DNA of 64,000 nt from Heliocidaris erythrogramma (taxonomy: Eukaryota > Echinodermata > Echinoidea > Camarodonta > Echinometridae). Location of the stretch: assembly GCA_025617745.1 (NCBI GenBank), contig CM046853.1, forward strand, positions 35,224,625-35,288,624. The letters are read 5' to 3'. A program made the translations under genes and the position numbers. Within the stretch, counting starts at the first letter, position 1, and each line of letters starts with the position of its first letter. Below the pieces are notes generated by a model. It saw only the letters and a program-made list of their open reading frames with translations, searched no databases and was not told the origin of the DNA. Of the stretch, positions 1 through 64,000 are shown one piece after another.

Positions 1-104
1 AGCCAGGAGCCAGCAGCTATAAAATATCCAAAACAACAATGAGACATTTTGGGCTGTATTTATAATAGCTAGCAAACACCAAGCAATTGCTTTTTCTAGG
101 CTTT

Positions 105-333
105 GCTAGAATATCTTTATCAATTTCAACATAGGAGCAATGGCGGGAAATAAGCAAAAGTAGCAATTGCTTGAACGATAAGTAAAACGGTCGTCAAGTC
201 AGAAACAACAGACTTTTAGCTCGCTAGAATATCTTTATCAATTTCAACATAAGACCAATGGGCCGAATAAGTAAAAGTAGCGATTGCTTGAATGATAAGA
301 AGACAGTCGTCAAGTTAGAAACAATTATTGCTA
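105..333 (+). repeat. Tandem duplication, ~118-bp unit, two copies
   Basis: The segment starting GCTAGAATATCTTTATCAAT at 105 restarts at 223, and a third start (GCTAGACTC) appears at about 331. The two units are clearly homologous but differ at several positions and small indels, so the event is older than the A/B duplication. The same pair occurs in copy B at 50244-50472. Confidence 0.9.
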
Positions 334-568
334 GACTCTTGCTATGTCAGGTACAGCGGCTGTGATTTTGGACATTTGAAATATTTAACCCTCATGTCAG
401 CTCAGGCTGCTGCTATATGCGATTTCTTTCTTCAATAATGACTTGTGCACCAAGGTGTACGTACAGTGACAAGTTTTTCTCCCTACTTACTTTCCAAAGT
501 GGAAAAAAAGAAATTGGTTGATTCAATTTACAGTTTCAATTGTATAACAGTAATGAAGACAAGTATCA

Positions 569-700
569 GGGGAACGTTTCATCAAGCGTTTTGGCAGCGA
601 TTTTTACCGACAACTGTTATAAGCTACTGAAATCCTTGCATCTGATTGGTTGAGAGCAAATTTGTCGTTAAAAATCACCGACAAAACACTTGATGAAACA
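569..700. mobile_element. Palindromic MITE-like element, family GGGAGCGTTTCATC (degraded copy)
   Basis: The left end reads GGGGAACGTTTCATCAAGCG and the right end reads ACACTTGATGAAACA, which is its approximate reverse complement. The core contains CCGACAACTGTTATAAGCTAC. A better-preserved relative lies at 42866-43002 and the duplicate copy at 50708-50839. There is no coding capacity, so it would be a non-autonomous element. Confidence 0.75.
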
Positions 701-1695
701 AGTAACCAGTAACATACAGTCTAACTACAAGGAGGAGATCATGCAAAACAACTTTTTAAAATGCTTCAAGTTGATGATGACAGCAAATTCTTCATTTTCA
801 AGTAAGAATTTTTAAAATCTGAATAAAAATATGAGCAATTTCTTATCATGGGAATCAAGTACTAGAAAGAAAAGAGGTTGTGTATTGCTTCTTCTTGCAA
901 GCAATTGCTTGATTGGAATATCTGAAGATGCAAGAAAAGGCAGTTTCTAGGTTTGTACTAGTTTGATAAATTCGGCCCACCCAGTGTTTCAATGTTTTAA
1001 GGTCTAATACAAAAAAAAACACAAAAACATCTTCTTTCATTTGAAGAAACAAATTGTTTACAGTATCATTCTGTCTCGTACTTTCCATAACGTTGACGGT
1101 TTTGTTGCCCGTTAAGCACTAGAAATTCACGAACAAACCGTTCATAATATACTAAATTTCAAATGCTCTATGAAGCATTTTTACCCCTGAAAACGTATGG
1201 TATTATTGGAAATAAATGGAAATAAAACTGATTAACTTTTGTTTAAAGGACAATCCAAATATTGTAATGAATACGTGACAATCGATTCACTCAATTGCCG
1301 ATTTGAAATTCGCATAGATGTAGTGATCTCATTTTTAACATTCATAACTTTCTTGTTCTTTTTCCGATTTCTTTCAAGCTATTACCTGTTTCTCTTCTTT
1401 TTCTGCTTTCACACAAATTAGCTTGTTACAAAGGTAGGATAGCCCGATAAGATATATGTGGTTAGCTGAAAAATTTTGTACAAAAATACGAACCCTGATG
1501 ACTGATATATCTTGTAAACACACATCGTTTGATAGCTCACGATTCAAATTCATGTTTCATGAAATTTAAGAGATGAAAATATTTTCATTCAATTAAGTGA
1601 ACATATTATTACATCCATCTTAAGTATTGTTGGAAAGAATTATAGACTCGTGATCCAAGCAAAAATGATCGCGGACTATTGTGTTGAAGTTTCGT
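701..1695. other. AT-rich DNA without recognisable features
   Basis: No exon, RNA gene or element was recognised. Short open frames here are what an AT-rich sequence gives by chance and have no splice context. Confidence 0.5.
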
Positions 1696-2046
1696 GAGGG
1701 GAGAGAGTGGAAGAGGGTGGAAAGAGATAGAAAGACAGCCTAGAAAGAAAGAAAGAAAGAAAGGAAGGATATGGAGGGATACAGAGGAAGAAATAGGGAA
1801 AGAATAAAAAAAATATATATAAGGAAAGAGAGACAGGGGAAAAGAGTGGGGGAGGGTGAGAGGGATAAGTGGGAGGGGAGAAAAGGAAGATGGATATAAA
1901 GGAAGATATAGGGGAAACGAGAGGGCAAAAGGAAAGGAAAAAGAGATAAGAGAGAGGGAAAGAAAGTGGACAAAAAAGGGGGAAGAGAGGGGATAAGGGA
2001 GGGCGATGAGAGAGAGAGAGACACACACACACACACAGACAGCGCT

Positions 2047-2114
<68 letters not shown>

Positions 2115-2115
2115 T
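1696..2115. repeat. Purine-rich GA/GAAA tract with a short AC run
   Basis: The plus strand is almost purely purine for about 400 bp and ends in long AG runs interrupted by an AC run near 2021-2036. In copy B (51835-52251) the AG runs differ in length by a few units. Long reverse frames rich in Ser, Leu, Phe and Pro here are artefacts of the repeat. Confidence 0.9.
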
Positions 2116-3480
2116 TGGTAGGAAGATGGGTCATGGGATTTAGACGTAGATGTTTGTCATGCTGAACGTAATCTGGCAGTTTACAATATAATGTTTCTAC
2201 CGTTGATGGGGTTGTTTCAAATAGCGATGAAGCGTCGTTCATGAATTGCCCATCTGCATGAATGACATCTAGGCAAAGGATGTGATGAACAAAAACAGCA
2301 ATCAAATATATAATCATGTATCATTTATGTATGTAAATGATGATATCATCATCTATATAATTTACTTCTCCCGATATAGTTCTATGTTAACCATTTTTTT
2401 AGAGAGATTAATAGATAAAAAAAAAAGACCGCTTAGTCCACATTCACATCTGCTAACTTAATTTGTATTGTTTGAAGATACTGAATAGACACATTGTATT
2501 TCCATTGAAAAATACTGGTATTGGACTTTTTAGTCCAAATTTCTGTTTATATACCCTCCCGTGTTTTCCCCCTCATCAGTATCGTCCCTAGATGTTGTCC
2601 CGGATGTTGTATTGCTAATTCAGCTTAAATAATACTTAGGCTTTTCAATTAGAAAAAAAGAAATGATTTCTATCTGTTTACTCCAAGTCCTTGAAAAAGT
2701 ATGGACGTTTATTTTACTTCACTTATATCCCTCTTGTGTTTAATAGCACTATACCCATACATGTTACAGTTTATTTTTCTTGTACAGTTTATGTCGCTTA
2801 AATCGATATTTTGCCTGAAAATTTTGAAAACATAGCGAAATAGAATATTTATCGATTATGTTTCAAGTTTAATAGAAATAGTATATGAAAATTATACCCA
2901 CCTCCAAAATGGTAACTAAGCCTGGCAATATATTATTTCTGTATAAACAGAAATATGAACTATAACCACGCATTTTTTTTTTGTCGAAAATGTTTTTCTA
3001 CGTTTGCTTATTTTCAGCATAATATATCCTGCCCCCTATTTTTCTTCTCTATTTTCGACTTGCTTTCTTCTTGATTGTCTGCTTCTCCTTCTTCTTTTCC
3101 TGCTCTATAACACTCTCTCTCTTAAGTCTCTTTCTCTCTCTCTCTCTTTCTCTCTGTTATTTCCTTTTAATCTTCAATTTACTCGTTTTAATTCACAATC
3201 TGGCGGGGGTTTTCAGCTTTGTCCGTGAATACAATTAAATTCTCCGTGTCTTCTAAATCATCGTACTTGCTTTTAAAATGATCCGATGATTTTCATTCGA
3301 AGCAATGAAGTCACCTTTCTTTTGCACATCGATTTCAAATCCTGCATAATCTTAATTCAAAACTAATCCGCGCGCGAAAAAAAAATAATCAAATTCAGTT
3401 GTATGCGAATGCCAACATTTTTTTATTTTGAGGCCATAACAGCGGATGAATGATTTAAAATTAAATAAAGGGGTATAATA
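2116..3480. other. AT-rich DNA; short CT microsatellite near 3111-3160
   Basis: No gene or element is recognised apart from a CT-rich stretch at about 3111-3160. A small A-T hairpin with arms GGACTTTTTAGTCC lies near 2523. Confidence 0.5.
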
Positions 3481-3604
3481 CAATCCTCTACAGTTGTTGT
3501 ATGAAATGTCTTGATACTCGACTGACCTTGTTAGCAGTTATGATGTGGTCTCTAGAGTTCGCTGACTCACGCGCTTCATCTCTAGCTTTGTCTTCCACTA
3601 TCAT

Positions 3605-3617
3605 GTTACCTAGCAAC
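3605..3617. promoter_or_regulatory. Candidate RFX X-box (GTTACCTAGCAAC)
   Basis: GTTACC-T-AGCAAC fits the inverted-repeat X-box pattern bound by RFX factors, with a one-base spacer. It lies in a locally CpG-containing stretch (about 3540-3690). It is also present, unchanged, in copy B at 53741-53753. A 13-bp match can occur by chance, and no ciliary gene is visible nearby. Confidence 0.3.
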
Positions 3618-3978
3618 GTATCGTCCGCGCATATCTTATTGCTTTATGATCGCGATTTCACGAAACGTAATCGTGTCATTTGCGGTTTTTCTCCGAGTAT
3701 GTGTATGAGTTGTGTGTGTGTGTAAGTGTGAATGTATACCGTGTGCGTACGTATCTTCAACTTTATATGGGATCAAGAAATTTTTTTAAAGTAGAACACT
3801 AATGATTTTAAATATTGGCTTAATACTTATTATTGCATAGATGGCATAAATTAAACAAGGTTATCCAAATTTAAAGCTTGGAAACATTTGAATTAATGAT
3901 TATTATCAATTATAAAACGGTAAAATACAGCCCCCGATATAGCAGCTGAAAAGCTCCTTGAACGCTGCTGAGATGTGT

Positions 3979-4531
3979 GACGACACAAGAGGGGCGAGTC
4001 CTGTCTAAGCAGACGATGTCCCATAACATTATACACATTTTCAGTGCCTGTTTTGTCATCTCCTCTTCACTTATTTCTCTTACTTGACTAGCGTCAGTCT
4101 TAATGTTAGTCTGTTGCCTCACTCTTAACTTCGTGTATGGTATTATTTTGATGAAAAATGCAGCGTTAAAAAAATAAAGGAATCAGTCACTTGTAAACAA
4201 AATAAGACGCCATTGTATTTTCAGCTGCTTGCACCGGGGCATGTTCGGCGTTTCAAGAGGGAACGAATACCATCCAGCTATTATTCGCAGGGCTTTTCAA
4301 TTTGAAAATGGGGTTTATTTCATTGATCATTGACCCTTCTCCTGTGTATTTACAATCAAACGGTTTTAGTTATCAGAATCAGTTCACTTTCCCTTTTAGA
4401 ATGGTGTGAAATAAGGTCATGTTTAAATGTACCAAACTCTTTATAATTTGATAAATAATTGCATTGCAATTACGTTCATTCATTATAGGACGTCGTCTGC
4501 TTAAGCAGGATCGATCCCTCGTATGACGACA
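3979..4531. mobile_element. Inverted-repeat-flanked element, ~550 bp
   Basis: The segment 3979-4027 contains TCTAAGCAGACGATGTCC, and 4483-4531 contains its inverted relative GGACGTCGTCTGCTTAAGCA. Similarity extends outward through an AGGG and GACGAC portion and inward through ATAA, giving imperfect arms of about 45-49 bp. The interior carries no convincing coding sequence. The structure suggests an old non-autonomous DNA transposon, but target duplications are not clear. The copy B counterpart is 54115-54667. Confidence 0.55.
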
Positions 4532-7320
4532 TCAAAACATCGCTATATTTCTGGCGAATCCTCGGATATTCCACATGCTGAGAAGAGCTTTTATTTATGT
4601 TGTTTTTATAATCATCATATACGCAGTTGACATAAAACTTATACGATTGCCATCTGTAAGCTTCCCAATTTCTAGTGATACATTAATTGCCATATTTGTG
4701 ATTTTCTTGAGATTTTTCTTGAGATCAAAGTGTAAAGATGATAAAAATTTACCTCACACGACGAAGCAGACAATATGCATACTATATGGTATAAGAATGA
4801 ACAGAATGCTGTTATCACACGTTCACAAATGAATTTTTATATTATAAAGGAATGACAAATCTTTAAAAACAGATTTCATCTTGGTATCGTTACTACAAAG
4901 ACATTTTTACTTTTTACAATGACTGACATTACTTTTTAAGTCTCCTTTCAGTGCATTGGATTTAGGTTTCGACCCTTTATTTCACTCATTTTCAGGCAAA
5001 GGGAAATGAACCTCTTTTATTGTTTTTTAAATTTACAGTTCGCTAAACTTTACGTTGAATTTTTTTAAAAATTCTTTTGGCATTAATTGCGAAAGTTATT
5101 TTCATATCTGGGCACTTTTGACCGCAGATTAAACCCGTCCGTTCTACTAGTGCATGCAGTCTTCTCACGTGTAAAACCAATGTTTTTGGGGTTTTTTTTT
5201 CAGTGGTATAAAACTTACCTTCGTTTTATTTCATAAGACAATTTTATAATCACAACCATGCGTAAGATCGATTTAATATAAATATTTGTTGTTATAAAAG
5301 ACAAAAAAAAGTTTGATAAATCAGCATCACGTGTATACTCGTTCTTTCATAATATACCACACGATAATTAGAAATAAAACTCAACAAAACCAAAAATGTT
5401 GTTTAGTCTGCGATCTAGGTTTCGGAATCAGGTCTGAAACTCGTTTTATGAAGTATCCACGGACAAAATATCTTCAGACTTATTGCAGTCCAAATTTCTT
5501 TCCTTTTTTTAGCGTGAAATTGATCTCAATTTTCTTTAGGAACGAGGTGCGTCTATTTTGTCTAAATTCGTGTTGTTGATGTTTTGTCTTATTTGGATCA
5601 AGGTGAGTAATTCCTTTTTCATGGGTTTCATGACAATGACTTTGTTATTTGTCGGATAAAACTAGAATAAAAGATCAAGACTTAAATAGATCCGTTAGAA
5701 TGATTACACAAAATTTAAGAAAAAATGTCAAACGACCGAATATCAAAATGATATTATTTATGATATTATATTTCGTTTGAAACGAATGTCAGTGGGTTCG
5801 TCAAAGAAAGACGCTTATTTGGAAACGAAACCGTTTAGCAATACTATCCATAATTATATCAATATACAAATTGGCGACATTCTCGAAGACATTGTTCGGG
5901 TAGGAAAATATTGTCAAGTTACCCTAATTCCATATCGCATTATATTCTTACATTGAAATGATAGAATTAGTATAAATACATTAGTTGAGTTTAAGAATGT
6001 GTCGCGCTTTCGACGGTTCTATAATGATTCATACATGAGGTTGTTATCGAAATACTTTTAACAGTTGTGTGTAATCAAACTACAAATTACACGAGTTAAA
6101 ATCAAACAAAGAACTTATGTCAGTTTATGTAATTTTAGGCAGGCCTGGATCTTGATCTGACGCTGATGTCGGTAATTATAATGAATGAGGAAGAGAAGAA
6201 TTTACCATTATGCAGTGATCTATTTTCTATGTACGTCGAGAAGGAAATCTTTTAAAATGACAAATGGGTGCCAAAACCAAAACCTTCTATTCTCGCAACG
6301 CACACATGCGCGTTAGATCAAACATTCATTTCCTCAAAGGTGATGTTCCTTGCTGTATTCCCAGTGCGATCGATCCAAAATGAGTATTACGTCCTCTACG
6401 TTGATCAAAGCCAATCACTGATGCCAGTGCTTCGTTGTAATCACGCGGCTCCTGCCATTGAGGTACAGCCAGTTTGAATCTCAGCTCTTTTTCATCGCAA
6501 TTACAAAAATAAACAATCTTTATTAAATTTGATTGAAATCTTAACTTCTCAAATGCTATTAATTCTATTCTTTTCTGGGAATGATGGTAACAAAAAGGAA
6601 TGCATTATAAGTTTATCAGAAATTGAAAAGGAATCCTAGACTTTTTAGCTTACGTTACCCCCCCCCCCCACACACACACACAAACGAACTATGCATACCT
6701 CTCTCCTCCTCATATTGTAGTTCACAGTTTCCCTCTTTATCGCGTTCACGTCCACATGTGTAAAGTTTTTGATGATAATTGGCATCGCCTACGTATATAA
6801 CTGCGTGAGCTGATCGGGTGATTATCATCATTTCACATACCGATTATATTAGATTATTATCACATTTTCAAATAGTTCTGTAAACCCAGCAGGTCTCGAG
6901 GTACGCTTAAAATGACAAGTATGTCTATGGCGGTCATGCTTCCAATAATGATTCTAAAACGTTTTGCGAGTAATGGTTTCATCAGGGAGCTGCACGTTTA
7001 TTCTATAACAACTTTCTCGTTGACGTGTGAAAGTGAGCGATTTGAGAACAAAAGATTTACCGCTATATACCAAAATCAAAATCAAAGATAATTCAAGTAC
7101 ATACATTTATTTCACTTCATAGCTATAGACATGCATAAAATGAATGTTTTGTCCGTTTCAAAACTCAAACATAAAATATTCAATTTACTCACATTGACGT
7201 AAAATATGTGAAAATCAGCTGAAGAAAGAAAGAAATACACTGATCTTGTTCATATAGTTTCAATTATGATAAAATAATTATAATACAGTTCAGGAAAATC
7301 CAATGCATAACAGGGGTAAA
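4532..7320. other. AT-rich DNA; poly-C/AC microsatellite at 6660-6682
   Basis: No gene is recognised. The insertion point of the 563 bp found only in copy B lies between 6614 and 6615. A short C run followed by AC repeats is at 6660-6682. Confidence 0.5.
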
Positions 7321-7485
7321 AAAGAAGAAGAAGAAGAAGAAGAAGAACAAGAACAAGAAGAAGAAGAAGAAGAAGAAGAAGGTGAAGAAGAAGAAGAAGG
7401 AAGAAGAAGAAGAAGAAGAAGAAGAAGTAGAAGAAGATGATGAAGAAGAAGAAAATGAAGAAGAACAAGAAGAAGAAGGAGAAAA
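7321..7485. repeat. GAA trinucleotide microsatellite
   Basis: This is a long, interrupted AAG/GAA tract with some GAACAA and GATGAA variants. It is the same tract in copy B at 58029-58180 but shorter by a few triplets. Reverse frames rich in Phe, Leu or Ser are repeat artefacts. It abuts the left target duplication of the next element. Confidence 0.95.
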
Positions 7486-7491
7486 GCTTAG

Positions 7492-8259
7492 GGGCAATTC
7501 CATGGTTAGTAACGTTACACTTTATCAAATTTTATTATTTTTGATACAGATAATTCAATAGCTTTTTCATCTGAAGTCCTACTCTTGCAAATATAATATA
7601 TTTACCTAACAAAGGTCTACAGTACATAAAGAAATCAAAAGTAAATGAATAAAATAAGAGCTGTAATGAGAACGTTTGATGACGGTAAGTAACGTTACAA
7701 AAAAAGGACATGAGAAACAAACCAAAGTTTTTGAAAAAAATATTCCTCCTTATTGTATTGTACCTCAAATTGGAGCCATATCAGTATTACTTCTTAAATG
7801 ATGACAAATGTTTCCCCAAATTGCTTAGAGATTGTATCTCTCAGTTTGTTTAAGTAGAGCCCAAAACCTTGGTTAGTAACGTTACGGTTAGTCACGTTAC
7901 AGTTTGTCCAGTACTACATATTTGAGATTTTTATACCTTTTCAACAACTTATTATTGCCTACTTTCTTTTAAATTGGTGTGACTAAATGCCCTACAAATT
8001 ATCTAATTGAAAAATTCACAAAATATGCAGTATATTTCTGTCCATGACTAAAAAACTGTGTGAAGTCCCATCTATCTAAATTTGTGTATGGTTCGGATTC
8101 TTCTATAAGGGCCATATTAAATAAAATTGTTTTTGGTGAGTATGAAACCCCTTTGTAAAAACAATTCCTGTATTTATTTAAACCCCCAAAATCGACCTGA
8201 ATTTGAGAAAGAGCAAAAATAAAGTTTGGCCTGATGTCCACTTAATCATGGAATTGCCC
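7492..8259. mobile_element. Non-autonomous DNA transposon, 768 bp, 13-bp TIR GGGCAATTCCATG, TSD TTAG
   Basis: The left end is GGGCAATTCCATG (7492-7504) and the right end is CATGGAATTGCCC (8247-8259), a perfect 13-bp terminal inverted repeat. TTAG stands immediately outside both ends (7488-7491 and 8260-8263), consistent with a 4-bp target-site duplication. The palindrome GTAACGTTAC, usually within GTTAGTAACGTTAC, recurs at 7509-7518, 7689-7698 and 7876-7885, with a variant at 7891-7900. Such repeats near an end often bind transposase. Short reverse frames exist, but nothing resembles a transposase, so it would be mobilised in trans. The superfamily is not assigned. Confidence 0.8.
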
Positions 8260-8588
8260 TTAGAAATATAGTTAACTCGGTGTTTATTCTTCTTGCTGTC
8301 ACAATCATGGCTGATTAGTTTCGCGTTACAGATTAAAAAGATAAACAAACAGGAGGCCTGTATTTAAAACTGATGCACCTTATTTATTATAAAGATTTGT
8401 ATTGCCCTATATAGAAATTGAATATCATACAGTTGTAGCTGTTCCCTTTATATACGATTTAAGGACAATATAAAGTTTCTACGTTATGTATTTCTGTACA
8501 CTGAATTTCATCATGCTTTCTTTTTTTTTAAATCTCATATAGGTAAACAGTACATTATTCTCTTTATATTGAATGATTCAGCAGAATA

Positions 8589-8633
<45 letters not shown>

Positions 8634-8719
8634 CCTTTCATCACATTTGCATGTATTATTCTTTAAATATAAATATATAATATATATAGAATAATACATG
8701 CAACTGTGATGAAAGGGAA
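8589..8719. repeat. TA microsatellite joined to a 31-bp-arm hairpin
   Basis: A TA run (about 8589-8630) leads into the arm TTCCCTTTCATCACATTTGC... (8631-8661). After a 27-base AT-rich loop comes its reverse complement (8689-8719), with only one mismatch in 31. The arms continue as ATATAT on both outer sides. In copy B (59311-59400) one extra mismatch is present and the TA run is much shorter. It may be a MITE end pair or a foldback element; no target duplication is evident. Confidence 0.85.
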
Positions 8720-9179
8720 TATATTGAAAAATATCTTCAAATAAAAGGTGAAACTAGAATTTCAAATAGGAAAATCATTTGAAAATCCATTTACACAATA
8801 AATCAATACCCGTAAAATTTATATAAGTGTCCATGTGACGTGTATTTTGTTCGTTTGTTTATGTGTTGTTTTTTTTTTTTAATGAGAAGAGGTTAAAAAG
8901 TTAGGAAGTTACATCATTGCATTGTGTTGTTAATTACAAAACAGACGAGAAGAAAATACAATGCCAGCTTTATGTCATTATCTTGCGGGTTTCATCATTA
9001 TTTTGTGTGTGTGTGTGTGGTGAGGGTGTGTGCGTGTGCGTGTGTTTTGTTTTGATTTCCTGCGGAATGGGGTTAATGAACTTGGGGGCAATCAATTGTG
9101 ATATAATAATATTAATGAATTATGATATTATATAGATGTATTAACACATATATTATATAAGTTTCAAAATGGTTGTAAA

Positions 9180-10141
9180 AAGAAACACTGGAATGCTTGC
9201 TGAAATCAGGTGGCCATTTGGTCGGGCGATATCTTTTCTCAGATCCTCCGAGAACAGGTGACGTCACACTACTAGGGCTTCTATCTAATGAATATTCGGT
9301 GTCAGCTGGCTGGGTGGATACAATGCATGCTCGCTCGATCGGCCGTGCAGATTCTTGGTGAATTGCACTCAACAGGCGAAAGTGAGGGTTGGCGAGATCC
9401 GCAAAAAAAGCTTTGATGCTTGGCGGAGAAGACGGCGGCTCAGATCATGCACTCGTAAATCATCATTCAGTCAACGCACGCGCACAGTTCACACCACCAC
9501 AAAACGTCTCAGCATCGCAACTGATTTATTGTCATCAGTGTGTGTTGTGTGCTCCGCACCGCATTAATAGCCGTAGATATGAGCACATAGCTAAGCACGG
9601 CCATTTCTTTTTTGTTTGTTTTTATTTTTGACCGCATTTCACAGAAATGATGCCGAAAGAAATGATGCACGCATGCTTGTTTATACACCTTGGCGCTTGT
9701 ACCAGCTCATAGTCACCATCGATATTCTCAGTTGTCACCGACGGGAAACTCTCCCGGCAGTGTGACGAGAGTTACACCTCCCGCACTTTGAACCGAAGAA
9801 GGTGCACAAAATTCGCTAGCACAGCACTCCATGACACATGCTCTCGTTTAAAGACTTTTTACAAATATTTGGGATCAATCATGCCATCAATTTTTTGATG
9901 TGATGATAGCACTGAACGACAACAATCTATGATATTTTCTCCTTACATTCCTTCGCAGAAGAACTGCTTGCAGCTCGCCGTATATCTCGGTTGAACAAAC
10001 TCCGGGTTCTACGGCCGATCATCTCAGCAGTCTTAATCCTCTTACCGCAATCTTGAGGCCATCATCAGTCTCTTGAAAACGCACAAGTACAGTTCTTTCA
10101 CCGACGAAAATTGACGTAAATCTGCTGTCTACTACTGCTAA
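9180..10141 (+). promoter_or_regulatory. CpG-richer block, probable promoter and 5' leader
   Basis: Base composition changes sharply here from AT-rich to balanced, with many CpG dinucleotides, up to the open frame that ends at the splice donor at 10396. It holds a perfect CRE at 9259-9266 and a TTATATAAG sequence near 9153. Small frames within it are unlikely to be conserved protein, because an A homopolymer at 9403-9409 (7 bases) has 8 bases in copy B and shifts the frame. The exact transcription start cannot be seen. Confidence 0.5.
9259..9266. promoter_or_regulatory. Perfect CRE palindrome TGACGTCA
   Basis: This is a full cAMP-response-element palindrome, bound by CREB/ATF family bZIP factors. 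It lies inside the CpG-richer block about 0.9 kb upstream of the coding exon and is conserved in copy B at 59927-59934. Confidence 0.5.
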
Positions 10142-10396
10142 GTAGGAGACAGCGTGAGAGAGCATTTTTCAACCATTCCGCCGACTGCAGCAGTAAAACT
10201 GAAGCGGGAGCAGAGAGACACCAGCGGGACAGAGATCCTGTCGTCTGCCCCTTCGCATCACCTGGAAGTAGCCACCGTGGGCAGCTACGCTGAGCTAGAG
10301 GCAGGGGACCCTCAGGCTTTGGACGAGCCCAGTAGGAAGCGACTTAAAATGTCCACCGTTAGCATGGATTCGGGCAGCACCACTGGGGAAGAAGAG
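10142..10396 (+). CDS. Putative first coding exon of an unrecognised gene, donor GAG|GTAAGA
   Basis: The frame is open from a stop at 10139-10141 to a strong splice donor, GAAGAAGAG|GTAAGA, with the exon ending at 10396 on a codon boundary. The translation is protein-like and not low-complexity: it includes AVKLKREQRDTSG, SSAPSHHLEVATVGSYAELE and the basic stretch SRKRLK, then MSTVSMDSGSTTGEEE. No ATG lies upstream in frame. Either translation starts at the ATG at 10349 (A at -3) or at 10364, giving a 16- or 11-residue first coding exon, or an upstream exon is spliced in, for example after the AG of GACTGCAG near 10188. The basic SRKRLK and the acidic, Ser/Thr-rich end would suit a nuclear regulatory protein, but I do not recognise the family. 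The coding sequence matches copy B throughout. No following exon was found before the gap, so the first intron would be very long. Confidence 0.55.
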
Positions 10397-13356
10397 GTAA
10401 GATATTCTTACTTTACTTGTATTTGTATGTATTTAATTTACCCCTTTTAATAATATTTAGAAAATGCACCCCACCCCCTTCATGTATCTGAACGCATTAT
10501 TTGATGCTTGTGTGATAACTCAAAGATGACACTTAAGAAAGTTGCCGATGTTGATTATGAATATGAATATGACCGAGAATATATTCCTAACTGAGTATTA
10601 CCTTTGTTGACAACATGGCAATAATATGAATTCATTACAATTTTATTATTTGGCTAGCACTCTCCATTCATGGCAGAAAATTTGTGATTATGCTCATTTA
10701 CCTCCTTGTTGAATAGCAAGTGTTTTATTATTTTCTCTTGCAATGCCATCTCTATATGAAACTAATTCAAAGAATAGTTTATTCATTAATCCATTTGTAA
10801 TTACGGACATTATTTCATTTGGTCTTTTTATAGGTTTAAATGACACTTACAATACAATACAAAAGTACAGCTGTTTGGTCATAAAAAAATTGTGCGCGAT
10901 TTAGTACAACAAAATAATTATTATCATGATTATGTAGGCCTGCCAATATTGGCTGAAGTTATTTCCATTTATGATAATAAGATGATTTCCATGGTATTGC
11001 ATTTCATGAATAATTCCTGTACAGAAATTATGCATCCCTAGCCTTGTGTCGATTACAATCATACCGCATTGTGTGGCGGAGCTCACGGCACGTGGATAGT
11101 AGATTAGAATCTTCCTAATGCACCTGTTGTGCGTTGGTATCGTATTCATAACTCTCGGCAAATATTTGGATATCAAATATAGATACGATCGGTTTCACTC
11201 TCTATCGCCAGTTTTTAAACATGTTTTTTTCCCAGTGAAGTAACTGGGAGATGAAAAGTAATATGAAAAGTAATGGTAATGATAACATTACAGCTGCAGC
11301 TAGATTGTTATGTTAATCTCTCATGCCGCTAAATGTACATCTTTATTTTTATGAGATGGAGATGCGCCTTTGCATGCTGGGGAAATATATTCATGCAATG
11401 CAATTATAGTCCAATGCAAAATGTTCTGAGTTGTTAGTTCTGTTTGGACTTGCTTTAAGTTATTTTGTTCTCGTCCAAAAAGTAAGGGAAATAACGATTT
11501 CTTTGTCAATGCCGTAATTCGACTCGGTGATCAATGACCGAGACGAGTAAACCATTGTTTCTATATATTCTGTCCGTTTTCTTCGCATGATATTTTGAAG
11601 GCGCAATGTATGTTTTTAGGATTATCAGACATAAATATAGAACTCCGAGTTCGTAATATCGCACATGTTTAATATTTTTCTAAGTCCCGGTGGAGCTCTT
11701 GGGAGAACACGGAACTATTAGCTGTTTTCTGTTGTAGTGCTATATTATGCTCTTGACTCAAGTTCTGAATGAAGACAAGGAAGTATGTCTGTATATGAAA
11801 CTGAAGAGTTTCGAATGACATGTCTGTGAATCATCTTCACAATTTTGTCTTTGTAACAATCATTAGAGCCGCTGTTATCGCCCTTTTCATACGTGGGACT
11901 TTTCGTGTCCACTGTAGTTTGTAATGGGAAACACAATTCCATGGCCGGAGGGCAGAGAAGCCACTATTAAAAGCTGTGATCTTTTGTTGTATGGTCATTG
12001 AAGCGACGGGTTCTTAGCCGATTAGCGAAGAGGTTTAGGGAAAGTAAGAAGAAGATTCGCGCGACTGAATACATCGGTAGATATGGTACATGCAATATAG
12101 AATTTAATGGGCGATCTCGTAACAGTGTTATAGAGTGGTTTTATACGGTGTCATTCATTGTCCACCATGTGAAAAAAAAAAGACTTGAGTGAACGCGGCA
12201 ACGGCTAATTAATGATAGAGAAAATTAGTGGGTCTCTCTGAATTATCGCGAAGAAACCTCATCCACGTGGCCGTGTATATGTTGCTGCATTATGCTTTTC
12301 AACTTTTTTCGCCGTATCACATGGGAAAACGCATCCACTCAATAGTGAAAGATAATCAACTAATTAGTGTTTTCATAGTTCTGTTTGGGCACGATGGTGG
12401 CAGTATACGATGCGTGTTCCTGACTTTGCCAATGGCAGGCTCGGGTCGAATATCTTGCCGCTTTGCAACCCCTTTAAAAGTTTAATTTTAAAGCGGTGAT
12501 TGATAAGGAAATGATGGCACGTTTTGTTTACTTATTATGTCTTGTTGTAGGCTAGGCCTAGGTATAATTAAGATGATAGAAAAAGAATAATACGATCATG
12601 AAGGATCTACTGCGATCTCAATCGTATGTCGGTACAGAATAGGTTACATTCATACCGTAAAATGATGAATAAGAACTATGGTTTATATTACAAATTGAGT
12701 GAGGACAATTTATATAGCCTTGCATCTAATTTTCCCACGTGTTTATGAATTTACAGTGCCTTAACCCTTGAGTAAATTAAGACGAATGCATCGGGATTCT
12801 CCAGCCTACGTTCGGAAAATTGCGTGCAAAGAATTGATCTTGTAAGGTACCCCTCGTCGAAATTTAACTAAGCGTCTTCTGCCGTTCCATAATCTCTCAA
12901 TTTAACGCCGCCATTACCTCACCCTTTTGCCATTTTCTTGATGGACTTTTTACCATATGCATTTTCCAATCGCGTGCTGAAGAGGAAGAAGCATCATATT
13001 GCAGGCACTTATCAATGGCTCTTAGACGTAAATGGCAGCTACATTAGACACGATTTTTCATATAATATCCTACTTTAAAAGCGCGCTCCGGTGCTGCCGA
13101 ATATCACCATCGGCATTCCCCCTTTTTGATTGGCATGCAGACCCTCCAAAGAGTGCATAAGCCTCGCGCGTTTTTCAGGAAATTGCCTGTGTCTTCACAC
13201 ATTACTTCATGTCACCGTTAGCGTTTATGAGATCGAAGTCGAATCAATTCTTCACGCAGGAATTTCTTGGCGGTTTTTAAAAAGCGGTGCATTTCTTTGG
13301 AAAACACGAGTCTGTTTTGCATACCAAACAGGTTGTTTTGGCGCCACATAACTCTG
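10397..13356 (+). other. Probable intron start, no further exon seen
   Basis: This is AT-rich sequence after the donor. No acceptor-exon-donor arrangement with a plausible frame was found. Several indels against copy B (10740, 10850-10940, 11240, 12170-12330) fit unconstrained intron. Confidence 0.45.
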
Positions 13357-13560
13357 CACGCGATTCTGTCTTGTTGATTTCATGGTTCGCGCGTTGAACG
13401 AATGAAGCTTGCGCTCGCGTAGGCTTTCAATACCGGCGACTTCCGCATTAGATAACACCATGTAAAAAAAAATCAAAAAAAAAAAAAAATCGGCGCCCTT
13501 TCTTCGTGGAGTTGTCTGTTTTGAGGTCAGCTAGAGAGAACCCGCCGGAGGGCACGAAAA
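12780..13560. promoter_or_regulatory. CpG-richer non-coding block, possibly regulatory
   Basis: Composition rises above the AT-rich surroundings, with GCGCGC, CCTCGCGCG and GCGCCAC segments. The part shared with copy B (to 13356) shows very few differences, fewer than the preceding 2 kb. No convincing exon is present: frames are short and lack splice context. An intronic enhancer or alternative promoter is possible, but this is inference only. Confidence 0.25.
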
Positions 13561-16500
13561 TGGGGCACTATTTTCGGGAAAGACAGGTGAACTTCGAAAC
13601 CTTTCTTTCCATGCGATGAGAAATGGCTGCAAAACAAAAAGAAAGGCCATGTGACATTTCTTGGAAAAAACATTTTTATCCTCAAACAGTTCAGGAGACT
13701 TGTTGTTTATAGTCATGTGACTTTCATTTATAAAATAACATTTGTCTTTATTATCATGAGATAATTTAATTCCTTACATGTTTGGAAGATCAATTTTCAT
13801 AACTACATGTTTGTTTAGAAGATTTAAATTTAATTTTGAATTATTTTTTCACACAAAAATTGACAATAATAATATTCAATTTATTAAGTGCATAATAATT
13901 AATACTTATTCTTTAAGTGCTTTAGGGCCTACATACATGTATAATAAACACAGATCACAACAAACATATTTAGTAGATTTAGATTTTAATATGAATTTAT
14001 TTCACATGAAATCAACGTAAACACAGGTCACATAAACTTAGCTTAGTGTACCAATCACTTGAAAAAATAAATTGTGTACAGTTAAATAAAATCAACAAAA
14101 AATAACTTTATCTGGCATTTTATAGGTCAACAGTTCAGGAGTATGAAAAAAAATAAAGAATAGCATGAAGGTGCTCGGGTGGAACCGAACTCTTAGTTGG
14201 GTTCCGCCCGAGCCCTTATCTTGGCGAGCATATACAGGTGCATCGAGTAGTCTACCCACGAGTCGTTTTTATGCTTATTAAGAGTGTAATTAAACTTGCA
14301 ATATCTCTTTATGGAAGTCATATTTGAATCCCATATTTTGAATATAGTATAATGACATGGAACCTCTAACATACAGAGCAAAATATTTTTTGGTGATTAG
14401 TGCCCTTCTACAAAACAACATGAAAACCTGATGGAATTACCATCGCTTTATTTATTATGCTCCTCGCTCATCGAGCATAGTGGATCGCAACTGAGATGTT
14501 GTGTCATAAGTGAAAGAGATATTTCTTCAGTGATAAAACATGAACCAAGTTCTATGTCCAAGTCTGTTTTTAAAATGTCCCCTTGTTTTCAGCAGTAAGA
14601 AGATTAATGGCAACTCTTTAACTGTCTTCTGCCGTCAGGACATGTGCATGCAGGTAGCATCGGAAGAGCAATGTACTCTGTGCCTGAAAGAGGCAGGCAA
14701 CCATAAACTTGTCCATCTTCATTTACCAGCTCCCTGTTTGTGCTTCTCCTTGCCTGCACATTTCTCCACGTATCCGTTAAAGGAGACAGAATATATTTGA
14801 AAATCTAATGTGCCTGTTTTGTCAGCAATATCACACGCTTGGACCCCCGGATTTGCATGTTAGCGGCAAGAGTGTTGCGCCGTTGCTTGCTCCGCCGGTT
14901 TCCCGTCGACTTTCTGGTGTGAATAATTCACCAGTGATGAGGGTCTAGAGAATAGAAACAAGGTGAAGAGAAATCTGGAGGCAGACTCTGATCTCTTATT
15001 CTTTTTTCTATCGTGACAATTAGACGCCCACCAATCTGTCATTAATCTACCAACTTTGCTTAAGGAGAGAAAAATAAAAAGAATGAAGACCGGTCTATGT
15101 GGTAATTGTTCAGGGATATTTACAAGAATATTTGCATACCGGTACCATATAACTTGTACTTCTTTAAGGGTGTTTCACAAAGCCTTAAAGTCAATATTAA
15201 TTAAGTACTAAGTACACTGAAATCAGGTTGTAAGTCAACATAAAAAAGGTTATCAAACCTTTTTTTCTTACAGAAACAAACACAAAAACAAATTAATAAT
15301 AACTTTAAACACACTAAATCCACTAAAATCAAGTTGATGGTAGTTGACGCAAGACTTCCCAAGTAAATTAATATCAAAAAGGATGTCAAACCTTTTCTCT
15401 TTCAGAATCAAATAACATACAATTGAATTCAAGATGTATAAGTAAAAAATTGAAAAACAGTTTTCAAGATTGCAAGGGAATGCGAAACAAAGCAAAACAA
15501 GAGAATAATACTACATTACTTAATATTCCTTTTCAAAAGGAAAATAATACACCAGCTTAGAATAAAACAAAAACAACATCAGTTTAGCCATTGTTCATCT
15601 TCCTTAAATATGTTTTTGAGTAAAAAGAAAGTCAAGAGAAGGTTTAACCATAGTTGATTAATAAAAGGAAATATATGCCAGATTGAGATTCCAATTTTAC
15701 TTTTAACAAACAAGCGTAAATAATCTGTAAGGTGATCAGTACATCCATACTTTATGACTTAAAAGAAGGAAGCATGCATCTTTAAACTTAAATCTTTATG
15801 GATAGAAAAAGATTGCAGAATAGGCCGAGTAAGAGGATCACAGAATAATGGTAAGGAGAGGTTTGGTAGAAGCTAATACAAGATTAAGGTGGTTTTAAGA
15901 TACAGAGAGTAGGTGAAGATTACATAGCATGTGTGAAAAAAAAATGCAACATGTGTGCACTTGTTCAAAGTAAATGCTGGACCTCTTTCCCCCTGATGAA
16001 ATGCAATGCAGAACAGACTTTGAAAAAGCTAAGCAGCTTAAAAAATGGATTCAGACCTCTATCAAGAACAAAATGATATGGGGAGAATTAAGATAGAGAG
16101 AGAGAGAGGGGGGGGGGGGGGGAAGAGTACAGAAAGAGATAAGTGATAGACTGAAAAATGAATATAAAGAATAATGAATTAAGGATAGAAAGTTAATGAA
16201 ATCATTTATATTTGTCAGTGTATACTTAATGAAACATTATAGTGATTTTGCTACTTTCCCCTCTTTTTATTTCTTTGTTACTAACCTCTGCGAATAATTT
16301 TCCATACTCATCTTTAGAAAGTGAATTTTCTTCTATTACACACATCTTTAATACGTGATAATGAATCTACTTGCATTAATGGCATCCATATTTCCATCAG
16401 AAAACCCTTCTCAGAGATTTATGGCTCGGCTATTAATGCCAGGTTTATAATCACTACCTCTATAAAAGGAAGAAAATATCATACCAGGCATAATGTATGC

Positions 16501-17620
16501 ATATGAGAAACGAGCTGGTTTTAAGCATCATGTATGCAAATCTTTGTAGGAAGTACAGGCCTGATACGCTCTTCCATCTTGCATCTGTCGCTTGCTGTCA
16601 TCTGGCTTATCTTACAGTGCCTTCCGCCGCTCCCCAGTGCTGTTCTTATGAATCTTAATGTCTTTCCAGGCCAGCAAATGGTGAAGAGGATTACCAACAC
16701 ACCATATTCATCTTTGTGTCGGCTTTCCTCTCCTTTTTTGAAATCCATGTTATAATTATCTACTAAGATCTTGATGAGAACTATTCAGATTTTATACATC
16801 TTCTTAGAGGAAGAAAGTTGCTTAATGAGCATATATGCATGAAGAATTAAAGCTTTCACATGCCCAACTTTTGTTCTTTCATTACAAAAAAGGGAAAGAA
16901 TTCAAGAAGTGGCATACTCTCTGCAGGTAATGGTATCGTACATTTAAAAAACAGACTTTCTGGATGGGTGGACAGTTTGGTCATTCATTGGTGCACCTTG
17001 GGTTGTAACAGTTGGTAGGCAAATTGTTTTGGTGATCTATATGTACGACACATGCTTCAGCAAAGATTGCTCTGTGGTTGATTTCCTACATTGTATAGCT
17101 AAATTCCTAACCTTAACCCTGGACCAAACAAACACTTCTACAATTCCAACCCTAACCCTAACTCTGTGTCTTTGATGATATTATGCTTGGAGCATATGTC
17201 ACTGGTGCAAATGGTGGGTCACCATTTTCTGTCTTCCTCATCTATTCATGAGTAAGAGTAATTTTTAGGTCAGTAATGCTGAATATAGATTTTTTTGTGG
17301 TTAGGAAAAAAGATTGTGAGGCATGTAAAAACCCGCAGAGAATGTCAAATTATTAGCAACCAGGAGTATGCTTGATTTACCTTCATTCTTCTGCTTGGTT
17401 GGTTACAAGGAGGGCTGCTTACATCTAGGGTGGGTGGAACTAAGCACAGAGTCAGAGAATGAATTAGACAGGACATGGCATTACTGCAGGTACAAAATTC
17501 CCTTTGCAAGCTTTTATACAAACATCAACACAAATATATAAGTTGACTTGTCTCATTCACTTAAATGTAATTATGTCATAAGATGATATGTTATCTATGG
17601 AAATGTATTTGGATATAGTA
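13561..17620. other. AT-rich probable intron; small hairpins and simple repeats
   Basis: Apart from the GC-rich hairpin at 14173-14213, it holds a GA/poly-G tract at about 16097-16122, a diverged repeat pair containing ATCAAACCTTTT at about 15250 and 15388, and a short CCCTAA run at 17150-17163. No exon was recognised. Confidence 0.4.
14173..14213. other. GC-rich 19-bp-arm hairpin with a 3-base loop
   Basis: The arm GCTCGGGTGGAACCGAACT (14173-14191) is followed after CTT by AGTTGGGTTCCGCCCGAGC (14195-14213). Seventeen of 19 positions pair, and the two mismatches are single. It stands out in very AT-rich DNA. It could be a degenerate element end, a structured RNA piece or chance. Confidence 0.7.
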
Positions 17621-17649
17621 AACGAAGAAGCTTGATGGGAGGAAATTGG

Positions 17650-17719
17650 AACCAGCGGGATTCGAACCTGTCATCTACTGCTTGCCGGGCAGCGACTTAA
17701 CCACCAGGCTATTCTGGTT
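17650..17719 (-). repeat. tRNA-like sequence / tRNA-derived SINE head (Ala-type anticodon GGC position)
   Basis: Read on the minus strand, 70 bases form a near-complete tRNA fold. The acceptor strand AACCAG pairs with CTGGTT (six of seven pairs), there is an A-box-like TGGTGGTTAAGTCG, and the anticodon arm is CTGC/GCAG with loop CCGGCAA. A perfect B-box GGTTCGAATCC follows. C instead of U at the position before the anticodon and a short length argue for a pseudogene or SINE head and not a working tRNA. It is flanked by GAAGAAGCTTGATGGGAGG, which recurs 196 bp downstream. Confidence 0.65.
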
Positions 17720-17930
17720 CACGGCCAAGTCACGATGAACTGGAATCAAATACCCAAGATCCTCTTCTTTCTGACTCATTAATATTCAAACGGTCCGCCG
17801 TAGACAATGGTTAGTAAATGAAGAAGCTTGATGGGAGGAATTTTAATTTGTAAACAAATTTTTAGGCATTTTACTCCCAGTGTTAAATATCGTATGCTCG
17901 ATCTGTAATGAAAAACACAAGTCAGAAAAA

Positions 17931-18001
17931 ATTGGAACCAGCGGGATTCGAACCTGCATATAGTTTGCAAATTAATGTCTACCATCTCAGAGCTAGGTTA
18001 A
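17931..18001 (-). repeat. Second tRNA-like sequence sharing the acceptor/T-arm of 17650-17719
   Basis: ACCAGCGGGATTCGAACCTG here matches the element 286 bp upstream, and so does the flanking ATTGGA. The remainder differs: on the minus strand it reads TAGCTCTGAGATGGTAGA (an A-box) and an anticodon-like loop within TTTGCAAA. The two therefore share the 3' half of a tRNA but carry different 5' halves. The upstream GAAGAAGCTTGATGGGAGG motif also precedes it (from 17820), separated by about 90 bp of extra AT-rich sequence. Confidence 0.6.
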
Positions 18002-18412
18002 CAGATGATAGGCTTCAAACATTTAAAGTGCAGAAATATTTTATCAAAACTGATATAATAACATATCTCCATTAAAAAAAAAAACTTTCCAAAAATGAAT
18101 TGTTATTCTTGCTAGCTGCTATTTCCATGTATGACACATATTTCTGGTGTGCATCTCCATGGTGAAAATTAATAGGCTTGAAGTAGAACAAGTTCTGATT
18201 AATCATTTTGTTCTCATAGAGGGTAGGGTATCAATTTCCATCTAAATGGGATTAGTCTGAACAATAAGAAACCTTGTTTACACTCTCAGCCCCTACCAGG
18301 GACACAATTTCCTAGTGCTTTAAGAAACAATGTAAAACCCTGTGCGAGCAATAGAGTAGCCATGTTTACACTAGTCCACTGTAAGTGTTCATAGGGTGTA
18401 AACAATATGGTA

Positions 18413-18601
18413 ACAGTATTTACACTGTCCACTATCAGCTCTAATAGAGTGTTAATGATTGTGTGTAAACAGTACTTAAATGGTTTACTAGTAGCTGTGT
18501 TTAGACTAGTCAGTACTGTCCACAGTATTTACACTGTCCACTATCAACTCTAATAGAGTGTTAATGATTATGTGTAAACAGTACTTAGTTGATTTACTAA
18601 T
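18413..18601 (+). repeat. Tandem duplication, 109-bp unit
   Basis: ACAGTATTTACACTGTCCAC begins at 18413 and again at 18522. Shared sequence runs through CTAATAGAGTGTTAATGATT and GTGTAAACAGTACTTA with few mismatches. Related TTTACACTAGTCCACTGT words just upstream (18365) suggest a longer decayed array of this motif. Confidence 0.9.
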
Positions 18602-18737
18602 CTCATTTACTGAATGCCTTTGTCTGTTCACTATCTACTCATGAAGTGATTGTTTCATTTCTAAAACATCCTCCTTTTAGTAAGTTTATTGATCTCACTG
18701 TTCTTCTGTTCAAGATTACAATTTGCAGTTTGATATA

Positions 18738-18923
18738 CAGTGAAACCTGTCTATAAAGACCACTCAAGGGAGACAAGAAAAGCGGTCTTTATGAGCAGGT
18801 GGTCTTTATGGACAGGTTCCTTTAATACACATTTCAATGAGAAACATTGTTCAAGGGAAACGAAAATTGTGGTCTTTATAGACAGGTGGTCTTTCTATAC
18901 AGGTGGTCGCTAAAGCAGGTTTG
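18738..18923. mobile_element. MITE-like element built on CCTGTCTATAAAGACC repeats
   Basis: It begins CAGTGAAACCTGTCTATAAA and ends with an approximate inverse, GCAGGTTTGATG. Between lie repeated GGTCTTTATAGACAGGTGGTC-like words in both orientations (near 18770, 18785, 18810, 18871, 18888). Sequences of this type are widely dispersed in aquatic invertebrate genomes; the family assignment is from memory, not search. Confidence 0.6.
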
Positions 18924-20560
18924 ATGTGTTAAAATCACATGAGAATAAATTCAAGCAAGTAGGGTATAGAGAATTAATGACGATGCATCATATTTGCTAA
19001 AGAAGTTAACTAGAAAGCTGCAAACAGGATGCATAGCAGAAATCGGACTACCTATTCGAGTGGTTTTGAAATTGTTTACACTGCCTAATGATTATTTATA
19101 GACACATAAACATAAGCAGAAATGTGCTTTTTTAAAGCTTCAAATCTGCATACATTTACAGATGGTGAATACCATTTATAAAGCGAAAGAAATACGATTG
19201 TAAAAAATTCTATCAAAACCAAGCATAATGAAGGACCTATTTCCCCTTCATCATAGAAAGAGGAATTGTGACTGTACCACTACAAGCAAAACATATTGAG
19301 ACAAGGAAGTTGTCATTGGCTTGGTTACATTCAATCTATATTTCATCACAAGGAATCATTTTTCCTTGTGCTGTGCAACTTATTTCCCACACATTCATGG
19401 TATTCCGAACATATAAATTGTCCCCTATAGAAACAATATTTGCAAGCAAATTAATAATCAGGTGACCAATTACAATCTGTGTGGTAGAATAATATGTTGT
19501 TTCTAATGTTTTATAATAAAATTAGTATCAAATTTATCATTTCATTTTTTATGAATATGATGTAATCTTACTATTGTTAGGTAGGCCTATATTGTAAAAT
19601 CATGAAAATGTTGAATAATTCTTTACTGTGTCCACTCCACTCGAAATATTTTCCTTTGAATCCAGGGAATGATATATGTGGTATAGCACAGCGATTTGCT
19701 ACGAATTTTAGGTATGATTGCTACACAAATTTTCAGATGTGTAGCAGTTTGCTACATTGCATTGTGTTAAAAAAATTGTCTGCTGACTGAATAGCTATTC
19801 AAATTTTAGTAGGTAAATTTATTCCATGATGTCTGTAAATGAAAAGGTATAACTATGAGTAGTGATTCTGGAGTTTGGCACTCCAGAATGCAAAAAAAAA
19901 AAAAGGTTTAGCAAACAAGTGATTTTACAAATAAGACAAAAATACTAATGCAGCTTGGCTTAATGAAGTCATGAAAGTCACATATTGATTTGCATTTTAG
20001 TAATCTTAATATTTCCAGGGTGTGTTATGTGTTTGACTCGGCATATGTCAAATGAAATGATGCTGTATATTCCACAGCTCCTGACTCCATGCAGAGCTCT
20101 ACAGTATATTCTGGCACCTTCATTTTGTTGTTTCTTTTTTACTAAGCATATTAAATAGAATCCCACACCTATACAGTTTCCATTCATACATAGAAACCTG
20201 AACAAACGAAGCAGTATACATTACACATAATACACACCAGTATCAGGTGTCCAGGACTGCTAGTGGATGTTGTCTTCAGGCTTACACTTATCCCACAAAA
20301 AAAGCCCTCTTCTCTCATCTTATTCCTAAAAATAAAGTAGGCCCTTTTGGTTGCTGGTGTGAATGTGTGTATGTACACATGACTGTGGTTTGTGTAAATG
20401 TTTGCTTAATAGCAAGTGCAGTTGATGTGCGAAGGAGAACCCAGTTTAAGGTTGAAGGGGCGCATTAATATTCATGCGGGTGCTAGAGTTTTACCCCCTT
20501 ATGGGGAAGAAACTCGAGTCAGAGTAGAATCCCCTTGAATAAGTGGTGGCCCTCGAGGGC

Positions 20561-21667
20561 GCTCTAGGCCTGGGGTCGGCAGTTCACAAGCAGGAAAGGT
20601 TGGCAGCCTGAATCGTAGAGGATGGGCAGTGGTTGATGGTAAAATTAAATGATTGCAAATTATGGTGATTTTTAATTGCAAAGTTATTGGCAGCCCACAT
20701 GTTTGAGACAGTAAGATATCGAAACAGGAAAGAATTAGTATTTGTATAAAGGGATCTGTCATGTGAGAAAGATGGCTGAACATTTTATAGAGGTATTACC
20801 ATGTGTAAATTGGGGACTCCGATGATCAGACTTTCAAATTGCTTCATCAGTAACCATTGAACAGTATTCTGCTGGAATAGGCCTGGACATCGTGGGTATG
20901 GAGTGGGATAAATAGCAGATTAGGGAATACCCTGATCAGATGCAAACTGAACACCTATACAGAGTTAACAAATTGAAGTGAATAATTGAAATGATTTGTT
21001 CCTACTTTTGCTTAGAATTCACAATTAAATGATAAAAGAAGACTTTTTTTTCAAACACTTTTTCTTATCTACTCCATGATTCCCCATAATACAAACTATT
21101 GTGTTTGTAAGGCTCTAGACCTGGGGTCGGCAGTTCACAAGCAGGAAAGGTTTGCAGCCTGAATCGTAGAGGATGGGCAGTGGTTGATGGTAAAATTAAA
21201 TGATTGCAAATTATGGTGATTTTTAATTGCAAAGTTATTGGTAGCCCACATGTTTGAGACAGTAAGATATCAAAACAGGAAAGAATTAGTATTTGTATAA
21301 AGGGATCTGTCATGTGAGAAAAATGGCTGAACATCTTATAGAGGTATTACCATGTGTAAATTGGGGACACCGATGATCAGACTTTCAAATTGCTTCATCA
21401 GTAACCATTGCACAGGATTCTCCTGGAATAGGACTGGACATCGTGGGTATGGAGTGGGATAAATAGCAGATTAAGGAATACCCTGATCAGATGCAAACTG
21501 AACACCTATACAGAGTTAACAAATTGAAGTGAATATAATTGAAATAATTTGTTTCAATATTTGCTTAGAATTCACAATTAGATGATAAAAAAGACTTGTT
21601 TTTTTTTAAACACTTTTTCTTATCTACTCCATGATTCCCCATAATACCAACTATTGTGTTTGTAAGG
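20561..21667 (+). repeat. Tandem duplication, ~551-bp unit, two copies
   Basis: Unit 1 (20561-21111) starts GCTCTAGGCCTGGGGTCGGC, and unit 2 (21112-21667) starts GCTCTAGACCTGGGGTCGGC directly after it. The whole unit repeats with scattered substitutions and small indels, about 96-97% identical by eye. Unit 1 is preceded by GAGGGC and unit 2 is followed by TGATAAATTGG, so exactly two units are present. Nothing coding is recognised in it. Confidence 0.95.
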
Positions 21668-23641
21668 TGATAAATTGGATAAAGCTCCCTTATTTGTTAA
21701 CAAAAATTCTAGAATTTTGCAATCATGACAATCTGCAATTTTTGAAAAAGTTCCAAAACTTTACATGAGTTCCCTTTTCTTTTTCCAACAGTACTCATCT
21801 TATCACCCATAGTTTACATCAGGAGTCAAATTATTTTTCATCAGTTTTGAAGTTGCCCAATATATGAGAAACCTTGCCCTTTGGTTTTCAAATACTGCTC
21901 TTTCCATAATATCCATAGTACAGAATGTAGGGATAGAGCGTCAAATTGTTCTCATGAGGCAGACCTACACCACCCTTGGAGCTAGTAACCAGCAGAAATG
22001 GGTCTGATATCATTATTATAACACCCGACCTGGTGCAAATTACTAAATATGCATGCAACGTGTCTAGGGGCAAGAAATATTTTTCCCCTTCATACATTGG
22101 TATGCACATTCTAATGGTTTCCCTATGGTGGGTAAATTTATTTGATTAAGTTTACCGTTTTACCACACCACCGGCAATATGGTATATCTTTGGACCTCCT
22201 GCCATCGTAATTCAAGCTAATTTTCTATCCTACAATCCAAAAATTGGGGCAGCAAAAATGCAGACGAGTTCTACCGAGAGCGTTGAACAAAGCAATGGCA
22301 ATGCATTATTTTTCTAGGTGATGTGCTTCGTTAGAAATGAAATCAATTTAATGACTAATGAGAACGATATTCTTGAGAGGCATGACCTGTGAAGCATATT
22401 ATTCACATTTGGTTATCAATATCTTCAGGAAGGTTTGAGGACATACATATCTGGATGCAGTAACCATGGTGATGTTAGCTGATGATCATTCATGCAGGTG
22501 ATAAGTGATTGCAATCAGAATGCATCATTGGTTGGTTACAGTTTCTTGTGAACTCTCACTTGAATTTATTCTGTCACAAGATATCTCGTGAAGATCTAAT
22601 ATTTGTTCCTCGTATTGGCAGAAAATATCAAGCATCTAAAAATTAATGTCATTGCTTGAATTTGTTAAGGAGGAAGGGTGCAACCTGTATACTTTAACAT
22701 GTAGTTGCCTTACTTTAAAAGCAATTTCTCACTTTGGAAGAAAAATATTTGGCATCTACAGATCTTAATTATTTTTGAATTAGTATAGGAATAAAAAAAA
22801 GACCTTTGTATACTTGTCCTTACCTCCATTTAAAAGTGATTCAGGGTCAAAGTAATCACCGTATACAGCCATGGAAAATATTATTAGACCAAGAATGGTT
22901 ACTGATAGTGTTATTTTTGTGGTAAGAAGAAAATAAAATATCATAAAAGCAAGGTACAATTGCTGGAATTTGCTTTTCATTCATTGAAATACAAAGACAA
23001 ATCATTTTCATGAGTTTGTATGCATATTATAGTACATTTATTACAGAATCTTGGTCTAATAATTTTTTTCCAGGGCTGTATATCTCACCTTAGAATAGAT
23101 TGAAAAAAAGAAAGAAAAGCATATGTACTCTCACAGGATATCTGCAGACTTCTGACTTAACACACACAGCCTACTACTGCAACTGGATTGCTTCTGTATA
23201 AAGCCTATGGGAAAGGGAGTATGCAGTAGTCAACTAGTTAATTTGACGTTGTAAACAACTCGCCTGATTTACAATATGCAGTTAACTCTGACATGTGTGA
23301 ACCTGGCCTGGCTCTATTGTTGAAGCAATGCAAATTGAGCCATTTGTCAAACCTATTTTGTTCTTAATCCCAAAACGGTGAAAAGAGGTCCCCGTTGGCC
23401 TAGTTCTCATTTTCTTCTTGGGCTGGGGTTACAGAATTTCTGTGGAGCATTGATTCCTTTAGCTGAAAAATAGGAATTTTAAAGGGTGACATCTGACTCT
23501 CTGTCTCTCAAGTTGATATAGACGGTAATAATGTAAATGGTGTATGTTAGGGGTATTTTCATAATGTTAGATTAATGAAAAGGTTATAGGAGAGGTTGAG
23601 GGGCTCTGAATTTAGATTATGGATGATATCAGACTTTATCG

Positions 23642-23714
23642 TCTGTTTGGAGCCAGAAGGGCGTTAACTCAAATACTTTATCACAGAGTTAACACCCTTC
23701 TGGCTCTCAACAGA
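23642..23714. mobile_element. Short hairpin element, family TCTGTTTGGAGCCAGAAGGG (copy 1)
   Basis: Arms 23642-23670 and 23686-23714 are 29 bp and pair at 26 of 29 positions around a 15-base loop. The inner arm ends are GTTAACTC and GAGTTAAC. A second copy at 33915-33981 has the same arms and unrelated flanks, so this is a dispersed family, probably a tiny MITE or foldback element. Confidence 0.8.
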
Positions 23715-25090
23715 TATGATCTAAAGCACATTGGTCATTGTTTAGGATTCATGGTCGGAATTGGAAATGATTTTAACCCCCACAATGTGATTAGAATCAT
23801 TGGGGTGATGCTGCCAAGTTAACTGCTGCTAGAGGCTCTCTATTTGCGGGGTAATGAAGACAGTAATTGTGGGTAGGCGGTGGGAGGTTGTCGAAAGACA
23901 CAAACTCCCCTCGTTAAGGGGCCACATAAATGGTCATTTCAGTGGTGACTCCAGCTGAGGCCTGGACACCAGTTTTGTGTTAAAGGTAATACCTGACATT
24001 TAAGATGACATAAACTCATTCCAAAGTGTCATCTACTTCAAAAGATAACTGCAATAACAAACACAGCATGCAATCTGAAAAGCTTGAGCCATTTGCAATT
24101 ATGATGCTCTTCTTCATTTTACACTTACTATAGCTTTTAGTTCCACAGTTCACTAAAACTTAAGATAAGAAATACTTTATTTTGATTGTACAGATCTTAT
24201 TGGCTATAGCATTTCGATGTCCTAAATATTTCCTCAGATACATTGTGGTGTTACATGAACAGCAGTGTAGTTTGCTGAGTAAATTAGTGCGCGCTTATTG
24301 CATGTATATACATCCATCAAGACAGTGGGGAAAACAAACAAATGGCATTCTGTATTCAGTGCAGACCCAACTGTAATGCATATTTGATATAGTTGATGGC
24401 TAGAAGCTGGTAAAGACATAACTGTGTGATTTGATCTGCTCTCCTGGGATCATATCCGGACGATAGAAACTTGTCCTAAAATCAATAGCATGGATATTCA
24501 GGACTAACAGGACTAGGCTACGGTGATTAGCGACTGAAAAAACACAGACAAAAATCAATACGAAGAACACTATCCTTCCTCGGTTGCCATTTTAATGATC
24601 TTTTTCTTTTTAAGATGTTTTCTTTTCTGGGAATTTGTATTCTCTGACCTGCAAAAAGAGAGAGTTGTATGGATTTATTTAATTTGATTGTGTGTCTTAT
24701 TACAGGTTAAAAAAGTATAGGATTGCTTGCTGGCTTTCGCTTTTTGATTTATTCCCTCGTGGAAAGACATTAAATGCAATATGAGAAGGATTTCTCATAT
24801 GAAATGTTCTCAAATATGAAATCATTTTTCAAATAGAGTCTTCAGATAGTTTTGCCCTATTTCCCAAAGGAAACAGCCAACATATCTATTGTTCTATTGA
24901 CCATATGCTTTACGAAAATAAAATCTATTTTCAGCTAGTCTCTAGATTTTCCAGGGTATGATTCTAAGCAAATTGTCGGTTTTCATGTCTGCAGGAGTCA
25001 GTGCGATTACTATAACCACAATTCATCAGCTCTCTGTGATATTGTGTAAGGTAGAAGTGAAAGGCGAGGCACTACGTAAAATCCAAACAT

Positions 25091-25170
25091 TTAACCCATT
25101 ACCTACGAGAACTGGATGGCCCCTGTTTTAAGCATATGGGAATTAGAGAATCGGTAGTCAACGGGTTGAA
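25091..25170. mobile_element. 80-bp palindromic element, family TTAACCCGTTGACTAC (copy 1)
   Basis: The ends are TTAACCCATTACCTAC and GTAGTCAACGGGTTGAA, approximate inverted repeats. The central CCTGTTTTAAGCATAT matches CCTGTATTAAGCCTAT in the reverse complement of the second copy at 32673-32752, which has exactly the same length. There is no coding capacity. Confidence 0.8.
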
Positions 25171-27499
25171 TGAACACTGCATGAGATGAAGTCTGTTTTC
25201 CGTTTTTTTCCCCTTTTTTCTACATTTTTTACATTTTCTCTCACATGTAAGAAAAAAGATATTTTAACCCTCAGGATCTTCAGTAATGTTGGTATACAGA
25301 TCATGTTGAAGCTTTAAAAATATAGTCTTTGAGTTCTTGAAATGAAGAAAAATATTTGTTTTTACAGATTCAATCCAAACTTACACTGCACTGTTCAAAT
25401 CAATACTACAGATAGATGATAACTGTCTAATGATTTTGGTGGAAAATATAAAACAGTTTAGTAATGACTGAAGAAAGATATGGAAATATAGAGCTTATCA
25501 TCCAGACCAACATTTTAGTGAAAATGTTTTTTTAAAAATTTTTTGTCAAGTTTTTGTTAGTATGTTTACATTTTGGTGATTCCATCTATACCATCTACTG
25601 CATGATATTACGCTGCCTCATTGCATTTTCTCTTGGTACTTACCAGAGGTCTATCAGGATCAACTCTGGTGAGGGGAGATGTTTTCTCGCCCCCAGTGTT
25701 GTAGAGGGAAGGAACGGATGCTTTGAAAACCATCACGCTCAATGACCATGCATACATGCCACGTCTGTCTGTCTGATACTGGAGTCCGTCCGGGTCGAAT
25801 CGTGGCTGATAGATTGATCAATTAGCAGCTGATTCCTTGTGACTAACTGGAGATGATCTATCCAGATGGTTTTACAGACGTACATCACCTACATCATCCA
25901 GTACCCCCCCCCCCCCCTCACCCTAACAGTGCACAAAAACAAATCATCTAGTACCCCCTATAAACACTGGATGCACATGTCTCTTTGCTTTCATTATTAA
26001 AGAGAGGCTTGATTATTATGAGCTCTATCATATTTTTCATTCCTTTGTGGAAGAATATCGTAGTACATGGTGCAATGTTCCGTGAAAAGCTCTCAAAATA
26101 CCCTCATATTCCAGAAATTTCTGAAAAGTTGTTTAAAACTGTGGACCAAATTTTGATGTGTGTATAGTCCCATATAACTGTGTGCAGTACTTTTTCATGG
26201 TTTTTGATTTTCTGTAAAATTTATAACGTTTAAAACTTAGTTTAGTGATTTCCAAATCTTACAATACACACTTATTCCTATTTAGTAGTTAATCAAACTC
26301 TCCCATTAACTTCCAGACAATTGCTTAACCTTACCCTTGAACACTGCAACCAAACCCGTGTCTGTCTGTTTCATCTCCTCACATTAAAACGAAAGAAACT
26401 GACTTTTAGACATTTGTTGAAATAATTTTCTTGTTATATGCATCATCCATCCCTTATTGCTTCACCCCTGCAGGGTATATGTTAAAAGATACGTTATGTA
26501 TCGAAATCGAAAGATCTATAGCAGCTAAGAGCCCTGCAGCATCACACTATTTTCTAAAAAACCAGGTTGATATGTACACCTATCTGTGATGTATTGCTTT
26601 GCGATTTGCTGGAAGATATTCAATCAATTTGGGCTGCTTCTGTTTGTGACAGAAGCCCTTTGTCCAATGCCAAGTAAAAGTCAAATGGAAATGAATATGC
26701 CTTGACTGTTATTACTTAGAAGTCAAAAGAAAGTTATGTTAATGTTGAAGATTAGACATGATAAACAGCACACACAAAAAGAATGGATAAGTGTTGTTTT
26801 TATACTGCATGCAATGATTATATTTTAGAAATGCAACTGTAATAAGGGAAAGACTTAAGGTTTTACCAAAGTTTAGTTAATTAGTAATATATAAATGGTA
26901 TTAAAACAGGTGCATACCCATTCATTTAAGAGAGTAATAGGACCAATTTGTAATGGTATTGTGAAGGCAAAGAAAAATTGGGGACAAGTTAAATTACTTC
27001 CTTTATAATTTGCATGATACAATTCTTTCATTTCATAAGCCCATTTATCAGTTGTGTATAGAAAAAAATTAAACAAGCATTTTCTTTTTATTTAAACTGA
27101 TAAGAATGTTTAGAATGATTGATTTATGTTCCCAAATATATTATGAATGATGAGGTAGAGTAAAGAAATACTGCAACACAGACCCTGCTGTGTGTGCCTC
27201 ATACATCATGGAAGGGGCTTACGAGGACCTCTTGGGAATTCACAGCATGCAAAAATCATCTTTCCAGGCATACTCATGTTTCAGGCAGCTATGACTGAAA
27301 TCGCATGTTGCTGGGGTTTCAACAATTGCAAGTATGCCTTGATGATGGTGTGTATTAGGTACATAAGGGTAGATGGAGAGAGAGCTAGGGAGAATAGCAT
27401 GTTTTTGTTATGATGAAGTGGAGTTAGGCAGCCAGTGATTTGGAAGATGATGGTTATTAATGGCTGGCATCCCCTCACGTGTCAGAAACAAGGTCGTCT

Positions 27500-27720
27500 T
27501 GTCTTGTCCTGAATGAACTTTGGGCTAGAGGTACAAGTCCATGTTCCAATAAACAAGTTCCTGGTGCTGGATTTAATCATGGTCTAAGTACACTGTATGG
27601 ACCAAGTCAGTATTCTACTCAACAAGTTCTTGATGCTGGATTTTTAGCGGTCTATGCGTGGACAGAAGTCCTCGGTCCAAGTAAAGTTAAACAAGCTGGC
27701 AAGCTCGCGCTGATGTTGGT
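27500..27720 (+). repeat. Diverged 69-bp-period repeat, two to three units
   Basis: CAAGTTCCTGGTGCTGGATT at 27554 recurs as CAAGTTCTTGATGCTGGATT at 27623. The preceding AGTCCATGTTCCA and AGTCAGTATTCTA and the following GGTCTA words also repeat. A third, weaker unit with GGTCCAAGT follows. The 69-bp period is a multiple of three, so one frame stays open for 87 codons (27479-27739). I read this as a minisatellite and not a gene, because no splice signals or family resemblance were seen. Confidence 0.6.
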
Positions 27721-29459
27721 CCCAGTTGGTTTGTTGTAAACTTTACTTAGATGGAGCTTAAACTTGACATTTGGTTTGAATCTTAGGTAGAATATGGGCA
27801 ATAGGAAGTGACAGTCGGATGCTGGGAGAGGAAGACACACTCTTATGATGGAGCAATGCCCTCTTCAGCACTGGTCCTGAGGCAACCATGGGGTTATTAT
27901 TAATGCTGCTCCTAGAAATTCTCTCAGAGAAGTTCAAATAGTTCATATACTCCTGCAGGTTAGGTTGTATGTACAACTGAACATTGAACTGTACTGATAT
28001 GTGTGTAAAGATAGTGGTTGATTTTTAAATAAATATCAACATAAATAAGGTATGGAAGTAAAGTTATGCAAGCAGAGTTTGATATCACTGTTGAGATCAC
28101 TGTATATGCTTGCTGGAATCCTCTCAAAGAGAAATGACTGGTGTCTTTATTGATCAAGATGCCATCGAGCAAGAAATCAAATTCAATTCATTGGTGAGAG
28201 CTTTGTTAATTCATGAATTTTCTTGTCTCCTTTGCTCCATCAAGAAATTAAAAGGGACCCCTACCAATGATGAACCCTCTAAATTTGCATACCTTGATGC
28301 CTCTTATTAAATCTTCTCCACTAATTTCCCTCTTCATCTCAGGATGTAGCTTACAATGAGATGGTCACTAATGATTTGTGCAGACAATGCTGCAGATTAT
28401 GTCTGGCTAATGAGTGGGAGAGGAGCGCTAATTATCCCTCTTGGTACTCACTTAAGGGCTTGTCATTGTTATTAAGACTTCTATTATCATGCTACAGCTT
28501 ATTAGTATAATACAACCATTATACATTGATACAGGGCATAAAACAGCTGCTGATATAAGAAGGATATTCCCTGCTGCAAGGAAGGGCTTCTCATTGCATC
28601 TGCCCCTTAAGATGCCTAATTAGTATTCCCAACCCGGGGGTCGTACCCCGAGCCCCTAATCATATATCCCCTTCTATTTGCAGCTGCTCTGCACTTCCTC
28701 CAAATATCATCCAGTGCTTTATATCTTGAAGCATTATTATTTATTCCATATAAGCATTTTAATTACATGATTGACTCTGTGCTGTGATGTGTGGGCTAGG
28801 TTTCATCCGGGGTTAAAACCATATATTGTCAGCTCAGAGCAAGAAGGGAGTTATTGTTTGTAAAATGATATTAGTTAATGCCTGTCAGACTCTTAGCAGA
28901 TGGACAAAGAATACTTTGTCAACGGCTAATAAGAAATTGTGCGCAAACATGCTAAACCTCAAAATATGAAATTTTGTGATGTAACACAATATTCACAACT
29001 GGGTTAGAAGAAGATGAAAAAAAATCATGAGTTGCACATGTATTTTATATCCATATGTTTTGAGATTATCATTGAATCGATTTGCTGATTACAGGTACTC
29101 CATAAGTCTTGGGTTATGATTATTGTGCCTTCTTTCTTAACAAGCAATCTTGTTGTCTGCATGATCCTGAGAAACTTCTGAATTTTGTTCTTCTTTAATT
29201 GAAGGAAGGTTCATATTATTCTGGGACTGTCGGCTGTTTTTGTCTTGTTTCGTTGTTAGCATCTTGGAAGCGAGATTCTCATTACTTGTTAATGAAGGGC
29301 CGAATTGCAGATGTGCACACCTACACATGTTGCTCAAATCTGTAGGGATGGTGGATCACACTAGAGGGAAAAACACATATATCTGCATCAACAGATTGAG
29401 TAATCCATTAGGGTGTGTTCCCATTGCTGCACCATGGTGTATGGAATCACAATCAGGCA

Positions 29460-29650
29460 GTGTGCATTAATTGCCAATGATGGTAATATGCATAAACAGT
29501 TGATGTCTTTACTGCCATTCAAAAGGTTTGGGGTTTGAATCTTTGCATGGTGGTTATGATCTAATTTAGGCAAGGAATTTTATGTACAGTAATTGTCTCT
29601 CCCCCACCCAGGCGTTAAATGAGTACCTGGTGAGATTGATTCCTTAATAA
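29460..29650 (+). repeat. Possible tRNA-derived SINE fragment
   Basis: GGGTTTGAATC near 29531 resembles a B-box. It is followed about 80 bases later by CCCCCACCCAGGCGTTAAAT and GAGTACCTGGTGAGA, a tail type I associate with invertebrate tRNA-derived SINEs. The tRNA head is too decayed to fold with confidence. Confidence 0.35.
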
Positions 29651-32600
29651 TGCTGTTTGGACAGATAACAGTTGCTGTAGCTACATGTAAGACCTAAGGT
29701 GATAATATCCAAACCCCTTTGGAAGGTCATACAGGGATGCTATATCACACAAGAAAAGTTTACTATTACATGAACTGTATGTCAAAAATTATGTAAAAAA
29801 AAAAATGATTGCAGCTGAAAAATGGAAATAGATTCTGTTGATAAATAGATTTGAGTTTTTGATGATCTTAAATGGGTGGAAAGAGAGGGGTATGAGTACA
29901 TGTGTTTCTTGTACAAACGCTTTTTGCCTGACGACCCATAAGTATGAACTTTTAAGCTCTCATGGTGTAAGCGTCTTTTAATAATCAGCATTTCCTCCTT
30001 CGTAATATTGTGGGATTTTATTCACATCAGTGCTTATTATCCGATCCCAATGCACTACGATGGGTCATGCAGCCAACGCTCATTCTGCGTCCCCTTCTAC
30101 TTGTTGATTTGATCCTGTGCTAACGTAAGCATACCCCTACGAAAAGGTCAAGACGTCTTTGCTCGGCCCAGAAACATTTCCTTGCCTTGTCCTCCTGATT
30201 TCATCTCAATGTTTGATGATTACGTTCCTCGGTCTTTCAAATTAGATTTTACGCTATGTGTGTCCCAGACATTGGAATTCTTTGGGAATCATAGTGAAAA
30301 CATTGGGATTTCCAGGAGGCAGTGTTTTTTTTTCTCCATGTTTAATGTATATCCTCGCTTCTGTTTATTGAATGGCACTTATTTCTGTAAATGAAAACTG
30401 CTAAAGTGATAATGGAATATCTTTCTGGAAAATTTATCATGTGCATAAATCTTGTGATGTAGCAGGGTTAATGCTTGTTTCTCAAAATCCATTACAAAAA
30501 CTTGCTGTTAGCAAGTAATGCCAATCTTTGTCAGATGTTTCATCAATAGATTAGTAGTGCTTTTGAAGCATATATTAATTTCACACATTTCTTACCGTTT
30601 TCAACATTCTTATGTGACTTTAGAAAGAAATGGCATAATTATGGGCTCAAGAAGTGAATCAATTGATGAATTATTTCTTTATGGCAAAATAAAATAATTG
30701 TACGGGATATGTATTTACAGTCCCTTTCAAAATGTCAATAATTCAATTTGACTTTGTAAGCAGCTACTAGAAAAAAATGCCAAAAATAGACGTCCTCAGA
30801 TGTGACTGCAGACTTGTGAAATTTGCAATGAAATATGTGTATATATATATATATATGCGCTTGTAGATGGTGTACTCCTTTTTGTGAGGTGCTGTACTTT
30901 ATCATCCTCTGACAATTACAAGCATGACAAATCACCAGTTGGCCTCTGTATCAAAGAAAAGACACCAATGAATAGGTGCAAAGGCTTTTAAACACAAACA
31001 GACTAAAGAATGAATTATGTACATACAAGTACCTGCGTGTGTGCCTTTCCACTAACACTCAAATTTAACTCCAAGCACACATATTTATCACTGCCAGAAT
31101 TCATTAAGACAAGGGCACCCCTGATAAATGCCATCTTATCCGCTTTTGAACTTGGGTACAAAATACCCCCAAACTGCATGTAATGCAGCGGATATAGCCT
31201 GTGCTGTGTAACAGAAGCCAAGCAGATAGAATGTTGATGTAGGTTCAGTGAATGGTAGGATTCATCATTGAAAGCTTGACTGCCCTATGCAGACATATAA
31301 CTGTCAGGATGTATTACTTGAGATCTACCAAAGATTTCTCTCTGGCTATGAGCTACCCCCATGGTGCTATTTCTCTCTTTTCTCCGGTTGTTTCTCTGTG
31401 GAAAGCAACGGAGTGAGGTCACACATGTGCCTTAGATCGTGGAGTATCTGGCCAATAAAGTAGCCTTGAGGACATCCCAGCCCATGATCAAAGTCATGGG
31501 TTGAGGATGCATTATATAGCCTTAGAGCAAGCCAGTGGAAAATTCAGCATTCAATAATGATAAGAGCAAAGACACAAAGTTTATAAAGAATTCTGAAACT
31601 AATTTGAACTATCGGGCCTAATTCATTGTCTGTTACTAGTTGAGTTTTTACCATCTTCAGCTTTTGTTCTCTCTCAGGACCAGTATGATATTCACTTGTG
31701 AAAAGTTATCAGTTTTTTTTTACATTTTAAAATTATTTTGCTGCATCTCAGAGGTACAATATGACCATGAAGCATGACATAATGTATACATTAAGAAAAG
31801 AAAATCTCTAGTAGTGTAAATATATATAAATGAAATTAATAGTATTATCAACATGAATATTATGAAATTTATACTAGCTGATGATTTGTTTTTTGTATTT
31901 CATTGGGATATGCTCTTGTTACACTTTGGCTGGACATGGGTAAAACTGCAGAATGTTGCAATGATTATTGTGTAGTGTATCAACAAGTTTTAAGTGTTGG
32001 TAGTACTAGATAGCAAGTAAACTTAGATGTACAGGTATATTGAAGTTTGACTGAGGGTAAATCATCGTTATTGTACTTCTTCATGACATTGCAGCTATGT
32101 ATTGGCCAATGTTGCATGAAATTATAAACTTTCTCATTCGACATTAACATCAAATCTATCACTTTTACCAGTGTATTTACCAGTGATTTCTATTTGAATG
32201 GACATTAAAATGCAATATTGTAATGGTTAAGATGTTGTTTTTAGATGGAAAAATTACCAAATTCCAAGCAAGTCTGACAGTATTTTAGATTATTTGTAAA
32301 AAACTTAAGCATAGATAAAAAGGCATAGAACAGCGTGAACACCAAAATGTTTTCAGAATGACAGAAGAGTAATTCTAGTCGAAGTGCGGAATTGGGAGTG
32401 CTTATATGAAGACTATCAGCTGACAGCTGTTTGACAAAGTAAATGAATTATGCGGACATGATCCTAGGGAGTTATACCCACATAAATAAGAAGGATGCCT
32501 TGCCTGTACTGAAACATAGGGAAGCTATTAGGAGCATTGACTGTTGCACGTTAAGGCTGTATATTCCTAGCTATGTTATGTAAAGAATTGCGCTAATCTG

Positions 32601-32672
32601 ATGATGGATTGGTGTAAATCACTTCCATTTGTGAGGCAGGAGTGAAAATGACAGAAAGAATGCTGTTGCATT

Positions 32673-32752
32673 TTAACCCGTTGACTACTGAATTCTTTAA
32701 CTCTAATAGGCTTAATACAGGAGCCACTTGGTTCGTGTAGTCGTTGGGTTAA
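32673..32752. mobile_element. 80-bp palindromic element, family TTAACCCGTTGACTAC (copy 2, opposite orientation)
   Basis: It begins TTAACCCGTTGACTAC and ends GTAGTCGTTGGGTTAA. It aligns over all 80 positions, without gaps, to copy 1 once reverse-complemented. Confidence 0.8.
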
Positions 32753-33914
32753 GGTGAGGATTTGATGGATGGCTGGGGGTAAAGGTATCCCAAGAAGGAC
32801 ATATTTATTACTATTTAACATATTTTGACTAATTTGTGCTCTAATGGGGCTTAAAGGGAATGTTAAGTATTGGGTTGGTATGGAAATATGTCATTATTAA
32901 TGCATTGAAATCAAAGATTATCAACAATTTATTGGGTGGGAATTTGTGGGGTATGAATGCAGTAGCAAACTTATTACAGTTTTTTTTCGACGATCTTCGT
33001 AAATGAAAATGATAGTATGGATAGTTAGATTATCTCTAAATGCTGTCTTGTTTTTAGTTATTCAGGCTTTGGTCTTGGAGAATGTATGTTATTCCAAAAC
33101 CAATAGACCTGTTACTAATTTTATGCATACTTTTTGAACAAAAGTTTCTCTTGACACTCAAAAGCTTTCCAGAGGCTTGCCCGACATAGCACCAACTAAT
33201 GGATGCAAAATGGATTCCACCCATAGAGATGCCATTATGCATAGCAGGTGCACTAAATGGTTGGTAACTAAGGATTTTGGAGAGAACCATGCATAAATTG
33301 AAATACATTAGTAAACAGGTCTATTAGTATCTAACTGGCTCAGTAATTCCATTTTAGCAATTCCATTTTAGCAATTCAGATAGAGAAAAAGGATAATACT
33401 TTATTACTTTCCTTAAGCCTTGTTTCACTACAAATGTGGCAACGTTTTCTGGAAATTATCACTTCAAATCCAGGACTATGATTTACCAGATATGCTTGGC
33501 ACTCCAAAAGTGAGTCGAGATTTTGACACACAATGCATACATATCCTAGATCTTGATGACTTCGTTGCATGGCATCCTAGATTCTCCTTCACCTAACCTC
33601 TCGCTATTCAACCACCCTCAATGAGTCTAATTATCTCTCTATAGGTGGGACTACAAGCTGTCATGTCTGCTATGCTGATCGTATTATGCCGACTGCAGTC
33701 GACTTGATAGACTGCAGATTTATATCACACACGTTCCTTTTCGATATGGACGTATAATTCTTAATACACAGTGAAAATTTGTACTTTCATTTTTTCAAGT
33801 ATTATATTCTTTGAGCACATGCAAGAAAAAAAAATGCATATCTTTTCCGCACTAGATGTTCACTGTCAGTACACTCGTAAGGAGAAACTTGCTCCTGCCT
33901 CTGCAGACATCTCA

Positions 33915-33981
33915 TCTGTTTGGAGCTAGAAGGGCCTTAACTCTGTACAAAAGAGTTAATGCCCTTTTGGCTTCAAACAGA
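33915..33981. mobile_element. Short hairpin element, family TCTGTTTGGAGCCAGAAGGG (copy 2)
   Basis: Arms 33915-33943 and 33953-33981 pair at 25 of 29 positions around a 9-base loop. The outer flank on the right, GACGATAAG, is the complement of the CTTTATCGTC outside the left arm of copy 1. The element therefore extends a few bases beyond the arms. Confidence 0.8.
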
Positions 33982-34722
33982 CGATAAGCATTAATCTTTT
34001 TGCTCCTGTAGAGTCTATATATTCAGGAACTTTGATTTGTTATATATCAATGAATCAGTTGGCTAAAATGCAATATCCTTCTAAGTCTTGGACTTGTTTT
34101 CATTTTTTTCTTTCAGGTACATATTTTATTCAGTTTTGATATACATGTAATACATTGAGAATGTAAGACATGTAATACATTGAGAATTGAGAATCTGTGC
34201 AAGAAATGGGAACGGAATGTTAAGTCACTTGTCTGTCAATCTTAGGAGGAGGAAAAGACTTCCATACATGCCTGTTGTCTTCGTGTATGGCATATCTTAT
34301 CATATGCGGAGAGGTTGACCCGCCATATCATACATTTAATCTGATTGTTAATCAGCTCCGACTAATGGAAAAGGCACTACGGCATGTGAAACTGTATCCA
34401 TCCACTGATAATGCATTAGTGCAATCATCATCAGGGACAAGGAGGTAAAACGAAAGATCCTTAGCCTATAAAGCTGTTATCGGAACATGGGTGATCATCC
34501 TATAGCCTGTAACCCCTTGGCTAAACCTTTAGGGTGAATGATTTCATGATATATGTTTTTGTCTGGATACCCTACTGAAAAAAGGGGGAAAAGCGAGAAA
34601 AAAAGAAGGAAAGGTACATTTGTCAAAGCTAGCCGTTTCTGTTATTGAGAAATAGAGAGTTACTTCACAGTATTTGCAGACAGTGTTTATGGAACATAGT
34701 TTTGGTTTAATAGACCATAGGT

Positions 34723-35440
34723 GTTGATGATGATGGTGGTGATGATAATGGTAATGATGATGGTGATGGTGATGATGATGATGGTGGTGGTGGTGATAAT
34801 GATGATTATGATGACCGTGGTGATGATTGTGATGGTGATGATTATGATGATGGTGATAATAATGATGATGGTGGTGGTTATAATGATGATTATGATGACC
34901 ATGATGGTGATGATTATGATGGTGATGATGATGGTGGTGGTGATAATGATGATTATGATGACCATGATGGTCATGATGGTGATGATTGTGATGATGATGA
35001 TGATGATGATGATTGTTGTGGTTTATAATGCTTATGATGACCGTGATGTTGATGATTGTGATGGTGATGATTATGATGATGGTGATGAATGATAATGATG
35101 ATGATGTGGTGGTTATAATGGTGATTATGATGATTATGATGGTGATGATTATGATGGTGATGATGATGGTGGTGGTGATAATGATGATTATGATGACCAT
35201 GATGGTCATGATGGTGATGATTGTGATGATGATGATGATGGTGGTGGTGGTTATAATGCTTATGATGACCGTGATGTGATGATTATGATGATGGTGGTGG
35301 TTATAATGATTATTTTGACCGTGATGATTATGATGATTATGATGATGATGATGGTGGTGGTGGTTATAATGATGATTATGATGACTGTGATGGTGATAAT
35401 TATGATGATGATGATGATGATGATGATAATAATGATAATA
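34723..35440. repeat. Large ATG/GAT microsatellite with higher-order structure
   Basis: About 0.7 kb is built almost entirely from GATGAT, GGTGAT, GGTGGT, AATGAT and TATGAT triplets. A longer mixed segment starting GGTGGTGGTGATAATGATGA at 34933 recurs at about 35168, so units of roughly 235 bp have been copied on top of the triplet repeat. Long frames in both directions (poly-His/Asn on the minus strand, Met/Val-rich on the plus strand) are consequences of the repeat. Confidence 0.95.
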
Positions 35441-38400
35441 AGGAGGGGGCAGATAAATATTGCAATTATGATTTTGTGTAATCACATAAAAAAGTATTCA
35501 TACCTGGTATTTGAATTGTTCATTGACAAGATTTACAGTTTGTTTTAATTCCTTGATAAGTTAAATATTGAAGGAAAATGGTGCTAAATATAATTAAGTG
35601 GTCAACAGTTGTGAGTCCTATCTTTGCTGTGTCTGTTGTTAATCTCTTCCCCGGCCTCCTCCCTCTATTTGACGAGACATTAAATGGAATGTTCTAATTA
35701 TCGGCCACTATTGATGGGTCGCATGCCAACATTTCACACATTGTAGTGATGCTCGGGGTAGATATGTGCCACAAGCACACGCACAATGTTTGAGTACACT
35801 GACATGCTCTATCCATCAATGTGGTCATTATTACATTAAAGGCACAACAGTGGGGCGGAATTTGATCAAAACGAACATGTACTCTATTATTACGTGAAGC
35901 CTTTAAGCTAGCCATTGAAGCGTGAAATCAGCCAAATTCAATCTTGCTAATTGCATCCTGCGCATATAGTATCATTCAAATAGCAATCAAGGACACTTCA
36001 TCTGTGGTCGAAGCCAACATCGTTTGTATGGGATGGGACTGTGTAAATAGTGAAAGTGTCAAAACCGACTTGAGGAATTATAGATTTCAGCACCCTAGCA
36101 GTAAGTCAGCCAAAATGCACTGTTTGCCGAAGAAGCATTCAGTATGATAATGCGACAAATTTGATATTGATGGTTTAAGGCAGTGCAGTGTTTGTTTTGT
36201 CTGTTGAATCTACATTAGGGAGATCATTTCTGGCTAGCACTGCAGACCGCCTTTGAGATTGTATCAACAGTGTAAATTGATAAATTTGCTTCTAGACAAT
36301 TTGCACATCTATATTATAGGCCTGTATAGATCACCAGAATATTTGAAGTGGATAGTGAAAAGCATTCTAGAATAGCATGTATATACATATATGTGTAGAA
36401 TATGAATATAATTTAAGATGAAGATGAAAATGATTAAAGGATTCTGATGGATGTATAGCTATGTGATACTGATAAATTCTACTCTGTGAATGCTTAGCTG
36501 GATATCCCGTACACACATTTTCATTCTCTTATGAATTAGATGGTGTTTACTCTATCTCTATAGTTTGTTACAGTGAAATGTTTCACCTGCCATCAGCGCA
36601 CGCATGCATCAGTATTAATATCACGGCCTATAGAAAATGGGATAATCGGTCATGGGTTCTCAAAATGCAAATGAGATGGAAATGTGGCCGGTCTCGACTG
36701 CTGCAGAGAGATGGCAGAAACGATGAGGCATTCTCCTGAATTGTTTCAACCCATTGTTGGGGATGGGTTGAACTCTCGTGAGAGTGAGCCAAGTCATACA
36801 TCAACAGGTTTCCAGCTAAGCATTGGTTGCTTCCCGTTCGTTCGTATGAGCAAAACTGAGGGAAACTTATCGAATAGCTATCCAAAACTGTATAGCTATA
36901 TACAAAGAATGTCGTAAAACCAAACTTCATATAGCAAAATGGAGGTTTTAGCATTATTTTATATGAAAACTCATCAAAGAGTTGTTGTCTATCACCCGTT
37001 TGAACATCAAATAAAACAAAACCCATTTATATATATGGATGGGTTTTAATCATCAGCACACACTGGCGTGAACGGCAAGCTGTCATTTTATATATATGCT
37101 TGAGGAAAGGCCCATCTTGTAAGCTAATACTAAAATATAGTGAAACTGAAAGCTAACCTTCCCAAAACTAGTTTCTTTATACATTGTTGTTCCACTATAC
37201 CATTACTGATATCATTTTATGAAGCATCCTTATCCTTATGCATTGGTTTTGCTATAGGCCCTATGATGATTTATACAAATTCTAATTATCTTAATTTCAT
37301 ATAAATTCCTTTTATGTGCATGGCCTATATTATTCTGGTCATGTTGGACAGTGGTGTGGGCAGTGGAGATATCTTCAGTCGATGATCGTATGACAAGTGT
37401 CTGCTTATATCTCATTAGTATTCCTGAGGCGCGTCCTGCATGCTTTGTTTCTTACGTGTAGGCTCAGTTCTGGAGGTGTTTGGGATGCTACGTGTTGCCT
37501 CAAAGTGCTGCCGTCTGGGGACTTAAATCCATAAATCAGGAGTAAATGAGTGATACAGTGGCTTTAATGCTTAATCTTGGCGGTGATTTGGAAGCAAGAC
37601 GGAATTGCCATGTGGTGTATCGGGACACGTTGCAAATCAGTGAAAAAATGACAAGAGCAGAGAGTGATTTTAGCTCTGGGAAGCTTGAAAAAGGGTGCTG
37701 AAAATCTCAAAAGCGAGAAGAGCTGGTTAAAATTGTTATGAAGGTATCTCACTTGTACAATAGCACAAGTGAGGGCTCCGTTAAACAAACAATAATTTTA
37801 CTCTTTTACAAGTCAGGCCTGTACAAATGTTTTAAGGCAGCACATTGACAAAAAAATACACTGTTCATTTCTTCTAGAAGACATTGTTGAATACACAATA
37901 CATGTTACGAATAAATTATTCATTTCTGAAAGATAATGTAGTAATTATTTCGATGTACAATTTGTTGCATCTCAACTAAATATGCTTTCTCTCTCTCTCT
38001 CTCTTTCTCTTTGTTTCTCCTTTATTCCCCTCTGACTGATGTGGCCTAATTCATGGTTTGGATCCATAATAGGTGAGTAAATCCTTGTTTTTGTGAACAG
38101 TATTATCATTATAGTTCCTTTTGATAGTCTGATACACTTGGTTTGTTTTAAGGAGAAAAACCATTGGGTCATACAAGATAGATATAAGTTTTTAGTCAAA
38201 AGTATTATCGGTTCAAATAGTCGTCCTCTGGTTATGCCTTATAACTAGAAATGAATGTAAAGTTTAAAATTTATTTTTCCACATTTGTATATATAGACAT
38301 TTGAGTGTAGACAATTAAGTATGATTAACCCTCTCATAATGGGATAAAATTGTACGTATAATCATTCATGCAGACAATTTATTGACCTGAATGCATGTGG

Positions 38401-39273
38401 CATATCAATCCTACTCTATAGTAGCACTTTTTTAATTGAAGTATGCAAACAGTATTACCATAATACCTTGTAGTGTTAACTTGTTCAAGTGCCTGTGGAA
38501 TTAAAGCGGATGATGCAGTAGACCCGATAATGTAATGCTGAATTTCCATTATTATATCCATAATCAATCATGTGCCAGTATAAATATTCACTCATTTATT
38601 TCTTCCCCGATGACCTTCCACTATATGCTTGTGTTTTGAATAATGATGGTGATGTATGCACAGCCTCCCTCTATAACAATGATTGCTATCAACTTAAACA
38701 AGCAGGTATCATATCTGATGATAGATTTATTCAATTTTGCAGTAATTCCTATGAGTTGGACCCAATATTTATGATCTCCGTTTGATTAAGCTCTAAGGCT
38801 TTTTATAATAGGGAAGGTAAAAGGAGGATCATGTGAAGCTTTAACCATATGGCACATTAACATGTAGCTATATATAACCACATGAAAGATAATTTCCCCG
38901 AAGTCTTTTGCTTCGTTTTCTTTTCCACATAATGTACAAGAATATGCCAGTGTTATGATGTAGGATAAGATACCTGCAAGTTTTGAGAAATATTGTACAT
39001 GCGAATCAAAATATTTTATTCATTAAAGCAAACACATGTATATATCCATTATGAGGGTGATGCCAAAGCAAGAAATTAGATTCAAGTATGATGGCTGTTT
39101 TACAAAAGATTGCCATTTATGAGCAAGAACTAGAATTAGATAGCAGCATCTTCATTGCAGTCTGTGAGTGATTATGCAGGTTTAAACCAATCTGCAATAT
39201 CATTCATGCAAATCGAGTGTAAAGATAGACCTGTATGTTATTCTTGCATTAAGTCAGTGTGGGTGCATTGTGG
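35441..39273. other. AT-rich DNA up to the contig end
   Basis: No exon or clear element is recognised. A small hairpin with arms TTCAACCCAT and ATGGGTTGAA lies at 36745-36772, and a CT microsatellite at about 37986-38011. The contig ends at 39273 in non-repetitive-looking sequence. Confidence 0.4.
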
Positions 39274-39773
39274 NNNNNNNNNNNNNNNNNNNNNNNNNNN
39301 NNNNNNNNNNNNNNNNNNNNNNNNNNNNNNNNNNNNNNNNNNNNNNNNNNNNNNNNNNNNNNNNNNNNNNNNNNNNNNNNNNNNNNNNNNNNNNNNNNNN
39401 NNNNNNNNNNNNNNNNNNNNNNNNNNNNNNNNNNNNNNNNNNNNNNNNNNNNNNNNNNNNNNNNNNNNNNNNNNNNNNNNNNNNNNNNNNNNNNNNNNNN
39501 NNNNNNNNNNNNNNNNNNNNNNNNNNNNNNNNNNNNNNNNNNNNNNNNNNNNNNNNNNNNNNNNNNNNNNNNNNNNNNNNNNNNNNNNNNNNNNNNNNNN
39601 NNNNNNNNNNNNNNNNNNNNNNNNNNNNNNNNNNNNNNNNNNNNNNNNNNNNNNNNNNNNNNNNNNNNNNNNNNNNNNNNNNNNNNNNNNNNNNNNNNNN
39701 NNNNNNNNNNNNNNNNNNNNNNNNNNNNNNNNNNNNNNNNNNNNNNNNNNNNNNNNNNNNNNNNNNNNNNNNN
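39274..39773. other. Assembly gap of exactly 500 N
   Basis: The run of N is exactly 500 long. A round number is normally a placeholder inserted by a scaffolder, not a measured distance. Sequence to the left and right therefore comes from two contigs whose order, orientation and spacing were inferred. The right contig begins inside a LINE reverse-transcriptase fragment, a repeat type that commonly ends contigs. Confidence 0.99.
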
Positions 39774-40620
39774 TGGAGTTCCGCAGGGATCACCTTTTGC
39801 TCCATTTTCTTTTCTTATTCTGTAGAAATGTTATTCACAAATCGGCCCCTGAACTCTTTCATGTTTTATATGAAGACAATAAAAATAAAATAATCTCCGA
39901 CACAGATACTTATTTTGCATGTAAATAAAGCAAAACTATTAGAATGGCTTCAAGCCAAAAGACTATCAGTCTGTAAAATATTTTTATATAAGATTAAAAT
40001 GCTAGTTAACGATGCCAGATCTGAAAAAGCCAAATTTCCAGGTGTCTATATTAATAATCGTACATCTGACTTGGAATCCGTACATTCGTGAAGTAGAAGA
40101 TAAACAACAAAAGAAGTAGCTACTATTGATGTTTTCTTGCTTGCAAATTCTCTTCAAGCTTATATTCTTCCTTATTCAGTATAATTGCACTCAGCGTAGG
40201 GATAATATATATTTATACGAATCGTCTCTAATGATGTGATGCATCACCATCAACCCACACTGATCTATGTTTCATGACTTGAGATCGATTTGATCCTATT
40301 TATAATTTGTTTGATATCAAAAAGTTGAAATCGTGTACCCAACAGGATCAGTGACAGATATCTGCATTATAACATGGTAATTTCTTTCCAACAAAAAATC
40401 TTCGTTTTGTTTGCCTGGAACCCTATATTTATACCATAAGATATTTATTAGTAAAATATTCACCGTGATACAGGGCTTACCCTTTTCACACGCTATGTTT
40501 GCGTGTTACATTAATCCTTTTGATGTTTTGAATTGTTATTGTACTAATTGTAAACATTTACATGCATGCAGACTTTTTGAAAATCGCAATGGTAATTTTC
40601 CCCCAATTTTTCTTTTGTGA
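39774..40620 (+). mobile_element. Decayed non-LTR retrotransposon (CR1/Jockey-type LINE) reverse-transcriptase fragment
   Basis: The first bases after the gap encode GVPQGSPFAPFSFLIL, the conserved reverse-transcriptase segment usually seen as GVPQGSxLGPLLFLIL in CR1/Jockey-like LINEs. In another frame follow NVIHKSAPELFHVLYEDN and ISDTDTYF, recognisable as the INDI...LYADD...SDTD region with the catalytic YADD altered to YEDN. Further on are EWLQAKRLSVCK and KFPGVYINNRTSDLESVHS, matching the EWLxANKLSLN and KFLGVYIDxxLTW region. Frame changes, in-frame stops and the lost catalytic Asp pair show it is dead. The 5' part is lost in the gap. Similarity fades after about 40150; the right boundary is approximate. 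Confidence 0.8.
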
Positions 40621-41169
40621 TGATGTGTGTGTGATTATTCACAACATTCTTACTACATTTTACCATCGGTTTTTCATCAATGTCAGTTATCATGGGGGCG
40701 TCACGGCGCAAAACGTAAGGTCATCATAAACCAATCATGAGACTTGAAAACAATTTTGAAAGGAAAATAAAAAAAACACGTCACCCTCTGTTGATTTTTA
40801 CATCAACTAAACTTCATCAGACTTTCTTCCTACTTATTCATCTCATTTTCAACCTACCTCTCTCTTAAATGGTCTAAAATGATGGAATAACTAATCGAGC
40901 AAACTGACCAAATCTCTTTAAAAGAGTAGAAAACTTTGGAGTTCACTAAAATTGTAAATGTTCGTATAATTATGATGATGGATATGATCAGATGTTCACT
41001 AATAACTTTTAGAGATTTTAATTGGTAACGAATATATGTACGTTAATGACTACTATAATGCTTATCCCCCCCCCCCCTCTCTCTCTTTCCTTTTCCTACT
41101 CCCTTCATCACTCATTTCATGTATCGTCGATAAATATATAAATATATCTCAAGACAAGAAGCCATTTTC

Positions 41170-41669
41170 ATTCTTCCACCGACAGAGCAATAACGCCACG
41201 TATCTAACATGCGCAGTAGAACCACTTCAGGCTTCCACTCTCCAACTCCCTGTCTTTCTCTCTCCTTCAAAGAAACGCCACAAACAATCTTAGTCCACGC
41301 CCACCGTCATTTGTGTCACAACTTCCTCCGATCGTGCAGTAGCCAGCGAGGAAATCACTTTCACTACTTACAACCACCTTCCACCGTCTCTTGGAGCAAC
41401 CACGTCTCAACTCTCACCGCAGACACACCACCAGCACTCGTACAAAGAGTCTTCAAGAACCAAAATAACAAAATATCAATCACATCTACCTTTCGTTACA
41501 ATCAAATATCATTATATTCTCAATACTTCATCGTCGTTGTCATCGTCGTCGCTGTCATTGCCCTAGTCGTTGAAGACACTCTTCTGAAGACTAGTCCATC
41601 GTTTACCTGACAGGAAAAACATCCAGTGTTAACTCCTTTCCTCGTACTCGGTACAGCGTTAGTTCACAG
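41170..41669 (+). other. CpG-richer exon-like block ending in donor CACAG|GTGAGA
   Basis: This block is richer in C and CpG than its surroundings and ends at an excellent splice donor (exon end 41669, GT at 41670). An ATG frame, 41209-41610 (133 residues), lies inside, but its hydrophobic end (residues about 108-123, rich in Val and Ile) comes from a GTC/ATC repeat and it stops before the donor. A non-coding 5' exon is the better reading, possibly of the plus-strand gene whose coding exon is at 60811-61065. The counterpart in copy A, if any, would lie left of the window. Confidence 0.35.
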
Positions 41670-42577
41670 GTGAGAAATCGTAAACTCATTAAAGATTTGA
41701 GTGAGATAAAGATGTAATTTAAAATAAGAAAGGAATAACAAAAGTAACAATTATCTGACACCAATGCTTCATATATTTATAAATGTATTGTTTTTTTTTT
41801 CTTTAATCAAATACATTTACTGTTTGACAGCTATTTTGATTGAAAGATGAGGGCCGCAAATGCATGGCTTGCACAGTATTTATTCTACAATTTAACTATC
41901 ATCGTTTCACAAACTATAGTGAGTGTCATACATGTACATGTTATGCAGGAAACATTCACTGAATATTTTTCTCGTATTTGGTGTATTCATTCTCATATTG
42001 AGTCCGTTAGGTATATGAATCTTATCATAATGGAATCAAGATTAGTGATACCCGTATCATATATCTGACTGAAATATTGGCTAATTTTATTTGATGTATA
42101 ACATCTTAATCTTTAACACCAAAGCTAGTTTAATGTTCAAAACTTTAGACGGAAAATGGAAAGATTGCAGAATCAGGGTCTTCATTCTTACACATCGCCG
42201 TTAATTTGTTTTCGTATTTGTTTTGCCTTTCGTTTGAGTTTTCTTTCTCCTGATTTAAAAAAAGAATTATCGTCCCGATCTATCAGACAGTATTCTGTTC
42301 TTTGTTGACTTATACTAACATTTATTTTTTATTTTTTCATTTTATTCTATCGTCTCATTATATATGGCAGGTACATACCATTACTTCTATATTTTAACTT
42401 CACACCCATGCACTGAAAAATCGCTTTGTGTTTTAGACCTGCAAATACATCTTATTTCATGTTACAAGTTGTTTTGGTAGAAACTTTCTCCTCACTTCTT
42501 TTCACTTCACTTCCCTAACTGGAGATGCATCATTTGCATGAAACTTAATTACTGCCGCCTTTTATGTCAATGTGCAT

Positions 42578-42580
<3 letters not shown>
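41670..42580. other. AT-rich DNA, nothing recognised
   Basis: No element, exon or RNA gene was recognised in this stretch. Confidence 0.4.

Positions 42581-42581
<1 letters not shown>

Positions 42582-42622
<41 letters not shown>
42582..42622. repeat. GA microsatellite
   Basis: This is a pure AG run of roughly 40 bases followed by CAGGCAGACAG. Confidence 0.95.
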
Positions 42623-42624
<2 letters not shown>

Positions 42625-42865
42625 CAGACAGAAACGATTTATAATGTTAACTTCTTGTCAACAACATTGAAAGGTTGCGTTGTAGAGACAAACATAATAA
42701 GTGAATGTCAGCCCTTTACCAAATTTGAGATGACAAAAGAATCATCATTTTTAGTCAAGTTTGTGTGATTTTTTTTCTTGCAAGATGTAATTTCTCGAAA
42801 CGAATTCCGATATTATGGGCATATTTTAAAGATAATCTGCCGTCATTTCGACGGAGGAATGCCCT

Positions 42866-43002
42866 GGGGAGCGTTTCATCGAGCATTTTGTCAGTGAATT
42901 TTCCGACAACTGTTATAACCTACTGAAATCCTTGCATCTGATTGCGATGAGAGCAAATTTGTCAGTAAAAATCACTGACAAGACACTTGATGAAACGCTC
43001 CC
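42866..43002. mobile_element. Palindromic MITE-like element, family GGGAGCGTTTCATC (best copy)
   Basis: The element is about 137 bp. It begins GGGGAGCGTTTCATCGAG and ends CTTGATGAAACGCTCCC, giving imperfect terminal inverted repeats that run on inward through GTCAGTGA and TCACTGAC. The core shares CCGACAACTGTTATAACCTAC and CTACTGAAATCCTTGCATC with the copy at 569-700, while the flanks are unrelated, so this is a separate insertion of the same family. No open frame is present. Confidence 0.85.
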
Positions 43003-43359
43003 AGTTGTTTTTTGAAAATGATTACGGTATCCATAATAACAACTGGTGCCATGCGCTTATCGTTTTTGGGCACCTTTGGATTTCAATAATTCACCGCGTT
43101 TTCCATTTTCCAAAACCGTCTCATAGTAACGGAACGTTCATCTCCTTACAGCTAAAACTCGACTCCATAGCATCCTTATCCATAAAATCCTGGTACAAAG
43201 TATGCATGACTGAAAATACACAAAATACACAAGCACACAAGATATAACCTCCCTCGTAAAAATATAAGAGTAAGTTTATAAAGTATAGCATTTATTATCC
43301 ACATCGGAAATTCCCTTACCAACTGGTTCATATGACCGTACTGAGATACGTTTCTGTCA

Positions 43360-43515
43360 GTGATGATGATAATAATAAAAAATAATAATAGTAATAACGA
43401 TAACAATAATAATGATGATGATGATGATGATGATAGTAGTGATGATGGTGATGATGAAAGTGACGATGTTAATAATAATAATAATGATAATAATAAATAT
43501 AATAATGATAATGAA
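43360..43515. repeat. AAT/GAT trinucleotide microsatellite
   Basis: The tract mixes AAT, GAT, AGT and GGT triplets. Reverse frames rich in Ile, Leu and Ser arise from the repeat. Confidence 0.95.
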
Positions 43516-44885
43516 TAAAATATAGCGCTTAATGATATATATATACATATTGTTTTTAAATGCTGTACATAATATGAAATAAACAACTTACAAAGAAAAA
43601 CTTATCCAATAAACAATATAATGAGGTCGAGAATACATAGAAATACAAAGTGTAATATAAAAGTAAAAAGACAAAACTACAAACTAATATGATGATAGCA
43701 TCTTTTAAATTCGCATTCCTAAATTCTAGTTCTAATAATTGCGTTCCAGACTTACATTTGGATGCGATCATCAAAATAGATATTGTGTTGGCGTGTTGAA
43801 ATGAACTTGATATCGTTACTTTTCTTTCTCCTTAATGTATTGAGGGTAACGTAAAGACTTATCAACATAAATGTTCTATACATTGAATAAGGTATGGCCT
43901 AGGCTTATTCTGTATAAAGTAACATGTATTGGATGACAATTGACATTAATGAAATTATTTTGCAGGCCTTTCAGTTACTTAATGTAATTTTCATAATGAA
44001 ATGAATTAGACCACGTGAAAGGACAATGAAAGAAAGAAAAAAAAACACACCAATACCTTACACATACTCAAATCTATTTTAGGTATACCATTGACACTTG
44101 ACATGGCTTCAATTTTTGTTTAATTTTTCTGTTAATTCATCTCTAGAGATTAAAGGAAAACATAACTTTAAGTCATTAAAAAAAAGATCAACTTTTAGTG
44201 ATCTGGGGAAAATTGATGAATAATGGTATTAATTCTATTCGGAACGCGGTAGGGATAACTCAACAAAATTGTCATCATCATTTGGATTTTCACTACCCAT
44301 AGAATCTTGCTCTAAACAAAAATTGTGGACAACTTTTTTTCCAAATATATTTCAAAAAGTTGAATAACACCTTTATTCTCTCTCTCTCTAAAAAAAAAGA
44401 AGAAAAAGGAGCGAGTATACATTGAAAGGTTTTATGTAAACGCCAAATCTAGAATGGCAGCAAATTCTGCGCTTTTGTGCACATCTGTCAAGAAGACTGA
44501 AGTGATTCTTCAAAGTCATGGTTTTATTTATAGAATTCATGCATGGTTACCATGTAGATTTGGAAACATGTTTCTAAAGAAAACTGTTGAAGACAATCAA
44601 ATCAAATACCTAAAACAAGCAGTAGAACAAGAAAACAAACCACAGAAAGAAATCAAACGGACAGAGATTCTGATGTTGGTTTTTTTTTCACACGCTTAGA
44701 CAAACACTTTATTCATTTCTATATAATACATAACATTCGTCTTGAATGGATACAACAAATTACAATCGATAAAATCATTGAAACAAGGCATATACAACAA
44801 AAATATCATTGAATGAAATGTAATCATTAAAAAAACCCCAATGAATATCAAACTGGATATATAACTGTATAGCACACAAACACAC
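43516..44885. other. AT-rich DNA, nothing recognised
   Basis: No exon or element was recognised. A frame at 44454-44699 begins with ATG but has no supporting splice or promoter context and ends in a poly-T-derived Phe run. Confidence 0.4.
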
Positions 44886-45122
44886 CTCACACACCCCCTC
44901 ACACACCCCACACACACACACCTCTACACACATTGATTTGTGGGGAACTTTATTGTTTTCTCCTATTGTATTTTGTACCCCGCAAGCACTTCTCCTATTG
45001 TATTTTGTACCCCACAAGCATGACGGAATAAAGGCCATCATTGTGCTCTATTGTTCTCTGTACCCCACAAATGAATCTATGTAACCCCCCCCCCCCCCAC
45101 ACACACACACTCTCTCTCTCTG
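44886..45122. repeat. CA-rich, 32-bp tandem and poly-C/AC/CT tracts
   Basis: A CA/CCCC-rich stretch (44880-44935) is followed by two tandem copies of a 32-bp unit containing TCTCCTATTGTATTTTGTAC (from about 44960). A diverged third GTACCCCACAA follows near 45060, then a C run, AC repeats and a short CT run to 45122. Confidence 0.85.
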
Positions 45123-45256
45123 ATCTTGAAAATTCACAAAAGTAATAAAAAAGGACTTCGGTATAAGAATCATGTATTCAAAGATGTCAATGTTCAAAAA
45201 TGATAAACCAGCAAGCCTGTTAACTTGAATGTGATTATAATTATAATCTAAGTGAG

Positions 45257-46159
45257 AAATTTTTACACATAAAACATATCTATGATACGCGACAAAGCAA
45301 GCTTTGTGTTGATATCAGTCGTCCAAAAACTAAATCAGGCAAACGCACATTTATGTATAGAGGCGCCCAAATATGGAACTCACTTTCAGAGGAGATTCAA
45401 AGCGCCCCTCATATAGGTGATTTTAAATCTAAACTGGTATATGAGAATATTGCTTCTCCTTAATTTGTTAAAATACAGTTTTGCTAGATAAAGAGCAATC
45501 AGTAAATGAACTTTTTATGATGCTGTAACGTACAATTTGTCGAACTACAGAATGATTTCTTTTCTCTTTTCATTTCTTTTTGCATTTCGGAAATAAAATA
45601 CTATCACATCTTACGATTGTGGAATGGAAAGGTAAACTAATAAACTAATATAAAACTAATATAAAACTAATATAAAATTTTTAGACACCAAAAACTTACC
45701 TTGTTTGTGATTTTATTCCTTTAACTTTTTACTCTGTTTTAATTTGTTTTGTGCAATAGTTTCTCTTTGACTAATTTTATCGAGACATTAAATACGTGAT
45801 AAATTTTATTATTTTTAACATAACCAAATTATATATTTTGTGTCATTTCACATTACTTTATCGTATTTTATTTTTCATATTTCATATTACATATCTTTAA
45901 AATATGTTTATATATTTCAATTTTTATACCTTTATGCTGAACTCTTTCATTTTGATATGTTTTGTAATATTTTTCTAAGACTGATGATTTCTGTATATAT
46001 TATTTTATGCATGTAATTGTTGTTTTAATACTTGTATTTATATTTATTTTTCATCGTATTTTATTGATACACGGCCCCATTGTGAACCAGCCAAGTAGCT
46101 GAAATGGGGTTATACCGTGTTTAAATAAATAAATCAAATCAAATCAAATCAAATCAAAT
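45257..46159 (+). mobile_element. LINE 3' end: C-terminal ORF2, 3' UTR and AAATC tail
   Basis: The frame 45257-45463 encodes HIYDTRQSKL, then KSGKRTFMYRGAQIWNSLSE and a GDFKSKL segment before a stop. This is the standard C-terminal end of CR1/Jockey-type LINE polyproteins (TR...GKRTFxYRGAxxWNSL...FKxxL). It is intact in frame, unlike the piece at 39774. About 650 bp of AT-rich 3' UTR follows, ending TGAAATGGGGTTATACCGTG and an AAATC microsatellite (about 46130-46159), a usual LINE tail. It is 5'-truncated at or before 45257. It could be from the same family as 39774-40620, but the two are 4.6 kb apart. Confidence 0.85.
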
Positions 46160-46173
46160 ATATATATATACGC

Positions 46174-46319
46174 CTAATGGGTACATTAGGAGGACAGTTT
46201 TTGTCTCATTTCTATAGACAACTGTCGACCTAATGACACCAACTGTCTACCTAATGTAGGGGTCGCTATTATGACGGAATAAACCGCATTGTTAGGTGTC
46301 GACCTAATGTACCCTTTAG
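46174..46319. mobile_element. 146-bp MITE with TIR CTAATGGGTACATTAGG
   Basis: Left end CTAATGGGTACATTAGG (46174-46190) and right end CCTAATGTACCCTTTAG (46303-46319) pair at 16 of 17 positions. GTCGACCTAATG or GTCTACCTAATG recurs at about 46228, 46246 and 46299. It sits just beyond the LINE tail and a TA run. No coding sequence is present. Confidence 0.75.
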
Positions 46320-46893
46320 TAAAATATATTTACATGTACGTACATATTATATAAAATATGAGTCTTACTTGGAGAATCCATCTGATCTACTGAAGGGATT
46401 ATACGCTTTGCCTCAAACTATGTCGTTTATCCAAATTCTTTTGATGAACATTTATGAAATATACTGGTTGTCAGGATGCGTTATTTTGCTTGATTTAATT
46501 CACATGTTGTATAAGTAAAATATGTTAAATTGATAGAAACATACCATCTTCATTTGAGTATGCTATACTTGAATCCTTTGGGCAAAATGTTCATTTCCCA
46601 GTCACGAATGGATTTTCACCAGGTAGTCTTTTAAATGCCATCGCAAACGAATGCGTCGGGATGCATTTCACCGTGTCAAATTAGAGAAGAATTGATTCCC
46701 TGACAATCGCTATACCTTCACATTAATCATGCCCATGTGGTTGGATTCTTTCTCACAACATATTAAGTACATAAGAGGTTTTACATGAAGAAATTTTTTT
46801 TTAATACCAACAGACAAGGCACTTAATAAGTAAGCAATATACCGAGAGAAAGCAAAATTTAGAATTAATAGCTTTTAATTCGGGGGTTGGGCC

Positions 46894-46920
46894 GGGGGGG
46901 GGGGGGGGGGGGGGGGGGGG
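46894..46920 (+). repeat. Poly-G run of 27
   Basis: This is an uninterrupted run of 27 G. It can form stacked G-quadruplexes and its length is probably not exact in the assembly. Confidence 0.95.
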
Positions 46921-46924
46921 TTAT

Positions 46925-47150
46925 CGCTTTTCCGAAGGCTCATAATTCCGAAGGTTCGTAATACCGAAACACAAATTTCCCATAGCAGAGGGCCCATAAT
47001 TTCGAGCATTTGATGCATTACTCAGAATGTCCGTTATTTCGAAGGTTTACAATTCTGAAAATGAAATAGATTTTAGAATTGCGAAGGTTCGTAATTCCCA
47101 AATTGCAATAGAACCCTACATAATTTTTCTGAATTTTTCGAAATTATAGA
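46925..47150. repeat. Degenerate ATTCCGAAGGTTCGTAAT repeat element
   Basis: TTCCGAAGG, TTCGTAAT, TTTCGAAGG and AATTCCCAAA words repeat at roughly 20-35-base steps, interspersed with TTTCGAAATT. The element looks old; ends and target duplications are not visible. Confidence 0.6.
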
Positions 47151-47578
47151 ATCTGGAATGTTTTCTCTCGAGAAAATAGAAATAGCAGATCAGATGGATG
47201 GTTCAATAATACATGTAATCTAAATATGTATCTGTTTAATGTGACTTAAAATGAATTGTATTGTATTTCAATCTCTGAATTATCATTGAAGCACGAGACA
47301 TGTAGGTATGGTCGTAGTCCATACTCTTCAGTGCAATGCAATAATCCCTCAATAACGTATTCCTTTTTTCAATTCGAAATTTTAAGTGGATTAATGTTTT
47401 CTTCATATAATTAATATGAAGCACAAAACCGTTTGTAATTACTCAGATAAAAATATAGAATACTCGCGAGCCAAAGTGTATTTTGATAGAAGAGTAAATA
47501 CTACATTTTCCCCTTTTCTTTTAAGGGCTGCTATCAAACTTTGAAATAGACATCAGGAAATATAAATTGTATCATAAT

Positions 47579-47820
47579 AACAAGATGCTGTTTAGTTTAT
47601 ATCATATGTTTCAAATCTTCATTGACATGGGCTGTGTTGAAAATACTAGTCACATTATTCACATGAATAGCCATGCTTATTTATGAACTGCGTTATCTAA
47701 GAACAAGTTGCTGTTTAGTTTATTTATATATATTTATTTTCATTTGACTTCATGCTTGCTATTCTTAAATCTTGAGGTGGGCTGTTTTCTAACTAGTCAT
47801 ATTATTCATATGAATAGCCA
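47579..47820 (+). repeat. Diverged tandem duplication, ~125-bp unit
   Basis: Both 47579-47673 and 47702-47820 contain, in order, AACAAG, TGCTGTTTAGTTTAT, TGGGCTGT and ACTAGTCA-ATTATTCA-ATGAATAGCCA. Spacing differs between the two units. Confidence 0.75.
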
Positions 47821-50139
47821 CTAGTTATTGTTCGAAAATGTAGACTTTCACAACGGAGGTGCAATTCCTCAAAGAGAGATCCGGGGTTTTGTTTCTTGTT
47901 TCGTGTTTCTCACTCCGACCATGTCGGGTGAATTTAGATGAAGACAAGAATGGTTTTGTAAACAATTAGAATTCACTTTTGAACTAACATGGAAGCACAA
48001 GCCAGTGATGAAAAGACTGTAGCAAATTCCATTAAATAATAAAAAAATAACACAAACTAGTAATCTTTCCATGGTGATTAGTGCTAAGAAAGGACACCGA
48101 AGTAGAACAAAATTAGGATTGGCGTATTTTGAGTTGAGGGAAGTTACTTCGTCCTTTTCGAATTAACCCTTTCTTTGCAAGAAAGTACACATGTTACTAA
48201 CTCTTCGCATGAGTTTATAACATTGGTATTGACAGGGTCAACGAAACGCTGTCTTCCTTGTGCATTTAATTATCGGGGTATGTTATAACTTCTCTGAATG
48301 ACTCCGACATCTCGTGACCTTTGATAATTGCACTTTTACCCATTGTAAGAAAGATGGCTGGTGGTGTAATTTGGTTTTCCTCACATTTGAGGTAAATTTG
48401 ATAAATTCTTTAACGAAAAAGAAAAGATCGTATGACGCGGAAGGTGAATGGCTTGGGGGATATTCGTTTAAAACATTCGTTCAAGAATATGAGATGTTAC
48501 AGAAATTCAACCCAAATTTCGAATCCAATCCAGTATAGAGATTGCACAGCTGACTGTAACTTTGTTAAATGATGATTTATGTACCCAAAAAATAACAACA
48601 TTCGTGAACAACAGTACGGTGGTATGATATGATGTTGAAAATGATATCATGACATGTACATGGAAAATAAAAGAATGTTACAATGGAACCATAAATTAGC
48701 GCATCCTAAAGTCTTATTAAGCCACAGATCGTTTCGATTAGCAAATCACACGCAATCCCTTTAGTTACATGGCTATACGAATGCTTCTCCCTCTTATAAT
48801 CATGTTGTCCTCATGATACACTTATACGGTAAATCTTCACACGCATATTATATGCATCTTTCAAAGCAAATTTTGCTTTCACTTGGACGGATGTCTTTTT
48901 ATTCGTAGAAACTGAAACAGAATGAGATGGGGCTCAAAGTAATTATGCATTGGTGATTAGGAGGAAATACACTTCATCATCATCATCCGATTTGAAAGTA
49001 AGTTCGAACAGGAAATTAGGAAACACAAAAGAATCGTAGGACCTGAAACTGATGTAGCATGTGAAGGTTTAGCATTCAATAGGCATTCCAAACTTAAGAA
49101 GTGGTCCTTTTCTTCACGAAGTTGACAAGCATTTCTAGCGTTATAGCTCTTGTTGGATCACGGCGCTCTTTCGGGAGTGTCATACTGCGAGACTCTACAT
49201 CAGGCATCAAACGGAACTCGGCTCAGGTTATTATACAAAAAATAGCAGCACTTTCAATCTATTTCTTGATTTTTATTCATTCGGATGACCCTAACCAGAT
49301 ACTGATGCTCTTCATAACATTTGTAAGTACTTAAATGATTGCCTCATATGATATTTCCATCGCGATCTATTTAAAGAAGACGACAGGTACAAAGCCTAAT
49401 CGACCTTGACTTTCATATTGCTTTACAATACGATGTGTCGTTTTAATCGCGCAGAATTATTTATAATAGGTTCATTGCAGTGAATACGTAAGGAAATGTG
49501 TGTTTTTCTTTGCCGTCAATACCGCTTTGATACCTCCAGTGGAGTAATTTTTCAAATGCGCAAGGAAATGGCTTTCTTCCTCCAGCGGAATTGACAGCGA
49601 TATCAGTATTTTTCCCCCGCCGTAAGTTCGCTGACATGTTGTGCCTCGCTACTGCGAGCAGCATGGAGAGCTGGAGAAAAACGCAGTGCATGGAACAATA
49701 CCTTCAGAAATCAATTCAATAAGAGAAGAAGCTACGTCCTTTTTACCGTCTGAATTCTCTCGCTTCGATAATCTTGAATTCGCAAATCAAATACGGAAAT
49801 TTCGAGCCGCGAATATTTTCTCCTTCTATTCCTATCCGTTATGATTCTATTGTTATTTATATCAAGTGGTATATTTCAGTTAATTATTACACATGAATTT
49901 TTACTATTCTATCGTTCGCACTTTTCTGTTTTTGTATATGTTTTTATTTGATATTCTTAGATATAGATACAAAGATGTGGCACCGTGGTTCGCTCTTTCA
50001 CTAATTGACTTTCAGTCGAGAGTTTGAAAATTCGAATAATATCCAGATTTATGTCGTTTAAAACGGGTTTGTACGTATATACTATTCTCTCTCTGAATCT
50101 AAGGGTGGTTAAAGGGTTTCCTGGACACGATATACCAGG
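47821..50139. other. AT-rich DNA; slightly GC-richer at 49480-49800
   Basis: No gene is recognised. The stretch 49480-49800 has more CpG and a CCGCCGTAAGTT sequence that resembles a donor, but no convincing frame. It abuts the first base of copy B. If copy B is an alternative haplotype, this segment should match DNA left of the window. Confidence 0.4.
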
Positions 50140-50707
50140 AGCCAGGAGCCAGCAGCTATAAAATATCCAAAACAACAATGAGACATTTTGGGCTGTATTT
50201 ATAATAGCTAGCAAACACCAAGCAATTGCTTTTTCTAGGCTTTGCTAGAATATCTTTATCAATTTCAACATAGGAGCAATGGCGGGAAATAAGCAAAAGT
50301 AGCAATTGCTTGAACGATAAGTAAAACGGTCGTCAAGTCAGAAACAACAGACTTTTAGCTCGCTAGAATATCTTTATCAATTTCAACATAAGACCAATGG
50401 GCCGAATAAGTAAAAGTAGCGATTGCTTGAATGATAAGAAGACAGTCGTCAAGTTAGAAACAATTATTGCTAGACTCTTGCTATGTCAGGTACAGCGGCT
50501 GTGATTTTGGACATTTGAAATATTTAACCCTCATGTCAGCTCAGGCTGCTGCTATATGCGATTTCTTTCTTCAATAATGACTTGTGCACCAAGGTGTACG
50601 TACAGTGACAAGTTTTTCTCCCTACTTACTTTCCAAAGTGGAAAAAAAGAAATTGGTTGATTCAATTTACAGTTTCAATTGTATAACAGTAATGAAGACA
50701 AGTATCA

Positions 50708-50839
50708 GGGGAACGTTTCATCAAGCGTTTTGGCAGCGATTTTTACCGACAACTGTTATAAGCTACTGAAATCCTTGCATCTGATTGGTTGAGAGCAAAT
50801 TTGTCGTTAAAAATCACCGACAAAACACTTGATGAAACA
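50708..50839. mobile_element. Palindromic MITE-like element (copy B counterpart of 569-700)
   Basis: This is the duplicated version of the element at 569-700, with the same ends and core. It is not an independent insertion, because the surrounding sequence is also duplicated. Confidence 0.75.
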
Positions 50840-51834
50840 AGTAACCAGTAACATACAGTCTAACTACAAGGAGGAGATCATGCAAAACAACTTTTTAAAA
50901 TGCTTCAAGTTGATGATGACAGCAAATTCTTCATTTTCAAGTAAGAATTTTTAAAATCTGAATAAAAATATGAGCAATTTCTTATCATGGGAATCAAGTA
51001 CTAGAAAGAAAAGAGGTTGTGTATTGCTTCTTCTTGCAAGCAATTGCTTGATTGGAATATCTGAAGATGCAAGAAAAGGCAGTTTCTAGGTTTGTACTAG
51101 TTTGATAAATTCGGCCCACCCAGTGTTTCAATGTTTTAAGGTCTAATACAAAAAAAAACACAAAAACATCTTCTTTCATTTGAAGAAACAAATTGTTTAC
51201 AGTATCATTCTGTCTCGTACTTTCCATAACGTTGACGGTTTTGTTGCCCGTTAAGCACTAGAAATTCACGAACAAACCGTTCATAATATACTAAATTTCA
51301 AATGCTCTATGAAGCATTTTTACCCCTGAAAACGTATGGTATTATTGGAAATAAATGGAAATAAAACTGATTAACTTTTGTTTAAAGGACAATCCAAATA
51401 TTGTAATGAATACGTGACAATCGATTCACTAAATTGCCGATTTGAAATTCGCATAGATGTAGTGATCTCATTTTTAACATTCATAACTTTCTTGTTCTTT
51501 TTCCGATTTCTTTCAAGCTATTACCTGTTTCTCTTCTTTTTCTGCTTTCACACAAATTAGCTTGTTACAAAGGTAGGATAGCCCGATAAGATATATGTGG
51601 TTAGCTGAAAAATTTTGTACAAAAATACGAACCCTGATGACTGATATATCTTGTAAACACACATCGTTTGATAGCTCACGATTCAAATTCATGTTTCATG
51701 AAATTTAAGAGATGAAAATATTTTCATTCAATTAAGTGAACATATTATTACATCCATCTTAAGTATTGTTGGAAAGAATTATAGACTCGTGATCCAAGCA
51801 AAAATGATCGCGGACTATTGTGTTGAAGTTTCGT

Positions 51835-52215
51835 GAGGGGAGAGAGTGGAAGAGGGTGGAAAGAGATAGAAAGACAGCCTAGAAAGAAAGAAAGAAAGAA
51901 AGGAAGGATATGGAGGGATACAGAGGAAGAAATAGGGAAAGAATAAAAAAAATATATATAAGGAAAGAGAGACAGGGGAAAAGAGTGGGGGAGGGTGAGA
52001 GGGATAAGTGGGAGGGGAGAAAAGGAAGATGGATATAAAGGAAGATATAGGGGAAACGAGAGGGCAAAAGGAAAGGAAAAAGAGATAAGAGAGAGGGAAA
52101 GAAAGTGGACAAAAAAGGGGGAAGAGAGGGGATAAGGGAGGGCGATGAGAGAGAGAGAGAGACACACACACACACACAGACAGCGCTAGAGAGAGAGAGA
52201 GAGAGAGAGAGTGGA

Positions 52216-52251
<36 letters not shown>
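51835..52251. repeat. Purine-rich GA tract (copy B)
   Basis: This is the counterpart of 1696-2115, with slightly different AG and AC run lengths, as expected of unstable dinucleotide repeats between two alleles or recent duplicates. Confidence 0.9.
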
Positions 52252-53740
52252 TTGGTAGGAAGATGGGTCATGGGATTTAGACGTAGATGTTTGTCATGCT
52301 GAACGTAATCTGGCAGTTTACAATATAATGTTTCTACCGTTGATGGGGTTGTTTCAAATAGCGATGAAGCGTCGTTCATGAATTGCCCATCTGCATGAAT
52401 GACATCTAGGCAAAGGATGTGATGAACAAAAACAGCAATCAAATATATAATCATGTATCATTTATGTATGTAAATGATGATATCATCATCTATATAATTT
52501 ACTTCTCCCGATATAGTTCTATGTTAACTATTTTTTTAGAGAGATTAATAGATAAAAAAAAAAGACCGCTTAGTCCACATTCACATCTGCTAACTTAATT
52601 TGTATTGTTTGAAGATACTGAATAGACACATTGTATTTCCATTGAAAAATACTGGTATTGGACTTTTTAGTCCAAATTTCTGTTTATATACCCTCCCGTG
52701 TTTTCCCCCTCATCAGTATCGTCCCTAGATGTTGTCCCGGATGTTGTATTGCTAATTCAGCTTAAATAATACTTAGGCTTTTCAATTAGAAAAAAAGAAA
52801 TGATTTCTATCTGTTTACTCCAAGTCCTTGAAAAAGTATGGACGTTTATTTTACTTCACTTATATCCCTCTTGTGTTTAATAGCACTATACCCATACATG
52901 TTACAGTTTATTTTTCTTGTACAGTTTATGTCGCTTAAATCGATATTTTGCCTGAAAATTTTGAAAACATAGCGAAATAGAATATTTATCGATTATGTTT
53001 CAAGTTTAATAGAAATAGTATATGAAAATTATACCCACCTCCAAAATGGTAACTAAGCCTGGCAATATATTATTTCTGTATAAACAGAAATATGAACTAT
53101 AACCACGCATTTTTTTTTGTCGAAAATGTTTTTCTACGTTTGCTTATTTTCAGCATAATATATCCTGCCCCCTATTTTTCTTCTCTATTTTCGACTTGCT
53201 TTCTTCTTGATTGTCTGCTTCTCCTTCTCCTTTTCCTGCTCTATAACACTCTCTCTCTTAAGTCTCTTTCTCTCTCTCTCTCTTTCTCTCTGTTATTTCC
53301 TTTTAATCTTCAATTTACTCGTTTTAATTCACAATCTGGCGGGGGTTTTCAGCTTTGTCCGTGAATACAATTAAATTCTCCGTGTCTTCTAAATCATCGT
53401 ACTTGCTTTTAAAATGATCCGATGATTTTCATTCGAAGCAATGAAGTCACCTTTCTTTTGCACATCGATTTCAAATCCTGCATAATCTTAATTCAAAACT
53501 AATCCGCGCGCGAAAAAAAAATAATCAAATTCAGTTGTATGCGAATGCCAACATTTTTTTATTTTGAGGCCATAACAGCGGATGAATGATTTAAAATTAA
53601 ATAAAGGGGTATAATACAATCCTCTACAGTTGTTGTATGAAATGTCTTGATACTCGACTGACCTTGTTAGCAGTTATGATGTGGTCTCTAGAGTTCGCTG
53701 ACTCACGCGCTTCATCTCTAGCTTTGTCTTCCACTATCAT

Positions 53741-53753
53741 GTTACCTAGCAAC
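53741..53753. promoter_or_regulatory. Candidate RFX X-box (copy B)
   Basis: This is the identical motif in the duplicated segment; see 3605-3617. Confidence 0.3.
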
Positions 53754-54114
53754 GTATCGTCCGCGCATATCTTATTGCTTTATGATCGCGATTTCACGAA
53801 ACGTAATCGTGTCATTTGCGGTTTTTCTCCGAGTATGTGTATGAGTTGTGTGTGTGTGTAAGTGTGAATGTATACCGTGTGCGTACGTATCTTCAACTTT
53901 ATATGGGATCAAGAAATTTTTTTAAAGTAGAACACTAATGATTTTAAATATTGGCTTAATACTTATTATTGCATAGATGGCATAAATTAAACAAGGTTAT
54001 CCAAATTTAAAGCTTGGAAACATTTGAATTAATGATTATTATCAATTATAAAACGGTAAAATACAGCCCCCGATATAGCAGCTGAAAAGCTCCTTGAACG
54101 CTGCTGAGATGTGT

Positions 54115-54667
54115 GACGACACAAGAGGGGCGAGTCCTGTCTAAGCAGACGATGTCCCATAACATTATACACATTTTCAGTGCCTGTTTTGTCATCTCCT
54201 CTTCACTTATTTCTCTTACTTGACTAGCGTCAGTCTTAATGTTAGTCTGTTGCCTCACTCTTAACTTCGTGTATGGTATTATTTTGATGAAAAATGCAGC
54301 GTTAAAAAAATAAAGGAATCAGTCACTTGTAAACAAAATAAGACGCCATTGTATTTTCAGCTGCTTGCACCGGGGCATGTTCGGCGTTTCAAGAGGGAAC
54401 GAATACCATCCAGCTATTATTCGCAGGGCTTTTCAATTTGAAAATGGGGTTTATTTCATTGATCATTGACCCTTCTCCTGTGTATTTACAATCAAACGGT
54501 TTTAGTTATCAGAATCAGTTCACTTTCCCTTTTAGAATGGTGTGAAATAAGGTCATGTTTAAATGTACCAAACTCTTTATAATTTGATAAATAATTGCAT
54601 TGCAATTACGTTCATTCATTATAGGACGTCGTCTGCTTAAGCAGGATCGATCCCTCGTATGACGACA
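54115..54667. mobile_element. Inverted-repeat-flanked element (copy B)
   Basis: This is the counterpart of 3979-4531, with the same arms and interior. Confidence 0.55.
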
Positions 54668-56763
54668 TCAAAACATCGCTATATTTCTGGCGAATCCTCG
54701 GATATTCCACATGCTGAGAAGAGCTTTTATTTATGTTGTTTTTATAATCATCATATACGCAGTTGACATAAAACTTATACAATTGCCATCTGTAAGCTTC
54801 CCAATTTCTAGTGATACATTAATTGCCATATTTGTGATTTTCTTGAGATTTTTTTTAAGAAATCAAAATCAAAGTGTAAAGATGATAAAAATTTACCTCA
54901 CACGACGAAGCAGACAATATGCATACTATATGGTATAAGAATGAACAGAATGCTGTTATCACACGTTCACAAATGAATTTTTATATTATAAAGGAATGAC
55001 AAATCTTTAAAAACAGATTTCATCTTGGTATCGTTACTACAAAGACATTTTTACTTTTTACAATGACTGACATTACTTTTTAAGTCTCCTTTCAGTGCAT
55101 TGGATTTAGGTTTCGACCCTTTATTTCACTCATTTTCAGGCAAAGGGAAATGAACCTCTTTTATTGTTTTTTAAATTTACAGTTCGCTAAACTTTACGTT
55201 GAATTTTTTTAAAAATTCTTTTGGCATTAATTGCGAAAGTTATTTTCATATCTGGGCACTTTTGACCGCAGATTAAACCCGTCCGTTCTACTAGTGCATG
55301 CAGTCTTCTCACGTGTAAAACCAATGTTTTTGGGGTTTTTTTTTTTTGCAGTGGTATAAAACTTACCTTCGTTTTATTTCATAAGACAATTTTATAATCA
55401 CAACCATGCGTAAGATCGATTTAATATAAATATTTGTTGTTATAAAAGAAAAAAAAAGTTTGATAAATCAGCATCACGTGTATACTCGTTCTTTCATAAT
55501 ATACCACACGATAATTAGAAATAAAACTCAACAAAACCAAAAATGTTGTTTAGTCTGCGATCTAGGTTTCGGAATCAGGTCTGAAACTCGTTTTATGAAG
55601 TATCCACGGACAAAATATCTTCAGACTTATTGCAGTCCAAATTTCTTTCCTTTTTTTTTAGCGTGAAATTGATCTCAATTTTCTTTAGGAAAGAGGTGCG
55701 TCTATTTTGTCTAAATTCGTGTTGTTGATGTTTTGTCTTATTTGGATCAAGGTGAGTAATTCCTTTTTCATGGGTTTCATGACAATGACTTTGTTATTTG
55801 TCGGATAAAACTAGAATAAAAGATCAAGACTTAAATAGATCCGTTAGAATGATTACACAAAATTTAAGAAAAAATGTCAAACGACCGAATATCAAAATGA
55901 TATTATTTATGATATTATATTTCGTTTGAAACGAATGTCAGTGGGTTCGTCAAAGAAAGACGCTTATTTGGAAACGAAACCGTTTAGCAATACTATCCAT
56001 AATTATATCAATATACAAATTGGCGACATTCTCGAAGACATTGTTCGGGTAGGAAAATATTGTCAAGTTACCCTAATTCCATATCGCATTATATTCTTAC
56101 ATTGAAATGATAGAATTAGTATAAATACATTAGTTGAGTTTAAGAATGTGTCGCGCTTTCGACGGTTCTATAATGATTCATACATGAGGTTGTTATCGAA
56201 ATACTTTTAACAGTTGTGTGTAATCAAACTACAAATTACACGAGTTAAAATCAAACAAAGAACTTATGTCAGTTTATGTAATTTTAGGCAGGCCTGGATC
56301 TTGATCTGACGCTGATGTCGGTAATTATAATGAATGAGGAAGAGAAGAATTTACCATTATGCAGTGATCTATTTTCTATGTACGTCGAGAAGGAAATCTT
56401 TTAAAATGACAAATGGGTGCCAAAACCAAAACCTTCTATTCTCGCAACGCACACATGCGCGTTAGATCAAACATTCATTTCCTCAAAGGTGATGTTCCTT
56501 GCTGTATTCCCAGTGCGATCGATCCAAAATGAGTATTACGTCCTCTACGTTGATCAAAGCCAATCACTGATGCCAGTGCTTCGTTGTAATCACGCGGCTC
56601 CTGCCATTGAGGTACAGCCAGTTTGAATCTCAGCTCTTTTTCATCGCAATTACAAAAATAAACAATCTTTATTAAATTTGATTGAAATCTTAACTTCTCA
56701 AATGCTATTAATTCTATTCTTTTCTGGGAATGATGGTAACAAAAAGGAATGCATTATAAGTTT

Positions 56764-57326
56764 GATTCGTACCATGCATGCTCTTGATAACAGTTTATGC
56801 CGGAGTTTATGCTAGAGAGGTGTAAGGCCATTGACATCGTATCCTTTTTCTTCCCTCAATTCTTTTTGTAGCGCAGCCCTCTTATTCCCATGTCTGTCTC
56901 AATTATTGTCTGCATTTCTGTATTTTTCTCGCCTTATCTTTCAAAATAATTTGGTCTTTATACCTTGCTATATACCGCATTTTTGTGATCAAGGTAAATG
57001 TCACAATGTAAATGCTTGCAAGAAAAAGTTCGCAAGAATTCATTCTGCAGTGTAAATGAGTTGGTTTACGTACTGTAATGGCAAGTATCATATTAAGAAA
57101 GAAATGTAGTGTGGTCATGTCAGTATCTAAAGATCAAAGTACGATTAGGGATCTAATTATTTGTCTCCACTCTTGTCCGTATGATTTCAATTTAGATGAT
57201 TCTTGTTTGTTTGTTCGTTCGTTCGTTTAGTTTAGTTTAGTTTGTTTAATAATTTTTGCAGTAGCAAGCTTAGAACTGTGATTGTTGTTAATTTATCAGA
57301 AAATAACAAATTGCTGTATGGTGCTT
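56764..57326. other. 563 bp present only in copy B
   Basis: Copy A joins ATAAGTTT directly to ATCAGAAATTG (6614/6615), while copy B has 563 bp between them. There are no evident terminal inverted repeats, poly-A tail or clear target duplication beyond TT. The segment contains TTATCAGAAA near 57293, matching the right flank, which favours a microhomology deletion in copy A over an insertion in copy B. Inside are short TTCG and TTTAG repeats (57211-57247) and no gene. Confidence 0.85.
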
Positions 57327-58028
57327 ATCAGAAATTGAAAAGGAATCCTAGACTTTTTAGCTTACGTTACCCCCCCCCCCCCACACACACACACAAACGA
57401 ACTATGCATACCTCTCTCCTCCTCATATTGTAGTTCACAGTTTCCCTCTTTATCGCGTTCACGTCCACATGTGTAAAGTTTTTGATGATAATTGGCATCG
57501 CCTACGTATATAACTGCGTGAGCTGATCGGGTGATTATCATCATTTCACATACCGATTATATTAGATTATTATCACATTTTCAAATAGTTCTGTAAACCC
57601 AGCAGGTCTCGAGGTACGCTTAAAATGACAAGTATGTCTATGGCGGTCATGCTTCCAATAATGATTCTAAAACGTTTTGCGAGTAATGGTTTCATCAGGG
57701 AGCTGCACGTTTATTCTATAACAACTTTCTCGTTGACGTGTGAAAGTGAGCGATTTGAGAACAAAAGATTTACCGCTATATACCAAAATCAAAATCAAAG
57801 ATAATTCAAGTACATACATTTATTTCACTTCATAGCTATAGACATGCATAAAATGAATGTTTTGTCCGTTTCAAAACTCAAACATAAAATATTCAATTTA
57901 CTCACATTGACGTAAAATATGTGAAAATCAGCTGAAGAAAGAAAGAAATACACTGATCTTGTTCATATAGTTTCAATTATGATAAAATATAATACAGTTC
58001 AGGAAAATCCAATGCATAACAGGGGTAA
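57327..58028. other. AT-rich DNA (copy B) with poly-C/AC microsatellite
   Basis: This matches 6615-7320. It starts with a C run and AC repeats at 57370-57394 and contains nothing else recognised. Confidence 0.5.
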
Positions 58029-58180
58029 AAAAGAAGAAGAAGAAGAAGAAGAAGAAGAAGAAGAAGAAGAAGAAGAAGAAGAAGGTGAAGAAGAAGAAGA
58101 AGGAAGAAGAAGAAGAAGAAGAAGAAGTAGAAGAAGATGATGAAGAAGAAGAAAATGAAGAAGAACAAGAAGAAGAAGGA
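58029..58180. repeat. GAA trinucleotide microsatellite (copy B)
   Basis: This is a shorter and more homogeneous version of 7321-7485. Confidence 0.95.
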
Positions 58181-58191
58181 GAAAAGCTTAG

Positions 58192-58963
58192 GGGCAATTC
58201 CATGGTTAGTAACGTTACACTTTATCAAATTTTATTATTTTTGATACAGATAATTCAATAGCTTTTTCATCTGAAGTCCTACTCTTGCAAATATAATATA
58301 TTTACCTAACAAAGGTCTACAGTACATAAAGAAATCAAAAGTAAATGAATAAAATAAGAGCTGTAATGAGAACGTTTGATGACGGTTAGTAACGTTACAA
58401 AAAAAGGACATGAGAAACAAACCAAAGTTTTTGAAAAAAATATTCCTCCTTATTGTATTGTACCTCAAATTGGAGCCATATCAGTATTACTTCTTAAATG
58501 ATGACAAATGTTTCCCCAAATTGCTTAGAGATTGTATCTCTCAGTTTGTTTAAGTAGAGCCCAAAACCTTGGTTAGTAACGTTACGGTTAGTCACGTTAC
58601 AGTTTGTCCAGTACTACATATTTGAGATTTTTATACCTTTTCAACAACTTATTATTGCCTACTTTCTTTTAAATTGGTGTGACTAAATGCCCTATACAAA
58701 TTATCTAATCGAAAAATTCACAAAATATGCAGTATATTTCTGTCCATGACTAAAAAACTGTGTGAAGTCCCATCTATCTAAATTTGTGTATGGTTCGGAT
58801 TCTTCTATAAGGGCCATATTAAATAAAATTGTTTTTGGTGAGTATGAAACCCCTTTGTAAAAACAATTCCTGTATTTATTTAAACCCATGCATAATCGAC
58901 CTGAATTTGAGAAAGAGCAAAAATAAAGTTTGGCCTGATGTCCACTTAATCATGGAATTGCCC
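58192..58963. mobile_element. Same 13-bp-TIR DNA transposon (copy B, 772 bp)
   Basis: This is the counterpart of 7492-8259. The ends are identical, and TTAG lies on both sides (58188-58191, 58964-58967). Small indels account for the 4-bp length difference. Confidence 0.8.
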
Positions 58964-59288
58964 TTAGAAATATAGTTTACTCGGTGTTTATTCTTCTTGC
59001 TGTCACAATCATGGCTGATTAGTTTCGCGTTACAGATTAAAAAGATAAACAAACAGGAGGCCTGTATTTAAAACTGATGCACCTTATTTATTATAAAGAT
59101 TTGTATTGCCCTATATAGAAATTGAATATCATACAGTTGTAGCTGTTCCCTTTATATACGATTTAAGGACAATATAAAGTTTCTACGTTATGTATTTCTG
59201 TACACTGAATTTCATCATGCTTTCTTTTTTTTTAAATCTCATATAGGTAAACAGTACATTATTCTCTTTATATTGAATGATTCAGCAG

Positions 59289-59400
59289 AATATATATATA
59301 TATATATATATTCCCTTTCATCACATTTGCATGTATTATTCTTTAAATATAAATATATAATAGTATATAGAATAATACATGCAACTGTTATGAAAGGGAA
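59289..59400. repeat. TA microsatellite and long-arm hairpin (copy B)
   Basis: The arms are 59311-59341 and 59370-59400, with two mismatches in 31. The preceding TA run is about half the length of that in copy A. Confidence 0.85.
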
Positions 59401-59847
59401 TATATTGAAAAATATCTTCAAATAAAATGTGAAACTAGAATTTCAAATGGGAAAATCATTTGAAAATCCATTTACACAATAAATCAATACCCGTAAAATT
59501 TATATAAGTGTCAATGTGACGTGTATTTTGTTCGTTTGTTTATGTGTTGTTTTTTTTTTAATGAGAAGAGGTTAAAAAGTTAGGAAGTTACATCATTGCA
59601 TTGTGTTGTTAATTACAAAACAGACGAGAAGAAAATACAATTCCAGCTTTATGTCGTTATCTTGCGGGTTTCATCATTATTTTGTGTGTGTGTGTGTGTG
59701 CGTGTGCGTGTGTTTTGTTTTGATTTCCTGCGGAATGGGGTTAATGAACTTGGGGGCAATCAATTGTGGTATAATAATATTAATGAATTATGATATTATA
59801 TAGATGTATTAACACATATATTATATAAGTTTCAAAATGGTTGTTAA

Positions 59848-60810
59848 AAGAAACACTGGAATGCTTGCTGAAATCAGGTGGCCAATTGGTCGGGCGATAT
59901 CTTTTCTCAGATCCTCCGAGAACAGGTGACGTCACACTACTAGGGCTTCTATCTAATGAATATTCGGTGTCAGCTGGCTGGGTGGATACAATGCATGCTC
60001 GCTCGATCGGCCGTGCAGATTCTTGGTGAATTGCACTCAACAGGCGAAAGTGAGGGTTGGCGAGATCCGCAAAAAAAAGCTTTGATGCTTGGCGGAGAAG
60101 ACGGCGGCTCAGATCATGCACTCGTAAATCATCATTCATTCAACGCACGCGCACAGTTCACACCACCACAAAACGTCTCAGCATCGCAACTGATTTATTG
60201 TCATCAGTGTGTGTTGTGTGCTCCGCACCGCATTAATAGCCGTAGATATGAGCACATAGCTAAGCACGGCCATTTCTTTTTTGTTTGTTTTTATTTTTGA
60301 CCGCATTTCACAGAAATGATGCCGAAAGAAATGATGCACGCATGCTTGTTTATACACCTTGGCGCTTGTACCAGCTCATAGTCACCATCGATATTCTCAG
60401 TTGTCACCGACGGGAAACTCTCCCGGCAGTGTGACGAGAGTTACACCTCCCGCACTTTGAACCGAAGAAGGTGCACAAAATTCGCTAGCACAGCACTCCA
60501 TGACACATGCTCTCGTTTAAAGACTTTTTACAAATATTTGGGATCAATCATGCCATCAATTTTTTGATGTGATGATAGCACTGAAAGACAACAATCTATG
60601 ATATTTTCTCCTTACATTCCTTCGCAGAAGAACTGCTTGCAGCTCGCCGTATATCTCGGTTGAACAAACTCCGGGTTCTACGGCCGATCATCTCAGCAGT
60701 CTTAATCCTCTTACCGCAATCTTGAGGCCATCATCAGTCTCTTGAAAACGCACAAGTACAGTTCTTTCACCGACGAAAATTGACGTAAATCTGCTGTCTA
60801 CTACTGCTAA
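59848..60810 (+). promoter_or_regulatory. CpG-richer block, probable promoter and 5' leader (copy B)
   Basis: This is the counterpart of 9180-10141, nearly identical, with an 8-A homopolymer at 60071-60078. If the duplication is an assembly artefact, this and copy A are the two alleles of one promoter. Confidence 0.5.
59927..59934. promoter_or_regulatory. Perfect CRE palindrome TGACGTCA (copy B)
   Basis: This is the copy B counterpart of the CRE at 9259-9266, with unchanged sequence. Confidence 0.5.
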
Positions 60811-61065
60811 GTAGGAGACAGCGTGAGAGAGCATTTTTCAACCATTCCGCCGACTGCAGCAGTAAAACTGAAGCGGGAGCAGAGAGACACCAGCGGGACA
60901 GAGATCCTGTCGTCTGCCCCTTCGCATCACCTGGAAGTAGCCACCGTGGGCAGCTACGCTGAGCTAGAGGCAGGGGACCCTCAGGCTTTGGACGAGCCCA
61001 GTAGGAAGCGACTTAAAATGTCCACCGTTAGCATGGATTCGGGCAGCACCACTGGGGAAGAAGAG
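60811..61065 (+). CDS. Putative first coding exon (copy B)
   Basis: This is the counterpart of 10142-10396. Candidate ATGs are at 61018 and 61033, and the donor follows 61065. The translation matches copy A up to the donor. The first amino-acid difference appears only beyond it, in intron sequence, as expected if the exon is under constraint. If the duplication is artefactual this is the same exon, not a paralogue. Confidence 0.55.
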
Positions 61066-64000
61066 GTAAGATATTCTTACTTTACTTGTATTTGTGTGTA
61101 TTTAATTTACCCCTTTTAATAATATTTAGAAAATGCACCCCACCCCCTTCATGTATCTGAACGCATTATTTGATGCTTGTGTGATAACTCAAAGATGACA
61201 CTTAAGAAAGTTGACGATGTTGATTATGAATATGAATATGACCGAGAATATATTCCTAACTGAGTATTACCTTTGTTGACAACATGGCAATAATATGAAT
61301 TCATTACAATTTTATTATTTGGCTAGCACTCTCCATTCATGGCAGAAAATTTGTGATCATGCTCATTTACCTCCTTGTTGAATAGCAAGTGTTTTATTTT
61401 CTCTTTCAATGCCATCTCTATATGAAACTAATTCAAAGAATAGTTTATTCATTAATCCATTTGTAATTACGGACATTATTTCATTTGGTCTTTTTATAGG
61501 TTTAAATGACACAATACAATACAAAAGTACAGCTGTTTGGTCATAAAAAATTGTGCGCGATTTAGTACAACAAAATAATTATTATCATGATTATGGGCCT
61601 GCCAATATTGGCTGAAGTTATTTCCATTTATGATAATAAGATGATTTTCATGGTATTGCATTTCATGAATAATTCCTGTACAGAAATTATGCATCCCTAG
61701 CCTTGTGTCGATTACAATCATACCGCATTGTGTGGCGGAGCTCACGGCACGTGGATAGTAGATTAGAATCTTCCTAATGCACCTGTTGTGCGTTGGTATC
61801 GTATTCATAACTCTCGGCAAATATTTGGATATCAAATATAGATACGATCGGTTTCACTCTCTATCGCCAGTTTTTAAACATGGTTTTTTTCCCAGTGAAG
61901 TAACTGGGAGAATATGAAAAGTAATGGTAATGATAACATTACAGCTGCAGCTAGATTGTTATAATGTTAATCTCTCATGCCGCTAAATGTACCTCTTTAT
62001 TTTTATGAGATGGAGATGCGCCTTTGCATGCTGGGGAAATATATTCATGCAATGCAATTATAGTCCAGTGCAAAATGTTCTCGAGGTGTTAGTTCTATTT
62101 GGACTTGCTTTATGTTATTTTGTTCTCGTCCAAAAAGTAAGGGAAATAACGATTTCTTTGTCAATGCCGTAATTCGACTCGGTGATCAATGACCGAGACG
62201 AGTAAACCATTGTTTCTATATATTCTGTCCGTTTTCTTCGCATGATATTTTGAAGGCGCAATGTATGTTTTTAGGATTATCAGACATAAATATAGAACTC
62301 CGAGTTCGTAATATCGCACATGTTTAATATTTTTCTAAGTCCCGATGGAGCTCTTGGGAGAACACGGAACTATTAGCTGTTTTCTGTTGTAGTGCTATAT
62401 TATGCTCTTGACTCAAGTTCTGAATGAAGACAAGGAAGTATGTCTGTATATGAAACTGAAGAGTTTCGAATGACATGTCTGTGAATCATCTTCACAATTT
62501 TGTCTTTGTAACAATCATTAGAGCTGCTGTTATCGCCCTTTTCATACGTGGGACTTTTCGTGTCCACTGTAGTTTGTAATGGGAAACACAATTCCATGGC
62601 CGGAGGGCAGAGAAGCCACTATTAAAAGCTGTGATCTTTTGTTGTATGGTCATTGAAGCGACGAGGTCTTAGCCGATTAGCGAAGAGGTTTAGGGAAAGT
62701 AAGAAGAAGATTCGCGCGACTGAATACATCGGTAGATATGGTACATGCAATATAGAATTTAATGGGCGATCTCGTAACAGTGTTATAGAGTGGTTTTATA
62801 CGGTGTCATTCATTGTCCACCATGTGAAAAAAAAAGACTTGAGTGAACGCGGCAACGGCTAATTAATGATAGAGAAAATTAGCGGGTCTCTCTGAATTAT
62901 CGCGAAGAAACCTCATCCACGTGGCCGTGTATGTTGCTGCATTATGCTTTTCAACTTTTTTCGCATGGGAAAACGCATCCACTCAATAGTGAAAGATAAT
63001 CAACTAATTAGTGTTTTCATAGTTCTGTTTGGGCACGATGGTGGCAGTATACGATGCGTGTTCCTGACTTTGCCAATGGCAGGCTCGGGTCGAATATCTT
63101 GCCGCTTTGCAACCCCTTTAAAAGTTTAATTTTAAAGCGGTGATTGATAAGGAAATGATGGCACGTTTTGTTTACTTATTATGTCTTGTTGTAGGCTAGG
63201 CCTAGGTATAATTAAGATGATAGAAAAAGAATAATACGATCATGAAGGATCTACTGCGATCTCAATCGTATGTCGGTACAGAATAGGTTACATTCATACC
63301 GTAAAATGATGAATAAGAACTATGGTTTATATTACAAATTGAGTGAGGACAATTTATATAGCCTTGCATCTAATTTTCCCACGTGTTTATGAATTTACAG
63401 TGCCTTAACCCTTGAGTAAATTAGGACGAATGCATCGGGATTCTCCAGCCTACGTTCGGAAAATTGCGTGCAAAGAATTGATCTTGTAAGGTACCCCTCG
63501 TCGAAATTTAACTAAGCGTCTTCTGCCGTTCCATAATCTCTCAATTTAACGCCGCCATTACCTCACCCTTTTGCCATTTTCTTGATGGACTTTTTACCAT
63601 ATGCATTTTCCAATCGCGTGCTGAAGAGGAAGAAGCATCATATTGCAGGCACTTATCAATGGCTCTTAGACGTAAATGGCAGCTACATTAGACACGATTT
63701 TTCATATAATATCCTACTTTAAAAGCGCGCTCCGGTGCTGCCGAATATCACCATCGGCATTCCCCCTTTTTGATTGGCATGCAGACCCTCCAAAGAGTGC
63801 ATAAGCCTCGCGCGTTTTTCAGGAAATTGCCTGTGTCTTCACACATTACTTCATGTCACCGTTAGCGTTTATGAGATCGAAGTCGAATCAATTCTTCACG
63901 CAGGAATTTCTTGGCGGTTTTTAAAAAGCGGTGCATTTCTTTGGAAAACACGAGTCTGTTTTGCATACCAAACAGGTTGTTTTGGCGCCACATAACTCTG
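61066..64000 (+). other. Probable intron start (copy B)
   Basis: This is the counterpart of 10397-13356, running to the window edge. No exon is recognised. Confidence 0.45.

Follow-up and report, generated by a model that had tools for sequence, protein, structure and literature searches.

The long direct repeat in the window, the 64,000-nucleotide stretch of the Heliocidaris erythrogramma genome analysed here (C1:35224625-35288624, where C1 is the contig CM046853.1), can be assigned with very high confidence to an assembly artefact, namely, a heterozygous overlap of neighbouring contigs, or heterotype false duplication of the "flanking contigs" type. This assignment is based in particular on two observations: the match ends at contig ends, at each of two gaps, and no comparable repeat is present inside the contigs. 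The assembly comprises 1.064 Gb in 26 contigs, a term that in this case includes scaffolds, as C1 holds gaps; contig 1, contig 2 and contig ends below refer to the gap-free pieces.

A self-comparison of the window reveals two colinear direct matches, 1-6614 versus 50140-56763 and 6613-13356 versus 57325-64000. When 1..13356 (the visible part of copy A) and 50140..64000 (the visible part of copy B), both on the forward strand and in the same orientation, are aligned globally, 13,225 columns are identical, 45 hold substitutions and 29 indel events are seen. The window includes one scaffold gap, of exactly 500 N (39274..39773), which lies between the two copies and places them on different contigs. 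The initial annotation had reported the near-identical match in the same orientation and the separation of the copies by a 500-N gap, both of which are confirmed by these comparisons. The coordinates it gave for a match of more than 13 kb hold as well, but they are not the true ends of the match, both being edges of the window. When flanking chromosomal sequence was added (100 kb on each side, then the right side extended by 20 kb and again by 30 kb; 314 kb examined in total), the full match was found to extend over 50 kb, from -10352 to 39273 and from 39774 to 90195 in window coordinates (49,626 and 50,422 bases, respectively; hereinafter overlap 1). Beyond the window, copy A extends 10.4 kb leftward and copy B 26.2 kb rightward. 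Within the window, the end of contig 1, with copy A, occupies 1..39273 on the forward strand, the duplicated interval starting outside at -10352 and stopping at the last base before the gap. The start of contig 2, with copy B, occupies 39774..64000 on the same strand; its first base pairs with -10352, and the portion of contig 2 within the window is wholly redundant with -10352..13356.

Over the full length of overlap 1, there are 258 substitutions in 49,361 gap-free aligned columns (0.52%; 99.48% identical, indels apart) and 114 indel events; given the number of columns and the level of identity, a chance origin of this match is not an issue. A genome search started with window positions 1000-2000, in which 40 of 1579 candidates were scored, identifies two full-length matches, at copies A and B, along with shorter hits that stem from a dispersed repeat within the query. 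The two full-length matches are compatible with a true duplication and fit it and the artefact equally. The same applies to a prediction of the initial annotation, that the interval 39774-50139 should be allelic to the DNA left of position 1. This interval does match -10352..0; the prediction is, however, non-discriminating because a real recent tandem segmental duplication, with a unit of about 50 kb and the contigs broken exactly at the unit junction, predicts the same outcome, and the match had to pass the window edge either way.

The artefact and a tandem duplication are separated by where the match stops, and it stops at contig ends, twice. Overlap 1 is flush with both edges of the gap: position 39774, the first base of contig 2, pairs with -10352, and position 39273, the last base of contig 1, pairs with 90195, the terminal 34 and 27 columns of the alignment being free of differences. 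The next gap, also of 500 N (140942-141441), is located 101 kb from the first one and is spanned by a separate match, overlap 2, between 107517..140941 and 141442..174892, which is again flush with both gap edges. Overlap 2 consists of 33,425 and 33,451 bases; among 32,617 columns, it shows 299 substitutions (0.92%), together with 115 indel events. Overlapping contig ends are therefore found at two of the two gaps in the 314 kb examined, both on one chromosome; the final 30 kb added on the right contained no third gap. A search inside the three contig pieces for matches no shorter than 1 kb and no less than 95% identical detected just two, a direct one of 1,437 bp and an inverted one of 1,315 bp, so that long near-identical repeats in this region occur only across gaps.

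A tandem duplication with contigs broken exactly at the junction would yield an identical layout, and it is well established that near-identical tandem copies can break contigs. For a real tandem duplication, however, one expects both copies, or the junction between them, in a single gap-free contig and breakpoints that are independent of the contig ends. Here, the copies lie on different contigs, and the breakpoints coincide with the contig ends to the base in both cases. Two adjacent but separate duplications, of about 50 kb and about 33 kb, would be required, both with a contig break falling exactly on the unit junction, and no such duplication is found within the contigs. Moreover, the sequence across a tandem junction would itself be the unique part and would offer no natural breakpoint. 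With the match flush with the contig ends at both gaps and nothing similar inside the contigs, a real tandem duplication was rejected. A single recent event with a unit of about 50 kb appears very unlikely, and a reading in which both matches, of about 50 kb and about 33 kb, are genuine, very recent tandem duplications lying next to each other, possibly polymorphic in copy number, with junctions that broke the assembly both times, is comparably improbable.

The kind and the distribution of the differences between the copies also bear on the origin of the repeat. The substitutions are strongly clustered. When they are counted in bins of 2 kb, the ratio of variance to mean is 4.6 for overlap 1 and 5.4 for overlap 2, compared with maxima of 2.2 and 3.2, respectively, among 2,000 random placements. 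The longest substitution-free run in overlap 1 is about 2.5 kb, with a mean spacing of 191 bases. This clustering fits a mosaic of allele ages, as two recombining alleles would show; gene conversion, as is known, can create a mosaic of divergence too and could do so between true paralogues, a point in favour of tandem duplication. More than one base is involved in 59 of the 114 indels in overlap 1 and in 74 of the 115 in overlap 2. Among the one-base indels, 22 of 55 (overlap 1) and 16 of 41 (overlap 2) are in homopolymers, so that most of the differences are not accounted for by homopolymer error. In addition, the two overlaps include large length differences of 563, 548, 378 and 241 bp.

The one-base homopolymer indels, taken on their own, are consistent with a homotype false duplication, in which one haplotype is assembled twice at a contig boundary through read errors or a branch in the assembly graph. 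The treatment of false duplications in PMC8081667 indicates that this type also yields dovetailed contig ends with a gap. According to the same account, however, the homotype boundary duplication is often about one corrected read long, versus 50 kb and 33 kb here. The differences between the copies of a homotype duplication would also be confined to read error. Overlaps of this size with 258 and 299 substitutions clustered in blocks are not attributable to read error, and neither are length differences of up to 563 bp. Assembly of the same haplotype twice was rejected on the kind and the clustering of the differences and seems extremely improbable. The differences are instead of the allelic kind, substitutions and indels beyond sequencing error, as expected of a heterotype false duplication.

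The 563-bp segment is present in copy B only (56763..57325, forward strand) and is missing from copy A at about 6613/6614, the placement being ambiguous by about a base. A genome search, in which very common words are skipped, detects this segment once at full length, in addition to a partial match of 46 bp on a different chromosome. With a single full-length copy found in such a search, a spread mobile element was rejected, and the segment looks like a presence/absence difference rather than a spread repeat. The 241-bp difference is a change in tandem repeat number, at 13667 in copy A and 64311 in copy B (outside the window), with the extra segment in copy B only.

A heterozygous overlap of contig ends could have arisen as follows. 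Contig 1 would have entered one parental haplotype from the left and stopped at 39273, whereas contig 2, with its first base at 39774, would have followed the other haplotype rightward. The shared 50-kb ends would have been too divergent for the assembler to merge and would have been left unpurged, after which the scaffolder would have placed both contigs one behind the other, separated by a gap of fixed size (500 N). Gaps of 500 N are typical of certain Hi-C scaffolders. We infer that copies A and B are two alleles of one individual, and this history of the assembly software is suggested on the same grounds; each haplotype of the chromosome most likely has the interval of about 50 kb only once. 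The proposal of the initial annotation that two haplotypes were assembled in series is strongly supported by the base-exact bounds at contig ends, the same pattern at the neighbouring gap and the lack of a comparable repeat inside the contigs. This proposal is refined in two respects: the contig ends overlap in dovetail fashion rather than forming a separate haplotig, and the overlap measures 50 kb rather than 13 kb.

This arrangement closely resembles previously described cases. In the account of the Vertebrate Genomes Project assemblies in PMC8081667, heterotype false duplications of the "flanking contigs" type (type 2) are often separated by a gap on one scaffold, the 5' side joining one haplotype and the 3' side the other. 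The present case has the same organization, with the duplicated pair split by a 500-N gap on one scaffold at two of two gaps and the match bounded by the contig ends in dovetail fashion (flush at 39273/39774 and at 140941/141442), but differs in being recognised by sequence geometry alone. The discussion of false gene gains in PMC9516828 names, as a primary characteristic, gaps that separate the members of a duplicated pair on the same scaffold. Here, too, an assembly gap separates duplicated neighbours of a single scaffold; in this case, however, no gene is named in the interval, and we make no claim of a particular false gain. Finally, the description of purge_dups in PMC7203741 covers overlaps that are kept among the primary contigs of outbred species. 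The heterozygous overlap of that description and the one reported here share the overlap of two contig ends, the allele-like divergence and the persistence of the overlap up to scaffolding, but purge_dups marks such overlaps only in conjunction with read depth below a cutoff, whereas here the comparison was between sequences.

The gene content of the window was examined as well. A candidate open frame of 85 codons (10142..10396, forward strand), picked by eye, has a GT donor-like site immediately downstream (10397), and the 500-base step in which it falls has the highest GC content in the window; it is possibly the putative first exon to which the initial annotation referred. Its counterpart in copy B (60811..61065, forward strand) is identical letter for letter over 255 bases. 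A Pfam scan of this putative exon produced no match, and a search of the PDB yielded one weak match (entry KWOCA_102, E 0.023), which was not taken as meaningful. Ten open frames were hand-picked for Pfam scans from among those listed of the 264 complexity-filtered open frames of at least 55 amino acids; nine of the ten had no match, and the remaining one had a match below its cutoff. An Rfam scan at gathering thresholds detected no matches, and a tRNA scan detected no genes. The open frames at 39774 onward and at 45224-45460 (forward strand) look, by their motif, like pieces of a non-LTR retrotransposon reverse transcriptase, and the start of contig 2 falls inside the first of these; for the second one, a Pfam scan gave no match.

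Several repeats were found in this part of the chromosome. The dispersed repeat within window positions 1000-2000 covers about 190 bases (query positions 269-459) and has many copies in the genome, the longer ones with 80-86% identity; among the 40 of 1579 candidates scored, a shorter match on the opposite strand is often present a few hundred bases away. A local tandem duplication of about 555 bp with 95% identity (20561-21667) is found in both copies of overlap 1. A long, imperfect array of the trinucleotide TGA, with about 237 units (34725-35436), has a similar counterpart in copy B (85637-86364). Some 3.5 kb to the left of overlap 1, there is a satellite-like tandem array of about 2.4 kb (-16333..-13883), which produces longer matches, but at 75-84% identity.

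The overlaps at the two gaps account for most of contig 2 (39774-140941; 101,168 bp), which shares 50,422 bp with its left neighbour and 33,425 bp with its right neighbour, that is, 83,847 bp in total, with 17,321 bp of its own. The overlap of contig ends described here almost certainly belongs to an already known class of artefact and is not a real duplication. For users of this assembly, the implication is that genes, exons and repeats located in such overlaps would be counted twice, and heterozygous sites within them could pass for differences between paralogues. If the pattern is genome-wide, the 1.064-Gb assembly would be inflated, and apparent "recent tandem duplications" across gaps in this sea urchin genome should be distrusted.
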